This document shows positions 1-64,000 of a DNA stretch of 64,000 bases, piece by piece. The DNA is from Nocardioides marmorisolisilvae (GTDB lineage: Bacteria > Actinomycetota > Actinomycetes > Propionibacteriales > Nocardioidaceae). How positions within the stretch are numbered: the first letter of the stretch is position 1; the number at the start of each line of letters is the position of its first letter. The position numbers and the translations under genes were made by a program. Where the stretch lies: contig NZ_RJSG01000002.1 in NCBI RefSeq assembly GCF_003725775.1, positions 2,252,941 through 2,316,940 of the forward strand. The letters are read 5' to 3'. The notes beneath the pieces are model-generated. The model was not told where the DNA came from. It saw only the letters and a program-made list of their open reading frames with translations, and made no database searches.

Positions 1-545
1 TCTGCCGGAGCCGGATCGCTGGCTACGGGGCTGCCCGGTCTCGGATCGACCGGTGCCGGCTTCGCGGTCGACGAGAAGGTGCTCACGTGCCCCGGAGTCG
101 CTGCCGACGACGAGTGCGCAATGGGGAGAAGCAGAGCCTCGAGCGTCGCGCACAGTGCGACCGACAACCCGCTCGATGGTGGGTTGAGGCACGGGGCTGG
201 CACGCACGGAGAACCGTTTCCGGCGCCTCGAGGATCGTCAGTGATTCCGAGGGCGACCAGGACATCGACGCCGACGAGCCCCAACGCCAATTGCACGTTG
301 ATCCTCGTCAGCAGGACTGCCTGAAGCAGTGGCTGGTCGACGTAGAGCTCGAGATGAAGACTCCCCGTGCCGCTGACGGGACAGGCTGGTGGACCGTTGT
401 CCCAGACCCCGGCCCCTGCCGAAGCCGGGACCGAAACGGAATCGGAGAACTGCGCGGTCGTGGTTCCCGCTGGACTCAGCGCGACGCCGAGCAAGAGACA
501 CACGATGCCGGTGAGGAAGACGCTGCGCAAACGTGGCCTACGCAT
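1..545 (-). CDS. SipW-type exported protein, cut by window edge
   Basis: The frame is open from an ATG at 545 to the window edge (about 181 codons) with no stop. The N-terminus has basic residues, a hydrophobic stretch (SVFLTGIVCLLLGVALSP) and then AQFSDSVSV, which resembles the cleavage region of SipW-dependent signal peptides (TasA/camelysin type). The rest is Ala/Pro/Ser-rich with four Cys in the middle. Its start overlaps the end of the signal peptidase gene by 8 bases, so the two are probably translationally coupled and the protein is a likely substrate of that peptidase. The mature domain is not recognised. Confidence 0.55.
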   Translation of the reverse strand, partial: MRRPRLRSVFLTGIVCLLLGVALSPAGTTTAQFSDSVSVPASAGAGVWDNGPPACPVSGTGSLHLELYVDQPLLQAVLLTRINVQLALGLVGVDVLVALGITDDPRGAGNGSPCVPAPCLNPPSSGLSVALCATLEALLLPIAHSSSAATPGHVSTFSSTAKPAPVDPRPGSPVASDPAPA

Positions 546-1359
546 GGACGGGCCTTTCAGTGACGAGCAGGCTGATCGGCTTGAGGGTGCGAAGGAGATC
601 GACGGCTGCCTCGACCTCGTCCTCGGCAGGCGCGAGCAGGAGTTGGCACGTGGCCTCGTCCTGGCCCACCAAGATGGCGTCGTGCGAGTGAGCCCAGTCC
701 TCAGGTGACCCGCCGGCGCTCGCCAGCTCGGAGCGCTGCAGCGAGACCAGGATCATCGGGCGGACAACGAGCGCCGGCGCTACGTAGGTGTCAGGATCAA
801 CCTGACCATCCGTGTTGCGACGGCGTTCGCGGAGAAGGCTCCAGAACTGGGCAATCGAATACCCTCCCAGGCCTAGCATCGCCAGAAGGCCCAGCCCACT
901 GGTGCCGTGGAGTGCATCCCGGACCGCACCGAGGTAGGGCAGGTGGAACCATACCCGCCCGCGGATCGCCGTGGCCGGGACCGGGTCTGCGTCCGCGCCA
1001 CGGTTCGCGTCGCCTTTGAAGATGAACGATGCCGGGACGGTGCTCCTGTCGATCCGGACGATCCGGTGGGTGATGAACTCGGCGACCCCCGGCTTCGCCT
1101 GGTAGGTCGCTATGTCCCCGACCTGCAGCGTTCTGGTGTCCACCGGTCGATCCAGCACGACGGATCCCACCGGGATGGCCGGTGTCATGCTCCCGGTGAG
1201 AACTGTCAGGGCCGAGCCGTGTGTCGCCCGGGGAAGAACGATCAGCACGGCGACCGCGCCCAGGACAACGAGTCCGAATAGAGCCAGCACGGCAACAGCC
1301 ACCCAACGCAGACTCGCGCGGAGCCAGTGTCGAGTTGCTGACGTGCGTTCCGGTGTCAC
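538..1359 (-). CDS. Signal peptidase I, SipW/ER type
   Basis: This 273-residue S26B signal peptidase would remove signal peptides at the outer membrane face. A TM helix (about 16-42) is followed by the catalytic Ser in TGSMTPAIPVGS, a His in EFITHRIVRI where bacterial enzymes have Lys, and the Asp box FKGDANRGADADP. Ser-His-Asp chemistry marks the ER/archaeal/SipW class. A second hydrophobic helix lies at about 165-185, and the roughly 85-residue C-terminal tail is not recognised. It lies between two genes whose products have SipW-type signal peptides, so it is probably a dedicated processing enzyme rather than the housekeeping LepB. Confidence 0.85.
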   Translation of the reverse strand: MTPERTSATRHWLRASLRWVAVAVLALFGLVVLGAVAVLIVLPRATHGSALTVLTGSMTPAIPVGSVVLDRPVDTRTLQVGDIATYQAKPGVAEFITHRIVRIDRSTVPASFIFKGDANRGADADPVPATAIRGRVWFHLPYLGAVRDALHGTSGLGLLAMLGLGGYSIAQFWSLLRERRRNTDGQVDPDTYVAPALVVRPMILVSLQRSELASAGGSPEDWAHSHDAILVGQDEATCQLLLAPAEDEVEAAVDLLRTLKPISLLVTERPVHA

Positions 1360-1391
1360 GTTGCCTCTTCGGTAGACGGTCGGTTCGCTGG

Positions 1392-1422
1392 GGAGGGCCG
1401 CTCGGGGGAGGAGCGGCCCTCC
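1392..1422 (-). terminator. 12-bp hairpin between substrate and peptidase genes
   Basis: Perfect arms GGAGGGCCGCTC (1392-1403) and GAGCGGCCCTCC (1411-1422) with a 7-base loop, just after the stop of the TasA-like gene. No T-run follows on the minus strand. It may be an attenuator that makes the substrate mRNA more abundant than the peptidase mRNA. Confidence 0.6.
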
Positions 1423-1437
1423 GTCAGGCGTGATGGA

Positions 1438-2127
1438 TCAGATCTGCTCGAGGTCGAACCGGAAGTCCCAGGTGATGGAGTCGCCCTGGACCTTGTTGTC
1501 CGCAGTCGAGAGAAGCTGCACGACCGCACGGACACAGGTGGCCTGTCCGGGCGCGAGCGCCACGACCGGGATCTTGGTGTTGGCGAAGGTGTTCACGTAG
1601 GTGAAGTTCTGCACCACCGAGTTCGGGATCCCTGCCAGCGGGGCAACGCTGCTGCACTGACCGGTACTCGACGGGCCGTACTGGATGATCTCGATGCGCG
1701 CCTCGGAACCCAACTCGCCGTTGTTGTTGCCAGCGGCGTTGTCACCACATGAGGTCGAGGGGCTGTAGCCAGGAGCCGTGATAATGGCTTCGTTCCCACC
1801 GTTCTCGGCAGCTGCTTCGGAGTTGGACGTGCAGCCGTCCTCGTGGTTCACCAGGTTCTTCAGGGTGATGTAGAGCTCTCCGTTGGGAACCGACTGGCCG
1901 TCGTTGCTAGCGATGTAGAAGTCTTTCGACTGGCCCTGGCCTGGCGCAAGGGTCATCGATTCGGCCGTCTGTGTGCCCTGGTTGACGTTGAGCACCAAGT
2001 GACCAGCTCCCGCGACATTGCCGGTGACGCTGCCGAAGTCTGACCAGGCCGCGTAGGTAGCACCGCCGGCTGCGAGGGTGATGCACGCGACGCCGGCAAG
2101 GGCGCCCTTGACGAGTTTGCTGTTCAT
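1438..2127 (-). CDS. TasA/camelysin-like SipW-dependent secreted protein
   Basis: This 229-residue protein begins MNSKLVKGALAGVACITLAA, followed by GGATYAAWSDFG, the typical SipW-dependent signal and cleavage region. The mature part contains APGQGQSKDFYIASN and LVNHEDGCTSN, segments seen in TasA/CalY-like beta-sandwich surface proteins, and about five Cys. It is upstream of and codirectional with the SipW-type peptidase. In Firmicutes such proteins form biofilm fibres; here a surface or fibre role is inference. It is divergent from a second gene with a related motif (LRDLENGCLRPE), so the two may be distant paralogues. Confidence 0.65.
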   Translation of the reverse strand: MNSKLVKGALAGVACITLAAGGATYAAWSDFGSVTGNVAGAGHLVLNVNQGTQTAESMTLAPGQGQSKDFYIASNDGQSVPNGELYITLKNLVNHEDGCTSNSEAAAENGGNEAIITAPGYSPSTSCGDNAAGNNNGELGSEARIEIIQYGPSSTGQCSSVAPLAGIPNSVVQNFTYVNTFANTKIPVVALAPGQATCVRAVVQLLSTADNKVQGDSITWDFRFDLEQI

Positions 2128-2255
2128 GGTTTCTCCATAGGGCGAGAGGGGTTGGCGAGCCTCCGGATGACGCCTGCACTAGGCCCGATGTGGCTCCGAC
2201 CGCGGCCACCGTCGGCCTTGATCTCGTCGAGGATCGCCGTGGTCGACCCCGTCGC

Positions 2256-2311
2256 GCATCGTCAAAGTTGTTGAATCTCGGGGGTAGCAACTTCAACAAA
2301 TCTGACGATGC
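2256..2311. promoter_or_regulatory. Long imperfect palindrome between divergent surface-protein genes
   Basis: Left arm 2256-2275 and right arm 2292-2311 pair at 18 of 20 positions around a 16-base loop. The inner halves are TTGTTGAA/TTCAACAA and the outer halves GCATCGTCA/TGACGATGC. The element lies in the shared upstream region of the TasA-like gene (-) and the LPASG-protein gene (+). A shared operator or a transcribed hairpin are both possible; no regulator for it is recognised nearby. Confidence 0.5.
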
Positions 2312-2391
2312 GACACCTCGCGTCCCGCAGGGATGCTGAGCGCGAGGTCGACCAGCCCGGGCGATCTCATCGAGAACGTGAGGAGCATGTC

Positions 2392-3156
2392 GTGGGGCTG
2401 CTGTCCACGTCGTACAGGTTCGTCGTGCTCGTGGTGCTCGCATCTGCACCAATGGTGGGGCTCTCACCGGCGACGGCCTCCGGCGGCTCGTTGCTGATCG
2501 ACGTCCCGGGCGACGCCCACGGTTTCGTGCATGTCAGCAACACCCCGGTCTTCAGCGATCTCAACCTGGCGCCAGGTCTGACCACCAGCGGCACAGTGTC
2601 CGTACGCGACAGCTCTAGCTTTGCGGCGGACCTCACGTTGCGGGCAACGGACTTGCGCGACCTCGAGAACGGGTGTCTCCGACCGGAGACCAACGACGGT
2701 GACGTCACCTGCGACCCTAACGGCGGCGAGCTCTCGAAGTGGCTGGTGCTCACGGTGCGCACTGCGGCTGGTGCTCAGCTCTGGCAAGGCACGCTGGCCA
2801 GCCTCGGTTCCTCCGGGGCCGCCTTGGGGTCGATAGACCCCGGAGAGACCGAGACATTGGCCATGTCCCTGGAGTTCCCGCGCAGTGCTGGCAACGACAC
2901 CATGTCTGACTCGACGGCGTTCGAGCTGCGCTTCTCCGCAAAGAGCGAAAACGGCGGCACAGCGGTGAGCGCGCCGGCGAGCACGGTCGGTTCGAACGGG
3001 GTCACAGCGAGCCCTGGGCATGGCGGCGTGCTACCTGCGTCTGGCAACCCGATCACCGCCCGGATGCTCGGGATCGACCTGTTGCTGCTCGCACTGGGTT
3101 CGAGCCTCGTCTTCGCTGCCAAGCGCTCCGGAACTGATCGACGTCGCGACGCTTGA
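2392..3156 (+). CDS. Cell-wall-anchored surface protein with LPASG motif
   Basis: The chosen start is GTG 2392, eight bases after GAGGAG and directly before a signal peptide (VLVVLASAPMVGLSPATASG); an ATG at 2308 lies inside the palindrome and would add an unlikely basic stretch. The 254-residue product has a signal peptide, a TasA-like region (NLAPG, DLRDLENGC), a Ser/Ala-rich linker and, at the C-terminus, LPASG, a hydrophobic helix (MLGIDLLLLALGSSLVF) and a basic tail KRSGTDRRRDA. This is the sortase sorting layout, with LPASG replacing LPXTG. No sortase gene is present, so anchoring depends on one elsewhere. The product may be displayed with the SipW-type substrates. Confidence 0.7.
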   Translation: MGLLSTSYRFVVLVVLASAPMVGLSPATASGGSLLIDVPGDAHGFVHVSNTPVFSDLNLAPGLTTSGTVSVRDSSSFAADLTLRATDLRDLENGCLRPETNDGDVTCDPNGGELSKWLVLTVRTAAGAQLWQGTLASLGSSGAALGSIDPGETETLAMSLEFPRSAGNDTMSDSTAFELRFSAKSENGGTAVSAPASTVGSNGVTASPGHGGVLPASGNPITARMLGIDLLLLALGSSLVFAAKRSGTDRRRDA

Positions 3157-3287
3157 GCAGATGAAAGTCGTTGGCTTGCGGCCGACAGGCTCTACGCGAT
3201 GTTGCGCCCACGGCCCAGGACCGTTTGATGCGCACGGCAGCATTGCCGATTCTTCCCGCGACCTCTGCAGGCCCGCCCGGGGAGAAC

Positions 3288-3328
3288 TTCCCACGCATCC
3301 GAGGACTTCGCACCATCGTGCGTGGGAA
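3288..3328 (+). other. 10-bp hairpin in a 233-base intergenic gap
   Basis: Arms TTCCCACGCA (3288-3297) and TGCGTGGGAA (3319-3328) pair perfectly around a 21-base loop. It lies between the LPASG-protein gene and the next operon (gap 3157-3389). It could be a weak terminator or leader structure; no T-run follows. Nothing else was recognised in the gap. Confidence 0.4.
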
Positions 3329-3389
3329 AGTGACCCCACCAGACTCGACAGCACCGAGGCCGCCCGGCCTCCCGAGTCCAGGAGTCATC

Positions 3390-3779
3390 ATGTCTATTCC
3401 TCCAATCTCCACCTCGAAGGCCGCTGCTGCGGTTATCAACGCGATGATCAGTCTCGTCGGTCTCGCTGTCTCGATCGCACCGCTCCCCCTCGGGTCCGAC
3501 GGCGTCTCTGACCGCACCGACCAGCCCCCGTTCGCCGTCCTGGTCGTCGGCGTCATCCTCGGCGTCCTCGGCCTGGTCGGCAGCCTCGGCATCTGGCGGG
3601 GGCTGCGCTGGGGCGCGTTCCTGACGATCGCCGTTCGCGGGTTGGACGGGCTCAGCTCGTTGTTCGGTGTGACCGCGGACGACCTGACCCTGCGATCACT
3701 CGCCATCCTGAGCGTTGCGGCGGCCGTGCTCGTCATCTTCCTGATCCTGCGCCGAGACCAGGAACCGGCTGAGTCGTGA
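3390..3779 (+). CDS. Small membrane protein ahead of a two-component system
   Basis: The start is ATG 3390 with AGGAG at 3380-3384. The frame is open further upstream, but that part is Pro/Arg-rich and lacks a ribosome site. The 129-residue product has about four hydrophobic segments (INAMISLVGLAVSIAPL, FAVLVVGVILGVLGLVG, a middle pair, LAILSVAAAVLVIFLIL) and a short charged tail RRDQEPAES. Its stop overlaps the GTG of the histidine kinase, so it may act as a membrane accessory or sensor partner of that kinase. No family was recognised. Confidence 0.65.
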   Translation: MSIPPISTSKAAAAVINAMISLVGLAVSIAPLPLGSDGVSDRTDQPPFAVLVVGVILGVLGLVGSLGIWRGLRWGAFLTIAVRGLDGLSSLFGVTADDLTLRSLAILSVAAAVLVIFLILRRDQEPAES

Positions 3780-4948
3780 CGGCCACGGGACAGGCGACGC
3801 CGAGGGCCACCCGATGGCCCTCGGTCGTTGCCGGCGTCCTGACGGTGTCGTTGCTGGTGACCGTCGACGTCACCGTCGGCGCAGTCCTCGGTGCCGGCGG
3901 TCGACCGCTTGCCGCAGATTGGCGGAACCTCGTGGCATTCGCGCTCGTCGCCGCGGCCGCGGTGCCGGCCTGGCGCTGGTTCGACGAGAGCGTTCACGAG
4001 CTCGCCTCTCAGCACCACGAGCCGTACGCCGCGATCCAGGCGATATCCGGCCCGAGGGGCGACGCACCCACCCTGGCGGAGGCCATTGCGCGTGCCACGC
4101 ACCTGGACTGGGTCGAGGTCGACCTCGACGGCATCGAGTCGAGCGGCGCACGGCGATCTGGAACGACCAGCGTCGAAATCCCGATCGCGTACGCAGACCA
4201 GAAGCTCGGTGTCATCCGAACCGCCGAGCGGCGCCAGGGTCGCGGCATCACCCGTGCCGACCACGCGGTGCTGAGCGAGCTGGCGCACCAGCTCGCTCTC
4301 CGAGTCATCGCCGAGCGGGCGGCCGTACGCGCAGTGGAGTCCCGCAACCAGGTCGTCACGGCTCGCGAGGAGGAGCGCCTCCGGATCAGGCGTGACCTGC
4401 ATGACGGGCTGGCTCCGTCGCTCGCCTCGATCCAGCTGCAGCTCAAGGCGTTGCAGCGCCGGGTCCACGATCAGGAGGATCTGCGACCGACGGTCGATGG
4501 GCTGCTTGCCGATCTCGAGCACACCTCGAGCGACTTGCGCCGACTGGTCTACGGACTTCGTCCCCCGCTGCTCGATGAGCTCGGCATCGCCGGGGCGTTG
4601 GAGCACCAGTTCGCCGCCCTCGACCGACCGAGTCTGATCATCGACGTGAAGACCGAGGCGCTGCCTGCAGCCGTCGAGGTCGCACTGCTGCGGATCGCGA
4701 CCGAGGCGGTGCACAACGTCGTGAAGCACTCCCGAGCCGATCGGGTCGAGGTCACCATCGTCCGCGAGGGCGAGCTCATCCGGCTCACGGTGTCCGACGA
4801 TGGGACCGGGATCCCCGCCGACGCCCGACCCGGCATCGGCCTCGCGGCCATGCGCGAGCGCGCCGACGAGGTGGGCGGCTCCCTCTCGATTGGTTCTCAC
4901 CCCGGAGGAGGCACCGCCGTGGTTGCCGAGATACGAGACGCGCCGTGA
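3776..4948 (+). CDS. Sensor histidine kinase, NarL/DesK class
   Basis: The 390-residue kinase has two N-terminal hydrophobic segments (about 16-40 and 52-66), a GAF-like middle region (about 85-180) and a HisKA_3 dimerisation domain with the phospho-acceptor His209 in EERLRIRRDLHDGLAPS. The HATPase domain shows N-box residues (ATEAVHNVVKHS) and G-boxes (DDGTGIP, GIGLAAMRER, GGGTAV). The GTG start overlaps the previous stop, and the end overlaps the response regulator start by 4 bases, so all three are coexpressed and the next protein is its partner. The signal is unknown. Confidence 0.88.
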   Translation: MTATGQATPRATRWPSVVAGVLTVSLLVTVDVTVGAVLGAGGRPLAADWRNLVAFALVAAAAVPAWRWFDESVHELASQHHEPYAAIQAISGPRGDAPTLAEAIARATHLDWVEVDLDGIESSGARRSGTTSVEIPIAYADQKLGVIRTAERRQGRGITRADHAVLSELAHQLALRVIAERAAVRAVESRNQVVTAREEERLRIRRDLHDGLAPSLASIQLQLKALQRRVHDQEDLRPTVDGLLADLEHTSSDLRRLVYGLRPPLLDELGIAGALEHQFAALDRPSLIIDVKTEALPAAVEVALLRIATEAVHNVVKHSRADRVEVTIVREGELIRLTVSDDGTGIPADARPGIGLAAMRERADEVGGSLSIGSHPGGGTAVVAEIRDAP

Positions 4949-5580
4949 TCAGGACCCTTCTCGTCGATGATCACGCCCTCTTCCGCCGAGGCGTGCGGGC
5001 GCTGCTGGCGACCATGCCCGACGTTGAGGTGGTGGGAGAGGCCGACAGCGGTCCAGCCGCGGTCGATGAGGCGCGCAGCCTCCAACCTGACCTGGTCCTG
5101 CTCGATCTCCAGATGCCCGGCGGCGGTGGGCTCGACGCCATCCCAGCGATCCTGAACGAGTCGCCCAGCTCCTCGATCCTGGTCGTGACGATGCGGGAGG
5201 ACAGCACTGCGCTGCGGCAGGCTCTTGTGCTCGGCGCCCGCGGCTACGTGCTCAAGGACACCGACGGCGAGAACTTCATCCAGGCCGTCTCGACTGTGGG
5301 CCTGGGGGACGCCTACATCGGCCGCGAACTCGCCGTACAGCTGGCCGGGCTCCTGCAAGCACCGACGCCGAGCTCGGCCTTCCCGGAGCTGACCGAGCGT
5401 GAGCGAACCATCCTCCAGCTCATGGCCCGCGGAGAAGCCAACGCCGACATCGCACGAAGCCTGCACCTGACGACCAAGAGCGTGCAGAACTACGTGAGCC
5501 GCATCTTCGCCAAGCTCGACGTCGCCGACCGGTCCCGAGCCATCGTGATCGCCCGCGAAGCGGGACTGCACGTCGAGTAG
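4945..5580 (+). CDS. NarL/FixJ-type response regulator
   Basis: The 211-residue protein has a receiver domain (acidic Asp8/Asp9, phospho-acceptor Asp54 in LVLLDLQMPGG, Thr in VVTMRED, Lys in GYVLKD) followed by a LuxR-type helix-turn-helix (LTERERTILQLMARGEANAD to SVQNYVSRIFAKL). It starts with a GTG overlapping the kinase stop. It is a DNA-binding transcription factor and probably regulates this operon or neighbouring genes. No gene follows until the fragment at 5835-6029; nothing was recognised in 5581-5834. Confidence 0.9.
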   Translation: MIRTLLVDDHALFRRGVRALLATMPDVEVVGEADSGPAAVDEARSLQPDLVLLDLQMPGGGGLDAIPAILNESPSSSILVVTMREDSTALRQALVLGARGYVLKDTDGENFIQAVSTVGLGDAYIGRELAVQLAGLLQAPTPSSAFPELTERERTILQLMARGEANADIARSLHLTTKSVQNYVSRIFAKLDVADRSRAIVIAREAGLHVE

Positions 5581-5834
5581 GCCCGTGCTTTGGAACAGCG
5601 GGTCGATCCGACGACATCGGTGAACAGCCGTCGCGTCCCGGACATGCCCGAATCAGCCGATGAGCGGGCAACTCCGCGGGCGGAGACGTCACTGATCTAC
5701 CAAGACCCGATTCCGGCCACCTCCGCGGCTACCGCCTGCGCGACGAATGCCCGCGGGGGTGTACTCGTCGCGCGGGTTACCGGTCCGCATCGGTGCATGC
5801 GACCCACGTGAGTGACCTGTTTGCTTGGGCTCGG

Positions 5835-6029
5835 CTACATCCTGAAAAGTGAGGCGTGGAGTCCGGCGATCTCTGCCTCGAGCTCGAGGACCCGCTCGAT
5901 CCCCGCGAGGTTGAGGCCGTCATCGAGCGCTTCGACGTAGTCCGAGGAACGAACCGGGATCGTCGCCTTCGTGCTGGCCTTGGGCATTTCGGATCGCTGT
6001 GGGGTTTGGTCCCGCTCTTCTTCCACCAT
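5835..6029 (-). pseudogene. Remnant resembling the C-terminus of an HspR/MerR-type regulator
   Basis: A 64-codon frame encodes a hydrophilic N-terminal part and then DDGLNLAGIERVLELEAEI, very like the dimerisation helix of HspR/MerR-type heat-shock repressors (pattern GxNLAGIxxILELE). The DNA-binding winged-helix half is absent, and about 35 unrelated residues precede the match. It may be a decayed hspR or a real small protein that mixes with full-length HspR. No strong ribosome site was seen. Confidence 0.4.
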
Positions 6030-6078
6030 CGGGGACAGCCAAAGAGCCCCTAACCGGAGGGCTGAGGGGACTGCCTCT

Positions 6079-6201
6079 TTAGTCGTCGTCGATGTCTGGA
6101 TCTGTGGCTGGGTCCAGCGGGTCGCCCGGGTTCCCCGGTGAGATCGGATCGCCCGGCGGCTGGGTCTGCGGATTGCTCGGGTCCAACGGTTCGGTGGTCA
6201 T
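6079..6201 (-). CDS. Tiny Asp/Pro-rich protein
   Basis: This 40-residue frame starts at ATG 6201 with GGAG seven bases upstream and lies 14 bases after the GPGG membrane-protein gene, so the two are probably cotranscribed. The composition is extreme: repeated DP, NP and PGDP units ending DPATDPDIDDD, no hydrophobic core and probably disordered. Similar short acidic Pro-rich proteins occur at 14638-14769 and 17615-17800. The function is unknown. Confidence 0.45.
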   Translation of the reverse strand: MTTEPLDPSNPQTQPPGDPISPGNPGDPLDPATDPDIDDD

Positions 6202-6215
6202 CGCAAGCTCCGCGC

Positions 6216-6374
6216 TCAGACCCGTGCTCGGCCGTTGAAGATCGAGACGCCACCTGGACCGACGAGGAGGCCGACGATGATCAGGACGAGTCCGAAGAGG
6301 ATCGCTCCCTGGATGAGCTCGACGATGCCGACGACGACCAGTACGACGGAGATGAGCCAAAGGATGGTGCCCAT
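6216..6374 (-). CDS. GPGG-motif small membrane protein
   Basis: The chosen start is ATG 6374 with AGGAG upstream; a longer open frame to 6530 has a non-coding look and spans the promoter. The 52-residue product has two hydrophobic helices (ILWLISVVLVVVGIVELIQG and LFGLVLIIVGLLV) and ends VGPGGVSIFNGRARV. It matches the actinobacterial family of small membrane proteins named for the GPGG motif (recognition from memory). A SigB/SigF-like promoter lies at 6426-6450 on the same strand, consistent with a stress-induced envelope protein. The biochemical role is unknown. Confidence 0.65.
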   Translation of the reverse strand: MGTILWLISVVLVVVGIVELIQGAILFGLVLIIVGLLVGPGGVSIFNGRARV

Positions 6375-6425
6375 GGGACTGCTCCTATCTGTGCTTGACC
6401 ACACGGTTGTGGCACTAGGTGGGCA

Positions 6426-6450
6426 GTACCCGGAACAGGCTTCGAGAAAC
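6426..6450 (-). promoter_or_regulatory. SigB/SigF-like promoter of the GPGG gene
   Basis: On the minus strand the site reads GTTT (6450-6447), 15 bases, then GGGTAC (6431-6426). This equals the stress-sigma consensus GTTT-N15-GGGTAY. It lies about 50 bases before ATG 6374 and is back to back with a matching site on the plus strand. Confidence 0.65.
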
Positions 6451-6478
6451 ACTGCATCGTCCTCCGGGTCCAGCGCGC

Positions 6479-6503
6479 GTTTGCACACGATCGGGCCGGG
6501 TAC
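6479..6503 (+). promoter_or_regulatory. SigB/SigF-like promoter of the Rho_N-like/FAD-Rieske/CsbD operon
   Basis: GTTT (6479-6482), 15 bases, GGGTAC (6498-6503), followed 25 bases later by ATG 6529 with a GAGGAGG ribosome site at 6516-6522. It matches GTTT-N15-GGGTAY exactly and mirrors the divergent promoter at 6426-6450. Confidence 0.7.
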
Positions 6504-6528
6504 CAGATCGTTGATCGAGGAGGTAGCC

Positions 6529-6855
6529 ATGCCGAGAGGTCAGTGGAGCGCCAAGCGCGAGCGTCAGTACGAACACATCAAGGACGGACTGGAAGACCGC
6601 GGTCGCAGCGAGGACGAAGCAGAGGAGATCGCCGCCCGCACGGTGAACAAGGAACGAGCCAGGAGTGGCGAAGCGCGCGAGAAGAGCCGGACATCCACCG
6701 ACGACATCTCCTCGGGTCGGCGGGGCGGACTGCGCTCCCACAAGGGACCCGGAGGCCGCACCCGCGACCAGTTGTACGCCGAAGCGCGTAAGAAGAACAT
6801 CAAGGGCCGTTCGTCGATGAACAAGGCCGAGCTGGAGAGGGCGGTCGGCCGCTGA
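6529..6855 (+). CDS. Small basic protein with Rho_N-like C-terminus
   Basis: The start is ATG 6529, chosen for its GAGGAGG ribosome site. The 108-residue product is highly charged (MPRGQWSAKRERQYEHIKDG onward) with a central Arg/Ser/Gly-rich part (RRGGLRSHKGPGG) and a C-terminal DQLYAEARKKNIKGRSSMNK segment like the SAP/Rho N-terminal fold that binds nucleic acid. Relatives are often labelled plasmid stabilisation protein, a name with little functional support. It is the first gene after a stress-type promoter. Nucleic-acid binding is inference. Confidence 0.6.
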   Translation: MPRGQWSAKRERQYEHIKDGLEDRGRSEDEAEEIAARTVNKERARSGEAREKSRTSTDDISSGRRGGLRSHKGPGGRTRDQLYAEARKKNIKGRSSMNKAELERAVGR

Positions 6856-6860
6856 CCAGC

Positions 6861-8381
6861 TTGTCCCTCTGGGACAGCCGAGGACCGTCACGCGCGCGGG
6901 TTCCCTCCAGCCAGGCCGACGTGGTGGTGATCGGCGCCGGCGTTACTGGCTTGTGCGCGGCCCTCCTCCTAGCTCGAGCGGGAAAGGACGTCGTCGTCCT
7001 CGAGGCGAACCACGTCGGGTCCCTCGCGTCAGGCCGCAACACCGGGAAAGTTTCTGTGCTTCAGGGCACCAAGCTTTCACGACTGTTGGGCGCCCATCCT
7101 CAGTCCGTGGCGCGCGCGTACGTTGAAGGGAATCAGGAGGGCGCCGCCTGGCTCCGGCGTTTCTGCGAGGACCACTCAGTGGCCTACCAGCCCCGTTCGG
7201 CCATCACGTACGCCGCCAGCACCGATCAGATCCCGGCTGTCGCTGCCGAATTACGTGCGGCGGAACTGCTCGGCCTCTCAGCTAGTTGGCAGACATCGCT
7301 GGCCACGCCGTTCGAGGTACATGCAGCGGTCACGGTCGCCGATCAGTTCCAGCTTGACCCGGTTGAGCTGGTCCTCGTGCTTGCCAACGAGGTAGAGCGT
7401 CATGGGGGCAGGATCGGCGAGGGACAGCGCGTCGTCGACGTCTCCTGGGCCAAGCACCCGGTCGTCCGCACCGAAGACGACCAAGACTTCGGTTGCCAGC
7501 AGGTTGTCATGGCCACGGGTTCCCCGATCCTGGATCGCGGGTTGTACTTCGCCAAGCTCGAAGCACACCGGTCCTACCTCCTGGCATTCACCGGAGCCGA
7601 CATCCCTGCCGGGATGATGATCTCGGCGGGGTCCGATGTGCGCTCTCTGCGTGACGTCCCCGGAGATCCATCCGTACTTCTTGTCGGCGGGGGCGGGCAC
7701 GTCGTCGGCCGCGGTATCCCAGAACTTGATCAGGTGGAGCGTTTGCGGGCCTGGGCCGCGGAGGCATACCCCGGCGCAGTCGAGACCCACTCCTGGTCAG
7801 CGCAGGACTACGCCTCTCACGATGACATCCCGTACGTCGGCCGGCTCCCCCGACGCATGGGCAGCATCTGGGTGGCCACCGGCTACAACAAGTGGGGCCT
7901 GTCCAACGGAGTTTGCGCTGCTCTTCGGATCAGCGGCTCGATCCTCGGAAGCGCGCCCTCCTGGGCCCGTCCGCTTGAACGTCGGATCACCAGGCCCAGG
8001 AGTGCAGTCAACCTGGTGCGGCGCAACCTGAACGTCGGAGCGACCGCCGTCGCTCGGCTGATCTCAGCGCAGACACAGACAGTTTCGGAAGACTTCCCAC
8101 AGCGCACCGGAGACGTGGGCCGTAGTGGGGTCGACCCGCGGCCGGTAGGTGTCGTGGCGGAAGGCTGCTCAGTCCGCGCGATCTGCACGCACCTGGGTGG
8201 CACGCTGCGCTGGAACGACGCCGAACGGTCCTGGGACTGTCCGCTGCACGGATCCCGATTTGCCGCGGACGGCGCCGTGCTCGAAGGCCCGGCCGTACGT
8301 CCGCTCACACGCATGCGCCAGTCCGGATCGGGTACCTCACATGAACAACCGATCGAAGGAGATGACCATGGGTCTCGATGA
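6861..8381 (+). CDS. FAD-dependent oxidoreductase with C-terminal Rieske domain
   Basis: The 506-residue product has a DAO-type FAD fold (VVVIGAGVTGLCAALLLARAG near residues 21-41, and GYNKWGLSNGVCAA near the end of the FAD domain) and a C-terminal Rieske [2Fe-2S] site with ligands Cys442/His444 (CTHLGG) and Cys460/His463 (CPLHGSRF). This YhfW-like fusion would pass electrons between substrate, flavin and the Fe-S cluster; the substrate is unknown. The start is uncertain: TTG 6861 follows the previous stop but has no good ribosome site. The 3' end overlaps the csbD start by 14 bases. Confidence 0.82.
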   Translation: MSLWDSRGPSRARVPSSQADVVVIGAGVTGLCAALLLARAGKDVVVLEANHVGSLASGRNTGKVSVLQGTKLSRLLGAHPQSVARAYVEGNQEGAAWLRRFCEDHSVAYQPRSAITYAASTDQIPAVAAELRAAELLGLSASWQTSLATPFEVHAAVTVADQFQLDPVELVLVLANEVERHGGRIGEGQRVVDVSWAKHPVVRTEDDQDFGCQQVVMATGSPILDRGLYFAKLEAHRSYLLAFTGADIPAGMMISAGSDVRSLRDVPGDPSVLLVGGGGHVVGRGIPELDQVERLRAWAAEAYPGAVETHSWSAQDYASHDDIPYVGRLPRRMGSIWVATGYNKWGLSNGVCAALRISGSILGSAPSWARPLERRITRPRSAVNLVRRNLNVGATAVARLISAQTQTVSEDFPQRTGDVGRSGVDPRPVGVVAEGCSVRAICTHLGGTLRWNDAERSWDCPLHGSRFAADGAVLEGPAVRPLTRMRQSGSGTSHEQPIEGDDHGSR

Positions 8382-8580
8382 CCGACTGGAGAACCGTGCT
8401 CAGGACCTTGCCGGTCGCGGCAAGGAAGCCGCCGGCGCAATGACCGATGACGAGTCACTGAAGTCGGAGGGCAAGGCCGATCAGGCGAAGGCCAGCGTCA
8501 AGGACAAGGTCGAGGACGTCAGCGACAAGGTCGAGGACGCGAAGGACAAGGTCAAGGACAAGATCGACGACGTCCTGTGA
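8368..8580 (+). CDS. CsbD-family stress protein
   Basis: ATG 8368 has GAAGGAGATG upstream. The 70-residue product is hydrophilic and helical: MGLDDRLENRAQDLAGRGKE, then Lys/Asp/Val heptad-like repeats (KVEDVSDKVEDAKDKVKDK). The NRAQDLAGRGKEAAGAMTDD segment is typical of the CsbD family, a general-stress (SigB-regulated) protein in Bacillus. It is the last gene of the operon that starts with the SigB/SigF-like promoter at 6479, which agrees with that role. The molecular function is unknown. Confidence 0.85.
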   Translation: MGLDDRLENRAQDLAGRGKEAAGAMTDDESLKSEGKADQAKASVKDKVEDVSDKVEDAKDKVKDKIDDVL

Positions 8581-8608
8581 CGTCCTGATCTGACCGGTGA
8601 TGTGACTG

Positions 8609-8638
8609 CCGCCCGCCGCGCGTATGCGGGGCGGGCGG
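8609..8638. terminator. Bidirectional terminator between csbD and the topoisomerase gene
   Basis: CCGCCCG (8609-8615) and CGGGCGG (8632-8638) form a GC-rich stem between two convergent genes; the right arm abuts the topoisomerase stop codon. Confidence 0.6.
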
Positions 8639-9619
8639 TTAGTCGTTGAGCAGTCGGACGACGGCGCGGTCGAGTGCGTCGGATCCTCCGGGGATCGGGT
8701 CCAGAACGGTTCCGGACTCGAACAGGTCGATGATCCGCGGATCTACGTAGGCTGATCTGGCTACGGTGGGCGTGTTCCCGAGCAGTTCGGATGCCGCGAC
8801 GACGGCTTCGCGGATGCGCTTCTTCCGTCCGCTGGCTGAGGTCGGGATCGGGCTCTCTGCGAGCACGACGGCAGCGGTCACGGTTGCGTGCCAGGTTCGG
8901 AAGTCTTTCGCCGTCATGTCGAGCCCTGTCACCGCGCGGATGTGCTCGTTGAGCTCTTCGGCCGTGATCGGCTTCCAGCGGGCACCGACCTTCGAGGCGA
9001 GCAAACGCGCGCCCCCCGGCCGCTTCAAGGCAGATTCCAGGGCCGAGACCAGGTTCGGGTCTTCAACAAGGACCTCGTGCTCGATTCCGGCCTTGCCGGA
9101 GAACCGGAACATCAGGACGCTGTGCTCGCGTCGTACGTGGTGCCGCTCGAGTGTGGTCAGTCCGTGACTCCCGAACTCGTCGGCCGACTCCTCGGACCCT
9201 GGTCGAAAACACCCGAGGTCGATCAGCCGTACGCCGGCTGCGAGAACGCGGCGCCGCTCGACGTCGTCGTCGCCCGCGGGCGCCAGCAGCTGGTGGCGCA
9301 GCTTGCGCCGCATGCCGGGGAACGTGCTCGCCAGTGCAGTGACTCGTTCGAACTTCTCGAGGTCGCGCTGCTCGCGCCACTGCGGGTGGTACAGGTACTG
9401 CCGCCGGCCGGCATCATCGGTACCGACGGCCTGAAGGTGACCGCGTGGGTAGGGGCAGATCCAGACGTCGGTCCAGGCCGGCGGGATCACCAGGTCGCGG
9501 ACCCGTTCGACGTCGTCCGCCGCCAGGGGCTCGCCGTGCTCGTCGAGGTAGCGGAAGCCGCGGCCGTGCCGGATCCTGCGCCAACCGGGCTGCTGGCACG
9601 AGACGGTCCGCAGCCTCAC
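8639..9619 (-). CDS. DNA topoisomerase IB (eukaryote-like)
   Basis: The start is GTG 9619, overlapping the upstream stop by 4 bases; the frame extends further, but that part lies inside the upstream gene. The 326-residue product matches bacterial type IB topoisomerases: RIRHGRGFRYLDEHGEPL, PPAWTDVWICPYPRGHLQAV, the Lys/Arg-containing MTAKDFRTWHATVTAA segment and the catalytic Tyr region TVARSAYVDPRI. It would relax supercoils through a 3'-phosphotyrosyl intermediate. It is the last of five overlapping genes that follow a stress-type promoter, so it may act during stress or desiccation. Confidence 0.9.
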   Translation of the reverse strand: MRLRTVSCQQPGWRRIRHGRGFRYLDEHGEPLAADDVERVRDLVIPPAWTDVWICPYPRGHLQAVGTDDAGRRQYLYHPQWREQRDLEKFERVTALASTFPGMRRKLRHQLLAPAGDDDVERRRVLAAGVRLIDLGCFRPGSEESADEFGSHGLTTLERHHVRREHSVLMFRFSGKAGIEHEVLVEDPNLVSALESALKRPGGARLLASKVGARWKPITAEELNEHIRAVTGLDMTAKDFRTWHATVTAAVVLAESPIPTSASGRKKRIREAVVAASELLGNTPTVARSAYVDPRIIDLFESGTVLDPIPGGSDALDRAVVRLLND

Positions 9620-10323
9620 CCCGGAGCCTTGGCCAGGGACGCGTCCTCGGCGACAGCATCCGAGGCGATCCGCACCACGCCGGCGTCCCAATCGATGTCC
9701 TCAACGGCGTCGCAGTCGATCAACCGGATGTGCCGGTGCAGCCGCTCCACCAGGGATTGCACCATCCACGGCCCGTTGAAGTCACCACGGTCGTAGCCGA
9801 GCAGTGATCCCGGGCGGCCGGGTCCGATCACGAGCTGTCGCATCGGCCAGCGGTCCTTCCTGGTCGCTTCCAGGCGTACGTCGAGGACCTTGCCGCGCAG
9901 CTCCGGGTGCTCGGTTTCGATCTGCATCCCGAGCAGTTCCCCCATTCGGTGCAGCGTCACTCCCGATGTTGCCGCTGGCTGCCGGTCGAGCAGTCCTGCG
10001 CGCTCGACGTTCAACTCGATGCCGGAGCCGAGGTGCTCGATGGCTTCCAAGGGGAAGGAGAGCGGTACGTCCCGGTCGGCGTACTGGATCCCGAGGCTGA
10101 CCCAGCGCTTGCGGAGCCAGTGACCAGTGCGGCTCGACATCCGCGGCACCAGGGCAGCATGGCCGGCGAGCACCCGGGTCACCGCCGCCGGCGAGCCGTC
10201 GTCGTAGTAGGAGAGCTCCAGGTCGTCGACCTTGCAGACCAGCAGACCGTCGCAGTCGCCGACCTGGCGATCCAGCAGATGGAGCGCGGCGTCGAAGCGC
10301 CCTCCGTCCAGTCGGTTGTCCAT
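9616..10323 (-). CDS. PRC-barrel-like protein between transporter and topoisomerase
   Basis: The start is ATG 10323, overlapping the NRAMP stop by one base (TGATG); a GTG three bases earlier is also possible. The 235-residue product is soluble. Its N-terminus LHLLDRQVGDCDGLLVCKVDD has the look of a PRC-barrel beta hairpin, and a second similar stretch (GKVDLxxx-like GKVLDVRLEATRKDRWPMRQ) follows at about 145-165. No catalytic motif was recognised. Overlap with genes on both sides suggests coordinated synthesis with the NRAMP-like transporter and topoisomerase IB. Confidence 0.6.
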   Translation of the reverse strand: MDNRLDGGRFDAALHLLDRQVGDCDGLLVCKVDDLELSYYDDGSPAAVTRVLAGHAALVPRMSSRTGHWLRKRWVSLGIQYADRDVPLSFPLEAIEHLGSGIELNVERAGLLDRQPAATSGVTLHRMGELLGMQIETEHPELRGKVLDVRLEATRKDRWPMRQLVIGPGRPGSLLGYDRGDFNGPWMVQSLVERLHRHIRLIDCDAVEDIDWDAGVVRIASDAVAEDASLAKAPG

Positions 10324-11552
10324 CACGACCCCATTCCCGTGACGATCAGCAATGGGATAGCCACGATCGAGGCGACCACGACTAGGACCAGGTAGACGCT
10401 GCCGAGGGTGTTCGCGAGCATCCCGTTGGTGTGCTCGCCCATGTAGTCACGGTCATTGGCCACCACCAAGATCGGGAAGTACGTCAACGGCAGCGCCACG
10501 GCCGAACCGACGACCGATATCTCGGTGACCATGATCGGGTCGACGCCGGTCATCAGGACGGCGACGGCGAGCAGGGTGCAGACCACGATCACGAGGTGGA
10601 ACCTGGTCGCCTTGCCCGGGCCGACGTACTTGCCCCACTGGAAGCCGAAGTACTGGCCGAGGCTGTAGCCGGCGGAGAGTCCGGTCTCGCACGCCGCACC
10701 GAACGTCGCGGCGACGAACCCGACCAGCACGATCGCGATGCCGACCTTGCCGAACGCCACCCCGATCGGCATCCCGACCTGGCTCAACGAGGCGACGTCG
10801 ATGTTCGCCGGTCCGAAGACGACGGACGCACAGCCGGCGATCGCGAGCGAGAGTAGCCCGCCAAGCGGAAACCCGACGAACACGTTGGCGCGCATGGTCG
10901 TCAGGTCCTTGATCCCCCACTTCTCCTCCACGCCTCCGGAGGAGAAGAAGAAGACCTCGTACGGCGTCATCGCAGCGCCGAACAGCGCAACCACGTAGTA
11001 GCAATATGTCAGCCAGGTCTCGTCACCGGGTTTGGCGACCGCGACCATCTGGTGGGTCAGGTCCCCCCAGGCGGGTGACAGCTTCCAGAGCGCCACGGCG
11101 AAGACGACGAGACACAGTCCGAGGAGGCCGAGGACGTTCTCCATCAGTGAGAACTTGGCTCGCCACAGCACCAGCCACACCAGCAGCCCGACCAGCGGCA
11201 CGACCAGGACCTCGTTCACCGAGCTGACCAAGGTCAGCGACAGCGCGACACCGCCGACCTCGGCGATGAAGGTCAGCACAGTGACGATCAAAGAGGCCAG
11301 GAGGTTGAGCAGACCCATCCGGGGACCGAGTCGCTCCCGGACGAGGTCGAAGGTGCCGCGCTTGCTGCACGCAGCGACGCGGCCGGACATCTCGGCGAAC
11401 ACGCAGATCCCCAGAACACCGACCACCACCACGAGACCAAGGGAGAGGCCGAACCGGGCACCGACCTGGGCGTTGACGACCAGGTCACCGATGTCGACGA
11501 AACCGCCGATCGCGGTGAGGATGCCCAGGGCGAGGGCGAAGACCTTCTTCAT
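10323..11552 (-). CDS. NRAMP-family transporter with altered metal-site motifs
   Basis: The 409-residue membrane protein has about 11 helices and the NRAMP fold (ALGILTAIGGFVDIGDLVVN at helix 1, TPYEVFFFSSGGVEEK at helix 6). The canonical DPGN is replaced by DIGD and the canonical MPHN by MTPYE, so the Met and His that define Mn/Fe transporters are missing. It is more like the divergent NRAMP-related transporters; the substrate cannot be assigned. ATG 11552 overlaps the lipoprotein stop by one base. Confidence 0.8.
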   Translation of the reverse strand: MKKVFALALGILTAIGGFVDIGDLVVNAQVGARFGLSLGLVVVVGVLGICVFAEMSGRVAACSKRGTFDLVRERLGPRMGLLNLLASLIVTVLTFIAEVGGVALSLTLVSSVNEVLVVPLVGLLVWLVLWRAKFSLMENVLGLLGLCLVVFAVALWKLSPAWGDLTHQMVAVAKPGDETWLTYCYYVVALFGAAMTPYEVFFFSSGGVEEKWGIKDLTTMRANVFVGFPLGGLLSLAIAGCASVVFGPANIDVASLSQVGMPIGVAFGKVGIAIVLVGFVAATFGAACETGLSAGYSLGQYFGFQWGKYVGPGKATRFHLVIVVCTLLAVAVLMTGVDPIMVTEISVVGSAVALPLTYFPILVVANDRDYMGEHTNGMLANTLGSVYLVLVVVASIVAIPLLIVTGMGS

Positions 11553-12037
11553 CAGCCGACCAGCTTCTTCTGCAGCTTCTCGACGCGCTGGTACTCCGCG
11601 TCAACGGCCCGGTACGCCGTGCGGCGCTGTGCGTTCGAGGTGGGGTCGGCCACGGCAGCCTGGTTCAGCGCGGTCAGGGATTCCTCGATCGCCCGGACCG
11701 CGGCAGTGTTCTCGGTCTCCTTGGATGCCGGCGGTTGAGCGGCCAGGTAGCCCGAGGTCTCGGTCTGGAGGACGCGGAGGGCGTCACGCAGAGACACCGC
11801 GGCGTACCGGGCGGGAAGGCGCCCGTGGGACTGGTTGTCCAGTATCAGTCGGGCTGTGCCGAGGCCGCTCAGTGCTGATCCGAGGGCTTTGTCGGTGTCG
11901 GACTTCCACGACGACTCCGATGCCGGAGCTCCGGCTTGGACAGCACAGCCAGAACAGAGCAGCGGGAGCACCAGAAGCGCCCCCGCTGCTCGACGTAGCG
12001 GCTTCAACCCGATGGTCGTCAACCGCAGGCGGCTCAA
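11552..12037 (-). CDS. Small lipoprotein
   Basis: The start is TTG 12037, overlapping the upstream stop (TTGA). The N-terminus has basic residues, a hydrophobic run (AAGALLVLPLL) and the lipobox LCSGC, so the mature 161-residue precursor would be lipidated at Cys31 and anchored outside the membrane. The rest is Ala/Thr/Gln-rich and helical (VDAEYQRVEKLQKKLVG at the C-terminus). It may be a periplasmic-face partner of the NRAMP-like transporter that follows. No known family was recognised. Confidence 0.65.
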   Translation of the reverse strand: MSRLRLTTIGLKPLRRAAGALLVLPLLCSGCAVQAGAPASESSWKSDTDKALGSALSGLGTARLILDNQSHGRLPARYAAVSLRDALRVLQTETSGYLAAQPPASKETENTAAVRAIEESLTALNQAAVADPTSNAQRRTAYRAVDAEYQRVEKLQKKLVG

Positions 12038-12255
12038 CGGATGCGACGCTCTTCCACGACCGGCGGCTCGTCGACAACCGTGCGACGTCGGTAGCGGTCG
12101 CTCACCACCAGGGAAAGGACGATGGCGAGGATTCCGCAGACGATCAGGATCGCTCCGAGCGCTCCGTCATTGATGAAGTTCAAGTCCACGGTGACAACGT
12201 CGAAGGCCAGGATCAAACCAGCCGCGAGAAGAACGATTCCAAGTCCGATGTACAT
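12034..12255 (-). CDS. DUF6458-like small membrane protein
   Basis: The 73-residue protein has two hydrophobic helices (MYIGLGIVLLAAGLILAFDV and GALGAILIVCGILAIVLSLVV) and a basic, Glu-containing tail (SDRYRRRTVVDEPPVVEERR). This layout, with a conserved VDLNFI-like turn, matches the actinobacterial DUF6458 family (from memory). It is the first gene of a five-gene overlapping operon. A 7-bp hairpin (CCGCGAT 12274-12280, ATCGCGG 12286-12292) lies in its predicted leader. The function is unknown. Confidence 0.6.
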   Translation of the reverse strand: MYIGLGIVLLAAGLILAFDVVTVDLNFINDGALGAILIVCGILAIVLSLVVSDRYRRRTVVDEPPVVEERRIR

Positions 12256-12310
12256 GTTCGTTCCTTTCCTCGTCCGCGATGCGTAATCGCGGAATGGATG
12301 CCCTCCTGCA

Positions 12311-12335
12311 GTGCCCAGAACCGCGTTATCGAAAC
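12311..12335 (-). promoter_or_regulatory. SigB/SigF-like promoter of the five-gene transporter/topoisomerase operon
   Basis: On the minus strand: GTTT (12335-12332), 15 bases, GGGCAC (12316-12311). The spacing is exact; the -10 differs from GGGTAC by one base. It starts just after the STAS gene stop and lies about 55 bases before ATG 12255. Confidence 0.5.
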
Positions 12336-12345
12336 TCGCGCGGGC

Positions 12346-12693
12346 TCAGGTCTGGACGTGCATCACCGCTTGGTCGACGGTGTCGTACATCGCGAACACT
12401 TTGTCCAGGCCCGTGAGGTGCAGCACCCGGCGGACGTTGGGACGTGGTCCGACGAGACGTACCCATCCGCCCCACCCGTTCGCGCGCCGGGCGACGCCCA
12501 GCATCGTCCCGATGGCCATCGAGTCCACGAAGGTGGTGCCCGAGAGGTCGATCACGATCCTGCTCGTCTCGGGGGTCGCTGCCTCAAGGAAGGTGGAGCG
12601 GAGCAGGTCGAGGTTTGAGAGGTCGAACTCTCCGACGGGGCGAAGGACGATCGTGTCGCCGTGTTCTGATCGGGAGATGTGTGGAAGAGACAT
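12346..12693 (-). CDS. STAS-domain anti-anti-sigma factor
   Basis: This 115-residue single STAS domain resembles SpoIIAA/RsbV anti-sigma antagonists. The phosphorylatable Ser lies in GTTFVDSMAIGTMLG; other core pieces are HGDTIVLRPVGEFDLSNLDL at the N-terminus and GLDKVFAMYDTVDQA near the end. Such proteins bind an RsbW-type kinase and free the stress sigma factor. No RsbW kinase or sigma gene is present here, but four SigB/SigF-like promoters lie within 7 kb, so it may belong to that pathway. No clear promoter was seen upstream. Confidence 0.85.
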   Translation of the reverse strand: MSLPHISRSEHGDTIVLRPVGEFDLSNLDLLRSTFLEAATPETSRIVIDLSGTTFVDSMAIGTMLGVARRANGWGGWVRLVGPRPNVRRVLHLTGLDKVFAMYDTVDQAVMHVQT

Positions 12694-12801
12694 GCTGACT
12701 CCTGGCGGAGCCGGGCAACAGCCCGAGACCGTCGGTCCCGCCTTCTTGAGACCTTAGATGCATTTGTAGTCACAACTGCGTCGGTGCGCAACGGGGTCCG
12801 C

Positions 12802-13077
12802 TCAACGTAGTGAAACGAGCCGGCGCCCCACTCCCAGAGCTGTGGCAACAGCCAGCTCGATAAGGGTGGGCGAGCCCGTGGCGAGAGCACGTTCGCGCGC
12901 GATCCACGACCGCTTGAGGCGCTCGGAGTTGGAATCCTTGCGCGCTCGTTTGGCCGCTGCTCGAGAGTTCTGGATCGGCGGACGATGAGTGGCCTTCTGG
13001 TCGTTCTTCCGCTTCTCGCCAGCCCGTTTGAGATCTTCGTAGTTCTGCTGTGCCTCTTCGGCGGGTTTCTTGGACAT
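12802..13077 (-). CDS. Small basic hypothetical protein
   Basis: The start is ATG 13077 with AGGAGC upstream. The 91-residue product begins MSKKPAEEAQQNYEDLKRAG, is Lys/Arg/Ala-rich in the middle (AAAKRARKDSNSERLKRSW) and ends with a mildly hydrophobic helix (LIELAVATALGVGRRLVSLR). It is probably helical and possibly membrane- or nucleic-acid-associated. It follows a weak SigB/SigF-like promoter at 13114-13138. No family was recognised. Confidence 0.5.
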   Translation of the reverse strand: MSKKPAEEAQQNYEDLKRAGEKRKNDQKATHRPPIQNSRAAAKRARKDSNSERLKRSWIARERALATGSPTLIELAVATALGVGRRLVSLR

Positions 13078-13113
13078 GGTCCTGCTCCTGCGTTGGTGTC
13101 CTTCGAAATTGAG

Positions 13114-13138
13114 TTGCCCGACGCGAGCGGGGTCAAAC
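13114..13138 (-). promoter_or_regulatory. Possible SigB/SigF-like promoter of a small basic protein
   Basis: On the minus strand: GTTT (13138-13135), 15 bases, GGGCAA (13119-13114). Spacing and -35 are exact; the -10 has two differences from GGGTAC. It lies about 40 bases before ATG 13077. It is the weakest of the four sites. Confidence 0.35.
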
Positions 13139-13375
13139 CCGATAAGGGGGCGGGCCCGTGCGCTCTGGGTTTGACGCTCGAGCCCTAACCAATCGCCGAG
13201 GCGCCTCAGCAATCGCCCTGACTGACATGTGCCCCGATAGATCCATCCAAATCAGCCTCCGCGAAGCGAGCCGGGTGCTTGGCACAGTCGGCGCTTGCGG
13301 TTTATCGTCCGAAATGTGATGCGGCTCGAGCAGCGCGGCCGCGGGGTTCACGTGGTTTCGTGGGGGGCTTAGATC

Positions 13376-14080
13376 ATGGGTGGCCAGTTCTTCGACGCCG
13401 ACTCCATCGCAGAGATGGCGCTGCAACTGCACAGCGAACCCAGCACAATCGAAACCCTCGACCGGGTCCTGGACTACGCCCTTCAAGCGGTCGACTGTGA
13501 TTTCGCCGGCGTCACGTTCGTGCACAAAGGGCCCAGGATCGAGACCGTCGCCGCGACCCACCCCCTCATCGAGGAGATCGACCAGGTCCAGCTCGACATC
13601 GGACAGGGCCCGGACATCGACACCCTCGAGGGCGGCCCCGTCATCGTCGTTGACGACACTGAGAACGAGTCCCGATGGCCTGCATGGGCCGCTCGGGTAG
13701 CCGGCGCCGGGATCCGCAGCCTGCTCGGTGTCCGCCTCGCGACTAGCGAGGAACTCCTCGGCACGCTGAATCTTTACAGTCGCCTACCCCAGAAGTTCGA
13801 CCTCGACGACCAGGCCGTCGCGCACGTCCTGGCTCGTCACGCCGCTGTCGCCATCGCCGCCGCACGCAAACAGGAAGGCCTTTGGCTGGCAGCCGATGCC
13901 CGCAAGATCATCGGCCAGGCCCAGGGGATCTTGATGGAGCGCTATGACCTCGACGCCGAACGATCCTTCGCCGTCCTTGTCCGCTACTCCCAGGACAACA
14001 ACATCAAACTGCGCGAGGTTGCACGCCAACTCGTTGAAACCCGCAGCCTTCCTGCGGCGTCTCCCGAGCTGCTCGCCTAG
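13376..14080 (+). CDS. GAF-ANTAR domain regulator
   Basis: The 234-residue protein has an N-terminal GAF domain (about 20-155: ALQAVDCDFAGVTFVHKGPR, then LDIGQGPDIDTLEGGPVIVV) and a C-terminal ANTAR domain (about 165-222: ARKIIGQAQGILMERYDLDA to LREVARQLVET). ANTAR proteins bind dual-hairpin leader RNAs and prevent termination; GAF domains sense small ligands or redox. Actinobacteria have many such standalone proteins. The start is an ATG after TTAGATC with a weak ribosome site. Its stop overlaps the convergent hemerythrin-gene stop. Confidence 0.88.
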   Translation: MGGQFFDADSIAEMALQLHSEPSTIETLDRVLDYALQAVDCDFAGVTFVHKGPRIETVAATHPLIEEIDQVQLDIGQGPDIDTLEGGPVIVVDDTENESRWPAWAARVAGAGIRSLLGVRLATSEELLGTLNLYSRLPQKFDLDDQAVAHVLARHAAVAIAAARKQEGLWLAADARKIIGQAQGILMERYDLDAERSFAVLVRYSQDNNIKLREVARQLVETRSLPAASPELLA

Positions 14081-14628
14081 AGCTCGGCCTGATCCTTGAG
14101 TTCGGCGGCCAGCTCTGCTTTGCTCCTGCCAGACGCAGCGTCCAGATCAAGATTCTGGGCTTGCTGGACCAGTTGTTCCCGGGTGATGTCGTCGGGCTGC
14201 TCGCCCAGAAGGTTTGCGCGCACCTGCGAGAACCGCTCAGCGAGGTCGCGCAGCTCGTCTTGGCTCATGCGCTCGCGCATCGCGGGCAGCACGGTCGTCT
14301 CTTCCTCCTCCACGTGGTGGCTGATGGCATCGACGAGATCCTGGAGTCGGCTCTCGAACTCGGGGGCGTCAGGGTCGGTCTCGGCGAGCCGAGCGAGGAG
14401 CTGGTCGGCTTCGAGATGCTCCTTCTGGCCGTGTTCAACGTCTTCGGCACCTCCAGCCTCGGCGGCCGCGGGGTAGACCTCCGCTTCCTCGGCGCGGCTG
14501 TGCGCGGTCAGCAGGGCGGTGAGTACTGGCAGGTTCAGTGCCCGTGTGGATGGGTCGTTCTTGAGTACGTCGAATAGGCGTTCCACCTCGCGGTGGTCGC
14601 TCATGATCAGGTCGACGACATCGCTCAT
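14077..14628 (-). CDS. Hemerythrin HHE-domain protein
   Basis: The 183-residue protein has the four-helix HHE cation-binding layout: IMSDHREVERLF (first His), LLTAHSRAEEAEVYP, HGQKEHLEADQL and ISHHVEEEETTVLPAMRE, giving His and Glu ligands for a di-iron site. About 45 C-terminal residues (ITREQLVQQAQNLDLDAASG) resemble a Rho_N/SAP-like helix pair. It may sense or store oxygen or NO, or protect iron. ATG 14628 has GAGGAG upstream and follows the tiny Pro-rich gene by 9 bases. Confidence 0.85.
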   Translation of the reverse strand: MSDVVDLIMSDHREVERLFDVLKNDPSTRALNLPVLTALLTAHSRAEEAEVYPAAAEAGGAEDVEHGQKEHLEADQLLARLAETDPDAPEFESRLQDLVDAISHHVEEEETTVLPAMRERMSQDELRDLAERFSQVRANLLGEQPDDITREQLVQQAQNLDLDAASGRSKAELAAELKDQAEL

Positions 14629-14637
14629 GGGTTCTCC

Positions 14638-14769
14638 TCAGCTCTCCGCCGGCGCGGGGTGGGTCTGCGGGTCCAGGTTCGGGTCGACCGGGATCGGCCG
14701 GGAGGTGCCCGGCACGATCTGCGGCTCAGGACCGGGGTCGACGGGAGGGTCGATCTGCGGACCGCTCAC
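14638..14769 (-). CDS. Tiny Asp/Pro-rich protein between SRPBCC and hemerythrin genes
   Basis: This 43-residue frame starts at GTG 14769, which overlaps the SRPBCC stop by four bases (GTGA), and ends 9 bases before the hemerythrin start. It has no Met start and is short, so it is easily missed. The product is about one third Pro with DPPVDPGPEP and DPNLDPQ units; it is disordered and acidic. The tight packing of three genes supports it being real. Similar proteins lie at 6079-6201 and 17615-17800. The function is unknown. Confidence 0.5.
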   Translation of the reverse strand: MSGPQIDPPVDPGPEPQIVPGTSRPIPVDPNLDPQTHPAPAES

Positions 14770-15233
14770 TGGTTTCCCACCTCACCGGGAGCCACTTCGC
14801 CACGCCATCCGCCGGACTCGACGCCACGTGACTCGATGAAGGACTTGAATCGCTTCAGATCGCCCTCGGCGCGACGCTCGACGATGCCGAGGACGTCCCC
14901 AGCCTTCTCGATGATGCCCTCGGGTTCGAACTCGAGGCGCAGCGTCACGCGGGTGCCCGGTGCTTCGGGGGTGAACGAGACGGTCCCCTGGTTCGTGGTG
15001 CCGTCCGTGGAGCGCCAGGTGACGCGCTCGTCGGGGGTCTGGTCGATGATCTCGGCGTCCCACTCCCGGGTGATGCCATCGATCTCGGCCTTCCAGTGCA
15101 CGTGGGTGTCGTCGAGCTGACGGACCTGTTCGACGCCCTCCATGAACTTCGGGAACGACTCGAACTGGGTCCACTGGTCATATGCCGTCCGGACCGGCAC
15201 CTCGACGTCGATTGCCTTCTCAATTGTGCTCAT
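14766..15233 (-). CDS. SRPBCC-family protein
   Basis: The 155-residue product starts MSTIEKAIDVEVPVRTAYDQ and continues WTQFESFPKFMEGVEQVRQL, the standard opening of the START/SRPBCC (polyketide cyclase/coenzyme Q-binding-like) fold. The beta-rich middle and a long C-terminal helix (GDLKRFKSFIESRG) complete it. The fold binds hydrophobic ligands; the ligand is unknown. It is first in an operon with the tiny Pro-rich protein and hemerythrin, and relatives often accompany stress genes in actinobacteria. No stress-type promoter with a GTTT -35 was found. Confidence 0.8.
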   Translation of the reverse strand: MSTIEKAIDVEVPVRTAYDQWTQFESFPKFMEGVEQVRQLDDTHVHWKAEIDGITREWDAEIIDQTPDERVTWRSTDGTTNQGTVSFTPEAPGTRVTLRLEFEPEGIIEKAGDVLGIVERRAEGDLKRFKSFIESRGVESGGWRGEVAPGEVGNQ

Positions 15234-15291
15234 CTGTGATCCTCCTTCGTTGGTGGGGTGGTACCCGTCGGGTCCGGGCTCATTCGTCGGT

Positions 15292-15969
15292 TCAGGCTCG
15301 TCGCACAGTCACGGAAGCGAACTGGGCGAGCACCTCGGGGATGGTTCGTCGGAGTGCTGAGACGTCGTCGAAGACGCGGATCGCACCGGCGTCGAGGAGC
15401 GCTGCGCGGCTGACTCCGCCAGTCAGAACGCCGATCACGGGCGTGCCAGCACGCTCCCCAGCGCGTACGTCCCACACGGTGTCGCCGACCAGAACGCCGA
15501 CGTTGCCGTTCACTGCGTCCATGGCGAGCTCGATCAAGTCTGGAGCGGGCTTGGTGGCGTCGACGTCTGCGCTGCTGACCAGCGGGAACGTATCCGGAGC
15601 GAGCTCCAGGATCTCCAGGGTCCGCTCGATGTGCGCCTGGTTCCCAGAGGTGGCCAGGACCACCTCCACACCCGAGTGGCGAAAGCTCTCGAGCGCGGCA
15701 ACCGCGTCGTGGAACGGTTTCACCTCCGCGAGGCATTCATCGTAGGCAGACCGCCAGCGATCGCGCACCTCGTCCCCGACCATGCGTTCCACCGTTTCGC
15801 CAGCGGCTTCCGTGACCAACTGGTCACCCCCCATCCCCATGCACCGGTGCAGGCGCCAAGACGGCACCACAACTCCGACAGCACGGAAGGCACGCGACCA
15901 CGCGAGCAGGTGGTGGTACGAGGAATCGACGAGAGTCCCGTCGACATCGAAGACAACCGTGTCCAGCAT
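15292..15969 (-). CDS. HAD-superfamily phosphatase
   Basis: The start is ATG 15969 with GGAGG five bases upstream; the open frame upstream crosses a tandem repeat and is not coding. The 225-residue protein has all HAD motifs: DVDGTLVD (motif I), LATSGNQAHIERTL (II), Lys in DATKPAPDLIELAM (III) and GDTVWDVRAGERAG (IV). The cap domain between I and II is of the phosphoglycolate-phosphatase (C1) type. It probably hydrolyses a small phosphoester; the substrate is not predictable. Confidence 0.82.
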   Translation of the reverse strand: MLDTVVFDVDGTLVDSSYHHLLAWSRAFRAVGVVVPSWRLHRCMGMGGDQLVTEAAGETVERMVGDEVRDRWRSAYDECLAEVKPFHDAVAALESFRHSGVEVVLATSGNQAHIERTLEILELAPDTFPLVSSADVDATKPAPDLIELAMDAVNGNVGVLVGDTVWDVRAGERAGTPVIGVLTGGVSRAALLDAGAIRVFDDVSALRRTIPEVLAQFASVTVRRA

Positions 15970-16030
15970 GCGCACCTCCGTGGTTCTCGTGCCCGGTTCC
16001 AGACCGACGCATGCGCACGGGCGCGTGATC

Positions 16031-16084
16031 GTCCCCAGATCGGGTATCGCTGAGAAGGTCCCCAGATCGGGTATCGCTGAGAAG
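16031..16084. repeat. Two perfect tandem copies of a 27-bp unit
   Basis: Copies 16031-16057 and 16058-16084 are identical (unit begins GTCCCCAGATCGGGTATCGC and ends TGAGAAG). They lie between two divergent genes, 28 bases before ATG 16112. Each contains GGGTAT, a stress-type -10, but no GTTT lies 15 bases before either. It may be a duplicated regulator site or a replication-slippage product. Confidence 0.8.
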
Positions 16085-16111
16085 GCAGCAGGCCCAACGG
16101 AAGGAGCCGTC

Positions 16112-16357
16112 ATGACGAACCGGAACCACGACCCCGATGAGCCGTTAGGCGACGTAACCTCCGACCCGGCTCGCGACGACAGCACCGGCAGCGACTGGTC
16201 AACGGAGGGCGGTGCCACCCAAGAAGGGCCGGCAACCGACATGGATCACGACGACGGTGAGGACACGGGCGACGGAGCCGGATTGGCAGGAATCCTGCCG
16301 CTCATCATCATGTCCGTGCTCGCCATCCTCGTAGTCGTCTGGCTGTTCGCCCACTAG
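16112..16357 (+). CDS. Acidic single-helix membrane protein
   Basis: ATG 16112 has AAGGAG upstream and follows a tandem repeat. The 81-residue product has a hydrophilic, Asp-rich N-terminal half (HDPDEPLGDVTSDPARDD onward) and one C-terminal TM helix (LAGILPLIIMSVLAILVVVWLF), ending AH. It is likely inserted with a short cytoplasmic or external tail. It resembles small actinobacterial tail-anchored proteins of unknown function (DUF6480-like at best). The convergent reductase gene ends 16 bases away. Confidence 0.6.
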   Translation: MTNRNHDPDEPLGDVTSDPARDDSTGSDWSTEGGATQEGPATDMDHDDGEDTGDGAGLAGILPLIIMSVLAILVVVWLFAH

Positions 16358-16372
16358 CGTGCGCCGGAGCTC

Positions 16373-17581
16373 CTAGGGGGCGATCGCTGCAAGATCGACC
16401 GACTGATCGCGCAGCCGACCGGGAGGCACGCTGCTTCCGACGATCGCCTTGATCGGATCGATCGCGTCCCAGTCGTTGACATGCATGCCGGCGAGTACCT
16501 GGTCACCCTTGAGCCAGAACGCGGTGAACTGGTCACGCGGATCACCACGCAGGATCACCTCGTCATAGCCGTCCGAGCCGACGTAGCCGACGTACTCCAT
16601 GCCGAGGTCGTACTGATCGGTGAAGAAGTAGGGCAGTCGACTGTAGGGCTCTTCGGCGCCGAGGAGGTTGTGGGCGGCGAGTTTCCCCTGCTCGATGGCG
16701 GTGTCCCAGTGCTCCACGCGGATCCGGCGCCCGAGGACAGGGTGGAGGTGATTGGCGACGTCACCGGCCGCGAAGACGTTCGGGTCCAGGGTGCGCAGCC
16801 GCTCGTCCACAAGGATCCCGTTGTCCACCTCCAGGCCGGCAGCGGCTGCTAGGCCGTCGTTGGGTGTCACGCCGATGCCCACGACGACGAGGTCGGCCTC
16901 GATCTCGGCTTCGTCTTCGAGGCGGACGGCGCTCGTGCCGGAACCGTCCGACTTGAAGCTCTCGATGCCGGCGCCCAGGCGCAGGTCGACGCCGTGCGAC
17001 CGGTGCAGCTCGGCGAAGATGGTGGCGACCTCCGGTCCGAGGACCCGCAGCAACGGCAGCTCCGCAGACTCCACCACGGTGACGGACGATCCGGCCGTCC
17101 GGGCTGCCGCGGCGACCTCGAGCCCGATCCAACCGGCGCCCACGATCAGGACGCACCGATCGGGGCCGAAGGCAGCCTTGAGGGCCCGTGAGTCCTCGAG
17201 CGTGCGCAGGTACGCCACGGATCCGGCGTTCTGGTCGGCATCGGCCAAGCGCTTTGGGGCCGCCCCGGTGCTGATCAACAGCTGGTCGTAGCCGAAGGTT
17301 TCGGATCCGACCGCGATCCGCTTGCCCTCGAGGTCCAGAGCCGTGACCTCGTCGCCGAAATGCAGCTCGACGGCGTTGTCGACGTACCACTGCTCGTCGT
17401 GGACGAAGATCGAGGACTCGTCGTCCTTGCCGAGCAGCACGCCCTTGGACAGCGGTGGCCGGTTGTACGGGACGTGTTCCTCCGCGCAGAACAGGTCGAC
17501 TTGGTCCTCGTGCCCGAGTCGCCGCAGCTCCTCGATGGCATGAGCGGCAGCAAGGCCACCGCCCACGATCGCGATCCTCAC
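16373..17581 (-). CDS. FAD-dependent pyridine-nucleotide oxidoreductase
   Basis: The 402-residue enzyme has an N-terminal FAD Rossmann motif (RIAIVGGGLAAAHAIEELRR), the ferredoxin-reductase signature YNRPPLSK, an NAD(P) Rossmann motif (VLIVGAGWIGLEVAAAA), the FAD-binding FAAGDVAN and a C-terminal reductase dimer domain. It belongs to the rubredoxin/ferredoxin/putidaredoxin reductase (AIF-like) family and moves electrons from NAD(P)H to an iron-sulfur partner. No ferredoxin gene is adjacent; the FAD-Rieske protein at 6861 is a possible, unproven partner. Confidence 0.88.
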   Translation of the reverse strand: MRIAIVGGGLAAAHAIEELRRLGHEDQVDLFCAEEHVPYNRPPLSKGVLLGKDDESSIFVHDEQWYVDNAVELHFGDEVTALDLEGKRIAVGSETFGYDQLLISTGAAPKRLADADQNAGSVAYLRTLEDSRALKAAFGPDRCVLIVGAGWIGLEVAAAARTAGSSVTVVESAELPLLRVLGPEVATIFAELHRSHGVDLRLGAGIESFKSDGSGTSAVRLEDEAEIEADLVVVGIGVTPNDGLAAAAGLEVDNGILVDERLRTLDPNVFAAGDVANHLHPVLGRRIRVEHWDTAIEQGKLAAHNLLGAEEPYSRLPYFFTDQYDLGMEYVGYVGSDGYDEVILRGDPRDQFTAFWLKGDQVLAGMHVNDWDAIDPIKAIVGSSVPPGRLRDQSVDLAAIAP

Positions 17582-17614
17582 GTCAACTCCTCACAGCAAC
17601 GCTGAAACCTGCCG

Positions 17615-17800
17615 TCAGTGCGGCACATCCCTCAGTCCAGCCTCCATCGGTTCCTCAGCCTCCTCGTCGACCGGGTCCACCCGGTCGAGAGGCGCCTCCG
17701 GGTCGAGGTCGGCATCGCCAGGCGGTCGTGCCTCCTGCTCGATGTCGTCCACCATCTCCGGGTCATCGATCGCATTTGGGTCGATATCTGGGTCACTCAT
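17615..17800 (-). CDS. Small acidic Asp/Glu/Pro-rich protein
   Basis: ATG 17800 has GGAGG upstream. The 61-residue product begins MSDPDIDPNAIDDPEMVDDI and continues with repeated DP and EE units (DLDPEAPLDRVDPVDEEAEE). It is strongly acidic and probably disordered, like the proteins at 6079-6201 and 14638-14769. A perfect GGGTAT-type -10 (17841-17836 on the minus strand) precedes it but its -35 is poor. The function is unknown. Confidence 0.5.
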   Translation of the reverse strand: MSDPDIDPNAIDDPEMVDDIEQEARPPGDADLDPEAPLDRVDPVDEEAEEPMEAGLRDVPH

Positions 17801-17816
17801 GGCCTATTCCTCCACA

Positions 17817-17859
17817 AGTAGCGACTCCCAGGTCGATACCCACTTCCCCGGTCGCTACT
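17817..17859. other. 9-bp inverted repeat in a 502-base gene-poor region
   Basis: AGTAGCGAC (17817-17825) and GTCGCTACT (17851-17859) are perfect inverted copies 25 bases apart, just upstream of the small acidic gene. They could be an operator or hairpin. The rest of 17801-18302 holds no gene I would support. Confidence 0.45.
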
Positions 17860-18302
17860 CGCTCGCATGACAACGGAGCGAGGCTGCCGCGCAGGGTCGT
17901 CTTGGGTTCCTAGACGTCCTCCAGTGCCCCCTACCTGGTGAGACGTCTCGTCAGGCGGGCCACAGTGTCGAACACGTGCACCTGCAGCGGGCCCTGCCGG
18001 ACGATGTCGCGGCGAACTGGAGGTGCGTCAAACCGCCGCGTCACGGACGCCCGGACCTGCCGATGAGCGGACAGTCTTAGGTCGACTCGGACTGAGCCGT
18101 CGGATCGGGGCGACAAGCTCAAGGGGCCTTGAATACAGGCGGCCTCCTCAGAGCCCTCGGTTCGCGACGAAAGGGACCCGCGCCCCAAACAAATCCTCGT
18201 GACCTACCCATCTAATCGGCGCGGGGCGCCGAATCACTGTGGACCAGATCCTGGAGCAGCTGCGCATGTTCCCCACAATGGCGCGAGAGCGGGCCAGTCC
18301 TG

Positions 18303-19709
18303 ATGATCTCAGTAGGCAAGGTTCCCGCGAAGCCCGGTCGATCGCTGAATAGGCCTGGGCAGCGAGCTCGGTACGACGCTGACGTCCGCATCCTGAGCAC
18401 GGTGATCCTGGTCGCCGCGTTGGCGCTCGTCACCTACTGGTGGATCGACGGAGGCGGCTTGACCGATCTCGGCGGCTGGGCCAGCGGACTCACATCCGTG
18501 GGCCGGATCACCGGTCTGGTGGCCTCGGTCCTGCTCCTCGCGCAGATCCTGCTGATGGCACGTCTTCCGGCGATAGAGCGCGCGTTCGGCCAGGACCGGT
18601 TGGTCGGTCTGCACCGCTGGATCGGGTTCACCTCGTTCAACCTGATGGTCGCCCACATCGTCACGATCACATGGGGCTATGACGGCGGCACCCTCCCCGC
18701 GTTCCCCCGCCAGTTCTGGAACCTGGTGACCACCTTCCCCGGCGTGCTGCTCTCCGTCCTGGGATCCGCCTACCTGGTCGGCGTCACGGTCACGAGCATC
18801 AAGGCCGCACGGCGCAAGCTGCGCTACGAGTCCTGGCACCTGATGCACCTCTACGCCTACCTCGGCGTGGGCCTCGCGATACCTCACCAGCTCTGGACCG
18901 GACAGCAGTTCGTCGGTTCGCCCTCGAAGACCCTCTTCTGGTGGACGGCTTGGGGAGTGACGATGGGGACGGTCCTGGTTTGGCGGGTCGGTCTGCCGGT
19001 CACGGTGAACCTGCGTCACCGGCTCAAGGTCGAGTCGGTCGTCGACGAAGGCCACGACATGTGGTCGGTCAACGTCACCGGTCGCGATCTGGGACGCCTC
19101 AAGGTTGAAGCCGGGCAATTTTTCAACTGGCGGTTCATGAGCGGGCCCGGGTGGTCCCGATCCAACCCCTACTCGCTCTCCGCCGCTCCCGATGGCCGGA
19201 CGCTGCGCATCACCGTGCAAGGCGTCGGGGACGGCAGCAACGCCGTCTCCAGCCTCCGCCCGGGAACGCGCGTCTTCGTCGAAGGCCCCTACGGTCGTCT
19301 CAGCAACAGGCCGAGGACACAGAGCCGACTGGCCTTCATCGGCGCCGGCGTCGGGATCACCCCGCTGCGCGCGCTGGCCGAGGGGCTGGACTACGAGCCC
19401 GGCAGTGCTGTCTACCTCGAGCGGTTCACCTACGATCCGCTCTTCCCCTCCGAGAGCACCCTGCTGGCCCAGCAGCGAGGGCTCCAGGTGATCCGCTCCG
19501 GTGGACCTCGCCGCGCGCCGGACTCCTGGATCGGCTCAGCGTCCGGCGATGGTGACGACCTCACCACGCTGCAGGCGTGGATCCCTGACATCGCTGAGCG
19601 CGACGTCTACATCTGCGGGCCGGTGCCTTGGTCGGAACTGGTCTTGAAAACACTCCGTGACGCCGGGGTCCCCGACGCTCACGTCCACATCGAAACGTTC
19701 GCATGGTGA
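18303..19709 (+). CDS. Ferric-reductase-like membrane flavohemoprotein
   Basis: The 468-residue protein has an N-terminal ferric-reductase-like membrane domain (about six helices; haem-ligand His in LVGLHRWIG, MVAHIVTITWG and LHLYAYLG-like HLMHLYAYLGVGLAIPHQ) followed by FAD-binding (NWRFMSGPGWSRSNPYSLSA) and NAD(P)-binding (LAFIGAGVGITPLRAL and DVYICGPVPW) domains. It is like the FRE/NOX family (DUF4405/FRD-type). It would pass electrons from NAD(P)H through FAD and haem across the membrane. It heads an operon with an FMN-binding protein and ApbE, forming an extracytoplasmic electron-transfer module. Confidence 0.87.
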   Translation: MISVGKVPAKPGRSLNRPGQRARYDADVRILSTVILVAALALVTYWWIDGGGLTDLGGWASGLTSVGRITGLVASVLLLAQILLMARLPAIERAFGQDRLVGLHRWIGFTSFNLMVAHIVTITWGYDGGTLPAFPRQFWNLVTTFPGVLLSVLGSAYLVGVTVTSIKAARRKLRYESWHLMHLYAYLGVGLAIPHQLWTGQQFVGSPSKTLFWWTAWGVTMGTVLVWRVGLPVTVNLRHRLKVESVVDEGHDMWSVNVTGRDLGRLKVEAGQFFNWRFMSGPGWSRSNPYSLSAAPDGRTLRITVQGVGDGSNAVSSLRPGTRVFVEGPYGRLSNRPRTQSRLAFIGAGVGITPLRALAEGLDYEPGSAVYLERFTYDPLFPSESTLLAQQRGLQVIRSGGPRRAPDSWIGSASGDGDDLTTLQAWIPDIAERDVYICGPVPWSELVLKTLRDAGVPDAHVHIETFAW

Positions 19710-19713
19710 CCCG

Positions 19714-20139
19714 ATGAAACGCATCTCCTTCTGGCTCCTCAGCACGATCTCCGGGCTGGCGCTGGCCTTCAGCTACTACACCTCGACTGCAGGCTCGGTC
19801 GCCTCGGCGAACTCGGCCCCGGTCGGCAGCGCGTCGAGCGCCAAGGTCGACGCCTCAAAGGGACCCGTCACGACCTTCGACGGCAAGGCAGTCCCGACCC
19901 GCTACGGCCCCGTGCAGGTCCAGCTCAGCGTCCAGGCCAAAAAGATCGTGGCCGTCAAGCTGCTCAAACTGCCGACCGGCGCCATGGACCAGTTCATCGC
20001 CAAGCGCAGCATTCCCACGCTCATCAAAGAAACCCTCAAGTCCCAGAGCGCGCACATCGACATCGTCACGACCGCGACCTACACCAGCGACGGGTACATC
20101 AGTTCCCTGCAAAGTGCCCTCGACAACGCCTCCCTGTGA
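19714..20139 (+). CDS. Exported FMN-binding domain protein
   Basis: ATG 19714 was chosen because it directly precedes a signal peptide (MKRISFWLLSTISGLALAFS). The 141-residue product is a single FMN_bind domain. The flavinylation motif DIVTTATYTS (canonical form DxxSGATxTS) places the FMN-accepting Thr at residue 122. ApbE (next gene, overlapping by 4 bases) would attach the FMN. It probably receives electrons from the upstream ferric-reductase-like protein on the outer face of the membrane. Confidence 0.82.
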   Translation: MKRISFWLLSTISGLALAFSYYTSTAGSVASANSAPVGSASSAKVDASKGPVTTFDGKAVPTRYGPVQVQLSVQAKKIVAVKLLKLPTGAMDQFIAKRSIPTLIKETLKSQSAHIDIVTTATYTSDGYISSLQSALDNASL

Positions 20140-20915
20140 CCAGCGAGCAGAGGATCGAACGCCGGGTCGAGCACCTGATGGGGATGCCCGTGAACCTCGC
20201 TCTGCGCGGAAGGTTCGCCAACGGCGAGAAGGCGGACTGGGCCTGGGCCGAGATCGTGGAGTTCCTCCGCAGCGTCGATGCCGTGTTCAGCACCTACCGC
20301 CCGGACTCGGTGATCTCCAGGCTCGGGCGTGGCGAGCTCGCCCTTGCTGACTGCCCCAGCGAGGTCCACGAGGTACTGGAGCTCGGCGAGCAAGCCCGGG
20401 TCGAGTCCGACGGTGCCTTCGACGTACGCCGATCGACAGCCGGTGGCGGCATCCAACTGGACCCCAGCGGCGTCGTCAAAGGATGGGCGATCCAACGAGC
20501 AGCCAGCATCCTCGACGACCTCGCCGACACCGACTCCTGCCTGTCAGGTGGTGGCGACATGGTCTGCAGGGTGCGCACCTCGAGCTCCCCCGGCTGGCGG
20601 GTAGGGATCGAGGACCCTCACGACCCCACGCGGATCCTCGCCGTCCTCCCCGTCCATGACGGTGCCGTCGCCACCTCCGGGCTGGCCCAGCGGGGGGCCC
20701 ACATCACCGACCCGCGAACCGGTGATGTCCCCACCACACTCGCCTCGGTCACCGTCCTCGCCGACGACCTCACCTGGGCCGACATCGACGCAACCGCCGC
20801 CTTCGTCATGGGTGCGGACGCCGCCGCATGGTTGGAGGGCCGGGGACGAACCGGGGTGATCGTGCCCTCCACCAGCGAGCCAGTGATGTTCGGGTACGCA
20901 TCTCGATCGGAATGA
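20136..20915 (+). CDS. apbE: FAD:protein FMN transferase
   Basis: The 259-residue protein matches ApbE/Ftp, the Mg-dependent enzyme that transfers FMN from FAD to Thr in FMN_bind domains. Typical parts are MPVNLALRG, DAVFSTYRPDSVISRL, the GGGDMVCR loop and TSGLAQRGAHITDPRTGDVP. GTG 20136 overlaps the FMN-binding gene. No lipobox or clear signal peptide is seen, so it may act in the cytoplasm before export or have an unrecognised export route. The substrate is most likely the adjacent protein. Confidence 0.9.
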   Translation: MTSEQRIERRVEHLMGMPVNLALRGRFANGEKADWAWAEIVEFLRSVDAVFSTYRPDSVISRLGRGELALADCPSEVHEVLELGEQARVESDGAFDVRRSTAGGGIQLDPSGVVKGWAIQRAASILDDLADTDSCLSGGGDMVCRVRTSSSPGWRVGIEDPHDPTRILAVLPVHDGAVATSGLAQRGAHITDPRTGDVPTTLASVTVLADDLTWADIDATAAFVMGADAAAWLEGRGRTGVIVPSTSEPVMFGYASRSE

Positions 20916-20962
20916 GCTCTCCGCCAGCACCGCCAAGCGCTCGAGCATACGAGTCAGAAGCG

Positions 20963-21169
20963 CTACTTCAGGAACTCCGCGTCGATGAGACCGGGTGAAG
21001 GGCTCAGCGGCGGCGACTCCACGTCGTCGGCGGTATCTCTGACCTCGGAACGGAAGATCCGGAGAGCTCGACCAGAACCGCGTGCGAGGTCCGGGAGCTT
21101 CTTCGAACCAAACATGAGGACACAGACAACTAGAACAATCATCAACTCCGGCGCACCGATATCTCTCAT
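20963..21169 (-). CDS. tatA: Sec-independent translocase subunit TatA/E
   Basis: The start is ATG 21169; a longer frame to 21304 lacks coding character. The 68-residue product has the TatA layout: short N-terminus, TM helix (APELMIVLVVCVLMFG), the FG-SKKLPDLARGSG hinge and amphipathic helix (ALRIFRSEVRDT), and an acidic tail. It forms the pore component for folded-protein export. It stands alone without tatC, so it is either an extra paralogue or works with tatC elsewhere. The ribosome site is weak. Confidence 0.8.
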   Translation of the reverse strand: MRDIGAPELMIVLVVCVLMFGSKKLPDLARGSGRALRIFRSEVRDTADDVESPPLSPSPGLIDAEFLK

Positions 21170-21260
21170 AACGCCCGACGATACGGCTGCGAGACAGGAC
21201 AGACTTTCGCGGTCGCAGATTCTCAGATAGTCCTTGGAGAAGCCGCCTGCCGCTTGAGCG

Positions 21261-23054
21261 TCAGTGACGGATCGGCTGGTTGCTGTGGTGGCCGCGCCCG
21301 ACATGGAGCTGCAATGCGCTGGTCACCAAGGGGAAGTGGCTGAAGGCTTGGGGTGTGTTGCCCAACTGCCGACCGGACTTGGGATCCCATTCCTCGCTGA
21401 GGAGGCCCACGTCGTTGCGCAGGGTCAGGAGACGCTCGAACAGCGCCGTGGCCTCGGCCCGCTCGCCGGCGAGGTTCAGCGCGTCGACCAGCCAGAACGA
21501 GCACGCCAGGAAGAGTCCCTCGCCGCCGGTCAGACCGTCTCCGGAGCCGGTGGTTTCGTAGCGCTTGACGAAGCCGTCCTCGGTGAGCTCGTTCTTGACG
21601 GCTGCGATCGTGCCGAGGACGCGGGAGTCGGTCGGCGGTAGGAACCCGACCCGCGGAATGAGCAGAAGAGAGGCATCGAGTCCAGACGCACCGTAGGACT
21701 GGGTGAAGGTGTGCCGCTCCGCGTCAAATCCGCGCTGCAGCACATCGGTCTTGATTGCCGCGCCGAGCTCCTCCCACCGTTTCCCGGGGCCCTCGAGTCG
21801 GTGGGTGCGGACTGCTCTGGCCATCCGGTCGGCCGCGACCCAGGCCATGATCTTGGAGTGGGTGAAGTGACGCTGCTCGCCACGCATCTCCCAAAGGCCG
21901 TTGTCCGGCTTGTCCCACGCGCCCTCGAGGTGCTCCATGAGCAGAACCTGCAGATCCCAGGCATCGGTACTCGGGCTAAGTCCGGCGTCCCGAGCCAGTG
22001 CGAATCCATCGAGGGTCTCGCCCCAGACATCGAGCTGGAGCTGGCCCGAGGCTGCATTTCCGATGCGGACGGGCCGAGACCCTTCGTACCCGCTGAGCCA
22101 GGGGAGCTCGATCTCGGGGAGTCGGCGGGTGCCGTCGACGCTGTACATGATCTGCAGGTCCGCAGGGTCGCCGGCCACGGCGCGGAGCAGCCACTCGCGC
22201 CAGGCCTTCGCCTCGCCGAGGTAGCCGGCCGAAAGGAGTGCCTGGAGGGTGAACGTCGCGTCACGCAACCAGCAGTAGCGGTAGTCCCAATTGCGGGGGC
22301 CGCCGATCTGCTCGGGCAGCGACGTGGTGACCGAGGCGATGATGCCGCCGGTGGGCTTGTAGGTGAGGGCCTTGAGCGTGAGCAGCGAACGCTTGACGGC
22401 ATCGCGGTAAGGCCCGCGGATCGGGGTGCCACCATCGGACCAGCTGGTCCAAAAGTCGAGGGTGTCGACCAGCGCCTGTTCCGGGTCGACGACCTTTGGC
22501 GCCGGCTCGTGACTCGGGAACCAAGTGAGGACGAACGGGATCCGTTCACCGGCGCGGACGACAAATTCCGACACGGTGGTCAGGTCGCGTCCCTCGGTCG
22601 GCACCGGTGTGCGCAACCGGACCGCGTCGGGACCGGCCACGGCGAGGATCTGGTCGCCTTGACGGCGTACCCACGGAACAACGCGGCCATAGTCAAAACG
22701 GAGCCCGAGCACGGAACGCATCGGCACGGCGCCTGCGACTCCCACCACCAGTCGGACGACGTCGGGTGCGAGCCCGCGCGGAGGCATGAAGTCGAGGACA
22801 CGCACGGTCCCTTCAGGCGTCACCCACTCGGTCTCCAACACCAACGTCGCGTCGACGTAACGACGGCTGGTGCAGGTGCCACCTTGCGCGGGGGCGACGA
22901 GCCACCGGCCTGCATCTGGAGCGTCCACGAGGGCCGCGAAGGCGGCTGGGGAGTCGAACCGCGGCAGGCACAACCAGTCGATGGATCCGTCCGTGGCTAC
23001 CAGAGCCCCCGTATGCAGATCTCCGAGCAGGGCGTAATCCTCGATGAGCGCCAT
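21261..23054 (-). CDS. Glycoside hydrolase family 15 (trehalase-like)
   Basis: The 597-residue protein is of the actinobacterial GH15 trehalase/glucoamylase-like type: N-terminal beta domain (MALIEDYALLGDLHTGALVA, GSIDWLCLPRFDSPAAFAAL) and an (alpha/alpha)6 catalytic barrel with RNWDYRYCWLRDATFTLQAL, WLSGYEGSRPVRIGNAASGQ and the C-terminal catalytic Glu region LLSEEWDPKSG. Relatives hydrolyse trehalose, a stress sugar, in Mycobacterium. No signal peptide is present, so it acts in the cytoplasm. It is convergent with tatA. Confidence 0.88.
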   Translation of the reverse strand: MALIEDYALLGDLHTGALVATDGSIDWLCLPRFDSPAAFAALVDAPDAGRWLVAPAQGGTCTSRRYVDATLVLETEWVTPEGTVRVLDFMPPRGLAPDVVRLVVGVAGAVPMRSVLGLRFDYGRVVPWVRRQGDQILAVAGPDAVRLRTPVPTEGRDLTTVSEFVVRAGERIPFVLTWFPSHEPAPKVVDPEQALVDTLDFWTSWSDGGTPIRGPYRDAVKRSLLTLKALTYKPTGGIIASVTTSLPEQIGGPRNWDYRYCWLRDATFTLQALLSAGYLGEAKAWREWLLRAVAGDPADLQIMYSVDGTRRLPEIELPWLSGYEGSRPVRIGNAASGQLQLDVWGETLDGFALARDAGLSPSTDAWDLQVLLMEHLEGAWDKPDNGLWEMRGEQRHFTHSKIMAWVAADRMARAVRTHRLEGPGKRWEELGAAIKTDVLQRGFDAERHTFTQSYGASGLDASLLLIPRVGFLPPTDSRVLGTIAAVKNELTEDGFVKRYETTGSGDGLTGGEGLFLACSFWLVDALNLAGERAEATALFERLLTLRNDVGLLSEEWDPKSGRQLGNTPQAFSHFPLVTSALQLHVGRGHHSNQPIRH

Positions 23055-23171
23055 GATGACGATCGTGTCACCGACCCGTCTGAACCCACTGATCCTGAAG
23101 AACGAGAGCCGACGCTGAGCAACCCCTCAGGACTGCCAGCTACCGTGGAGAGCTGCGATCGGAGGACCAGC

Positions 23172-23939
23172 ATGCTGCTCGAAAGAACATCCATGGTTGT
23201 GACCGGAGGCAACAGCGGCATCGGTGAGGCAATCGTGCTCGCAGCCGCGACCGAAGGCGCGAGCATCGTCATCGACTACATCAATCACCCAGATGAGACG
23301 GCCCACCTCATCGCCGCGGTCGAGGCGGCCGGCGGACACGCGACAGGAGTCCACGCAGACGTGTCGAAGGCCGACGACCTGCAGAAGATGATCCAGGCCG
23401 CGGTCGACCAGTACGGGCGGCTCGACGTACTGGTCAACAACGCCGGTATAGAGACCCGTGCGTCGCTGCTCGAGACGACTGAGACCGAGTTCGACCGGGT
23501 CATGTCGATCAATCTCAAGAGTGCGTTCTTCGGCACCCAGACGGCGGCCAGGCAATTCATCAGTCAGGGCACCGGAGGGCTGGTGATCAACATCTCCTCG
23601 GTGCATGAGGACTGGCCCATGCCGGGAAACATCGCCTACTGCGTTTCCAAGGGTGGCGTCAGGATGCTCACCCGCACCGCAGGAGTCGAGCTCGGCCCGC
23701 ACGACGTGAGAGTCATCAACGTTGCGCCCGGAGCGGTGGAAACACCGATCAATTCCACCACGATGGCCGATCCCAGCGAGATGAAGGCGCTCGACAAGGC
23801 CATCCCGCTCGGGCGCATGGCGAAGGCGTCGGAGATCGCCGACGTTGTCATCTTCCTCGCCTCCGGCAAGGCCGGCTACCTGACAGCCACGACTGTCGTC
23901 ATCGACGGCGGCATCATGCAGGGAAGTGTCGGCCTCTGA
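23172..23939 (+). CDS. Short-chain dehydrogenase/reductase
   Basis: ATG 23172 has GGAGGA at 23161-23166; the frame is open far upstream, but that part is antisense to the GH15 gene. The 255-residue product is a classical SDR: cofactor motif TGGNSGIGE, NNAG, catalytic Ser (INISSVHE), Tyr/Lys (YCVSKGG) and a C-terminal TTVVIDGGIM. It resembles glucose 1-dehydrogenase-like SDRs. The substrate cannot be fixed. It is divergent from the GH15 gene (117-base gap). Confidence 0.87.
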   Translation: MLLERTSMVVTGGNSGIGEAIVLAAATEGASIVIDYINHPDETAHLIAAVEAAGGHATGVHADVSKADDLQKMIQAAVDQYGRLDVLVNNAGIETRASLLETTETEFDRVMSINLKSAFFGTQTAARQFISQGTGGLVINISSVHEDWPMPGNIAYCVSKGGVRMLTRTAGVELGPHDVRVINVAPGAVETPINSTTMADPSEMKALDKAIPLGRMAKASEIADVVIFLASGKAGYLTATTVVIDGGIMQGSVGL

Positions 23940-24064
23940 CTCTCCGCCAGGAGACCGAGGGAGTTCCCCGTCGCAGGATCCCAGGCAGAAGGCTCACGTC
24001 GTGGGTGCCAACTCGGGGACACTCAGAGCTTGGCCCGACCTAGTTCGGTGTAGGTTGGTGATAG

Positions 24065-24095
24065 CCCCGACCGCGACCCCGAGAAGCGGTCGGGG
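24065..24095. terminator. Perfect 10-bp terminator between convergent genes
   Basis: CCCCGACCGC (24065-24074) and GCGGTCGGGG (24086-24095) pair perfectly around an 11-base loop, followed on the plus strand by TCTCCTC. The surrounding gap 23940-24165 holds no gene. The short T-poor tail and preceding GTTCGGTGTAGGTTGG leave open a small RNA ending here. Confidence 0.7.
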
Positions 24096-24165
24096 TCTCC
24101 TCATGTAGCACCTTTGCGGCGCCCCGCACGCTGGTCTGCCCGCGGCGCAGGCTTGATCCGCAGGC

Positions 24166-24954
24166 CTAGCGGATGTCGAGCTGCTGGAACCCCCGCCAGG
24201 CGACAGCGCCGAGCGCGACCGCACTCGAGAGCAGGACGGCCACGCCAGGTGCGGAAAGTCCGTTGACCAGCTGGTCGTCGCCGACGGCCCAGTAGAAGAG
24301 CGAGTAGAACCGCAGCGGGTGGATCCAGCTCACGACCGGAGCCAGGGAGCTCACGATGTACGACACCGCGGCCAGGCCGGTGGCGACACCGAGCGCGCCG
24401 CCCCGCCTCCCGGTCCACGAGCCCCACGCCAACGCGACCAGGCCCAGGTTGACGCCGAGCAGGGCGACGCCGATCGTCGTCCCGATGAGGGCACCGACGG
24501 CGAGATCGACCTGCCAGTGGTGCCCGGCGAGGCTGGCGACGAGGCACAGCAGCGGGACCGGCAGCGACAGGAGCGAAAGGGTCGCGACCTTCTCCAGCAG
24601 CACCGCCGCGCGGGTTCGCGGGAGCACCGCCACGTCGCCCAGGGTGCCGTCCTCGTTCTGGCCGGCGACGGCCGAGGCGCCGTACCCGATGGTCATGAAG
24701 AGCACGAAGAGCGGCAGGAAGTTCGCGTAGAGGTTCGCGTTCATCCAGCCGTCAGGCGATGTCAGGGATCCGGTTGCTCCGAACAGCGCACTCAGGCTGC
24801 TGTCGCCCTCGGTGAGCTTGTTGAGGGAGGTGTCGACGCGGAAGGTGGGGTACAGCACCACGATGAGCAGGGCGTAGGCGGTGACCCCGACCGCGTAGGC
24901 GATCGAGCTCTGCCTTCGCAGCCGCAGGTCGAGCCGAGAAATGTCACCGAGCAA
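24166..24954 (-). CDS. ABC transporter permease
   Basis: The start is TTG 24954, inferred from AGGAGG seven bases upstream and overlap with the ATPase 3' end; the ATPase frame hides it. The 262-residue product has about six helices (SIAYAVGVTAYALLIVVLYP first, ending VAVLLSSAVALGAVAWRG) in the ABC-2 permease style, with a PRTRAAVLLEK cytoplasmic loop. With the ATPase it forms an exporter of unknown substrate. A MarR-family repressor encoded in the same operon suggests induction by a small toxic compound. Confidence 0.82.
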   Translation of the reverse strand: MLGDISRLDLRLRRQSSIAYAVGVTAYALLIVVLYPTFRVDTSLNKLTEGDSSLSALFGATGSLTSPDGWMNANLYANFLPLFVLFMTIGYGASAVAGQNEDGTLGDVAVLPRTRAAVLLEKVATLSLLSLPVPLLCLVASLAGHHWQVDLAVGALIGTTIGVALLGVNLGLVALAWGSWTGRRGGALGVATGLAAVSYIVSSLAPVVSWIHPLRFYSLFYWAVGDDQLVNGLSAPGVAVLLSSAVALGAVAWRGFQQLDIR

Positions 24955-25876
24955 CGGGCACCTCCTGCGGGGCGCGGTAGAAGCTACGAAAGAGCACGTC
25001 CAGGTCCGCTGGGCGGGCGAGGATGTCGATCGCGTGGTGCGACGCGGCGGCCTCGAGCAGCGGCCCGACCTCCCCGCTGACGGCGAGGACCAGCCTTCCG
25101 TTCTGCTGGCCGAGGACCTGTACGCCAGGAAGCGCATCGAACTCCGCCTTGTCGACGGGAGCGCTGAAGGTGAGCTCGACAGAACGCGGTGCTCGCGCTC
25201 GCAGGGCCGAAACCGTGTCGGCCAGGACCAGCTCTCCACCACGGATGATCGCGATGTTGTGCGCCACTCGCTGCACCTCGTCGAGCTCGTGGGAGGACAG
25301 GAAGACCGTCCGTCCGCGCTGGACTGTCTCCGCCAGCAAGTCGTCGAACTGCTTCTGCAGCAGCGGATCCAGCCCCGAGGTCGGCTCGTCGAGGACCAAG
25401 AGCTCGGGATCGTGCTCGAACGCCCGGATGATCCCGATCTTCTGACGATTGCCCTTCGACAGCGTGCCGACCGGCCGCCGGAGATCCGCCTGGAAGCGCT
25501 CGGCCAGCTCGTGTCGCCTGGAGCGGTTCTCGACGTTGCGGGCGCGAGCCGTCCAGCCGAGAATCGCGTCACCCGTCAGGCGTGGCGGCAGCGCGAGCTC
25601 CCCGGCGAGGTACCCGATCCGCGCTCGGACCCCGGGCCCGTCGTCCCACGCGTCCGTCCCGAGAACGGTCGCTGTCCCGCTCGACGGCGCAGAGAGTCCC
25701 ATGATCATCCGGATGGTGGTGCTCTTGCCTGCACCGTTCGGGCCGAGGAAGCCGAAGACCTGGCCGGCGGCGACCTCGAGGGTGAGACCAGAGACCGCAT
25801 GAAGCGGTCCGAAGGTCTTGGTGAGGTCGTCCAGGCGGATCGCAGGCCCGGGTGCTGCGGGCTGGGTGATCACCAT
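24944..25876 (-). CDS. ABC transporter ATP-binding protein
   Basis: The start is ATG 25876, overlapping the MarR stop; longer upstream readings lie inside marR. The 310-residue product has Walker A FGFLGPNGAGKSTTI, the Q-loop region, signature TLSKGNRQKIGII, Walker B LLVLDEPTSGLDP, the H-loop FLSSHELDE, and an extra roughly 80-residue C-terminal domain as in the CcmA/DrrA class. It energises the permease encoded just downstream, probably for export of a drug or lipid-like compound. Confidence 0.9.
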   Translation of the reverse strand: MVITQPAAPGPAIRLDDLTKTFGPLHAVSGLTLEVAAGQVFGFLGPNGAGKSTTIRMIMGLSAPSSGTATVLGTDAWDDGPGVRARIGYLAGELALPPRLTGDAILGWTARARNVENRSRRHELAERFQADLRRPVGTLSKGNRQKIGIIRAFEHDPELLVLDEPTSGLDPLLQKQFDDLLAETVQRGRTVFLSSHELDEVQRVAHNIAIIRGGELVLADTVSALRARAPRSVELTFSAPVDKAEFDALPGVQVLGQQNGRLVLAVSGEVGPLLEAAASHHAIDILARPADLDVLFRSFYRAPQEVPVAR

Positions 25877-26373
25877 GCGAGCGCTGCCGCGTCGTCGATG
25901 ACCAGTGGTTCGTCGGCAGCCTGAGCGAAGGCGACCAGGGCGTTGACCATCTCCGAGCGACGGGCTTCCGGCATCGCTCGGACGATGCGTTCGATGGACT
26001 CCCACCTCCGGGAGGTCACGTCGTCAACCAGGTGCTGTCCGCGGCCCGAGAGCTCGAGCACGACCTCGCGCCGGTTGGTCTCGTTCGTGCTTCGGACGAC
26101 GAGATCGGCGGCCACCAACCGGTCCACGGTGCGCATCGCCGTGGAGGAGTTGACGCCGAGTCGGCCAGCGAGCCGGTTCAGGCTGCTGGGCCCGTGGGAG
26201 GCGAGGACGACCAGGGTCCGGAACTGGGTGATCGTGACGGTCTCCTCGATGCCGGCAAGCGAGCGGGCCGAGATGCCGACCAGCGCCCTCGAGGCTGTCA
26301 GGAGAGCAGCGACAAGGTCGCCGACCTGGTCGGTCCCGCTCTCGGGCACGGGCTGCTGTGATGCGTCCGGCAT
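25870..26373 (-). CDS. MarR-family repressor
   Basis: The start is ATG 26373 (MPDASQQPV); an alternative upstream ATG at 26421 would overlap the operator. The 167-residue product has the winged helix of MarR: LTASRALVGISARSLAGIEE, TITQFRTLVVLASHG and LNRLAGRLGVNSSTAMRTVD (recognition helix), then RRWESIERIVRAMPEARRSE. It heads the operon with the ABC exporter. The 29-bp palindrome at 26390-26418 directly before it is the likely operator, so it would control itself, the exporter and the divergent ClC gene. Confidence 0.87.
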   Translation of the reverse strand: MPDASQQPVPESGTDQVGDLVAALLTASRALVGISARSLAGIEETVTITQFRTLVVLASHGPSSLNRLAGRLGVNSSTAMRTVDRLVAADLVVRSTNETNRREVVLELSGRGQHLVDDVTSRRWESIERIVRAMPEARRSEMVNALVAFAQAADEPLVIDDAAALAW

Positions 26374-26389
26374 GTAGACCCCATTTCTC

Positions 26390-26418
26390 TTGCAGTACGC
26401 AATCGTTGCATACTGCAA
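26390..26418. promoter_or_regulatory. 29-bp palindromic operator between marR and clc
   Basis: Outer halves TTGCAGTA (26390-26397) and TACTGCAA (26411-26418) are perfect inverted copies, and inner GCAA (26399-26402)/TTGC (26406-26409) extend the symmetry: 12 of 14 pairs match around a single central base. It lies 16 bases before ATG 26373 (minus) and 3 bases before ATG 26422 (plus). This is the size and symmetry of a MarR site. Confidence 0.75.
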
Positions 26419-26421
26419 CAC

Positions 26422-28206
26422 ATGCGATCAAGCGAATCCGGGTTGAGCGGCCTCAAATCACGACTGACCGTGCAGCTCCGAGCAGGCAGCGGCGGCCTGT
26501 TACTGCTGGCCGTTACCGTCGGTGCGGGCGCGGCGGGCTTCGCGATCCTGTTCCGGTTCCTCATCAAGACCTTCACGCTGCTGCTGGCGGGCCACCCCGA
26601 CTACGCCGCCGTACCGGGCGCGTCGCACCCTGGCCTGGAGGGACTGGGCCGCTGGTTCCTGCTGGGCACGCCCGTGATCGCCGGCTTGCTCTACGGGCCC
26701 CTGGTGCACTTCTTCGCTCGGGAGGCACGGGGCCACGGGGTCCCCGAGGTGATGTATGCGGTGGCGCGACGCGGGGGCCGGATCGCTCCGCAGGTTGCCG
26801 GAGTGAAGGCGCTGGCTTCCGCCCTGTGTATCGGCGGTGGCGGCTCGGTGGGTCGCGAAGGTCCGATCGTGCAGATCGGCTCCGCCCTCGGGTCGACGTG
26901 CGGTCAGCTGCTCCGGCTTCCTGAGCCGCGCCTGCGGGTGCTCGTGGCCAGCGGTGCCGCAGGTGGCATCGCTGCTACCTTCAATGCACCCCTGGCCGGG
27001 GTGTTCTTCGCGATGGAGCTCATCCTCTCCGACTTCGCGGCACAGTCGTTCGGCATGGTGGTGATCGCCGCCGTCACCGCCTCGGCGATCGGCCGTGCCG
27101 CTCTGGGAGACGCCCCCTTCCTGCACCTGCCCACTTTCACCGTGGCCCACCCGATCGAGTACCTGTACTTCGCCGTGCTCGGGGTCCTCGCCGGCGCCGT
27201 GGGCGTGATCTTCACCCGGATCCTTTACGCGATCGAAGACCTCTGCGACGCGCTGTGGCGAGGACCGGAGTGGCTGCGTCCGGCAGTCGGTGGGCTCGCC
27301 CTGGGCCTCCTGCTCGTCGCGGTCCCCGAGATGTACGGGGTCGGCTACCCCGTCCTGGGTCATGCGATCTTCGGGCGGTACGCGCTCGGGTTCCTGGTCG
27401 TGCTGCTGATCGCGAAGATGGTGGCCACCTCGCTGACGATCGGCATCGGAGGCTCCGGCGGCGTGTTCGCCCCGAGCCTGTTCGTCGGAGCCATGCTGGG
27501 TTCTGCCTTCGGAGTGGTCGCGAACGACCTGACCCCGGCCACCGCCGGCGCCGTCGGGGTCTACGGGCTCCTGGGCATGGGGGCTGTCTTCGCGGGTGCA
27601 GCCCGAGCCCCGATCACTGCGGTGATCATCATGTTCGAGCTCACCGGCGAGTACGGCATCATCTTGCCGCTGATGACCGCGATCGTTCTTGCTGCCGGGG
27701 TCAGCCACTGGCTCAGCGCCGACACGATCTACACCCTGAAGCTCCGCCGTCGAGGTGTCGACCTCGGGGTACGAGAGACGATCGCCTCGGCGTCCCGGAG
27801 TCTCGGCGAGCTGATGGCAGCAGTCCCGGAAGCGTTGCCGCACGACGCGTCGCTCGTCGAGGCGTCGCACGCCCTGGCTGCGTCGCGCTACGGCGTACTT
27901 CCGGTCTCCGACCGCAGCGGAGGTTACGCCGGGGTGGTGACCGCCCGCGCGGTCTCCGAGGCGATCAGCGACGGCCGTCACGACACCTCCCCCGTGGACC
28001 TGGTCATCGAGCTCCCGGTGGCGGTCCGGGTCACCGATCCGCTCGACGTCGGCATCCAGGCTCTCGACCGCAGCGGCTGCGGGGCGATCCCGGTACTGTC
28101 CGGGACCGGCACCGACGCCGTCGGGTGGTTCGACTACCAGATCGCACTCGACGCACTCTCGGGAGCCGGGACCACCGCTGCTGGTTCTCCTGCGAGCGTC
28201 GGCTGA
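26422..28206 (+). CDS. ClC-family chloride channel/transporter with CBS domains
   Basis: The 594-residue protein has the ClC membrane core (about 20-420) with signature GGGGSVGREGPIVQIG, where Glu146 is the gating Glu, GGIAATFNAPLAGVFFA and GIGGSGGVFAPSLF, then two CBS domains (about 445-575). It would move chloride or other anions, as a channel or Cl/H exchanger. The start directly follows the MarR-type palindrome, so expression probably responds to the same repressor as the divergent exporter. Confidence 0.88.
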   Translation: MRSSESGLSGLKSRLTVQLRAGSGGLLLLAVTVGAGAAGFAILFRFLIKTFTLLLAGHPDYAAVPGASHPGLEGLGRWFLLGTPVIAGLLYGPLVHFFAREARGHGVPEVMYAVARRGGRIAPQVAGVKALASALCIGGGGSVGREGPIVQIGSALGSTCGQLLRLPEPRLRVLVASGAAGGIAATFNAPLAGVFFAMELILSDFAAQSFGMVVIAAVTASAIGRAALGDAPFLHLPTFTVAHPIEYLYFAVLGVLAGAVGVIFTRILYAIEDLCDALWRGPEWLRPAVGGLALGLLLVAVPEMYGVGYPVLGHAIFGRYALGFLVVLLIAKMVATSLTIGIGGSGGVFAPSLFVGAMLGSAFGVVANDLTPATAGAVGVYGLLGMGAVFAGAARAPITAVIIMFELTGEYGIILPLMTAIVLAAGVSHWLSADTIYTLKLRRRGVDLGVRETIASASRSLGELMAAVPEALPHDASLVEASHALAASRYGVLPVSDRSGGYAGVVTARAVSEAISDGRHDTSPVDLVIELPVAVRVTDPLDVGIQALDRSGCGAIPVLSGTGTDAVGWFDYQIALDALSGAGTTAAGSPASVG

Positions 28207-28212
28207 CGACCT

Positions 28213-29238
28213 TCAGCGGGGCACACCACCGTGGTGCTGCTCGCGCTCGTGCAGGGCTGCCAGCATCGCGTTGTAGGCCCCCAGCGCCTCGCCGCTCTCC
28301 GGGTCCGGTGCCGCACCCACCTCCTCCGAGGACGCACCGGTCCCGGCGCGCGCCTGTTCAGCCAGGGTCTGGCGACGCACCGACTCCAGCCACGAGCCGA
28401 GGACGCGTTCGCGGTGCGGGTCGAGGATCATCATCAGTACGACGCCGACTCCCGCGAGCATCATCAGACCGTCACCAGCCGCCCACATCAACGCACCGGC
28501 GATCTGCTGATCCTGCACCGGATCCGGGGCCCAGGACGGGTGCATGGCGAACATTGCCGGGAAGCTCACGTGGTCGGTCTGGAGCAGCACGATGCCGACG
28601 ACGGTGTCCGGAACCATGGCGACCAGCACCAGGACGATCCGCAATAGGTAGGGCACGTCGCGGCGAATCGGCTCACGTCCGAGGATCGGCAGGAACAGGA
28701 GGCAGCCGGACGCCAGATACACGACCTGCTCCCCGGTCATCAGCCGCGAGTCGTTCGCCATCGCGTCCATGAAACCGGTCAGGTGGGTTCCGATGATGAC
28801 GACGGCGTACAGGGTCAGCGCGGTGAGCGGATGGGTCAGGGCCGACAGCGGACCCGATCGCAGCACGCCGTCGAACCGCCTCCGCCCGCCGGGACGAAGC
28901 GCATTCCGAACCGCGGTCAGCGGGTGGCCGAGGATCACCAGCGCCGGCACCACCATGATCAGGATCAGGTGCTCCACCATGTGCACCCAGAACACCGCCA
29001 TCGCATAGACAGCGATCGCCGAGCTGAGCGTCGCCAGGAGGAGCAGCCCGCCCGCCGAGAAACAGGCAACGCGCCAGCCCGGGAACCGCGCACCGTGACG
29101 GCGGCCGACGTGGACGAGGTACAGGTAGGCGCCGACGGAGACCAGGATCCCGATGGTCCATCCGAAGGAGAAGGTCCAGTCGTGGACCAAGGAGGTCCAG
29201 CCGAACGGGGGGAGTCGCGAGTGATCCATGCCCGGCAT
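28213..29238 (-). CDS. CtaG-like cytochrome c oxidase assembly membrane protein
   Basis: The 341-residue membrane protein (about seven to eight helices) resembles the DUF/CtaG family (caa3-type assembly or copper-related): MPGMDHSRLPPFGWTSLVHD at the N-terminus, WVHMVEHLILIMVVPALVIL, THLTGFMDAMANDSRL and a C-terminal DPHRERVLGSWLESVRRQTL. Conserved His residues fit a metal-binding role. The start is uncertain: ATG 29238 is taken because longer frames overlap the antiporter gene; no strong ribosome site is seen. It is the last gene of an operon with the antiporter. Confidence 0.7.
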   Translation of the reverse strand: MPGMDHSRLPPFGWTSLVHDWTFSFGWTIGILVSVGAYLYLVHVGRRHGARFPGWRVACFSAGGLLLLATLSSAIAVYAMAVFWVHMVEHLILIMVVPALVILGHPLTAVRNALRPGGRRRFDGVLRSGPLSALTHPLTALTLYAVVIIGTHLTGFMDAMANDSRLMTGEQVVYLASGCLLFLPILGREPIRRDVPYLLRIVLVLVAMVPDTVVGIVLLQTDHVSFPAMFAMHPSWAPDPVQDQQIAGALMWAAGDGLMMLAGVGVVLMMILDPHRERVLGSWLESVRRQTLAEQARAGTGASSEEVGAAPDPESGEALGAYNAMLAALHEREQHHGGVPR

Positions 29239-29284
29239 GCCGGCCAATGTAGGCGCTGCACCTGAGAGGTTCCCGAGCGCCTGG

Positions 29285-30760
29285 TCACGGTGCTGGGTGG
29301 TCCCCCGCCTTGCTCGAAGGCCCGAAGAGCCCATTCACATCGGTTCCGCCGATGATCAGCACCTCGTCGCCGCCGCGGAGTTCGGTGCCGCCGTGGATTT
29401 CGACGAGCTCGCCGTTGCGCCTTACCAGGCTGACCCAGGTCTCGTCCCCCACAGCCAGGTGACGGATCTCGACGCCGTCGGCTGCGGAGCCGGCTGCGAC
29501 GACATGGAACTGGAGCCCGGTGGGTTCGGCGCGGAACCGAAGACCGAGCGACCACGGCTCGAGAGCGACCACGTTCATGGAGACCTTGAACCAGTTGGCC
29601 ATCGCCGGCACCAAACTCCCCTGAAGAAGGGCTGAGGTGAGCACCACGACGAAGACGACCAGGTAGAGCCGGTGCGTTCCGGGACCGCCCTCGCCCAGGG
29701 CGAAGAGACCCAGAAGGATCGGAACGGCACCCTTGAGGCCGGCCCCGAGGATGAACGCCTTCTCCCCCCGCTCGAGGTTCATCCGGAGCATCATCACACC
29801 GACGAGAAGCGGCCGGATGATCAGGACCAGCAAGGCGGTGATGCCCAAGCCGACCCAGAGCACCGTTCCGCTGAACACGTCGTGCAGGTCGATGGTCAGT
29901 CCAAGAATGGTGAACGCCACGATCTCGGCGAGACTGCTCAGTCCGGAGGCGAAGCGTTCGATGTCGTGCTTGTACGGCGCCCGCGCGTCACCCAGAAGAA
30001 CACCTGCCAGCAGAACCGCGAGGAATCCCGAACCGGACAGCACGTCCGCGACGCCGTAGATGAACGCAGCGCCCGCGAGCGCTCGCACCGGGTAGAGCGA
30101 CTCGTTCGGCAGCGGGACGTGCCGCACGAACTGCACCAGCAACAGTCCGCCGATGACCCCGACGGCACAACCCACGACCATCTGCAGTGCGAAGGTCGCC
30201 ATGCCGTGCGCCACCGAGCTGAACCCGGAACCGCCCGCCTCGAGCAGCACCGCCATCAGCGCGATGCCGACCGGGTCGTTCGCCCCGGACTCACCCTTGA
30301 GGATCGTGCCAGCCCGCCCGGTGATCTCCCTGCCCCCGAGAACCGAGAACACCATCGCCGGATCGGTCGGCGCCAGAGCAGCGCCGAGAAGCAGGGCGAG
30401 GTGCCAGTCGAACCCGAACAGGGCGTGGGCGACCAGCGCGACCGCACCCGCAGTCACCGCCGTACCCATCACACCGAGCCACAGGATCGCGCCCGCCGAT
30501 GCCCGGAACTCGCGCCACCCGATCTGGACCCCGCCGTCGAACAGGATGAAGATCAGCGCCACCGTCACGACCCGCTCGTCGGTGATCACCGACAGGGTGC
30601 CGAGCCGCGGAACAACCTCCGACGCGGCCGCAGCGGCCAGCAGGAACAGCACCGGCGCCGGAACGCGGACCCGCTCGCTGACGTGATTGGACAGTATCGC
30701 CGCGAGCACCGCGACAGCGACCACCAGGATCACCACCCCGAACACCGGCACGTCGCTCAT
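29285..30760 (-). CDS. CPA1-type monovalent cation/H+ antiporter with TrkA-C domain
   Basis: The 491-residue protein has a CPA1 (NhaP/CvrA-like) membrane domain of about 12 helices (LAAILSNHVSERVRVPAPV first; the transport site around GESGANDPVGIALMAVLL, with Asn-Asp as in proton-coupled members; LGLTIDLHDVFSG later) and a C-terminal TrkA-C-like ligand domain (about 395-480: VEIRHLAVGDETWVSLVRRN, GGDEVLIIGG). Potassium/proton exchange regulated by a nucleotide is likely. The cation is inferred from the family. Confidence 0.83.
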   Translation of the reverse strand: MSDVPVFGVVILVVAVAVLAAILSNHVSERVRVPAPVLFLLAAAAASEVVPRLGTLSVITDERVVTVALIFILFDGGVQIGWREFRASAGAILWLGVMGTAVTAGAVALVAHALFGFDWHLALLLGAALAPTDPAMVFSVLGGREITGRAGTILKGESGANDPVGIALMAVLLEAGGSGFSSVAHGMATFALQMVVGCAVGVIGGLLLVQFVRHVPLPNESLYPVRALAGAAFIYGVADVLSGSGFLAVLLAGVLLGDARAPYKHDIERFASGLSSLAEIVAFTILGLTIDLHDVFSGTVLWVGLGITALLVLIIRPLLVGVMMLRMNLERGEKAFILGAGLKGAVPILLGLFALGEGGPGTHRLYLVVFVVVLTSALLQGSLVPAMANWFKVSMNVVALEPWSLGLRFRAEPTGLQFHVVAAGSAADGVEIRHLAVGDETWVSLVRRNGELVEIHGGTELRGGDEVLIIGGTDVNGLFGPSSKAGDHPAP

Positions 30761-30889
30761 GACCCGGGCACGCCAACTTCCTGGGCACTGAGACCGCCCA
30801 CGCCGCCGACCAGACTTCCCGGCTCACCTGTGTCCACCTACGGCAACCCAGCCGCACGGGCTATTCAACCACTCGAGCCGAGTGACGTC

Positions 30890-30912
30890 GTATCGGATAT
30901 CTGATCCGATAC
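30890..30912. promoter_or_regulatory. Perfect 8-bp inverted repeat in the antiporter/integrase gap
   Basis: GTATCGGA (30890-30897), seven bases, TCCGATAC (30905-30912). It sits 130 bases upstream of the antiporter start, where an operator could lie. No regulator is adjacent. The rest of the 325-base gap 30761-31085 holds nothing recognised. Confidence 0.45.
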
Positions 30913-31085
30913 AAGCAGATCAAACGCACCGATCTGGCGATCCGCGCAGGGTGTCACTCCGGCAGCCGCGTTGACAGCGACCCGCCGGACATCTTGACCC
31001 AGTCTGGCCAGAACCCCGGTCCTCACGGGATCGTCTGGTAGCCGTGCGACCAGTTCAGGCGGGCATGCAGGTGGCGGTGGCGCCC

Positions 31086-32090
31086 CTACAGCCCGAGGTC
31101 GCGGCTGGAGGTGAACTCGAGGGCCTGGGCCGGGCGGATGTAGCGCTCCAGCAGGGTGGAGAGCCGCTTGTGGCGGGTCTGCGCCGCGATCCGATCCAGG
31201 CTCACACCAGCGACGGCCGCGGTGGTGGCGTGCCCGGCGCGCAGCGAGTGCGGAGTAATCCGTTCGGCCGGCAGCCCGGCGTGCTCGGCGCGGTTGCGGA
31301 GCATCCGGGCGATGGCGTTGCCGGAGAGACGCTCGATGGTGACGGTCTTGTTGCGCATGCTCGTGAACAGCGGTCCCGGGTCGTGGCCACGCTGGGCGAA
31401 CCAGCCGTCGAGCGCGGCGATCGGATCGGTCTCGGCGCGCTGGCCGTGAGCGACGGCGACGACCTGACCGATGGCCTCTTGGTCGGTCTTGGAGCGGCGG
31501 ACATGGAGCAGCAGCCCGCCAGGTTTGGGCTGGACGTCGGTCAGGTCGAGTGCGGCGAGCTCGCCGCGGCGCAATGCGGAGGCGAAGCCGAGCAGGATGA
31601 TGGCGGCGTCACGTGCTCCCTTCGCCGTCGTGCGGTCGATGGGTCCGAGGATTTGGCGGATGTCGTTGGTGTCCAGCGGGCGTGCCTGGCGCCGGGGTGC
31701 GGCTCCGACGATGCGGCGCAATCCGCGTCGTACCTGCCTGACGGCCTCAACCGTGGTCGGGTCGTCCAGGCCGCGGCTGCGGTGGGCGTAGGAGATGGCG
31801 CCGATCGCCAGGTCAAGGGTGGGAACAAGTGCACCGTCACTGGCCCGCTCGGTGAGGTAGGCGCAGATCATCGCCGGACTCGCGGGCAGTGCCGAGGTCT
31901 GCCTGGCCGAGCACCAGCGCTCCCACTGCCGCCAGCCATGCCCATAGACGTGGCGAGTGGACTCGGCCAGCGTGGAGGCGACCGCTTCGGCGATGCGGAG
32001 GGCGTCGTCGACGGTGAGTCCGTGAGGTAGGTCGAGAGCGGAACTGTCGGGCAGGGAGGCAGCCAGCGCCTCGGCGGTGGTGGTGATCAT
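31086..32090 (-). CDS. Tyrosine recombinase/integrase
   Basis: ATG 32090 (MITTTAEAL) gives 334 residues; an earlier TTG at 32225 is possible. The N-terminal SAM-like core-binding domain (about 25-125) is followed by a catalytic domain with Arg174 (SALRRGELAAL), Lys201, His281 and Arg284 (HSLRAGH), His307 and the nucleophile Tyr317 (LLERYIRP). All six residues of the active site are present. It lies next to the 3' end of tRNA-fMet and points away from it, the usual position for an integrase of an element inserted in a tRNA gene. The ribosome site is weak. Confidence 0.87.
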   Translation of the reverse strand: MITTTAEALAASLPDSSALDLPHGLTVDDALRIAEAVASTLAESTRHVYGHGWRQWERWCSARQTSALPASPAMICAYLTERASDGALVPTLDLAIGAISYAHRSRGLDDPTTVEAVRQVRRGLRRIVGAAPRRQARPLDTNDIRQILGPIDRTTAKGARDAAIILLGFASALRRGELAALDLTDVQPKPGGLLLHVRRSKTDQEAIGQVVAVAHGQRAETDPIAALDGWFAQRGHDPGPLFTSMRNKTVTIERLSGNAIARMLRNRAEHAGLPAERITPHSLRAGHATTAAVAGVSLDRIAAQTRHKRLSTLLERYIRPAQALEFTSSRDLGL

Positions 32091-32240
32091 CCACAGGTTG
32101 TAGGGGTCGATCTCCCCCGCCCGTTCACAGGGCGGCCTGCGGTGCCGTCCCGGCGTCAGGAACCGGGGTGTGTCGCGGGTGTGGCTCGTGGCTGGGAAAG
32201 GAGCACTTTCTGCCCACACGATCAAATCACCAAACCAAAC

Positions 32241-32271
32241 AGGGCCGTGGATCCACTGGATCCACGGCCCT
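32241..32271 (-). terminator. Perfect 14-bp terminator after tRNA-fMet
   Basis: AGGGCCGTGGATCC (32241-32254) and GGATCCACGGCCCT (32258-32271) form a perfect stem with a 3-base loop, and on the minus strand a T-rich run follows (TTTGGTTTGGTGATTTG). It ends the tRNA transcript before the integrase gene. Confidence 0.88.
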
Positions 32272-32277
32272 GACGAG

Positions 32278-32351
32278 TAGCGGGGGCAGGATTTGAACCT
32301 GCGACCTCTGGGTTATGAGCCCAGCGAGCTACCGAGCTGCTCCACCCCGCG
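32278..32351 (-). tRNA. Initiator tRNA-Met (CAU)
   Basis: A 74-base cloverleaf reads on the minus strand from 32351: acceptor CGCGGGG, anticodon loop CTCATAA with CAU, three G-C pairs in the anticodon stem (GGG/CCC), T loop TTCAAAT and 3' CCCCGCT plus A73. The 1-72 position is C-T and unpaired, as in initiator tRNAs. No CCA is encoded. It is a common integration target, and an integrase gene follows. Confidence 0.9.
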
Positions 32352-32424
32352 TCGGTGAACGGAACATTACCGTGTGGCGGCGGGCTGACCCAAATCGGTA
32401 CTCGGGTTTGCGACCAAGGTCACC

Positions 32425-32557
32425 GGGTTTCGACAAGCTCAACCAGCACAGGCGGGGTTTCGACAGGCTCAATCGGCACGGCCAGGGTTTCGACAGGCTC
32501 AACCAGCACAGCCGGGTTTCGACAGGCTCAACCAACGAGACCCAGTGGCTCAACCTG
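32425..32557. repeat. Tandem array of the GTTTCGACAGGCTCAACC repeat (4-5 units)
   Basis: Four units of about 29-30 bases begin at about 32425, 32455, 32485 and 32513, each with core GGGTTTCGACAGGCTCAACC plus CAGCAC-type spacer. A partial unit (GGCTCAACC) ends at 32557 and contains the tetR stop. The reverse strand reads GGTTGAGCCTGTCGAAAC. The period is too regular for coding but spacers are degenerate, so it is not a CRISPR array. Confidence 0.85.
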
Positions 32558-33155
32558 CAACGGCGAGGAGCAGCTCGCAAGCCCGGCGCAGGTCCTGCTC
32601 GGCCGACTCCAGCGGGCGGTTGCCCGAGAGCGTGGTGACCAGCACACCGAACCAGCACTGGATCACCAGCCAGCAGCGACGCCGCTGGTCCTCGGTGGGG
32701 TCCCGGTGCCAGCCGGCGACCCGGAGCAGCAGCGCCAGGAAGGCCTCCTCGATGACGGCCGAGTCCGGGCTGTCGAGACCCTCGGACAGGATGATCGACT
32801 GGATCATCGACATCGAGAGCCGCCGGTTGGCGTACATCTCCTTGGTGAAGAGCATGAGCAGGTCAGTGACCACGGCACCGAGGTCCTGGTCCGCGTCGAC
32901 CTGGAGGTCGCGCGGGTCGACCTTCTCCAGCTCGGCCCGCATCACCCCGACGAACAGGTGCACCTTGGACGGGAAGTACCGGTAGAGCGTCGCGATCGCG
33001 ACCTCCGACTCGGCGGCCACGTCCTGCATCTGCACGCGCTCGAAGTCCTGCTGCGACCCCAGCTTCACCGCCGCGCGCAGCATCTGGCTGTGCCGGTCCT
33101 TCTGCCCCTGCGAGCTGGGCTTGGCCGGCGGCCTCGCTTCGGGGAGCCGCGGCAC
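32550..33155 (-). CDS. TetR-family regulator
   Basis: The 201-residue product has the TetR helix-turn-helix (QDVAAESEVAIATLYRYFPS, with YFPSK at the recognition helix) and an all-helical ligand domain. GTG 33155 follows the UPF0182 stop by one base, so it is coexpressed with that membrane protein. Its stop codon, TGA 32552-32550, lies inside a GGTTGAG repeat unit. The ligand is unknown. It may regulate its own operon or the membrane genes upstream. Confidence 0.87.
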   Translation of the reverse strand: MPRLPEARPPAKPSSQGQKDRHSQMLRAAVKLGSQQDFERVQMQDVAAESEVAIATLYRYFPSKVHLFVGVMRAELEKVDPRDLQVDADQDLGAVVTDLLMLFTKEMYANRRLSMSMIQSIILSEGLDSPDSAVIEEAFLALLLRVAGWHRDPTEDQRRRCWLVIQCWFGVLVTTLSGNRPLESAEQDLRRACELLLAVAG

Positions 33156-33156
33156 G

Positions 33157-36096
33157 TCAGTTCTTCTTCGTGGTCTTCGGCTTCGGCTCCGCGGCGAGTG
33201 CCTGGTCGACCAGCGTCCTGGCCTCGGCCACCCGCTGCGCGTAGGCGGCCAGGTCGCCCTTCTTCAGCGCGGCGTCGGCTTCCTTGAACTTGGCGTCCGC
33301 CTGGGTGAGCAGGTCGAAGGTCGTCGTCCCCGGAGTCTCGCCGTTGTCCGGCGGGGTCGTGGTCGGACCCTCGTCGGTGCCCACGGTGTCGCCGGTGGAC
33401 TGGCCGATGTTCCGGATCGCGTCGCTCAGCGTGGTGCCGATGCCGACGTCCTTGCCGTAGGAGGCGAGCACCCGCAGCAGCACCGGGTACTTGCCGGACC
33501 CGGTCTCGCGCACCGTGTAGAGCGGCTGCACGTAGAGCAGTCCGCCGTCGACCGGGAGCGTGAGCAGGTTTCCGTAGCGGACGCTGGCATCCGTGCCGGT
33601 CTTGAAGTTCCGCAGCACCGCCGCGACCTTCGGGTCGGTGCTGAACTGGTTGGCGATGTTGCCCGGCCCCTGGAACTGGGTGTTGTCGGGCAGCCGCAGG
33701 ATCTGGAACTTGCCGTAGGTCGAGGTGTCCGCGGCATCCGCACCCACCGACATGAACGCCGTCAGGTTGGACTTGTTGGCCGGGCTGTAGACCGAGGTCA
33801 GCGAGTAGACCGGGTCACCACCGGGCTCGCGCTCGACCGAGAGCCGGTACGGCGGCTGGGTGGTCGCGGTCTGGTCGGGATCGGCCGGAACCTCCCAGCG
33901 GTCGGTGGCCTCGTAGAACGTCTTCGGGTTGGTGACGTGGTACTCGGCGAGGATGTTCCGCTGCACCTTGTACATGTCCTCGGGGTAGCGGAAGTGGTCG
34001 AGCAGCTCCTTGGGGATGCTCTGGCGCGACTTCACGACGTCCGGGAACACCGACTCCCAGGCCTTCAGGATCGGGTCGGTGTCGTCCCACTCGTAGAGCG
34101 TCACCGTGCCGTCGTAGGCGTCCACGGTCGCCTTGACCGCGTTGCGCATGTAGTTGATGTCGTCGGTCGGCTGCGTCGCGTACGTCGGTCGCGGGCTGAT
34201 CGCGTCCGAGGTCATGTCGCGCAGCGAACGCTTCTGGGAGTTCGCGAACTTGTCGGTGGTCGTGTAGCCGTCGAGGATCCAGACGATCCGGCCGTTCACG
34301 ACCGCCGGCAGCGAAGTCTTGTCGACGGTCAGCCACGGGGCGACCTTCTGGACACGGACCCGCGGCGAGCGGTTGTAGAGCAGCTTCGAGTCTGCGTGCA
34401 CGCGCGAGGACAGCAGGAAGTTGGGCTCGCCGAACTTCACGGCGTACAGGAGCTTGCGGAACTCCGAGCCGACCTTGACGCCGTCCTTGCCCTCGTACGT
34501 CGAGGTCTGCGCGGTACCCACCGAGGTGTTGTTCTGCGGGATGTCGAGCTCGACGTCCTTGCCGCCCTTGGCCTTGCCGACGATCGAGTACGACGGGCTG
34601 TTGTCGCCGAAGTAGATCTGCCCGCGGTAGCCACCGTTGGTGAGCGAGGTGAGCACGCCGCTCGGCGGGAGCGACTGCTCGGCGAAGACCGGCTGGCCAC
34701 CGTTCGTGGTGGTCGCGACCTCCTTGTTCTGCTCGTCGCGTTGGTTGCCGTAGGCGGCGATCATCCCGTAGCCGTGGGTGTAGACCGTGTGCAGGTTCGC
34801 CCACTTCTTCTGTGCCGCCGGCAGGCCGTCGACGTTGATCTCGCGGGCGGCCACGACCATGTCCCGGCTGGTGCCGTCGACCTTGTAGTGGTCGACGTCG
34901 AGCACCGGCTGCACCGTGTAGTACGCCTTCTGCTGCTGCAGCTGCTCGAAGGCGTCGCGGACCTCGCCCGGGTCGAGCAGCCGGACGCCGGGGATCGACT
35001 TCGAGTTGACGACGTCCGAGGCCTTGAGCGTGGTCTTGGCGTCGTACGGCGTGATCTGGGTGTCGGTCAGCCCGTAGGCGTCGCGGGTCGCGGTGATGTT
35101 CTTCGCGATGTACGACGACTCCTTGTCCGGCTCGTCGGGCTTGACCTGGAACTTCTGCACCATCGCCGGCCAGATCATGCCGATGAGCACGGCCGAGAGC
35201 GCGAACAGTGCCAGGCCCACGCCGGGCAGCATCCAGGTGCGCCGGTAGACGTTGACGAAGAAGAGGATCGCGCAGATCACCGCGATCGCGATGAGGATGT
35301 TCTTGCTCGGCAGCACCGCGTGCTGTCTCGAGTAGGTCATGCCGGTGACCAGTCCCCCGCCCGCGGAGGTCAGGTCGAACCGGTCCAGGTAGTAGTCGAC
35401 CGCCTTGAGCAGCACCAGCAGGCCGAGGACCACCGAGATCTGGGCTTGCGCCGGCCCGGAGACCTTGTCGACGCGCGCCTGCAGCCGGATCCCGCCGTAC
35501 ACGTAGTGCACGAAGACGGCCGCGACCAGGCCGATCACGAACGCGGTCATGAAGAAGTCGACGAGCCAGTGCAGCCACGGCAGCGTGAAGACGTAGAAGC
35601 CGATGTCCTTGTGGAAGTAGGCGTCCTTCTGCCCGAAGGACTGCCGGTGCTGCCACAGCAGGTAGGTGCGCCACTGACCGGTCGCCGAGGCGCCGGCGAA
35701 GACCGCGAAGACGATGCTGGCCGAGATCAGCAGGATCCGGCGCAGCGGGTTGATCACCTCGCGGTAGCGGTCCAGGTTCGCCTGCTCGGCGGAGTTCGGG
35801 CGGAACACCGGGCGCAGCCGGTAGGCCAGCCAGAGGTTGCCGCCGACGATCAGGCCCATCAGCAGGCCGAAGACCACGAACATGCCGACCTTGGTCCAGA
35901 TCAGCGTGCTGAACACGTGGCCGTAGCCGATCGAGGAGTACCAGAGCTTGTCGGTCCAGATGCCCGCGAACAGCGAGAAGCCGATCAGCAGCGCGGCCAT
36001 CACGACCAGGGTGAGGATCAGCGGGCTGCGGCGGCGCTCGTGACGCACCGGGGCCGGACGGGGCTGTTCCGGCTCGTCGCCGAAGAAGTCACTCAT
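33157..36096 (-). CDS. UPF0182 family membrane protein
   Basis: The 979-residue protein matches UPF0182 (COG1615), typical of actinobacteria. The N-terminal half has about seven TM helices (SPLILTLVVMAALLIGFSLF first); the large C-terminal part is extracytoplasmic (KVAPWLTVDKTSLPAVVNGR, TDDINYMRNAVKATVDAYDG), ending with an acidic linker and Lys-rich tail KPKTTKKN. ATG 36096 has AGGAGA upstream. The function is unknown. It is flanked by the PPA1309-like gene, with which its start overlaps by 8 bases, and tetR. Confidence 0.9.
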   Translation of the reverse strand: MSDFFGDEPEQPRPAPVRHERRRSPLILTLVVMAALLIGFSLFAGIWTDKLWYSSIGYGHVFSTLIWTKVGMFVVFGLLMGLIVGGNLWLAYRLRPVFRPNSAEQANLDRYREVINPLRRILLISASIVFAVFAGASATGQWRTYLLWQHRQSFGQKDAYFHKDIGFYVFTLPWLHWLVDFFMTAFVIGLVAAVFVHYVYGGIRLQARVDKVSGPAQAQISVVLGLLVLLKAVDYYLDRFDLTSAGGGLVTGMTYSRQHAVLPSKNILIAIAVICAILFFVNVYRRTWMLPGVGLALFALSAVLIGMIWPAMVQKFQVKPDEPDKESSYIAKNITATRDAYGLTDTQITPYDAKTTLKASDVVNSKSIPGVRLLDPGEVRDAFEQLQQQKAYYTVQPVLDVDHYKVDGTSRDMVVAAREINVDGLPAAQKKWANLHTVYTHGYGMIAAYGNQRDEQNKEVATTTNGGQPVFAEQSLPPSGVLTSLTNGGYRGQIYFGDNSPSYSIVGKAKGGKDVELDIPQNNTSVGTAQTSTYEGKDGVKVGSEFRKLLYAVKFGEPNFLLSSRVHADSKLLYNRSPRVRVQKVAPWLTVDKTSLPAVVNGRIVWILDGYTTTDKFANSQKRSLRDMTSDAISPRPTYATQPTDDINYMRNAVKATVDAYDGTVTLYEWDDTDPILKAWESVFPDVVKSRQSIPKELLDHFRYPEDMYKVQRNILAEYHVTNPKTFYEATDRWEVPADPDQTATTQPPYRLSVEREPGGDPVYSLTSVYSPANKSNLTAFMSVGADAADTSTYGKFQILRLPDNTQFQGPGNIANQFSTDPKVAAVLRNFKTGTDASVRYGNLLTLPVDGGLLYVQPLYTVRETGSGKYPVLLRVLASYGKDVGIGTTLSDAIRNIGQSTGDTVGTDEGPTTTPPDNGETPGTTTFDLLTQADAKFKEADAALKKGDLAAYAQRVAEARTLVDQALAAEPKPKTTKKN

Positions 36097-36619
36097 CGCG
36101 GGCTGTCTCCTCGTACTCAAGCGTGGCGTGCAACTGCTCCAACAAACCGGGGACCAGGTCCGGCCCGGTCAGAACGAGGTCGTCCGCGTCATGCGACCTT
36201 AACCTCAGCGCGCAAGCGGCCTCACCCCCGCGCAGGACCGCGGCGACCATCCGGACCTCCTGGCGCTCGGGGTGCTGCGCGGCGTACTCCTGGGCCGCGG
36301 CGACGTCGGCCGGCAGCTCGTCGTCGGCACCGGGAGGCAGTACCAGCCGCTCCGCGACCGCGGCGACGCCGGCGACGTCCTCGGGCCACTCGATCCCGGC
36401 GAGCACGTCCTCGAGCAGCTGCCCCGGGGCCAACGGCTCCTGCTCGATCGGGGTCAGGCCGTCGTCGTCCGCGTCCAGGCCGAGCGCCTCGGCCAGTCCG
36501 GGCTCCTGGGCGACCAGCTGCGCGGTGGTGACGAGCGCGTAGATCCGTTCCGGCTGGTCCCAGCCGAGCTCGCTGGCATGGGCCTCGAGCTCGCGGACCA
36601 CCGACGCGAGCGCACTCAC
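36089..36619 (-). CDS. PPA1309-like conserved protein
   Basis: GTG 36619 overlaps the PDZ-protease stop by 4 bases (GTGA); a GTG three codons earlier is possible. The 176-residue soluble protein is Glu/Leu/Ala-rich (ELEAHASELGWDQPERIYAL first, RLVLPPGADDELPADVAAAQ later). It matches the PPA1309 family of actinobacteria, from memory, which commonly sits between a PDZ/Lon-like protease and a UPF0182 gene as here. The role is unknown. The end overlaps the UPF0182 start. Confidence 0.72.
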   Translation of the reverse strand: MSALASVVRELEAHASELGWDQPERIYALVTTAQLVAQEPGLAEALGLDADDDGLTPIEQEPLAPGQLLEDVLAGIEWPEDVAGVAAVAERLVLPPGADDELPADVAAAQEYAAQHPERQEVRMVAAVLRGGEAACALRLRSHDADDLVLTGPDLVPGLLEQLHATLEYEETARDE

Positions 36620-37674
36620 CCGGTGCACCTGGGCAGCGCGGCGTTCGGGTTCTCCCGCCAGGCGTTCACGGCCTTGATGGCGTCGGAGAGCGTGTGCACC
36701 TTCACCAGGCGCAGCTTGTTCTTGTCGTAGTGCGAGCGCACCGCCTCGGCGCAGTTCTCCTGGGCGACCAGGAACAACCGCGCGCCGTCGCGCTGGGCGC
36801 CGACCAGCTTCTGGCCGATGCCGCCGATCGGGCTGACCACGCCGTCGGCGCTGATCTCACCGCTGCCGGCGATCGACTGCCCGCCGGTCAGGGAACCGGG
36901 CGTGAGCAGGTCGTAGATGGAGAGCGCGAAGATCATGCCCGCCGACGGCCCGCCGATGTTGTCGGACAGCCGCACGTTGACCTTGAACGGGTAGACGAAC
37001 TTCTGGGCGATGCTCACCCCGACCCGGGAGGCCTTCTTGTCGTCCGCCGCCGGGACCGTCACCACGGTGACCACCTTCTCCGCGGTCCCCCGGCGGATGC
37101 CGAGCTCGACCTTGTGGCCCGGAGTCACCGCGCGGATCGCCGCGACGAGCTTCGAGGCGTTCGCGGTGCGCAGGCCGTCCACCGAGGTGAGCACGTCACC
37201 CTTCTTGAGGATGCCGGCCGACGGACCCTTCGGGTCGACCCCGCTGACCGAGACGTCGACGCGGTAGGCGATCTTCAACGCGCTGAGCGCCGCGGCGGTC
37301 GCGTTGTCCTGCGAGGAGGTCATCTCCACCGCGGACTGCTGCTGGACCTGCTTGCTGGTCTGGGTCGGCTTGTAGACCGCGTCCTTCGGAAGTACCGCGA
37401 CGTCCGGGTCGGCCCACGCCAGCATCACCTGGATCAGGCTGAGGTTGTCGGTCGGTCCGTCCGGGATGATCGTGACCATCCGCAGGCCGCCGGTGTCGGT
37501 GTAGGTCTTGTGCCCGGTGATCTGGATGATCGGCTTGTTGTCGAACTTGCCCAGCACGTTGATCGTCGGACCCGGCTGGAAGCGGACGTAGGGCACCTTC
37601 ACCAGGGCAGCGCCGATCGTCAGCGCGACCACCAGGCCGAACGCGAGCAGGCCTGCGATCGTGCGGCGACTCAT
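36616..37674 (-). CDS. PDZ and Lon-like protease (YlbL family)
   Basis: The 352-residue protein has an N-terminal TM helix (TIAGLLAFGLVVALTIGAAL), a PDZ domain (about 135-205: GPSAGILKKGDVLTSVDG) and an S16 Lon-type domain (about 215-340) with the catalytic Ser in NIGGPSAGMIFALSIYD and Lys in GIGQKLVGAQRD. It would cleave membrane or secreted substrates outside the membrane. It heads the operon with PPA1309-like, UPF0182 and tetR, a common actinobacterial grouping. Confidence 0.87.
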   Translation of the reverse strand: MSRRTIAGLLAFGLVVALTIGAALVKVPYVRFQPGPTINVLGKFDNKPIIQITGHKTYTDTGGLRMVTIIPDGPTDNLSLIQVMLAWADPDVAVLPKDAVYKPTQTSKQVQQQSAVEMTSSQDNATAAALSALKIAYRVDVSVSGVDPKGPSAGILKKGDVLTSVDGLRTANASKLVAAIRAVTPGHKVELGIRRGTAEKVVTVVTVPAADDKKASRVGVSIAQKFVYPFKVNVRLSDNIGGPSAGMIFALSIYDLLTPGSLTGGQSIAGSGEISADGVVSPIGGIGQKLVGAQRDGARLFLVAQENCAEAVRSHYDKNKLRLVKVHTLSDAIKAVNAWRENPNAALPRCTG

Positions 37675-37700
37675 GGGAGCAGCCTGTCAGATTCCGACAA

Positions 37701-37943
37701 CTACGCGGACCGACGGGTCGGATCGCTGCTGGTGCGGCGTACCGCGACGCCGGTGCTGCGCTCGCGCGGCCGCGGTCGGTTGCGCGCCGCGGGCGGCAAC
37801 GGACGCAGGATCGCCTCCGCGAACCGGTCCTGCTCGGCCTGCGTGCGCTCGCGCTCCGGGCGCTCGCGACCGACCCAGGCGGCCCAGACCATGGCAAGCC
37901 CGGTCACCAGGGCGGCGGGCAGCAGCCAGAGCAGGATCTCCAC
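37701..37943 (-). CDS. Small membrane protein
   Basis: GTG 37943 starts an 80-residue protein with one TM helix (EILLWLLPAALVTGLAMVWA) and a long basic Arg/Pro-rich tail (RPLPPAARNRPRPRERSTGV). A strong ribosome site is not seen. It lies between the PDZ protease gene (27 bases downstream) and the repeat region before cheB. It could also be a fragment. The function is unknown. Confidence 0.45.
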   Translation of the reverse strand: MEILLWLLPAALVTGLAMVWAAWVGRERPERERTQAEQDRFAEAILRPLPPAARNRPRPRERSTGVAVRRTSSDPTRRSA

Positions 37944-37993
37944 CGCTCAAGCATGAACGAGAGAGCCTCCCGTCCTCGGCTGTGACACGCGCC

Positions 37994-38075
37994 GGGTTTC
38001 GACAGGCTCAACCAGCACGGGCCGCTCAACCAGCACCGGCCGGTCGACCAGCACCGGTCGGTCAACCAGCAAGGT
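37994..38075. repeat. Repeat unit plus degenerate 18-bp tandem copies at the cheB stop
   Basis: A full GGGTTTCGACAGGCTCAACC unit (37994-38022 including spacer) is followed by three roughly 18-base copies with the pattern CGGTC(A/G)ACCAGCACCGG. The cheB stop codon (TGA 38064-38062 on the minus strand) is part of the last copy. Confidence 0.75.
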
Positions 38076-39114
38076 AGGCAGTGAGCTTGCCGGCGATGTC
38101 GTCCAGGGCCAGCACCTCGTGGGCGAGGCCAGCGGTGGCGACGGCACCGGGCATGCCCCAGACCACGGACGTCGGCTCGTCCTGGACGACGATGCGGGCG
38201 CCGGCCTCGGCGAGCAGCCGGCAGCCGATCAGGCCGTCGGACCCCATGCCGGTGAGGATCAGGGCGGTGGCGGCTCCGCCGTACGCCTCCACCGCGGAGC
38301 GGAACAGCGCGTCGACCGCCGGCCGGCAGAAGTTCTCCTGCGGGCCCTCGTCCAGGTGCGCCCGTACGACGCCCGCGGACCGCTTCACCCGCAGGTGGAA
38401 CCCGCCGGGCGCGACGAGCACCTCGCCGGCCCGGGGCACGTCGCCCTCGGCGGCCTCGCGGACGGTGAGCGGCGAGACCCGGTCGAGCCGCTCGGCGAAC
38501 ATCGTGGTGAACAGGGGCGGCATGTGCTGGACCACCAGCACCGGGACGGGCAGGGTGCCGGGCAGGCCCTCGAGCACCCGGGACAGCGCGTCGGGTCCCC
38601 CGGTGGAGCAGCCGATCAGGAGCACCTCGGGCGGCGTGCTGCTCGGCTCGGCGAGCTTGACCGGTGCCGGCGGTGGTGCGGGCTTCTCCCGGCCCGGGCC
38701 GACGATGCGGCGAGCGCCGACCAGCGCCTTGACCTTGGGGATCAGCTGCTCGCGGACGCTGGCCATCGACTCGGCCATCGAGGTGGTGTTCGACGGCTTG
38801 GTGACGAAGTCCGAGGCTCCCAGCGAGAGCGCCTCCAGGGTCTTGGTCGCCCCCTTCTCGGTCAGCGTGCTGAACATGATGATCGGCAGGTGCGGGTGCC
38901 GCTTGCGGATCTCGTCCAGAGCGCCGAGCCCGTCGAGGATCGGCATCTCGATGTCGAGGGTGACGGCGTCCGGCTCGAGCTCCTCGACCAGTCCGATCGC
39001 CTCGCGGCCGTTGGTCGCGACCCCGGCGACCTCGATCTCTGTGTCGAGCGTGAGAGAGGTGGTGACGAGGCGGCGCACCAGCGCGGAGTCGTCGACGACC
39101 AGGACCCGGATCAC
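38062..39114 (-). CDS. cheB: Chemotaxis protein methylesterase CheB
   Basis: The 350-residue protein has a receiver domain (Asp8, Asp9 and phospho-acceptor Asp54) and a C-terminal methylesterase domain with catalytic Ser170 (IGCSTGGPDAL), His197 (VQHMPP) and Asp293 (TGMGSDG). It removes methyl groups from chemoreceptors after phosphorylation by CheA. It is divergent from cheR and preceded by its own FliA-like promoter. Its stop lies in a dispersed repeat (TAC CTT GCT GGT TGA), so the last two to three residues (LAG) are probably repeat-derived. Confidence 0.93.
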   Translation of the reverse strand: MIRVLVVDDSALVRRLVTTSLTLDTEIEVAGVATNGREAIGLVEELEPDAVTLDIEMPILDGLGALDEIRKRHPHLPIIMFSTLTEKGATKTLEALSLGASDFVTKPSNTTSMAESMASVREQLIPKVKALVGARRIVGPGREKPAPPPAPVKLAEPSSTPPEVLLIGCSTGGPDALSRVLEGLPGTLPVPVLVVQHMPPLFTTMFAERLDRVSPLTVREAAEGDVPRAGEVLVAPGGFHLRVKRSAGVVRAHLDEGPQENFCRPAVDALFRSAVEAYGGAATALILTGMGSDGLIGCRLLAEAGARIVVQDEPTSVVWGMPGAVATAGLAHEVLALDDIAGKLTAYLAG

Positions 39115-39123
39115 CCCGAACTC

Positions 39124-39149
39124 ATCGGCAGGATCTCCCGACGCCTGAG
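39124..39149 (-). promoter_or_regulatory. FliA-like promoter of cheB
   Basis: On the minus strand: CTCA (39149-39146), 16 bases, GCCGAT (39129-39124). The start codon begins 10 bases beyond the hexamer, so the mRNA would have at most a few leader bases. Confidence 0.7.
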
Positions 39150-39185
39150 CCGTCCGGGACGTTCGACCCTCGGGGCGCCATTCCT

Positions 39186-39211
39186 CTCAAGAACGATCGG
39201 CCGGGACCGAT
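39186..39211 (+). promoter_or_regulatory. FliA-like promoter of the cheR operon
   Basis: CTCA (39186-39189), 16 bases, ACCGAT (39206-39211). The cheR GTG begins at 39221, ten bases beyond the hexamer, so a nearly leaderless mRNA is expected. Confidence 0.65.
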
Positions 39212-39220
39212 GAGTGCGCC

Positions 39221-40093
39221 GTGACGATTTCCGACTCGAGCTTCGCGTTCGTCTCCGACCTTGCCCGTCGTGAGACCGCCATGCTCTACGACCCGGGCAA
39301 GGAGTACCTGGTCGAGGCGCGGCTGCTGCCGCTCGCTCGTGAAGCCGGGTGCACGGACGTGGACGCCTACGTGCTCCGCCTCCAGGTCGATGCGGCCGAG
39401 CGTGCGAAAGCGCTCGACGCGCTGACCATCAACGAGACGTCGTGGTTCCGGGACATGGCGCCGTACCAGGCCTTCACCGAGCTGATGCTGCCCTCGATCG
39501 TGGCGCGCCGCGAGCACACCCGGCACATCTCGATCTGGTCCGCGGCCTGCTCCAGCGGCCAGGAGGCCTACAGCCTCTCGATGCTGCTCGACGAGCACCT
39601 GCCCCCCGGCTGGACCGCGCAGATCCTCGCCACCGACATCTCCCACAAGATGCTCGCGCGCGTCGAGGCCGGTCGCTACAGCCAGGTCGAGATGAACCGC
39701 GGCCTGCCGGCCACCTCGCTGGTGAAGTACTTCAGCCGGGCCGGCAGCGAGTGGGAGGTCAACGACAACCTCAAGAAGATGGTGCGCACCCAGCACCTGA
39801 ACCTCTCCACGAGCTTCCCGCCGCTGCCGACGTTCGACATCGTCTTCATCCGCAACGTGCTCATCTACTTCGACCTCGACGTGAAGCGGGACATCCTGCG
39901 CCGCGTCGGCCAGGTGATCTCCCCCGACGGCTTCATGCTGCTCGGTTCCTCGGAGACCACCCTCGACCTGGACGACCACTGGGACCGCGAGGCCCACGGT
40001 CGGGTCCAGGTGCACCGCCCGGTCGGCTACGCCAACGTGCCGGCCTTCAGCCCCCAGCCCACCCCTGAGTCCATCGCCATGACGGGAGCCTGA
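39221..40093 (+). CDS. cheR: Chemotaxis protein methyltransferase CheR
   Basis: The 290-residue protein has the CheR layout: an N-terminal helical domain (about 1-75, ending LTINETSWFRD) and a SAM-dependent methyltransferase fold with WSAACSSGQEAYSL, ATDISHKML, and FDIVFIRNVLIYFD. It methylates Glu residues on chemoreceptors using S-adenosylmethionine. It starts with GTG and follows a promoter directly, with no visible ribosome site. It heads the chemotaxis gene string. Confidence 0.93.
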   Translation: MTISDSSFAFVSDLARRETAMLYDPGKEYLVEARLLPLAREAGCTDVDAYVLRLQVDAAERAKALDALTINETSWFRDMAPYQAFTELMLPSIVARREHTRHISIWSAACSSGQEAYSLSMLLDEHLPPGWTAQILATDISHKMLARVEAGRYSQVEMNRGLPATSLVKYFSRAGSEWEVNDNLKKMVRTQHLNLSTSFPPLPTFDIVFIRNVLIYFDLDVKRDILRRVGQVISPDGFMLLGSSETTLDLDDHWDREAHGRVQVHRPVGYANVPAFSPQPTPESIAMTGA

Positions 40094-40096
40094 CCC

Positions 40097-40480
40097 ATGT
40101 ACGCGCTGATCATCGACGACTCGCGAGCGATGCGGAGCATCCTGCGCCGGATCGTCACCGACCTCGGCTTCGAGACCCTCGAGGCGGCCGACGGCCAGGA
40201 GGCCCTGGACCACCTCAACGCGGGCCGGATCCCGACCCTGTGCCTGATCGACTGGAACATGCCGGTGATGGACGGCTACACCTTCATCACCAACGTGAGG
40301 GCCAACTCCGAGTGGCGCGACATCACGCTGATGATGGTCACCACCGAGAGCGAGCACGGCCAGATCGTGAAGGCGCTGGCCGCCGGCGCCCACGAGTACG
40401 TGATCAAGCCGTTCACCCCGGACGCGATCGCCGACAAGCTCGAGCTGCTCGGCCTGGTCGCGAAGGCGGTGCCGGCATGA
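40097..40480 (+). CDS. cheY: CheY-type single-domain response regulator
   Basis: The 127-residue receiver domain has Asp7/Asp8 (IIDDSRAM), phospho-acceptor Asp52 (LIDWNMPVMDG), Thr in MMVTTESE and Lys in YVIKPF. It has no output domain, so it acts by binding the flagellar switch. ATG 40097 follows the cheR stop by three bases, and the end overlaps the cheX-like start by four bases. A second CheY-like gene is 446 bases downstream; which one is the main switch-binding CheY is not decided here. Confidence 0.88.
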   Translation: MYALIIDDSRAMRSILRRIVTDLGFETLEAADGQEALDHLNAGRIPTLCLIDWNMPVMDGYTFITNVRANSEWRDITLMMVTTESEHGQIVKALAAGAHEYVIKPFTPDAIADKLELLGLVAKAVPA

Positions 40481-40926
40481 CGATCACGGTGGAGCCGTCG
40501 TACGACGACGTGCAGATGCTGGTCGACGAGGTCTGGACCTCGTTCCTGGGCTCCGAGGAGCCGCTGCTTCCCGGTGCCCCGACCGACCTGGCCGTCGGCT
40601 GGTCGGCCGCGGTCACCGTCTCCGGCGAGTGGCACGGCATGGTCAGCGTCGAGCTGCCCACCGGCCTGGCCGAGGAGGTCACCCGCCGGATGCTCATGGT
40701 CGAGGAGACCCTCGACGAGGACGTCGCCGACGCCGTGGGCGAGCTGGTCAACATGATCGGCGGCAACGTGAAGAGCCTGATGCCGGGCCCGAGCGTGCTC
40801 TCCCTGCCCGTGGTCGCCGCGGGTCGCGTCGCACGCCCCTCGGACAGCGTCGAGGTCTGCCGCCTGGACGCCTCATGGGCCGGAACCCCCCTGCTGGTCA
40901 GCGTTTACGTGAGGAAGGACGCCTGA
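40477..40926 (+). CDS. CheC/CheX-like phosphatase
   Basis: ATG 40477 overlaps the cheY stop. The 149-residue product has the beta-alpha CheC/CheX fold: WSAAVTVSGEWHGMVSVELP and the helix AVGELVNMIGGNVKSL, where Glu89 and Asn92 match the ExxN catalytic pair of CheX/CheC. It would dephosphorylate CheY-P. It lies between two cheY genes, in line with a role in resetting one or both. Confidence 0.75.
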   Translation: MTITVEPSYDDVQMLVDEVWTSFLGSEEPLLPGAPTDLAVGWSAAVTVSGEWHGMVSVELPTGLAEEVTRRMLMVEETLDEDVADAVGELVNMIGGNVKSLMPGPSVLSLPVVAAGRVARPSDSVEVCRLDASWAGTPLLVSVYVRKDA

Positions 40927-41291
40927 TGAAGATCCTGGTCGCCGACGACAGCCGGGTGATGCGGCAGATCGTGATCCGCACCCTGCGCCAGGCCGGCTAC
41001 TCCGGTCACGAGGTCATCGAGGCCGAGAACGGCAAGGAGGGTCTCGACCTGGTCCGCAGCGAGGCGCCCGACCTGGTGCTCTCGGACTGGAACATGCCGG
41101 AGATGACCGGGATCGACTTCCTCTCCGCGCTGCGCTCCTCGGGTTCGACGGTGCCGTTCGGCTTCGTCACCTCGGAGGGCTCCGCCGATATGCGCGCCCG
41201 CGCCGAGGCCGGTGGCGCGCTGTTCCTCATCGCCAAGCCGTTCACCCCCGAGGCCTTCGACGAGGCGCTCGCCCCCGTTCTCAAGGGCTGA
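40926..41291 (+). CDS. Second CheY-type response regulator
   Basis: ATG 40926 overlaps the cheX-like stop by one base (TGATG). The 121-residue receiver has the acidic pair Asp7/Asp8 (VADDSRVM), Asp (LSDWNMPEMTG), Thr/Ser (GFVTSEGS) and Lys (IAKPFTPEAF). It is clearly distinct from the first CheY and could be a phosphate sink or act on another target. Confidence 0.87.
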   Translation: MKILVADDSRVMRQIVIRTLRQAGYSGHEVIEAENGKEGLDLVRSEAPDLVLSDWNMPEMTGIDFLSALRSSGSTVPFGFVTSEGSADMRARAEAGGALFLIAKPFTPEAFDEALAPVLKG

Positions 41292-41294
41292 GCC

Positions 41295-41786
41295 GTGTAC
41301 GTCCAGACCTCCTACCTCCCTGCCACCAAGGAGATCCGCGACCTGCTCACCGAGCTGCTCGACCGCGACATCCAGGTCTCGCCGAGCACGCCGCTGGCAC
41401 CGACCCCGAACAACCCGTGCACCGTCGCCGTGTACGTCGACGACACCCTGCAGGTGACCTCGGTGATCGCCTTCGACCTGGCGCTGTCCGCGCACGCTGG
41501 CGCCGCGATCGGGCTGGTGCCGGTGACCGGCGCGCAGGCCGCGATCGAGGAGCGGGTCCTGTCCGAGACCCTGCGCGAGAACGTCTACGAGGTGCTCAAC
41601 ATCGCCGCCTCGCTGTTCAACAAGGACGGGGCCACCCACGTCCGCCTCTACGACGCGCACCACATCGGCAACCCGTTGCCCGGTGACGTGCTGGCCCGCG
41701 CCCTGACGCTGGGCCGCCGCGAGGACCTCGCCGTCGAGGTGGGTGGCTACGGGCCCGGACGGCTGTCCGTCGTCCTGGTGGCCTGA
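41295..41786 (+). CDS. CheC/CheX-like fold protein of the chemotaxis operon
   Basis: GTG 41295 starts a 163-residue protein with a mixed alpha-beta order (CTVAVYVDDTLQVTSVIAFD, then RENVYEVLNIAASLFNKD). Glu99 and Asn102 are spaced like the ExxN pair of CheC/CheX, but the overall similarity is weak. It is the last gene of the operon and follows cheY2 by three bases. It may be a second phosphatase or a receptor-deamidase-like relative. Its final codons are duplicated downstream at 41794-41819. Confidence 0.55.
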   Translation: MYVQTSYLPATKEIRDLLTELLDRDIQVSPSTPLAPTPNNPCTVAVYVDDTLQVTSVIAFDLALSAHAGAAIGLVPVTGAQAAIEERVLSETLRENVYEVLNIAASLFNKDGATHVRLYDAHHIGNPLPGDVLARALTLGRREDLAVEVGGYGPGRLSVVLVA

Positions 41787-41819
41787 CCCGTTCTCCGTCG
41801 TCCTGGTGGACTGACCCGT
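41765..41819. repeat. Tandem 29-bp duplication at the end of the chemotaxis operon
   Basis: TCCGTCGTCCTGGTGGCCTG (41765-41784, continuing ACCCGT) is repeated at 41794-41819 with one change (C to A). The first copy holds the last codons and stop of the 41295 gene; the second is noncoding. It looks like a recent slippage duplication. Confidence 0.75.
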
Positions 41820-41830
41820 CGATTCATGCG

Positions 41831-41858
41831 CTTACCCGTCGATGCAACGACGGGTAAG
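41831..41858. terminator. 11-bp perfect hairpin after the chemotaxis operon
   Basis: CTTACCCGTCG (41831-41841) and CGACGGGTAAG (41848-41858) pair perfectly around a 6-base loop, about 45 bases after the last chemotaxis stop. No T-run follows, so it may be a processing or stability hairpin rather than a full terminator. Confidence 0.6.
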
Positions 41859-41861
41859 TGA

Positions 41862-41950
41862 CGGTTTCCCTTGTTCACGTGGGAAACCGCCACCACGTCC
41901 GGGACCTACGTCCTCCGGACTCGAACCGAACGGTTCGGAATGTCCGTTTT
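41862..41950 (+). ncRNA. Candidate structured RNA ending in an intrinsic terminator
   Basis: First hairpin: CGGTTTCCC (41862-41870) with GGGAAACCG (41881-41889). Second: GTCCGG (41897-41902) with CCGGAC (41915-41920). Third: CGGAC (41916-41920) with GTCCG (41942-41946), enclosing CGAACCG/CGGTTCG (41922-41928, 41931-41937), and followed by TTTT (41947-41950) then GTCTT. The second and third hairpins share 41916-41920 and cannot both form, the layout of an attenuator or riboswitch. It lies upstream of the flgB promoter, so it acts only on read-through from the chemotaxis operon or as its own small RNA. No known riboswitch class was recognised. Confidence 0.5.
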
Positions 41951-41952
41951 GT

Positions 41953-41978
41953 CTTAACCGGTCCCGCGCAGGACCGAA
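41953..41978 (+). promoter_or_regulatory. FliA-like promoter of the flgB operon
   Basis: CTTA (41953-41956; one change from CTCA), 16 bases, ACCGAA (41973-41978). The flgB GTG is at 42051, giving a leader of about 66 bases. It lies just after the U-tract of the structured RNA candidate. Confidence 0.6.
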
Positions 41979-42050
41979 CAACCCCCCGAGCACGGATCGC
42001 TCACCCCACGCCACGGATCGGCACCCGCTTCGCGCAACTGGAGGCATCCC

Positions 42051-42419
42051 GTGCCGTTCGCCGTGTCCGACGCCGTGAGCCAGGTCCTGGCTTCCGCGCT
42101 CGACGGTGTCACCCAGCGCCAGCAGGTGATCGCCGACAACATCGCCAATGCCGACACCCCCGGCTTCCGGGCCACGAGTGTCGACTTCGAGTCCCAGCTC
42201 AAGGCCGCCATCAACGACGGGGAGTTCGCCTCAGGCGAGCCGGTCGACACCGGCGTCATCACGACCCCGACCGACACCCCGGTCGGCGCCAACGGCAACA
42301 ACGTCGACCTGCGCAAGGAGACGTTGGCCGCGATGCAGAGCCAGTACCAGTACCAGATCCTGACCCGCGCCGTCTCCGAGCGGTTCAACCTCGTCAAGAC
42401 CGCAGCGACGGGCATGTGA
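42051..42419 (+). CDS. flgB: Flagellar basal-body rod protein FlgB
   Basis: The 122-residue protein has the rod signature near the N-terminus (RQQVIADNIANADTPGFRAT) and the conserved C-terminal helix (QSQYQYQILTRAVSERFNLV). It is the proximal rod subunit, exported by the flagellar type III system. GTG 42051 has GGAGG upstream. It heads the flgB-flgC-fliE-fliF string; flgC starts two bases after its stop. Confidence 0.95.
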   Translation: MPFAVSDAVSQVLASALDGVTQRQQVIADNIANADTPGFRATSVDFESQLKAAINDGEFASGEPVDTGVITTPTDTPVGANGNNVDLRKETLAAMQSQYQYQILTRAVSERFNLVKTAATGM

Positions 42420-42420
42420 C

Positions 42421-42810
42421 ATGGGCGCCTTCGACATGCTGCGCATCGCCGGGTCCTCGATGGGCATGCACCAGACCTGGCTCGACGCGCTGGCCAACAA
42501 CATCGCCAACGTCAACACCGCGACCCGCACCAACCAGAAGGCCTTCCAGGGCCAGATGGTGATCGCCTCGGCCGACCCGAACGGCGGCGTCGACGTCGCC
42601 GGCATCGCGCTGACCGACGGCCAGGGCCGCGTGGTCAACGACCCGAGCAACGCCCTGGCCGACGCCGAGGGCAACATCCGGCTCCCGGACATCGACCTGG
42701 CCAGCCAGATGACCCAGCTGGTGATGGCGCAGCGCGGCTTCCAGGCCTCGGTGCAGACCACCAAGACCGCGCAGGACACCTACAACGCAGCCCTCCAGAT
42801 CGGACGTTGA
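42421..42810 (+). CDS. flgC: Flagellar basal-body rod protein FlgC
   Basis: The 129-residue protein shows the conserved N-terminal rod motif ([20 protein letters not shown]), a beta-strand middle and the C-terminal [20 protein letters not shown] segment shared by rod, hook and filament-axis proteins. It assembles next to FlgB in the rod. It follows flgB directly and is two bases from fliE. Confidence 0.95.
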
Positions 42811-42811
42811 C

Positions 42812-43126
42812 ATGACTGTCTCCGGAGTCGGGAGCGTCGGCTTCACGCCGTACGTGGCGCCGACGGTCAGCCCGAGCAACACCACCGCGGCGAAGTCGGC
42901 CTCCGGCCAGGACTTCGGCAACATGGTGCTCGACGGCATCGACCGGCTCGAGCAGGTCCAGGACAAGTCCGACCAGCTCGCGGTCAAGGCCGCCACCGGT
43001 GACCTCAACGCGATCCACGACTACACGATCGCCGCGACCGAGGCCAGCGTCACCACCCAGCTCACCGTCGCGGTCCGCAACAAGGCCGTCGAGGCGTTCA
43101 ACGAGATCATGCGGATGCAGGTCTGA
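42812..43126 (+). CDS. fliE: Flagellar hook-basal-body complex protein FliE
   Basis: The 104-residue protein has a disordered N-terminal part and two conserved helices ([40 protein letters not shown], ending MRMQV). FliE joins the MS-ring (FliF) to the rod and is the first exported subunit. The stop overlaps the fliF start by one base (TGATG), consistent with coupled synthesis. Confidence 0.95.
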
Positions 43127-44733
43127 TGAAGGACTCGATCAGCCGCGCGTTCACGCGCTACCAGCGCACCTTCCTGGCCTTCACCACCGGCCAGAAGCTC
43201 ATCGCCGTGCTCGGCACCGGCGCCCTGCTGCTCGCCGGCTTCATGGTCTTCCGGTGGGCCTCCACCCCGAGCTACGCCCCGCTGTTCAGCAACCTGGCGT
43301 CCTCGGACGCCTCGGCGGTCATCGACAAGCTCGACTCCGCCGGTACGCCGTACAAGATCACCGACGGCGGCGGCACGATCATGGTGCCGAAGGACAAGGT
43401 CTACGCCACCCGGATCTCGCTCTCGGGCCAGGGCCTGCCCAGCTCGTCGACCGACACCGGGTACAGCGCGCTGAAGAACAACAGCCTCTCGACGTCCTCG
43501 TTCCAGGAGCAGACCAACTTCAAGATCGCGATGGAGGGCGAGCTCGCCAAGACCATCGAGGCGCTCGACGGCGTGCAGACCGCGGTCGTGCACCTCGCGA
43601 TCCCGGAGAGGCAGGTCTTCTCCGACAACCAGGACCCGACCACCGCCTCGGTGCTCGTCGAGCCGAAGGCCGGCGTCACGCTGAGCAGCTCGCAGGTGCA
43701 GGCGATCACCAATCTGGTCGCTTCCAGCATCGACGGTCTGGACCCGGCCAAGGTCACCGTCGCGGACTCCTCGGGCCAGGTGCTCTCCGGGACCGGCGGC
43801 GCCGACGGCGCGGGTGGAGCCGCAGCGGCCAGCCGCAACCAGGAGGTCGCCTCCTACCAGGACCAGATGAACCAGCGGATCCAGGCGATGCTCGACCGCG
43901 TCGTCGGCCCGGGCAACTCCACCGTGGCCGTGACGGCGAACCTCGACTTCGACAAGTCCACGGTGCAGACCAAGAAGTACACCTACGACCCGAAGAACCC
44001 ACCGCTCTCGCAGACCAAGACCTCCGAGCTCTACAACGGCGCCGGCGCCGCGGCCCAGGCGAACGGTGTGGTCGGTCCCGACGGCCAGATGGACAGCTCG
44101 GGCACCACCGGCACCGACTCCGGCTCGAAGTACTCCAAGAGCTCGGAGACCAACGACAACGCGATCGACACCACGATCGAGACCCGCGAGGCCGCTCCCG
44201 GTTCGGTGCGCAATCTGCACATCGGCGTGGTCCTCGATGCCGCCACCGCGCGGAAGATCGACCCCAACCAGATCCAGACCCTGATCGCCAGCGCCGTCGG
44301 CATCGACCCGAAGCGCGGCGACACGGTCCAGGTCGACACCCTGCCCTTCGACCGCACCGCCGAGAAGTCCGCGAAGGCCGACCTCGCGGCGGCGAAGAAG
44401 GCGGACGCCAAGACCGCGCAGATGGGCCTGTACCGCAACGCCGGTCTGGTGCTCGTCGTCCTGCTGATCCTGCTGCTCGCCTGGCTCAAGGGCCGCAAGC
44501 GGGCCAAGGCCAGGGCCGAGGCGACCACCTACGTGGTCGAGCAGCTCAAGGCCGAGCAGCTCGAGCGGGCGCAGACGACCGCGCCGATCGAGTCCTCGCC
44601 GGCGATGCTCGCGCTGGAGACCAGCGAGCGCTCCGAGACCGAGGACATGATGGACGAGCTCGCCGCTCTCGTGGAGCGTCAGCCCGAGGACGTCGCGGCG
44701 CTGCTGCGCGGTTGGCTGGTGGACCGCCCATGA
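43126..44733 (+). CDS. fliF: Flagellar MS-ring protein FliF
   Basis: The 535-residue protein has an N-terminal TM helix (about 26-45: LIAVLGTGALLLAGFMVF), the RBM1-RBM2/YscJ-like domains (ALKNNSLSTSSFQEQTNFKI, AMEGELAKTIEALDGVQTAV), the RBM3 region with Ser/Thr-rich loop and a second TM helix (about 440-460: AGLVLVVLLILLLAWLKG), then a cytoplasmic tail that contacts FliG. It forms the membrane base ring of the motor. Its last four bases overlap fliG. Confidence 0.95.
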   Translation: MKDSISRAFTRYQRTFLAFTTGQKLIAVLGTGALLLAGFMVFRWASTPSYAPLFSNLASSDASAVIDKLDSAGTPYKITDGGGTIMVPKDKVYATRISLSGQGLPSSSTDTGYSALKNNSLSTSSFQEQTNFKIAMEGELAKTIEALDGVQTAVVHLAIPERQVFSDNQDPTTASVLVEPKAGVTLSSSQVQAITNLVASSIDGLDPAKVTVADSSGQVLSGTGGADGAGGAAAASRNQEVASYQDQMNQRIQAMLDRVVGPGNSTVAVTANLDFDKSTVQTKKYTYDPKNPPLSQTKTSELYNGAGAAAQANGVVGPDGQMDSSGTTGTDSGSKYSKSSETNDNAIDTTIETREAAPGSVRNLHIGVVLDAATARKIDPNQIQTLIASAVGIDPKRGDTVQVDTLPFDRTAEKSAKADLAAAKKADAKTAQMGLYRNAGLVLVVLLILLLAWLKGRKRAKARAEATTYVVEQLKAEQLERAQTTAPIESSPAMLALETSERSETEDMMDELAALVERQPEDVAALLRGWLVDRP

Positions 44734-45746
44734 CGTCAGCGACCATCGCCGGTCTCGGCGTCCGCAAGGCAGCGATCCTGCTCATCCAGATGGGCAAGGA
44801 CCGCGCCGCCAGCGTGCTCTCCCACCTCTCGGACTCCGAGGTCGAGGCCATCTCCGCCGAGATCGCCCGCCTGGAGTCGATCAGCACCGCCGAGACCCAG
44901 CAGGTCGTCGGCGAGTTCAAGGACATGTTCACCGCCCGCCAGCACATCGCCCAGGGCGGCCTGAGCTTCGCCCAGCAGCTGCTCGAGCAGTCCCTCGGCT
45001 CCGACCGCGCCGCCGAGATCATCGAGCGGGTCAAGGCCGCTGCGGTGCAGATGCCCTTCCAGTTCCTGCACCGCGCCGACCCGGCGCAGCTGCGCTCCTT
45101 CATCGTCGACGAGCACCCCCAGGTGATCGCGCTGGTGCTCGCACACATGACCCCGGACAAGGCCTCGCTGCTGCTCTCCGGGCTCGCCCCCGACCAGCAG
45201 GCCAAGGTCGCCCACCGGATCGCGGTGATGGACCGGACCTCCCCCGAGATCATCCGCGCGGTCGAGAGCACCCTGGAGCGCAAGCTCTCCTCGATGCTCC
45301 AGCCGGCCGAGATGTCGCGGGTCGGCGGCGTGGATCCGCTGGTCAACATCATCAACCGCTCCGACCGCTCGACCGAGCGCCAGATCGTCGACGGGCTCGA
45401 GGCCCTCGACGCCGCCCTGGCCGACGAGGTGAAGAGCCGGATGTTCATGTTCGAGGACATCGTCAACCTCGACGACCGCTCGGTGCAGCTGGTCCTGCGC
45501 TCGGTAGAGAGCAACGAGCTCGCGCTGGCGCTCAAGGGCGTCCCCGACGCGGTGCGGGAGAAGATCACCGCCAACCTGTCCAGCCGCGCAGCCGAGAACC
45601 TGGTCGAGGAGGTCGAGCTGCTCGGTGCGGTCCGGCTGACCCAGGTCGAGGAAGCCCAGCAGTCGATCATCCGCACCATCCGCCAGCTCGAGGAGCAGGG
45701 CCAGATCATGGTCCGGCGAGGGAACGACGATGAATTCGTCGAGTGA
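44730..45746 (+). CDS. fliG: Flagellar motor switch protein FliG
   Basis: The 338-residue protein has the FliG N, middle and C domains: RKAAILLIQMGKDRAASVLS at the N-terminus, the ExxxEHPQxxA-type DEHPQVIALVLAHMTPDKAS in the middle and the charged-torque helix LDDRSVQLVLRSVESNELAL in the C domain. It links the MS-ring to FliM and contacts MotA. ATG 44730 overlaps the fliF stop. The end overlaps fliH by 17 bases. Confidence 0.95.
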   Translation: MTSATIAGLGVRKAAILLIQMGKDRAASVLSHLSDSEVEAISAEIARLESISTAETQQVVGEFKDMFTARQHIAQGGLSFAQQLLEQSLGSDRAAEIIERVKAAAVQMPFQFLHRADPAQLRSFIVDEHPQVIALVLAHMTPDKASLLLSGLAPDQQAKVAHRIAVMDRTSPEIIRAVESTLERKLSSMLQPAEMSRVGGVDPLVNIINRSDRSTERQIVDGLEALDAALADEVKSRMFMFEDIVNLDDRSVQLVLRSVESNELALALKGVPDAVREKITANLSSRAAENLVEEVELLGAVRLTQVEEAQQSIIRTIRQLEEQGQIMVRRGNDDEFVE

Positions 45747-46383
45747 GGCCACGGTGACCCCGCTGGTCACCCCCGAGCTGCGGACCGGAGAGTGGACCCG
45801 GTTCGGGTCCGAGCGCGTCCTGGGCGACGCGGTCACCGAGCTCGCGCTGTCCACCCTCGCCGAGAGCACCCGCGCCGCCGCCCGGTCGCAGGGCTACTCG
45901 ATCGGGTGGGCCGAGGGTCAGCGCCAGGCGCGGCAGCAGGCTGCCCGCGAGGCGGCTGCTGCCGAGGACGCCCGACGTGCCGCCGAGGACCGCCGGGCCG
46001 CCGAGCACGCCGGCGCGCTGGCCGCGCTGGCCGCCGCGGCCGCCGACCTGCACGCGGCGACCGCCCGCACCTGCGCCGCGATCGAGGAGCAGGCCAGCGA
46101 CCTCGCGTGGGAGCTGACCCGTGAGCTGCTCGGCCACGAGCTGAGCATCGACGGTGTCGACGTCGTACGCCGGGTGCTGAACCTGTTGCCCGACGCACCC
46201 GTGGTCGCCGTCCGCCTGCACCCCGACGACATCGCCGGCGCCGCCGCCCTGGCCGAGCAGGGCGTGCCGCTGCTCGCCGACTCCTCGCTCGGCCGCGGCG
46301 ACGCCCTCATCGAGTCCGCCGACCACGTCCTCGACCTGCGTCTGGACCTGGCGCTCGAGCGCGTCCGGGAGGCCCTCCGATGA
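45730..46383 (+). CDS. fliH: Flagellar assembly protein FliH
   Basis: The 217-residue protein has the FliH layout: a low-complexity N-terminus, a long Ala/Arg-rich coiled-coil region (RQAREAAAAEDARRAAEDRR) and a conserved C-terminal domain (LAWELTRELLGHELSIDGVD and DSSLGRGDALIESADHVLDL). It binds and controls the FliI ATPase and brings it to the export gate. It starts inside fliG and ends overlapping fliI. Confidence 0.9.
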   Translation: MNSSSEATVTPLVTPELRTGEWTRFGSERVLGDAVTELALSTLAESTRAAARSQGYSIGWAEGQRQARQQAAREAAAAEDARRAAEDRRAAEHAGALAALAAAAADLHAATARTCAAIEEQASDLAWELTRELLGHELSIDGVDVVRRVLNLLPDAPVVAVRLHPDDIAGAAALAEQGVPLLADSSLGRGDALIESADHVLDLRLDLALERVREALR

Positions 46384-47705
46384 CCGCCCTGACCCTCCAG
46401 ACCCGGCAGCTCGCTCTCGGCGCCGCGGCACCGCTGCGCCTCGGCCGGGTGGCCGAGCTCGTCGGCCTGCACCTGCTCGTCACCGGCCTGCCCGCCGGCG
46501 TCGGCGACCTGGTCGAGGTCGACGGCCCCGTGCCGGTCCTGGCCGAGGTCGCGGCCAGCACCCCGCGCGGCCTGGTCTGCCTGCCGCTCGGTCACACCGC
46601 GGGGCTGGAGGCCGGCGCCCTGGTCCGACACACCGGCGGACCGCTCACGATCGGCGTCGGTGACGCGCTCCAGGGTCGCGTGCTGGACGGCCTCGGCCGG
46701 CCCGTCGACGGCGGCCCCTCGCTGGACGGACTGACCCGGGTCGTCGTCGAGCACCACGCCCCCGGTGCGCTCAGCCGCCCGCGGATCGACCACCAGCTCG
46801 GCCTGGGAGTCCGGGCCCTGGACACCCTGGTCCCCTGCGGACGCGGACAGCGGATCGGCATCCTGGCCGGCTCCGGCGTCGGCAAGTCCAGCCTGCTCTC
46901 CATGGTCGCCCGCGGCACCGACGCCGAGGTCTCGGTGATCGCGCTGATCGGCGAGCGCGGCCGCGAGGTCCGCGAGTTCATCGACAACGACCTCGGCCCC
47001 GAGGGCCTGGCCCGCTCGGTGGTCGTCGTCGCCACCAGCGACGCCCCGCCCGTGGAGCGGTTGCGCGCCGCCTTCGTGGCCACCCGCATCGCGGAGTCCT
47101 TCCGCGACTCCGGCAAGCACGTCGTGCTGATGATGGACAGCCTGACCCGGGTCGCGATGGCCCAGCGCGAGATCGGCCTGTCCGCAGGCGAGCCCCCGGC
47201 CACCCGCGGCTACCCGCCGAGCGTCTTCAACCTGCTCCCCCGCTTGCTCGAGCGCGCCGGCACCTCGCCGGCCGGCAGCATCACCGGCCTCTACACGGTC
47301 CTCGTCGAGGGCGACGACCTCCAGGACCCGATCGGCGACACCGCCCGGTCCATCCTCGATGGCCACGTCGTGCTCTCCCGGGCCCTGGCCACCGCCGGGC
47401 ACTTCCCCAGCATCGACGTGCTCGAGTCCATCTCGCGCGTCACCACCGCGGTCACCGATCGCGGTCAGCAGGACGTGGCCCTCGAGCTGCGCCGGATGCT
47501 GGCCGCGTACCGCAACGTCCGCGAGCTCGTCGAGATCGGCGCCTACGTCTCCGGTGCCGACCGCGACGCCGACCGGGCGCTGGCCCGGATGGACGCGATC
47601 AACGACTTCCTGCGCCAGCCGATGCACCAGAGCACCCCGCCCGCCGAGTCCTGGGCCTGGCTCTCCGCCCTCGTCGGCGACGGACAGACCGGAGGTAGGG
47701 CATGA
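46380..47705 (+). CDS. fliI: Flagellar export ATPase FliI
   Basis: The 441-residue enzyme is of the F1-beta-like type III export class. Walker A is GSGVGKSS (164-171), Walker B region VLMMDSLTRVAMAQREIGLS, and ATP-site motif GYPPSVFNLLPRLLERAG follows. It unfolds and releases export substrates for the type III gate. ATG 46380 overlaps fliH by 4 bases, and the stop overlaps fliJ by 4 bases. Confidence 0.95.
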   Translation: MTALTLQTRQLALGAAAPLRLGRVAELVGLHLLVTGLPAGVGDLVEVDGPVPVLAEVAASTPRGLVCLPLGHTAGLEAGALVRHTGGPLTIGVGDALQGRVLDGLGRPVDGGPSLDGLTRVVVEHHAPGALSRPRIDHQLGLGVRALDTLVPCGRGQRIGILAGSGVGKSSLLSMVARGTDAEVSVIALIGERGREVREFIDNDLGPEGLARSVVVVATSDAPPVERLRAAFVATRIAESFRDSGKHVVLMMDSLTRVAMAQREIGLSAGEPPATRGYPPSVFNLLPRLLERAGTSPAGSITGLYTVLVEGDDLQDPIGDTARSILDGHVVLSRALATAGHFPSIDVLESISRVTTAVTDRGQQDVALELRRMLAAYRNVRELVEIGAYVSGADRDADRALARMDAINDFLRQPMHQSTPPAESWAWLSALVGDGQTGGRA

Positions 47706-48151
47706 GCAGCGCGGCCACCGCTGACGACGCCGGCCTGCTCGCCGTCGCCCGGGTCCGCCGGGTCCGCGAGACCGACAGCCGGATCGGCCTGCAGACCGCT
47801 CTGGCCGAGCAGCGGGCCGCCCAGAAACGGGTCGACGACCTGCGTCGCCGGCTCCACGACGCCGACCGGTTCGCCGCCGGCTCCGCCGCCGACTTCGTCG
47901 CGTTGCGCGGCTCGCTCCAGGTGCTCGGCATGGTGCTACTCGCCGCTGTCGAGGAGCTCGACCAGACCCGCACGATCAGCGCCGCGGCCCTGGAGGCGTG
48001 GCAGCGCGACCGCGCCAAGCTCGCCGCGATCGAGGGTCTGCTGGAGCGACGCCTGGCTGCCCGACGTACCGAGGCGGCGCGGGGTGAGGCCCGTGAGCTC
48101 GACGACCTGGCGACCCAGCGCTGGCTGCGACGGACGGGGGAGGTGGCCTGA
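47702..48151 (+). CDS. fliJ: Flagellar export protein FliJ
   Basis: The 149-residue protein is almost wholly helical (LQTALAEQRAAQKRVDDLRR; LEAWQRDRAKLAAIEGLLER), the coiled-coil layout of FliJ, a chaperone-escort factor that sits in the FliI ring. Sequence identity to FliJ is weak, as usual, so the call rests mainly on its position between fliI and a flagellar cell-wall hydrolase. ATG 47702 overlaps fliI. Confidence 0.8.
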   Translation: MSSAATADDAGLLAVARVRRVRETDSRIGLQTALAEQRAAQKRVDDLRRRLHDADRFAAGSAADFVALRGSLQVLGMVLLAAVEELDQTRTISAAALEAWQRDRAKLAAIEGLLERRLAARRTEAARGEARELDDLATQRWLRRTGEVA

Positions 48152-49071
48152 TGAGCGTTTCCGACGTCACCGCACGGATCGCACAGATCCAGGCACAGCT
48201 CGCCGTCCTCGCACCGCAGAGCACCGGCTCGGCGGCGGCCTTCGCGAGCAGCCTTGACGCGGCCAGCGGCAGCACCGTCGCGACCACCGGCGACGACGTG
48301 GTGAGCGAGGCCAAGAAGTACCTCGGGGTCCCCTACGTCTGGGGAGGCACCGACCCGAAGAGCGGCCTGGACTGCTCGGGCCTGGTCCAGCTCGTCTACA
48401 AGAACCTCGGCTACGACCTCCCCCGCGTCTCCGGCGACCAGGCGAAGGCCGGCACCGAGGTCACCGGCGGCCTGGCCGCGGCGAAGCCGGGCGACGTGCT
48501 CGCCTTCGGCTCCCCGGTCCACCACGTCGGCATCTACATCGGCGACGGCCAGATGATCGAGGCGCCGCACCCCGGCGCCGACGTGCGGATCAGCAAGGTC
48601 ACCGAGACCCCGACCCACATCCGCCGGATCCTGCCCACCGACGCGGCCGCCGCCGGAGCCGGCGCGGTCACCACGGGCCGGGTCGCCACCGCGACCCCGT
48701 ACGCCGACCTGTTCACCGCCGCGGCTCGCAAGTACGGCGTCCCGGCCTCGCTGCTCTCGGCGGTGGCGCGGACCGAGTCGAGCTACAACGCGAACGCGGT
48801 CAGCCCGGCCGGCGCGCAGGGCCTGATGCAGCTGATGCCCGGGACCGCGAAGAGCCTGGGCGTGACGAACTCCTTCGACCCCGCCCAGTCGATCGACGGC
48901 GCCGCGAAGCTGCTGCACAGCCTGACCCAGCGGTTCGGCCGCACCGACCTGGCGCTCGCGGCGTACAACGCCGGCCCGGGCGCGGTCCTGAAGTACCACG
49001 GCGTCCCGCCGTACCCCGAGACCCAGCAGTACGTCACCAAGGTGATGTCCCTGATGAAGGCGGCCGCCTGA
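48151..49071 (+). CDS. NlpC/P60 plus lytic-transglycosylase cell-wall hydrolase
   Basis: The 306-residue protein fuses an NlpC/P60 peptidase domain (about 48-160: Cys75 in GLDCSGLVQLVYK and His125 in VHHVGIYIGDG) to a soluble lytic transglycosylase domain (about 185-305: Glu209 in ARTESSYN, SPAGAQGLMQLMPGTAKS, AYNAGPGAV). No Sec signal is present. It begins at the fliJ stop and ends at the fliK start, so it is probably exported by the flagellar system and acts as the FlgJ equivalent, opening peptidoglycan for the rod. The peptidase plus glycosidase pair in one protein is unusual. Confidence 0.85.
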   Translation: MSVSDVTARIAQIQAQLAVLAPQSTGSAAAFASSLDAASGSTVATTGDDVVSEAKKYLGVPYVWGGTDPKSGLDCSGLVQLVYKNLGYDLPRVSGDQAKAGTEVTGGLAAAKPGDVLAFGSPVHHVGIYIGDGQMIEAPHPGADVRISKVTETPTHIRRILPTDAAAAGAGAVTTGRVATATPYADLFTAAARKYGVPASLLSAVARTESSYNANAVSPAGAQGLMQLMPGTAKSLGVTNSFDPAQSIDGAAKLLHSLTQRFGRTDLALAAYNAGPGAVLKYHGVPPYPETQQYVTKVMSLMKAAA

Positions 49072-50570
49072 TGACGATCGCCCCCCTGACTCCCGCCGCG
49101 GCGCCGGTCCCCACACCTGGCGTCGCGGCGGGCTCCAAGGCTCCCGGGGACTTCCTGGCGGAGTTCCTGCAGGCCCTCACCGCCACCGATGGCTCGGTGG
49201 TCGAGCCTGTCGAAACCCCGACCCCCGGGCCCACCGCGCTGGTTGTGCCTGTCGAAACCCCCGCCCCTGGGCTGGTTGAGCCTGCCAAATCCCCCGCCCC
49301 TGGGCTGGTTGAGCCTGTCGAAACCCCCGGCACCACCCCGCCGGCCGCTCGTGGGTCGAAGCACGATCGCGCCGTCGACACCAGGACCCTGCCCGCGACC
49401 GATCCCGGGACGCCCGCCGACCCGTGCCCGACCGCGGACGCGACGACCCCGACTCCCGACCCGACGGCCGCGACGCCGACGCCGCCGACGCAGCCGACGC
49501 CCGACCCGACCCTGAACCCCGTCGTGACCAACCCGGTCGTGAACAACCCGGCCGCCCCGCCCGTCGCACCCGCGCCCACCGGGGCCGGCGTCGGCGCTGG
49601 TGACACCCCGATCACCCCGTCCGACAAGGTCAACCCGGGCAAGCACCTCGGCCAGAACCGCACCGAGCACCCCGGCCTGCACCTGGGCCTGGGCCACACC
49701 ACGCACCCGGTGAACCCGAAGCGCGGAACCGACACCGGTTCAGCCGGCACCGGCGAACAGCCGCCGACGGCCACCACCCCCGAGGACCCGACCACCCCGG
49801 TGGCCACCAAGTCCCCCGAGGCTCCCGCGGCTCCCCGGTTCGAGCTGCCGCAACCGGCCCAGCACGCGCGGGTCGAGCAGCCGGTCACCCAGGTCGCGCC
49901 CACGACGGTGCAGCCGACCAGCGCGATGACAACGACGACCACGACGGCCCCGACGCCGGCCGTCACGACCACCGTCTCGGTCCCCGACCAGGTCTTCGAC
50001 CGGATCACCGGGCTGACGAGCGCCGGCAACGGCACCCACCGGATCACCATGAAGCTCCAGCCCGAGGCGCTTGGCGAGGTGCGCGTGGTGCTGACCGTGC
50101 GCGACGGCGCGGTGCACGTCCGGCTCGCCGCGGGCCAGGAGGCCCGCGCCGCGCTGCTCGAGGGATCGCCCGAGCTCAAGCAGCTGCTCGAGCGGGCCGG
50201 CGCGACCGACGCGAAGGTCGTGGTTCGCGAGCTGCCGACCAGTGCGGTGGCCGCCGTCCAGCAGCCGAACGGTGCCGCCCAGGCCCAGACCAGCGCCCAG
50301 CACGGCCACCAGAACGCGCAGGGCGACCAGCCCCCGCAGGCGGGACAGTCCGCCACCCAGACCCCAGCGACCGACACCACGAGCACGGACTACCCCGGGC
50401 TCGGCGGTGGAGACCGGTCACCCGATCGTCACGCAGGGACGCGTGCCGACCACCTCGCCACGGACGGCGATGACCACTCCCGAGGACACCGCGAAGGCGG
50501 GCGTCGGGACGTCACACCGATCCGGTCGGGAACGAGGTCCGCAGCAGCGGGTCTCGACCTGACCCTGTGA
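49071..50570 (+). CDS. fliK: Flagellar hook-length control protein FliK
   Basis: The 499-residue protein has a conserved N-terminal part (DFLAEFLQALTATDGS), a long Pro/Thr-rich linker (about 40-310) and the FliK C-terminal domain (about 320-400: ITMKLQPEALGEVRVVLTVR, LKQLLERAGATDAKVVVREL). It measures hook length and switches export specificity through FlhB. Residues 43-87 carry four in-frame VEPVETP-type units from a dispersed DNA repeat. The long tail after 400 is low-complexity. It overlaps the hydrolase stop by one base. Confidence 0.88.
   Translation: MTIAPLTPAAAPVPTPGVAAGSKAPGDFLAEFLQALTATDGSVVEPVETPTPGPTALVVPVETPAPGLVEPAKSPAPGLVEPVETPGTTPPAARGSKHDRAVDTRTLPATDPGTPADPCPTADATTPTPDPTAATPTPPTQPTPDPTLNPVVTNPVVNNPAAPPVAPAPTGAGVGAGDTPITPSDKVNPGKHLGQNRTEHPGLHLGLGHTTHPVNPKRGTDTGSAGTGEQPPTATTPEDPTTPVATKSPEAPAAPRFELPQPAQHARVEQPVTQVAPTTVQPTSAMTTTTTTAPTPAVTTTVSVPDQVFDRITGLTSAGNGTHRITMKLQPEALGEVRVVLTVRDGAVHVRLAAGQEARAALLEGSPELKQLLERAGATDAKVVVRELPTSAVAAVQQPNGAAQAQTSAQHGHQNAQGDQPPQAGQSATQTPATDTTSTDYPGLGGGDRSPDRHAGTRADHLATDGDDHSRGHREGGRRDVTPIRSGTRSAAAGLDLTL
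49197..49331. repeat. Four in-frame copies of the dispersed repeat inside fliK
   Basis: Units with core GGTTGAGCCTGTCGAAACCC (some degenerate) lie at a period of about 36-45 bases, translated as VVEPVETP, VVPVETP, VEPAKSP and VEPVETPG. The phase is identical in all four, so the repeat is tolerated as linker sequence and not frame-breaking. Confidence 0.85.
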
Positions 50571-50583
50571 GGAGGGAGAAGAG

Positions 50584-51048
50584 ATGTCAGTCCCGGCAAC
50601 CGAGTCCGTGACGACCCAGGGCATGTTCGGCACCGCCGACTCGTCCTCGTCGACCGGCAAGAGCGCCTCGGCCGACAAGGACATGTTCCTGCAGCTCCTG
50701 GTCGCGCAGATGCGCTACCAGGACCCGATGAACCCGACCGACTCCAGCCAGTTCCTGGCCCAGTCGGCGCAGTTCACGGCGCTGGAGAAGATGCAGGACG
50801 TCGCCGACAAGACCGCCCAGCTGTTCCAGGCCCAGGTGTCCTTCGGGGCCAGCGGCTTCATCGGCAAGACGGTCACCTGGCCCGACTCCGACGGCAACAC
50901 CCAGACCGGGACCGTCCACGGAGTCACCTTCGGCAAGGACGGCCCGATGCTCGACGTCGGCGCCACCGATCCCATCTCGATCGCCTCGGTCCTCTCCGTG
51001 ACCGACGGCGCCAGCACCACCGCCCCGACCCAGACCACCAACCCGTAA
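50584..51048 (+). CDS. flgD: Flagellar hook assembly scaffold FlgD
   Basis: The 154-residue protein has the FlgD core: DKDMFLQLLVAQMRYQDPMN and NPTDSSQFLAQSAQFTALEK, followed by a small beta domain (GKTVTWPDSDGNTQTGTVHG). It caps and guides the growing hook. ATG 50584 has GGAGGGAG at 50570-50577. It follows fliK and is followed by the hook gene. Confidence 0.93.
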   Translation: MSVPATESVTTQGMFGTADSSSSTGKSASADKDMFLQLLVAQMRYQDPMNPTDSSQFLAQSAQFTALEKMQDVADKTAQLFQAQVSFGASGFIGKTVTWPDSDGNTQTGTVHGVTFGKDGPMLDVGATDPISIASVLSVTDGASTTAPTQTTNP

Positions 51049-51058
51049 GGACACCACC

Positions 51059-51913
51059 ATGCTTCGTTCGCTCTTCGCCGGCATCTCCGGCCTCCGCGTC
51101 AACCAGACCATGCTCGACGTCACCGGCAACAACATCGCCAACGCCAACACCACTGGCTTCAAGTCGAGCTCGACGGTCTTCCAGGACACCCTGAGCCAGA
51201 TGCTCACCGGCGCCTCCGCGGCCAACGCCAACCGCGGCGGCACCAACCCGATCCAGATCGGGCTGGGCGTGCAGCTCGCCGCCACGAACGCCAACTTCAC
51301 CCAGGGCTCCACGCAGACCACCGGTCGTCCGACCGACCTGATGATCCAGGGCGACGGCTTCTTCGTCACCACCAAGGGCAACGAGCAGCTCTACACCCGG
51401 GCCGGCGCGTTCACCTTCGACAACACCGGAACCCTGGTCACCCCGGACGGCAACCGGGTCATGGGCTACGCCCTCGACGCGACCGGTGCCCCGACCGGCG
51501 GCCTGATCCCGGTGACGCTGGACACCACCGCGCTGACCCCGCCGGTGCCGTCCGGCGTCAACCTGACGTCGTACAACATCGGCTCGGACGGCAAGCTGCG
51601 CGGCATCTTCGACGACGGCGTCCAGCGCGACATGGCGCAGATCGCCATCGCCGACTTCAACAACCCGATGGGCCTGGAGAAGGTCGGCGAGACCTCCTAC
51701 CGGGAGTCGGCCAACTCCGGCGCCGCCACCATCGACGTCGCCGGTGTCGGCCGCAACGGCACCATCACGGCCGGGGCGCTGGAGATGTCGAACGTCGACC
51801 TGGCGGCCGAGTTCACCAACCTGATCCTCGCCCAGCGCGGTTTCCAGGCCAGCTCGCGGGTGATCACCACCTCCGACCAGGTGCTCGAGGACCTGGTCAA
51901 CATCAAGCGGTAG
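51059..51913 (+). CDS. flgE: Flagellar hook protein FlgE
   Basis: The 284-residue protein has the N-terminal rod/hook motif (MLDVTGNNIANANTTGFKSS), a short middle with DLMIQGDGFFVTTKGN, and the C-terminal [20 protein letters not shown] plus SDQVLEDLVNIKR. It is short for FlgE and could be a distal-rod (FlgF/FlgG) protein; position after flgD and before the motor genes favours hook. It assembles the external joint of the filament. Confidence 0.85.
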   Translation: MLRSLFAGISGLRVNQTMLDVTGNNIANANTTGFKSSSTVFQDTLSQMLTGASAANANRGGTNPIQIGLGVQLAATNANFTQGSTQTTGRPTDLMIQGDGFFVTTKGNEQLYTRAGAFTFDNTGTLVTPDGNRVMGYALDATGAPTGGLIPVTLDTTALTPPVPSGVNLTSYNIGSDGKLRGIFDDGVQRDMAQIAIADFNNPMGLEKVGETSYRESANSGAATIDVAGVGRNGTITAGALEMSNVDLAAEFTNLILAQRGFQASSRVITTSDQVLEDLVNIKR

Positions 51914-51918
51914 TGAAC

Positions 51919-51960
51919 CGAGGGTCTGAGCGTGCCGTCCGCGGCGCGCTCAGACCCTCG
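51919..51960. terminator. Perfect 14-bp bidirectional terminator
   Basis: CGAGGGTCTGAGCG (51919-51932) and CGCTCAGACCCTCG (51947-51960) pair perfectly around a 14-base loop, between flgE (+) and a convergent secreted-protein gene (-). It ends the flgB operon. Confidence 0.8.
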
Positions 51961-51966
51961 TCACTC

Positions 51967-52470
51967 TCAGCCGATCCGGACCGGCTTCCAGCTGTAGTTG
52001 AACGCGAAGCCCTGCGGGAAGTTGTCCTCGTTCCCGGTGTGGTCGAACAGGCAGAACTGCACGTAGGCCTTGCCCGGGTGCAGCTCGCCGAACTCCGGCT
52101 TCAGCAGGTAGCGGGTCACGTGCCAGTGCCCGTCGCAGGGCACGGTCAGGCCGGCCTCTGAGTTCTGGAAGTTCCAGTTGGTGTCGTACCAGGCATCGGC
52201 ATCCGAGCTGCTGGTGTGGTCGGGCTCGCTCAGGTTCGGCCCCTGCTTGACCGAGACCCACAGGTGGGTGCCGGTGCGGCCGCCGTAGCACTTGTACTTG
52301 CCCTGCACGTACGCCGCACTGCCGTCCGGCGCCAGGATGATGTTGTGCCCGGTCCAGGCGACCTGCGGGTCGGCGTACGGGACGGGCTTGGCGATACCCG
52401 GCGAGCCGAGCAGCACCATCGCGAGTGCGGCAGCGACGGCGGCGCAGGCCTTGGCGGTCGAAGCGAACAT
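51967..52470 (-). CDS. Secreted hypothetical protein
   Basis: The start is ATG 52470 with AGGGGA upstream; a longer frame to 52536 adds residues before the signal. The 167-residue product has a signal peptide (AVAAALAMVLLGSPGIAKPV) and a mature part with Trp/Tyr/Cys-rich beta pattern (YKCYGGRTGTHLWVSVKQGP; VPCDGHWHVTRYLLKPEF). Cys residues may form disulfides outside the cell. It is convergent with the flgB operon and has no evident link to motility. Confidence 0.7.
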   Translation of the reverse strand: MFASTAKACAAVAAALAMVLLGSPGIAKPVPYADPQVAWTGHNIILAPDGSAAYVQGKYKCYGGRTGTHLWVSVKQGPNLSEPDHTSSSDADAWYDTNWNFQNSEAGLTVPCDGHWHVTRYLLKPEFGELHPGKAYVQFCLFDHTGNEDNFPQGFAFNYSWKPVRIG

Positions 52471-52662
52471 GGTTCCCCTTTCACGGCTCCCCTCCTTTCC
52501 ACCGTGCACCCGGCCCCAGAAGCCCGGCAATAGCACCGACGGGGGGCGTTACCTGCGTCACGTCGCCCGCGTACGGGCCAGAAAAGAGTGAACCGAACGG
52601 GCCATCTGCGGCGTACACAGAAGTACCGAGGCAACGACGCCTCCCCCACGAGGAGGTCCGCG

Positions 52663-53163
52663 ATGGACCAGATCCGGCTACGACCGCTGGAGCCCGACGA
52701 CGGCGCCCTGCTCCAGGAGATCTTCGACCAGCTCGGCCCGAACTCCCGCTACCAGCGGTTCCTGGTGCCGAAGCTCCGGCTGACGTCCTACGAGCTCCGC
52801 GTGCTCACCGCGGTCGACCACGACCAGCACGAGGCCGTGGTCGCGCTCGCGCTCCCCGAGGAGCGGCCGATCGGCGTGGCCCGCTTCGTGCGCGGGGCCG
52901 CGGACCCGGACGTGGCCGAGGTGGCCGTCGAGGTGGTGGACTCCTGGCACCGCCGCGGCATCGGCAGCCTGCTGATCCGGGCCCTGGTCGCCCGGGCGGT
53001 CGACCTGCACGTCGAGCAGCTCGCCGCCGTGATGGCCCACGACAACCTCGCCGCGCTGCGGCTGCTGCACCACGTCCCCGGCGAGCTCGGGCGGGTCCCG
53101 GGCAACCAGGGGGTCGCGGAGTACCGGCTGGTGCTCCGGCCGGATCTTCGGCCGGCCTGCTGA
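52663..53163 (+). CDS. GNAT-family acetyltransferase
   Basis: ATG 52663 with AGGAGG at 52651-52656 was chosen over upstream starts. The 166-residue product has the GNAT fold: RYQRFLVPKLRLTSYELRVL, AEVAVEVVDSWHRRGIGSLL (acetyl-CoA loop pattern RxxGIG) and AVMAHDNLAALRLLH. It would acetylate a small molecule or protein; the substrate is unknown. It lies between the flagellar operons but its start has no FliA-like promoter. Confidence 0.82.
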   Translation: MDQIRLRPLEPDDGALLQEIFDQLGPNSRYQRFLVPKLRLTSYELRVLTAVDHDQHEAVVALALPEERPIGVARFVRGAADPDVAEVAVEVVDSWHRRGIGSLLIRALVARAVDLHVEQLAAVMAHDNLAALRLLHHVPGELGRVPGNQGVAEYRLVLRPDLRPAC

Positions 53164-53183
53164 GCACCGGTACGGCCCAAGTC

Positions 53184-53209
53184 CTCAAGTACGCCGGGGC
53201 GGGGCCGAT
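53184..53209 (+). promoter_or_regulatory. FliA-like promoter of the flbD-motA operon
   Basis: CTCA (53184-53187), 16 bases, GCCGAT (53204-53209). The next start, ATG 53269, is 60 bases beyond, giving a leader of about 50 bases with an AAGGAAGG ribosome site. Confidence 0.7.
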
Positions 53210-53268
53210 GGACACACACGAAGGGCCACGGACGGCCCGGGTTCCATCGCACAAGGAAGGTGCGCCCC

Positions 53269-53556
53269 ATGATCACGCTCACGCGACTCTCGGGATCGGC
53301 GTTCGTCCTGAACTCCGATCTGATCGAGCGCATCGACGCGACCCCCGACTCGGTGGTCACCCTCATCGACGGCAAGAAGTACGTCGTGGCGGAGACCCTC
53401 GAGGAGATCATCGACCTGGTCCGCACCTACCGCGGCGAGGTCATCGCTGTCGGCGCCCACATCGCCGACCAACCCGTCCCCGACTCGTCCGCACCCGTCC
53501 CCGGCCCTGATCGCCCGCTCGCGGCGGTCCACTCGCTCGGGCACGGGGAGGGCTGA
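53269..53556 (+). CDS. flbD: FlbD/SwrD-like flagellar protein
   Basis: The start is ATG 53269; a GTG nine bases earlier is weaker. The 95-residue protein has the FlbD/SwrD core in the first 70 residues (LTRLSGSAFVLNSDLIERID, then VTLIDGKKYVVAETLEEIID), followed by a Pro-rich tail. In Bacillus, SwrD (YlzI) increases swarming torque and is needed for proper stator use. It is two bases from motA, so it is coexpressed with the stator. Confidence 0.8.
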   Translation: MITLTRLSGSAFVLNSDLIERIDATPDSVVTLIDGKKYVVAETLEEIIDLVRTYRGEVIAVGAHIADQPVPDSSAPVPGPDRPLAAVHSLGHGEG

Positions 53557-53557
53557 G

Positions 53558-54328
53558 ATGGATCCGGCACCCGCGATCGGTATCGGAGGAGGGTTCGTCG
53601 TCGTCATCGCCGCCAACGTGATGGAGGGCGGCAACCCGATGAGCCTCCTGCTCGGCCCACCGCTGATCCTCGTCTTCGGCACGACGATCCTGATCAGCAT
53701 CGCCGGCGGCACCATGATCGACGCCAAGAACATCATCAGCTCGCTGAAGATGGCCTTCACCGGCAAGGTCGACCCGCCGGGCGCGATGATCCCCGAGGTC
53801 GTCGGACTGGCCGAGCGCGCCCGCCGCGAGGGCCTGCTCTCGCTGGAGGAGTCGCTGACCGCGATCGACGACCCGTTCCTGGTCAAGGGCGTCACCATGG
53901 CGATCGACGGGACCGACCCCGAGGAGGTCCGCGACATCCTCGAGGCGGAGGTCTACGCCAAGCGCGCCGAGGACAAGCAGCGCGCCAAGTTCTTCGCCGA
54001 CGCCGGCGCCTACGCCCCCACCATCGGCATCATCGGCACCGTCATGGGCCTGGTGCACGTGCTGGAGAACCTGGCCGCCCCCGAGGAGCTCGGCCACCTG
54101 ATCGCCGGCGCGTTCGTCGCCACCCTGTGGGGCGTCACCTCGGCCAACGTCATCTGGCTCCCGATCGGCAGCCGGATCAAGCGCCTCGGCGAGCTCGAGT
54201 GCGCCCGGATGGAGCTGGCGATCGAGGGAGTCGCCGCGATCCAGGCCGGCTCGAACCCGCGTGTCATCGCCCAGAAGCTGCGCTCGCTGCTGCCCTCGGG
54301 CCAGCAGCCCGAGGCGGAGGCTGCCTGA
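53558..54328 (+). CDS. motA: Flagellar motor stator protein MotA
   Basis: The 256-residue protein has four predicted TM helices (two N-terminal, two near 150-205) and MotA motifs: FFADAGAYAPTIGIIGTVMG, VATLWGVTSANVIWLPIG and a cytoplasmic loop with MAIDGTDPEEVRDILEAEVY. Together with MotB it forms the ion channel that drives rotation through FliG. ATG 53558 lies two bases after flbD. The stop overlaps motB by one base (TGATG). Confidence 0.95.
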   Translation: MDPAPAIGIGGGFVVVIAANVMEGGNPMSLLLGPPLILVFGTTILISIAGGTMIDAKNIISSLKMAFTGKVDPPGAMIPEVVGLAERARREGLLSLEESLTAIDDPFLVKGVTMAIDGTDPEEVRDILEAEVYAKRAEDKQRAKFFADAGAYAPTIGIIGTVMGLVHVLENLAAPEELGHLIAGAFVATLWGVTSANVIWLPIGSRIKRLGELECARMELAIEGVAAIQAGSNPRVIAQKLRSLLPSGQQPEAEAA

Positions 54329-55242
54329 TGTCGCGCCGCAAACGTCACGAGCAGCACGAGGAGCACGAGAACCACGAGCGCTGGTTGGTCACCTACGCCG
54401 ACATGGTCACGCTGCTGATGGTGCTGTTCATCGTGATGTTCGCGATGAGCCAGGTCGACCAGAAGAAGTTCAACGCGCTCAAGGAGGGCCTGGCCGCCGG
54501 GTTCGGCCAGTCCACCTCGATCCAGGACGGCTCCAGCTCGATCCTCGACCAGCCCGGCGAGGCGGCTGCGGAGCCGATCGCGCCGAGCAAGTTCGCGGTC
54601 GACGTCAAGCAGGTCCAGGCAGCCACCACCTCCGCGACCTCCAAGGCGATCGCCGAGCACGACCAGGCCCAGGCGGACCTCAAGTACAGCGAGGCGAAGG
54701 CGGAGGTGGACCGCCTCAAGGAGCTGCTCAAGCGGCTGCACGCCGCGCTGGCCGCGCACGGTCTCGAGGACGACGTCCAGGCCACGATCGACAACCGCGG
54801 CCTGGTGCTGAGCATGGTCTCGCGGCACGTCGTCTTCGAGCCGAACCTGGCCACGCTCACCGACCGGGGTCGGCTGCTGGTCGACACCCTCGCGCCCGTG
54901 CTGCGCGACCTGCCCGACCCGCTCGAGATCGACGGCCACACCAACCAGGCGAAGGGCAAGCCGGAGTTCTACGCCTCCGACTGGGACCTGTCCGCGGCCC
55001 GGGCGGTCACCGTGCTGCGCCACCTGAACGAGGTCGACCACGTGCCGGCAGGTCGCCTGACCGCGTCGGCCTTCGGGCACACCAAGCCCCTGGTCGACCC
55101 GAGCAAGCCCGGCTCGCAGGAGGTCAACAAGCGCGTGGACATCGTCGTGCTGTCCTCACTGCCCAGCGACACCCGCGCCCTCATCGAGGACGTGCTGAAG
55201 AAGACCCCGAAGGGACCCGGAGCTCAAGGAGGGCTCTCATGA
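54328..55242 (+). CDS. motB: Flagellar motor stator protein MotB
   Basis: The 304-residue protein has a single N-terminal TM helix with the proton-binding Asp25 in WLVTYADMVTLLMVLFIVMF, a helical linker and a C-terminal OmpA-like peptidoglycan-binding domain (about 170-285: EIDGHTNQAKGKPEFYASDW, NKRVDIVVLSSLP). It anchors the stator to the wall. The Tyr-Ala-Asp context suggests proton rather than sodium coupling, as inference. Confidence 0.95.
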   Translation: MSRRKRHEQHEEHENHERWLVTYADMVTLLMVLFIVMFAMSQVDQKKFNALKEGLAAGFGQSTSIQDGSSSILDQPGEAAAEPIAPSKFAVDVKQVQAATTSATSKAIAEHDQAQADLKYSEAKAEVDRLKELLKRLHAALAAHGLEDDVQATIDNRGLVLSMVSRHVVFEPNLATLTDRGRLLVDTLAPVLRDLPDPLEIDGHTNQAKGKPEFYASDWDLSAARAVTVLRHLNEVDHVPAGRLTASAFGHTKPLVDPSKPGSQEVNKRVDIVVLSSLPSDTRALIEDVLKKTPKGPGAQGGLS

Positions 55243-55709
55243 CCGTGACTGCGATGCCGACTGCGCCCGAGGCGACCGAGGACAAGTCCAAGAAGAAGGC
55301 CGGCAAGGACGGCGAGAAGGCCAAGGGCGGCAAGAAGAAGCTGATCATGATGATCGTCGGGGCCCTGGTGCTCGGGGGCGGCGGGTACGTCATGTTCCTC
55401 AAGCCCAAGGGACCTCCCGGCCCGCCCGTCGCCGGTGACGTGGTGAAGCTCGACGCGATCCAGATCAACCTGGCCGACGACCACTACCTGCGGATCGCGA
55501 TCGGTCTGCAGCTGGTCAAGGGGGTCAAGGAGACCGACACCAGCAAGGCCGCGGACGCCACCATCGGGGTGTTCTCCGGGCTGCCGATGTCGGAGGTGAA
55601 CGACCCGAAGCACCGCGAGCTGCTCCGCAAGGAGCTGGTCAAGGAGCTGAAGGAGCGCTACGAGGGAGAAGTGATGGGGGTGTACTTCACGGAGCTCGTC
55701 ACCCAGTAA
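55239..55709 (+). CDS. fliL: Flagellar basal-body-associated protein FliL
   Basis: The 156-residue protein has a Lys-rich cytoplasmic N-terminus (KSKKKAGKDGEKAKGGKKK), one TM helix (LIMMIVGALVLGGGGYVMFL) and the extracytoplasmic FliL domain (INLADDHYLRIAIGLQLVKG, RKELVKELKERYEGEVMGVY). FliL stabilises or strengthens the stator. ATG 55239 overlaps motB by four bases. A FliA-like promoter for fliM starts 26 bases after its stop. Confidence 0.93.
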   Translation: MTVTAMPTAPEATEDKSKKKAGKDGEKAKGGKKKLIMMIVGALVLGGGGYVMFLKPKGPPGPPVAGDVVKLDAIQINLADDHYLRIAIGLQLVKGVKETDTSKAADATIGVFSGLPMSEVNDPKHRELLRKELVKELKERYEGEVMGVYFTELVTQ

Positions 55710-55734
55710 CTGGTACAGACCACCAGGTTTTCCG

Positions 55735-55760
55735 CTCAGGTGGGTCCGGCGCGAGCCGAT
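55735..55760 (+). promoter_or_regulatory. FliA-like promoter of the fliM operon
   Basis: CTCA (55735-55738), 16 bases, GCCGAT (55755-55760). The fliM GTG is 11 bases beyond, so the mRNA would be nearly leaderless. It is the best match of the five sites. Confidence 0.75.
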
Positions 55761-55770
55761 ACGACCCAGC

Positions 55771-56709
55771 GTGAGCCTCCTTGCGTCCAACCGGGCGTCC
55801 ACCCGCACTCGTCGCCGGACCGGCGCCGAGCCGGTCCTGTACGACTTCCGCCGGCCGATCCAGCTCTCCCGGGAGCACTCCCGGATCCTCCAGCTCGGCT
55901 TCGACGGTTTCGCGCGCCAGGCCACCACCGTGTTCACGTCCTCGCTGCGCACCGTGTGCCAGGTGGCGATCGCCTCCATCGAGCAGCGCAGCTACGCCGA
56001 GTACGTCGACTCGCTGGACGCTGCGACCTACCTGACGATGTTCGCCGCCGACCCGATGCCGGGTCTCGGCGTGCTGGAGATCCCGCTGACCGCGACGATG
56101 TCCTGCGTCGACCACATGCTCGGTGGGCCCGGCAACGCCGACCAGCCGCAGCGACCGCTGACCGAGATCGAGAGCGGCGTCATCGGGGGCCTGATCGAGC
56201 GGCTGCTGGGCGAGATGCGCTACTCCCTGGCCGGCATCGTGCCGCTGGAGCCGGCCATCACCGGCACCGAGTACAGCCCCCAGTTCGCCCAGGTCGCCGG
56301 TGCGGCCGACGTGATGGTCGTGGCTTCCTTCGACCTCCGCGTCGACGAGCACCCCTACCGGATGACGATCTGCCTGCCGTTCAGCGGCCTGCTCCCGCAC
56401 CTGGCCTCTGCTGCCGCCCCGGCGCCCGCTTCGGACCGCGAGCGCGCCAAGCGCGCCCAGGCCGCGGAGCTGCTGCAGGCGCAGTTCTCCGAGGTCCCGC
56501 TCGAGGTCTCGGTGCGCTTCCGCCCGACCCACCTGAATCCGGACGAGCTGTCGGCGCTGGTGCCCGGCGACGTGCTGCGCCTGTCCCACCCCGCTTCCGC
56601 CCCGCTCGACGTCTGCGTCGAGCGGGAGACCTTCGCCCACGCCACCGCCGGCGCCCAGGGCCAGCGACTCGCCGCCCTGATCGTGGGCACCCGTAAGGAG
56701 ATCCGATGA
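55771..56709 (+). CDS. fliM: Flagellar motor switch protein FliM
   Basis: The 312-residue protein has the FliM core ([60 protein letters not shown]) and a C-terminal SpoA/FliN-like domain (about 235-305). The usual N-terminal CheY-binding peptide (pattern EIDALL) is absent: the product begins [20 protein letters not shown] and goes straight into the core. GTG 55771 has no visible ribosome site and starts just after the promoter. It forms the rotor switch with FliG and FliN. Confidence 0.92.
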
Positions 56710-57515
56710 CCGACCTCGCGCTCGCCGCCGCCAACGCCGCCGCCGCCGTCCTCCCGTCCGTCGAGCCGTTGATCGCCGCCGGCGCCCAGCCGGGCAACGA
56801 GAACGTGACTGCCTCCTTCTCCGGCGCCGCGATCGCCGAGGTCGACGGCGGGCTGTCCGGGCGGATCGCCGTCCTGGTCGGCGACGAGCTGACCGAGGCG
56901 CTGGCCTCCAGCCCGATCGAGGGCCTGGACCTCGCCGCCGCCGTCCAGCCCGCGCTGGACGCCATCGCCGCGACCCTCGGAGGCTCGGCCAAGGCCGCCC
57001 GCACGGTCGAGCTCGACCTGGTCGTCTCCGACCTCGGCGACGACTTCACCGTCGTCCCGCTGATCGGCGCCGGCATCGCCGCCTCGGTGCTGATCCAGGA
57101 CCACCTGCTCGCCGACGGTGGCTCTCCCGCGGCCGAGCCCGCTCCGGCGGTCCCCCCGACTTCGTTGGTTGAGCCTGTCGAAACGTTTGGACAGGTTTCG
57201 ACGAGCTCAACCGGCACGGAAACAAGCTCGGCCCCTGCCCCGGCCAGCAACGTCACGCCGTTGCCGGTGCGCGGCCTGGAGATGCTGCACGGCGTCGACA
57301 TGGAGGTGACCGTCGAGCTCGGCCGCACCCGGATGACGGTGCGCGACCTGCTCGCCCTGACCCCCGGCGCCGTCCTCGAGCTGGACCGCGCCGCCGGCAG
57401 CCCCGCCGACCTGCTCGTCAACGGCCGTCTCATCGCCCGCGGCGAGGTCGTCGTGGTGGACGAGGACTTCGGCCTCCGGGTGACCGAGATCGTCGACGAC
57501 AGCGCGGTGGGCTGA
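56706..57515 (+). CDS. fliN: Flagellar motor switch protein FliN (FliY-like)
   Basis: The 269-residue protein has an N-terminal CheC-like domain (about 30-135: [39 protein letters not shown]), a linker (about 140-190) with repeat-derived VEPVET and a C-terminal SpoA domain (about 190-269: [20 protein letters not shown]). This is FliY layout, but no EIDALL-type N-terminal motif is present. The CheC-like half may bind or dephosphorylate CheY. It overlaps fliM by four bases. Confidence 0.88.
57167..57212. repeat. Head-to-head pair of the dispersed repeat inside fliN
   Basis: GGTTGAGCCTGTCGAAAC (57167-57184) is followed nine bases later by an inverted copy, GGTTTCGACGAGCTCAACC (57194-57212). Both are translated in frame (VEPVET, then VSTSST) in the linker between the two FliN domains. 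Confidence 0.85.
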
Positions 57516-57522
57516 GGCCGTC

Positions 57523-58080
57523 ATGCTGGAACTCACCATCCGGCTGGTCGTCTCGCTGTCGATCGTCGTCGGACTCCTGCTGCTGCTGGCGCGCTTCGGT
57601 GCCCGCAAGTTCCGCGGCAACTCGGGCGCGCTGGTGCACGTGGTGCACCGCCAGGCGCTGAGCCGGACCTCTTCAGTCTCCGTCGTCACGGTCGGCAGCC
57701 GGGTGCTGGTGCTGGGCACCACCGAGCAGCAGATCAGCGTGCTCACCGAGTTGGACCCCGACGAGCTCGACGTCGAGGACGTCCTGGATCCCGGGGCCGA
57801 GCTGACGCTGGTCCCGAGCCTGGGGTCCGTCGAGGTCACCGACCTGGCCGATCTCGCCGAGGCACCGGTCGAGGAGCTGCTCGAGGTCGTCCAGGCCACG
57901 CCCGCCCGGCGTACCGGAGGGTCGCACCGCGGCGCGCACAGCGGCTCGCACCGCGCCGCCCCGGCCGCTCGTACCGAGGTCGCGGCCACCGGCCCGCTGG
58001 CCGGATCGGTGCTCTCCCCGCAGACCTGGAAGCAGGCCTTCTCCGCCGTCTCCCGGGGAAGTGCTCGGCGGGCGTCGTGA
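57523..58080 (+). CDS. fliO: Flagellar biosynthesis protein FliO
   Basis: The 185-residue protein has one N-terminal TM helix (LVVSLSIVVGLLLLLARF) and a cytoplasmic FliO domain (LVHVVHRQALSRTSSVSVVT, VGSRVLVLGTTEQQISVLTE), then an Ala/Ser/Arg-rich tail. It helps assemble the FliP ring of the type III gate. ATG 57523 follows fliN by seven bases; the stop overlaps fliP by four. Confidence 0.85.
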   Translation: MLELTIRLVVSLSIVVGLLLLLARFGARKFRGNSGALVHVVHRQALSRTSSVSVVTVGSRVLVLGTTEQQISVLTELDPDELDVEDVLDPGAELTLVPSLGSVEVTDLADLAEAPVEELLEVVQATPARRTGGSHRGAHSGSHRAAPAARTEVAATGPLAGSVLSPQTWKQAFSAVSRGSARRAS

Positions 58081-59087
58081 TCAAGGTCCTGGCCCTGACC
58101 CTGGGCCGACTCGCGGTCCTGCTGGTCGCGGCGGCCGGTCTGCTGCTGCTCCCGGCGTACGGCGCCCAGGCAGCGCCCACCCCGCCTCCGCCGGCCGCCG
58201 GCCAGGCGGGGAGCTCCGCGTTGTCCCCGGGCGACCTCGACTCGCTGGCACCGGCGGCGCCGCAGACGACGCCGATCGCCACGCCCACCGCGAGCCCGAC
58301 GTCGCAGGTGCTGGCGCCGACCGCGCGCACGGCCGCCCGACCGGCTGCCGACCCGACGCCCAGCACGGCCACGGGCCCGAAGGGGCCGAACGGTCCTGCC
58401 GGGACCGGCAACGGCACCGACAGCAACGTGACCGTCGACCTGTCCGGGCTGACCAACAAGCCCAGTACGTCGGTCACCGTGATCATCGCGATGACGCTGC
58501 TCTCGCTGCTGCCCGCGATCCTGCTGACCTGCACGAGCTTCACCAAGATCCTGGTGGTCCTCGGTCTGACGCGCAACGCCCTCGGCTTGCAGCAGACCCC
58601 GCCGAACCAGGTGCTCGCCGGACTGGCGCTGTTCCTGAGCCTGTTCATCATGGCGCCGGTGCTGGGCAGCATGAACGACGACGGCGTGCAGCCCTACCTC
58701 AAGGGCGACAAGACCAGCGCGCAGGCGTTCCACGACGGCGTGAAGCCGCTGAAGACCTTCATGCTCGACCACACCGACGACGACGAGCTCAAGCTGCTCA
58801 CCAACGTCGCCGACCGCAAGCTGCCCAAGAACCGCAACGAGGTCTCGATGGCGACCGTCGTGCCGGCCTTCGTGCTCTCCGAGCTCAAGCAGGCGTTCAT
58901 CATCGGCTTCATCGTGTTCATCCCGTTCCTGGTGATCGACATCGTCGTCAGCGGGGCCCTGATGGCGCTCGGCATGATGATGATGCCGCCGGTGATGGTC
59001 TCGCTGCCGTTCAAGCTGCTCCTGTTCGTCCTGGTGGACGGCTGGGCGCTGGTCATCAAGTCCCTCGTCGCCAGCTACAACACCTAG
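58077..59087 (+). CDS. fliP: Flagellar export gate protein FliP
   Basis: The 336-residue protein starts with a hydrophobic signal-like segment (VLLVAAAGLLLLPAYGAQAA) and an Ala/Pro/Thr-rich stretch to about residue 115, then the FliP core with TVIIAMTLLSLLPAILLTCT, KILVVLGLTRNALGLQQTPP and GMMMMPPVMVSLPFKLLLFV. It forms the pore of the type III export gate. The roughly 95-residue low-complexity N-terminal insert is longer than in enterobacterial FliP. GTG 58077 overlaps fliO. Confidence 0.93.
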   Translation: MIKVLALTLGRLAVLLVAAAGLLLLPAYGAQAAPTPPPPAAGQAGSSALSPGDLDSLAPAAPQTTPIATPTASPTSQVLAPTARTAARPAADPTPSTATGPKGPNGPAGTGNGTDSNVTVDLSGLTNKPSTSVTVIIAMTLLSLLPAILLTCTSFTKILVVLGLTRNALGLQQTPPNQVLAGLALFLSLFIMAPVLGSMNDDGVQPYLKGDKTSAQAFHDGVKPLKTFMLDHTDDDELKLLTNVADRKLPKNRNEVSMATVVPAFVLSELKQAFIIGFIVFIPFLVIDIVVSGALMALGMMMMPPVMVSLPFKLLLFVLVDGWALVIKSLVASYNT

Positions 59088-59095
59088 GTGCGCTC

Positions 59096-59365
59096 ATGAC
59101 CGACACCACCGTCATCCAGCTCGCGCTCCAGACCATGCTGGTCGCGCTGAAGCTCTCCGCACCGATCCTGGCCACCTCGCTGGTGATCGGGTTCACGGTC
59201 TCGCTGTTCCAGTCGATGACCCAGATCCAGGAGTTCACGCTGTCGTTCGTGCCGAAGCTGATCGGCGTCGGCGTCGCGCTGCTGGTCTGCGGCAACTGGA
59301 TGCTCCACACGCTCATCGACTTCACCAACGACCTGTTCGACATGATCCCGAGCCTGCTGAGCTGA
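59096..59365 (+). CDS. fliQ: Flagellar export gate protein FliQ
   Basis: The 89-residue protein has two TM helices (ALQTMLVALKLSAPILATSL and LIGVGVALLVCGNWMLHTLI) with FQSMTQIQEFTLSFVPK between, the conserved FliQ motif. It is part of the FliPQR export gate. It starts nine bases after the fliP stop. Confidence 0.95.
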   Translation: MTDTTVIQLALQTMLVALKLSAPILATSLVIGFTVSLFQSMTQIQEFTLSFVPKLIGVGVALLVCGNWMLHTLIDFTNDLFDMIPSLLS

Positions 59366-59378
59366 GGATCTCTCCCCC

Positions 59379-60143
59379 ATGACCATCACCCTGGCCGGCG
59401 AGCCGCTGATCGCCTACCTGCTGGCGTCGGTGCGGATCGTCTCCTGGCTGGCGATCGTGCCGCCGTTCTCCTCCAAGGCCGTCCCCGCGATGGCCAAGGT
59501 GGTGCTCTCCCTCGGCCTCGCGTTCGCGATCACACCCGGGATGCGCGGCGACGTCCCGCTCACCTTCTGGGCGCTGGCGGTGAACGTCGTGACCCAGGTG
59601 CTGATCGGGACCGGCATGGGCTTCGTGACCTACCTGCTGTTCCAGGCGATCGCCTCGGCCGGAAGCCTGATCGACATCTTCGGCGGGTTCGCGCTGGCCC
59701 AGGGCTTCGACCCGCTCGGGCTGACCATGAACACCGTCTTCGGCAAGTTCCACCAGATGCTGGCCACGATGCTGCTCTTCGCCACCGGTGGGCACCTGCT
59801 GGTCATCGGCGGCCTGCTGCGCACCTTCCACTACCTGCCGGTCGGCACCACCCCGGACGTCGCCAAGCCGACCGACATCCTGGTCACCGCTATGGGCATG
59901 TTCTTCACCACCGCCGTGCAGATCGCGCTGCCGATGATCGCGGTGCTGTTCATCGCCGACCTCGGCCTGGCGCTGCTGACCAAGGTCGCCCCGCAGCTCA
60001 ACGCGATCAACGTGATGTTCCCGGCCAAGATCGGCCTGGTGCTGCTGCTCCTCGGGCTCTCCTTCCCGGTGCTGCCCGGCGCGATGGAGCGTCTGGTCGA
60101 CCTGGCCAACCAGGCGATGGCCTCGATCGCGGGTGCCCAGTGA
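59379..60143 (+). CDS. fliR: Flagellar export gate protein FliR
   Basis: The 254-residue protein has about six TM helices with FliR motifs (PPFSSKAVPAMAKVVLSLGL, GTGMGFVTYLLFQAIASAGS, NTVFGKFHQMLATMLLFATG). It closes the FliPQR ring together with FlhB. It starts 13 bases after fliQ, and flhB follows by ten bases. Confidence 0.94.
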   Translation: MTITLAGEPLIAYLLASVRIVSWLAIVPPFSSKAVPAMAKVVLSLGLAFAITPGMRGDVPLTFWALAVNVVTQVLIGTGMGFVTYLLFQAIASAGSLIDIFGGFALAQGFDPLGLTMNTVFGKFHQMLATMLLFATGGHLLVIGGLLRTFHYLPVGTTPDVAKPTDILVTAMGMFFTTAVQIALPMIAVLFIADLGLALLTKVAPQLNAINVMFPAKIGLVLLLLGLSFPVLPGAMERLVDLANQAMASIAGAQ

Positions 60144-60153
60144 GGGGCGAGCG

Positions 60154-61305
60154 ATGAGCGGCAGCACCGGCGAGAAGACCGAGAAGGCGACTCCGAAGCG
60201 GCGCAAGGAGTCGCGCAAGGAGGGCCAGGTCGCGCGGACCCAGGAGCTCGGTGCCTGGGCCTCGATGCTGGCCGTCGGGATGGCCGCCCCGATGCTGATC
60301 GGCCACGAGATCAACGCGATGCGCGACCTGATGATCACCAGCTTCAGCCTCGGCGACGAGGCCACCACCGGAAAGGCGCTGGCGCTGCTCGGCCAGGCCG
60401 GCAAGCACGTGTTCTTCAGCCTGCTGGTGCTGGGCAGCGCGATCATGCTGATCGGCGTGGCCTCCGCGCTCGCCCAGGGCGGCTTCTACCTGGCCACCAA
60501 GCAGGTCAAGCCGAGCCTGAAGAAGCTCAACCCGCTCCAGGGCTTCAAGCGCGTCTTCGGTCCGCACGCGCTCTGGGAGGGCGCGAAGATGCTGCTGAAG
60601 ACCAGCTTCGTGGCACTGATCGTCTACCTCGCGATCCGTTCGGTCATGCCGCTGCTGGGCGGGATGGTGCCGATGCAGACCGTGGTCGACACCGCCTCGG
60701 CCGAGGCGCTCGCCCTGATCCGCAACATCGGCCTGGCCGGGCTCGGGATGGCGGGCATCGACTACGTGATGCAGCGCCGCCGGGTCGGCAAGCAGACCCG
60801 GATGACCAAGGACGAGGTCAAGCAGGAGCACAAGCAGGCCGAGGGCGACCCGCTGGTCAAGAGCGCGATCCGCTCCCGGCAGCTGGCCATGGCCCGCAAC
60901 CGGATGATGGCCGACATCGCCCAGGCCGACGTCGTGCTGGTCAACCCGACCCACGTCGCGGTAGCACTGCGCTACGAGCCCGAGAAGGGCGCTCCGCGGG
61001 TGGTCGCCCGCGGCGCCGGGGCCATCGCGGCGAAGATCCGTGAGCGGGCCGGGGAGGAGTCGGTCCCGCTGGTGCGCGACGTCCCGCTGGCCCGGGCCCT
61101 GTACACCTCGACCAAGGTCGGCCAGGAGATCCCGGCCGAGCTGTTCGCCGCGGTCGCCCAGGTGCTCGCCTTCGTGATCAGCCGCCGCAGCCGTGGTCAG
61201 CACGGGGGGTCGCACCGCTCACCGCGCGGCGAGGGCGAGCTGCCGGCGGTGCTCCCGGCCGGACGCCGCAGAAAGCCCTCAGCTGTGCTCGCGCCCGGCC
61301 GATAG
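60154..61305 (+). CDS. flhB: Flagellar export switch protein FlhB
   Basis: ATG 60154 was chosen over an upstream start at 60133 because it gives the conserved start MSGSTGEKTEKATPKRRKES. The 383-residue protein has about four TM helices and a cytoplasmic tail with the autocleavage site NPTH at 264-267 (VLVNPTHVAVAL). Cleavage there switches export from rod/hook to filament substrates, together with FliK. The C-terminal tail is basic and longer than usual. Confidence 0.94.
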   Translation: MSGSTGEKTEKATPKRRKESRKEGQVARTQELGAWASMLAVGMAAPMLIGHEINAMRDLMITSFSLGDEATTGKALALLGQAGKHVFFSLLVLGSAIMLIGVASALAQGGFYLATKQVKPSLKKLNPLQGFKRVFGPHALWEGAKMLLKTSFVALIVYLAIRSVMPLLGGMVPMQTVVDTASAEALALIRNIGLAGLGMAGIDYVMQRRRVGKQTRMTKDEVKQEHKQAEGDPLVKSAIRSRQLAMARNRMMADIAQADVVLVNPTHVAVALRYEPEKGAPRVVARGAGAIAAKIRERAGEESVPLVRDVPLARALYTSTKVGQEIPAELFAAVAQVLAFVISRRSRGQHGGSHRSPRGEGELPAVLPAGRRRKPSAVLAPGR

Positions 61306-61405
61306 GGACTCCGAGGTCAGGACGATCTCGCCGCTGCGCCACGGACGGCCCTTCGAGACGGTTGCTGCGCAACCTCCTCAGGACAAGTAGCAGAAAGGTC
61401 CGTCC

Positions 61406-63460
61406 ATGAAGCGTCTGATGCAGCTCGGTGTCCCGGTGGGCATCGTCTTCATCGTGGTGATGCTGGTCGTCCCGCTGCCCGCGATCCTGCTCGACCTGCT
61501 GATCGCGATGAACATCACCGGCGCACTGCTGATCCTGCTGACGGCGATGTTCATCAGCAAGCCGCTCGACTTCGCCGCGTTCCCGGCGGTCATCCTGGTG
61601 ATGACGCTGTTCCGGCTGGCGCTCAACGTCAGCGCCACCCGCCTGGTGCTCCTCGACGGGTACGCCGGCAAGGTGATCGACACGTTCGGACACTTCGTGG
61701 TCGGCGGTTCGCTGATCGTCGGCATCATCGTCTTCGCGATCCTGCTGGTCATCCAGTTCGTCGTCATCACCAACGGTGCCGGCCGCGTCGCCGAGGTCGG
61801 CGCCCGCTTCACCCTCGACGCCATGCCCGGCAAGCAGATGGCCATCGACGCCGACCTCAACTCCGGCCTCATCGACGAGGACCAGGCCCGCAAGCGCCGC
61901 CTCGAGGTGCACGCCGAGGCCGACTTCTACGGCGCGATGGACGGTGCCTCCAAGTTCGTGAAGGGCGACGCGATCGCCGCGATCGTGATCACCCTGGTCA
62001 ACCTGATCGGCGGCTTCGGCGTCGGCGTCGGCCAGAAGAAGATGGGCTTCGGCGACGCGGTCTCGACGTACAGCCTGCTGTCCATCGGCGACGGCTTGGT
62101 CTCGCAGATCCCGGCGCTGCTGCTCTCGGTCGCCACCGGCCTCATCGTCACCCGCGCGGTCGGCGACCAGGACATGGGCTCGGACATCCTGCGCCAGCTC
62201 ACCGCCCGCCGCACGCCGCTGCGGGTGGCCGGCTTCGCCGGTCTCGCGCTCTGCCTGATCCCGGGCCTGCCCAAGATCCCGTTCATCGTGGCCGGTGGCC
62301 TGATGCTGCTGGCCAGCACCCGGATCGAGGAGGAGGACGAGCAGGCCTCGCCCGAGGACGAGGCACACGCCGCGCTGCCCTCGCCGGACTCCCCCGAGGT
62401 GCTCGCCGCAGAGATCCAGGTGGATCCGCTCGGGCTCGAGCTGTCCGCCGACATCATCGACCTGGTCGACCCGAGCGCCGGCGGTGACCTGCTGGAGCGG
62501 GTCAAGGCGCTGCGCCGGAAGGTAGCCGGGGACATCGGCATCGTGGTCCCGCCGGTGCGCACTCGCGACAACCTCGACCTGCCGCTGCGCACGTACGCGA
62601 TCAAGCTGTTCGGCATCGAGGTGGCGCGGGGCGAGTCGCCCGCCGGCACGGTGCTGGCCATCGGCGACTTCCTGGGATCGCTGCCCGGTGAGCCGACCCG
62701 CGAGCCGGTCTTCGGCCTGGACGCCAAGTGGATCCCGGCCGAGCTGCGCAACCAGGCCGAGCTCTCCGGTGCCACCGTGGTCGACCGCGCCTCGGTGATC
62801 ACGACCCACCTGGCCGAGGTCGTCACCACCCACGCTGCCCGCCTGCTCGGCCGCGAGGACGTCAAGCTGCTCACCGACGTGGTCAAGCGCTCGCACCCGG
62901 TGGTGGTCGACGAGCTCACCCCGGCGCAGCTGACCCTGGGCGAGGTGCAGCGGGTGCTGCAGACGCTGCTCGACGAGAACGTCTCGGTGCGCGACCTGGT
63001 CCGGATCTACGAGGCGCTTTCGCTGCGGGCGGCCACCAGCAAGGACACCGACGCGCTGGTCGAGGCGTCCCGGACCGCCCTCGGCCCGGCGATCGTGGCG
63101 CCGTACGTGACCGACTCCACCGTCCACGTCATCAGCCTGGAGCCGCAGCTCGAGCAGCAGATGCTCGAGGACCTGCGCCCCACCGAGGCCGGCGCTGTCA
63201 TCGCGATGGATCCGGACCTCGGCCAGAGCGTGCTGCTGCAGCTCAGCTCGATGCTCACCGAGGCCGAGAACCAGAACCTGCGACCGGTGCTGGTCTGCTC
63301 GCCGCCGTTGCGGCCCGCGGTCCGCCGCCTCGTCCGGCCCTCCCTGCACCAGCTCCCGGTGCTGTCCTACTCCGAGCTGATCGGCGCCGACCAGGTGCGC
63401 TCGGTCGGTGTCGTCAGCGCCGCCTTTGTGGCCCCGTCCGGGATGGCGGTGACCTCGTGA
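61406..63460 (+). CDS. flhA: Flagellar export gate protein FlhA
   Basis: The 684-residue protein has about eight N-terminal TM helices (PVGIVFIVVMLVVPLPAILL first; RLALNVSATRLVLLDG, GNRVAEVGARFTLDAMPGK-type GRVAEVGARFTLDAMPGKQM) and a cytoplasmic domain (about 330-684: LVDRASVITTHLAEVVTTHA, EVQRVLQTLLDENVSVRDLV). It is the main export gate component and docks chaperone-substrate pairs. A 100-base gap separates it from flhB; a GGTTGC/GCAACC hairpin lies in it, and no FliA-like site was found. Confidence 0.95.
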   Translation: MKRLMQLGVPVGIVFIVVMLVVPLPAILLDLLIAMNITGALLILLTAMFISKPLDFAAFPAVILVMTLFRLALNVSATRLVLLDGYAGKVIDTFGHFVVGGSLIVGIIVFAILLVIQFVVITNGAGRVAEVGARFTLDAMPGKQMAIDADLNSGLIDEDQARKRRLEVHAEADFYGAMDGASKFVKGDAIAAIVITLVNLIGGFGVGVGQKKMGFGDAVSTYSLLSIGDGLVSQIPALLLSVATGLIVTRAVGDQDMGSDILRQLTARRTPLRVAGFAGLALCLIPGLPKIPFIVAGGLMLLASTRIEEEDEQASPEDEAHAALPSPDSPEVLAAEIQVDPLGLELSADIIDLVDPSAGGDLLERVKALRRKVAGDIGIVVPPVRTRDNLDLPLRTYAIKLFGIEVARGESPAGTVLAIGDFLGSLPGEPTREPVFGLDAKWIPAELRNQAELSGATVVDRASVITTHLAEVVTTHAARLLGREDVKLLTDVVKRSHPVVVDELTPAQLTLGEVQRVLQTLLDENVSVRDLVRIYEALSLRAATSKDTDALVEASRTALGPAIVAPYVTDSTVHVISLEPQLEQQMLEDLRPTEAGAVIAMDPDLGQSVLLQLSSMLTEAENQNLRPVLVCSPPLRPAVRRLVRPSLHQLPVLSYSELIGADQVRSVGVVSAAFVAPSGMAVTS

Positions 63461-63702
63461 GTCCGCTCTCGCCCGGGGTCCTGGGCGGCGCAGCCGTCGT
63501 GGCCTCGCCCGCGCTGGCCGGCGTCCTCGATGGCACCATGCCGCTCGACGTCGCCCTGACGCGCTACCTGATCGCTGTCGGGATCTGCTGGGTGGTCATC
63601 AGCATCGTCGTCGAGCTGGCCTTCCCGGCCCCGGGAACCGTCCGGCCTGCGCCCGTGAAGTCCGAGATGCCCGCGGAGTCCGACTCGGACCACGCGTCCT
63701 GA
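63457..63702 (+). CDS. Small membrane protein after flhA
   Basis: GTG 63457 overlaps the flhA stop by four bases. The 81-residue product has a hydrophobic region (LGGAAVVASPALAGVLDGTM), one TM helix (YLIAVGICWVVISIVVELAF) and a Pro/Ser/Asp-rich tail. It is coupled to flhA, so it may assist the export gate, but no family was recognised. Confidence 0.55.
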   Translation: MSPLSPGVLGGAAVVASPALAGVLDGTMPLDVALTRYLIAVGICWVVISIVVELAFPAPGTVRPAPVKSEMPAESDSDHAS

Positions 63703-63788
63703 TGAACTCGGCCCGCAAATTTCAGTACGCGGGAGTACCGCGCGTGTTTTGATCGCAGCATCGATCGTCTGCACTGTGGGGTACAACG

Positions 63789-64000
63789 ATGCGCTCACCG
63801 CTTGCACGCTTCCTGCTCACCGGCTTCGGCGCCGCCGCGCTGATCGCCGGACCGGCCTCCCCGATCGCGAGTGCCGACAGCCCCGGGATCCCTGTGGTCA
63901 CCTCGGTCGCCTACGGGAACCCGGACGTCCTCACCGTTGACTGGGCCGGCGTGCCCCCTGCACTTCGGGTCTGGGGCGACGCCCGGGTGACGACCACCAA
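63789..64000 (+). CDS. Secreted protein, cut by window edge
   Basis: The frame is open from ATG 63789 to the edge (70 codons). It starts with basic residues and a signal peptide (RFLLTGFGAAALIAGPASPI, cleavage near ASA-DS), followed by DSPGIPVVTSVAYGNPDVLT. The mature part may be an Ig-like or beta-rich domain, but too little is visible to name it. No FliA-like promoter precedes it. Confidence 0.5.
   Translation, partial: MRSPLARFLLTGFGAAALIAGPASPIASADSPGIPVVTSVAYGNPDVLTVDWAGVPPALRVWGDARVTTT

Follow-up and report, generated by a model that had tools for sequence, protein, structure and literature searches.

The window, the whole 64,000-nucleotide stretch of DNA analysed here, carries a continuous row of genes over a flagellar cluster, called with a codon-usage caller trained on the window itself; the called starts are uncertain. 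The initial annotation had placed a dispersed 18-mer repeat at four places in it, and the repeat is indeed present at all four: as an array of minus-strand copies between a tetR gene and tRNA-Met, at the end of cheB, inside fliK and inside fliN. The gene identities proposed at the same time (FliK, FliN, CheB and TetR) are all confirmed by Pfam. The features are the following.

32427..32444, minus strand: copy with 1 mismatch in the array after tetR (18-mer search)
32457..32474, minus strand: copy with 1 mismatch in the array after tetR (18-mer search)
32487..32504, minus strand: exact copy in the array after tetR (18-mer search)
32516..32533, minus strand: exact copy in the array after tetR (18-mer search)
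32547..32555, minus strand: left-half unit GGTTGAGCC holding the tetR TGA stop (32550-32552)
32550..33155, minus strand: TetR-family regulator (PF00440, PF17925), its stop inside the left-half unit
37996..38013, minus strand: exact copy 3' of cheB, the sole full copy at the cheB end, beside three left-half units
38024..38031, minus strand: left-half unit (GGTTGAGC) at the cheB end
38042..38049, minus strand: degenerate left-half unit (GGTCGACC) at the cheB end
38060..38067, minus strand: degenerate left-half unit (GGTTGACC) holding the cheB TGA stop (38062-38064)
38062..39114, minus strand: cheB (PF01339, PF00072)
49071..50570, plus strand: fliK (PF02120), with four copies in its N-terminal part
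49199..49216, plus strand: copy in fliK with 1 mismatch, read VEPVET
49241..49258, plus strand: copy in fliK with 1 mismatch, read VVPVET
49274..49291, plus strand: decayed copy in fliK with 3 mismatches, read VEPAKS
49307..49324, plus strand: exact copy in fliK, read VEPVET
56706..57515, plus strand: fliN (PF01052, residues 193-263), with an inverted pair in the linker ahead of the C-terminal domain
57167..57184, plus strand: exact copy, left member of the fliN pair, read VEPVET
57195..57212, minus strand: copy with 2 mismatches, right member of the fliN pair, its antisense reading VSTSST

The 18-mer matches the window 11 times at up to 3 mismatches, against a mean of 0.05 and a largest value of 1 in 100 shuffles; a chance origin of these copies is ruled out. 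The copies in fliK and fliN had been read as encoding a VEPVETP-type peptide, and the units VEPVET, VVPVET and VEPAKS bear this out, with VSTSST as the antisense reading of the right fliN member. The stops of cheB and tetR do lie in GGTTGA, as had also been claimed, but the units that contain them are partial left halves and not full 18-mers.

What had been described simply as a dispersed repeat proves to be a tagged hairpin with a covarying stem, a feature missed at first reading. The conserved stretch is an imperfect 19-nt hairpin, GGTTGAGCYTGTCGAAACC, built from a GGTT/AACC stem and a fixed core, GAGCYTGTCGA, with GA opposite GA beyond the 4-bp stem, and it is preceded at its 5' foot by a lineage-specific tag of about 4-7 nt. 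This tag is about CCGTGCT in the genome studied here (G000; TGCT-like, 113 copies), TGTCA in 12 of 17 Bacteroidota copies, CGTTCG in all 5 Betaproteobacteria copies and CGGT in most of 15 Treponema copies; the 6 Chloroflexi copies are too few to define one. The 5' foot in the relative G017 is CGGT or CGTC at most of the sites listed.

The core, searched as TGAGC-N-YG-YCGAA, has 221 matches in 959,757 bases of locus sequence, and 154 of these carry the GGT/ACC stem. Among the 67 that do not, 43 are flanked by three complementary pairs, and pairing reaches 84% of cells as compared with 40% after shuffling (maximum 49%), in an unselected set for which all 221 matches were screened. All four stem pairs show double-sided changes in 23 chosen distinct rows (29 cells against 9.8; 0 of 500 shuffles), a set that comprises 21 of the 27 listed flank types plus two others and that is biased towards structure, since the six dropped were mostly badly paired. 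When each of the 245 distinct 4+4 flank types is counted, a set with many decayed members, pairing stands at 39% as compared with 29% in shuffles (maximum 34%). The structure is kept by compensatory change, as in a REP-like hairpin element, with a weaker signal once decayed flanks are included. At the orthologous site L306, G017 carries GGTTGAGCTTGTCGAAACC and G004 carries TGTCGAGCTTGTCGAGACC, where a T-A stem pair is replaced by C-G and the outermost G-C pair is lost. Because the core is fixed while the stem covaries, the unit behaves as a recognised hairpin, despite the weak folding of a lone unit by itself in energy models.

Across the genome (3.83 Mb, six contigs) there are 157 matches at up to 2 mismatches, 76 forward and 81 reverse, and the reversed pattern gives 0; the 18-mer is thus neither absent nor random beyond the window. 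Within the genus, counts at up to 1 mismatch reach 131 in G000, 102 in G001 and 128 in G008, which carries a genome-specific variant, GGTTGAGCYTGCCGAAAC, and range from 0 to 29 in each of the other 21 genomes. This genome-wide spread, the patchiness in the genus and the filled and empty orthologous sites described below support the dispersed-repeat reading, which had overlooked that the repeat is shared across phyla. The exact 19-mer occurs in at least 114 stretches of the sequence collection; the 80 stretches listed include members of five phyla (Actinobacteria, Bacteroidota, Treponema, Betaproteobacteria and, as MAGs, Chloroflexi), and the named records among the matches listed include Nocardioides caeni and N. 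caldifontis. Copy numbers in 49 repeat-bearing genomes run up to 259 (Leifsonia sp. Root4), followed by 199 (Micropruina sp.), 178 and 153, with 134 in Treponema bryantii, and then 113 and 112 (Specibacter). Among 396 genomes drawn evenly from the phylum, 67 match a looser pattern, most just once or twice, and many of these are probably chance matches. An apparent replication-strand bias in the C4 copies (30 plus and 13 minus before 1.05 Mb, 14 plus and 26 minus after, p=0.002) was not used, the breakpoint being post hoc and the GC skew weak.

Gene context was obtained for 128 of the 157 copies, those within the stretches taken, and 68 of the 128 lie inside predicted genes, 38 in sense and 30 in antisense orientation. 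Thirty-five of the 38 sense copies read VEPVET and 25 of the 30 antisense copies read VSTGST. The 55 gene keys concerned include five that seem to be fragments of a single gene split at locus ends; collapsing these by hand leaves about 51 predicted genes with an in-frame unit, and counted per gene the sense copies are in the VEPVET frame in 22 of 25. The same two frames recur elsewhere, in counts restricted to loci of at least 60% GC and to copies more than 300 nt from a locus end: VEPVET in 3 of 4 sense copies in G008, 5 of 5 in G017 and 9 of 9 in other Actinobacteria (17 of 18 in sum), and VSTGST, among antisense copies, in 15 of 17, 9 of 9 and 6 of 6, respectively (30 of 32). As for the remaining frames, one sense frame is closed by TGA and the others, which give LSLSK, FDRLN or FRQAQ, are rare. 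Fourteen of the 68 intragenic copies lie no more than 60 nt from a called start, and 11 no more than 60 nt from a stop. Some of the near-start copies may in truth be untranslated, a caution also found in the available text of a report on tagged bacterial hairpins (PMC3733652).

Twenty complete unit-bearing proteins were chosen for closer examination, and 19 of them have a Pfam family. By domain spans over the cut-off, the peptide lies outside the named domain in 15 of the 19 (abutting it in one) and inside it in 4, namely an FMO-like protein, HgmA, ArsA and a nickel insertion protein. The unit-bearing proteins include a Ham1/RdgB-type protein, an enoyl-ACP reductase, HisG, the NADH dehydrogenase 30-kDa subunit and FliN. 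For the Ham1/RdgB-type and InhA-like proteins the best solved-structure match begins at residues 8 and 10, directly or two residues after the peptide; a few weaker structure matches of the reductase begin earlier than the best one. The units within genes add short peptides that are apparently tolerated. With 68 of 128 copies intragenic and six supplying stop codons, the initial annotation's proposal that the repeat changes protein ends and linkers holds, with one qualification, which goes part of the way towards an outcome that the initial annotation had named as refuting: relatives have VETP-type peptides in their FliN linkers encoded by diverged DNA, and these may be decayed copies or independent linkers. 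Origin as a coding repeat is rejected, because the other 60 copies fall between genes and those inside genes are found on either strand.

The syntenic flagellar regions of eleven relatives, not every one of which spans every site, contain no 18-mer at up to 2 mismatches, except for decayed copies in the fliK/fliN region of G019. Between G017 and G004, 14 sites were queried and 12 were found and aligned, with flank identities of 78-98%. At one site the same family stands in both genomes (L299), and at another there is the stem variant noted above (L306); G004 is without the element at four (L291, L297, L300 and L307), and at six of the 12 it has another or an unclear hairpin sequence. Since the flanks differ too, these exchanges are not simple insertions or clean cut-outs. 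Three nested copies give the unit its boundaries. In L193 (23 nt) and L140 (24 nt) a tag plus 19-nt hairpin stands, exactly, directly after the TGAGC of a host copy; in L250 the nested copy is slightly altered, about 26 nt plus two bases. In all three, tag and hairpin interrupt the loop of a second copy and leave the target unduplicated. A fourth nesting match, L223, turned out to be an array, and one chance match came from a scrambled control. The presence/absence differences and the nested copies argue for the earlier description of the repeat as mobile or recombinogenic, movement itself being what we infer from them.

We consider it probable that the repeat represents a population of REP-like mobile elements that are very short and non-autonomous. 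Each unit would consist of the tag of about 4-7 nt and the 19-nt imperfect hairpin; a trans-acting enzyme would recognise the tag and the folded hairpin, most likely as single-stranded DNA, and new copies would be inserted without target duplication. Insertions within genes would persist, presumably under selection that shapes both frame and position, mainly in the two frames with small polar peptides (VEPVET and VSTGST) and mostly in linkers and termini. Insertions at 3' ends would survive best, at times supplying the stop, and local arrays would then extend on the tag side.

The identity of such an enzyme bears on the first rival, an ordinary RAYT-driven REP whose copies were moved by a cognate RAYT (a Y1 HUH transposase) that was later lost or acts from another strain. 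The tag plus imperfect hairpin matches the RAYT substrate design set out in the available text of PMC8266576, and the missing GTAG alone is no bar to a Y1 enzyme, because subclasses 2.6 and 3 are paired with atypical, weakly structured repeats without GTAG in what is available of PMC6006769. PF01797, the RAYT/IS200 family, has matches in 22 of the 49 repeat-bearing genomes. In L250, from a Niastella MAG, a TGTCA-tagged copy is followed at about 40 nt by the start of a Y1 ORF, and in L230 a copy lies about 220 nt after a Y1 ORF, so that a RAYT role is possible in Chitinophagaceae. Against this, none of the 24 genus genomes, G000 included, has a PF01797 match at E<=0.001, and of the 14 genomes in which the repeat reaches 50 copies or more, only 4 have one, although absence from the other 10 is weak evidence because several are draft MAGs; L250 is, moreover, the one locus among 36 Y1 loci with a copy within 150 nt. 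PF01797 was matched in 4 of 58 relatives searched and in 5 of 14 control genomes. We regard a RAYT-driven origin as unlikely.

The arrays bear on a second rival, in which errors of the host's replication or repair (stalled forks, template switching, copying by microhomology) would spread the repeat without any transposase and would also make the one-sided arrays. Where left halves (tag plus GGTTGAGC) lie no more than 100 bp from a full copy, their polarity is fixed, which the initial annotation had missed in its reading of the arrays: upstream of, between and downstream of full copies they number 26, 2 and 0 in G000, 11, 0 and 0 in G008, 8, 7 and 0 in other Actinobacteria, and 1, 0 and 0 outside Actinobacteria. 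A further 18 left halves in G000 are isolated. Right-half matches near full copies number none in G000, where 11 are isolated, 12 in G008 (most of those listed being the end of a longer hairpin type), nine in other Actinobacteria and one in G017, and reversed-letter controls yield no half-unit match near a full copy. Fillers recur within one array. Neighbour pairs within 120 bp are inverted in 6 cases and direct in 17, and 91 of the 128 copies have no such neighbour. A directional copying process is implied behind the arrays, and the polarity, the recurring fillers and the lack of PF01797 and RVT_1 matches in G000 all fit host replication or repair. However, local slippage alone could hardly produce dispersal to more than 100 places, identical cores across unrelated phyla and whole units nested in others, and as an account of the whole family we judge this one improbable.

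A third rival takes the repeat for a selected functional signal, such as a transcribed 3'-end hairpin or a binding site, instead of a parasite, and here the intergenic copies are informative. They make up 60 of the 128, as compared with 7.8% non-coding (92.2% coding) sequence in control stretches of the same contig. Of the 60, 27 fall in convergent gaps, which account for 10.5% of intergenic bases in the controls, and 4 in divergent gaps, which account for 30%. The upstream gene runs towards the tag, so that the GGTTGAG strand is its sense strand, in 46 of the 60, and 40 of these 46 lie within 60 nt after that gene's stop; six of the 128 copies examined supply the upstream gene's TGA stop. The same orientation is found in other Actinobacteria for 54 of 58 copies with a known upstream gene. 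Different hairpins, moreover, occupy the same gene ends by species. At the cheB end, G012 has a different hairpin with the TGA in its GGTTGA and G016 has a hairpin with a CGTC/GACG stem, with no hairpin evident by eye in G019 and G017; at the tetR end, G017 has the TGA in a different hairpin, with none evident by eye in G016 and G012. The gene ends have therefore been used independently in different species. The orientation bias, the scarcity in divergent gaps and this repeated use of the cheB and tetR ends would all suit a signal. Yet copy number is very patchy within one genus, more than half of the copies are intragenic and in either orientation, sites differ between relatives, and the bias in orientation is less marked in G008 (11 of 20) and G017 (12 of 16). 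A selected signal strikes us as distinctly unlikely.

As a carrier, a reverse transcriptase or retroelement is rejected on the lack of any RVT_1 match in G000, and RVT_1 occurs in 3 of the 24 genus genomes (2 over cut-off), one of them the high-copy G008; a reverse transcriptase may act from elsewhere. The DUF222-HNH (13E12) family, suggested by G008, is rejected as a general cause, since DUF222 is found in all 24 genus genomes with no correlation: G006 and G007 have 16 and 20 DUF222 matches but 0-2 repeats. A phage vector is rejected, with just 11 stretches having an exact match in the viral contig collection, as is a common neighbour gene, since around 114 repeat loci ABC transporters occur at 12, GGDEF/EAL at 4 and others at no more than 3.

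The REP-like mobile element is our preferred reading, and the family matters in two respects. CGTC-tagged REPs were described without a transposase (PMC3733652), and the spread of RAYT-less REPs has been an open question since. The present family is abundant and combines a fixed core, readable units and nested copies with occurrence in named isolates (Leifsonia sp. Root4, Specibacter cremeus, Treponema bryantii), so that the spread of RAYT-less REPs is now testable. The repeat also rewrites protein ends at scale, given the hand-collapsed tally of about 51 genes with an in-frame unit in one genome. The 18-mer, the 13-mer cores and the VEPVET peptides were not found in the main text of the literature searched, from which a control string was recovered likewise.

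Among known systems, GTAG REPs and REPINs with their RAYTs, as far as the available text of PMC3116915, PMC8266576 and PMC6006769 describes them, are alike in their tag and imperfect hairpin, high copy number, some inverted doublets and lineage variants. The tags here (TGCT-like, CGGT, CGTC, TGTCA and CGTTCG) are unlike theirs in including no GTAG or GTGG (PMC3116915). Further differences are the lack of a PF01797 match in the genus and the intragenic position of about half of the copies; the predominance of singlets also contrasts with the inverted doublets of typical REPINs. Rickettsia palindromic elements (RPE) are palindromic repeats retained in frame within protein genes. They share this feature with the present family but belong to an unrelated host, and the two preferred frames, VEPVET and VSTGST, set the present units apart. 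RPE-4 and RPE-6 are themselves classed as CGTC REPs in the portion of PMC3733652 available.

CGTC-tagged REPs, in the same portion of that report (Di Nocera et al. 2013; PMC3733652), are short tagged hairpins, intergenic and intragenic, with no associated transposase gene, from Proteobacteria, Chlorobi, Bacteroidetes, Spirochaetes and Thermotogae; they have CGTC, TGTC or CCTC at the 5' foot, an 8-9 bp stem that starts with complementary A-T, and a short unpaired tail, mostly CCA. The present element is likewise a short tagged hairpin found inside and between genes in several phyla, and it too lacks an associated transposase gene, apart from the single Y1 locus of the 36 noted above. The CGTC tag of some G017 copies and the TGTC(A) of most Bacteroidota copies fit, but the tag of G000 is TGCT-like. 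It is unlike them in its 4-bp GGTT-type stem and in its occurrence in Actinobacteria and Chloroflexi, neither of which is listed for CGTC REPs in the available text (PMC3733652). Head-to-head dimers are also few here (5 pairs). The classic CGTC consensus presumably has GAGC-N4-CGAA in common with the present core. Since the element has the CGTC REP design but fails its stem definition, we do not file it as a CGTC REP. Tentatively, and with more doubt than confidence, it might represent a third, undescribed superfamily of bacterial hairpin elements, found in five phyla or more and marked by an invariant GAGCYTGTCGA core, a free covarying stem and a lineage tag; it would be moved by a RAYT-independent enzyme that inserts tag and hairpin without target duplication, also into the loops of existing copies, and in Actinobacteria it would supply dozens of genes per genome with in-frame peptides. 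In its design the element works like a REP, and among known systems it most resembles the CGTC-tagged REPs.

A second, longer type of hairpin (34-40 nt), GGTTTCGAGG...CCTCAACC, resembles the short unit, the tagged 19-nt imperfect hairpin, at its ends: the ends of the two types match, whereas their central stems are unlike. Seventeen of these longer hairpins are scattered over the 75 kb sampled from G008, a same-genus relative, and the type is also found in further members of the genus, as listed here.

Positions of the longer hairpin type
About 2026-2330 of locus L079 (G008), longer hairpin type
End of cheB in G012, longer hairpin type
End of tetR in G017, longer hairpin type

DUF222-HNH genes are multicopy in G008 (loci L077-L083), where the family shares stretches of up to 1.5 kb that are 76-91% alike, and repeats sit both within and upstream of these genes.

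In the genome that holds the window, an apparently single long gene on contig C1 (13239-14702; L002-L006) contains nine in-frame repeat copies, and the encoded protein segment is rich in VEPVETPEPA. Along contig C4 of this genome, repeat orientation flips near 1.05 Mb, a breakpoint picked after the fact, from 30+/13- before to 14+/26- after, roughly coinciding with a change in the weak GC skew.

VETP-type peptides also occur in the FliN linkers of four relatives (G012, G016, G017 and G019), encoded by codons GC-richer than those of the fliN linker at 57120-57240 of the window. These peptides are possibly old repeat copies adapted to host codon use.
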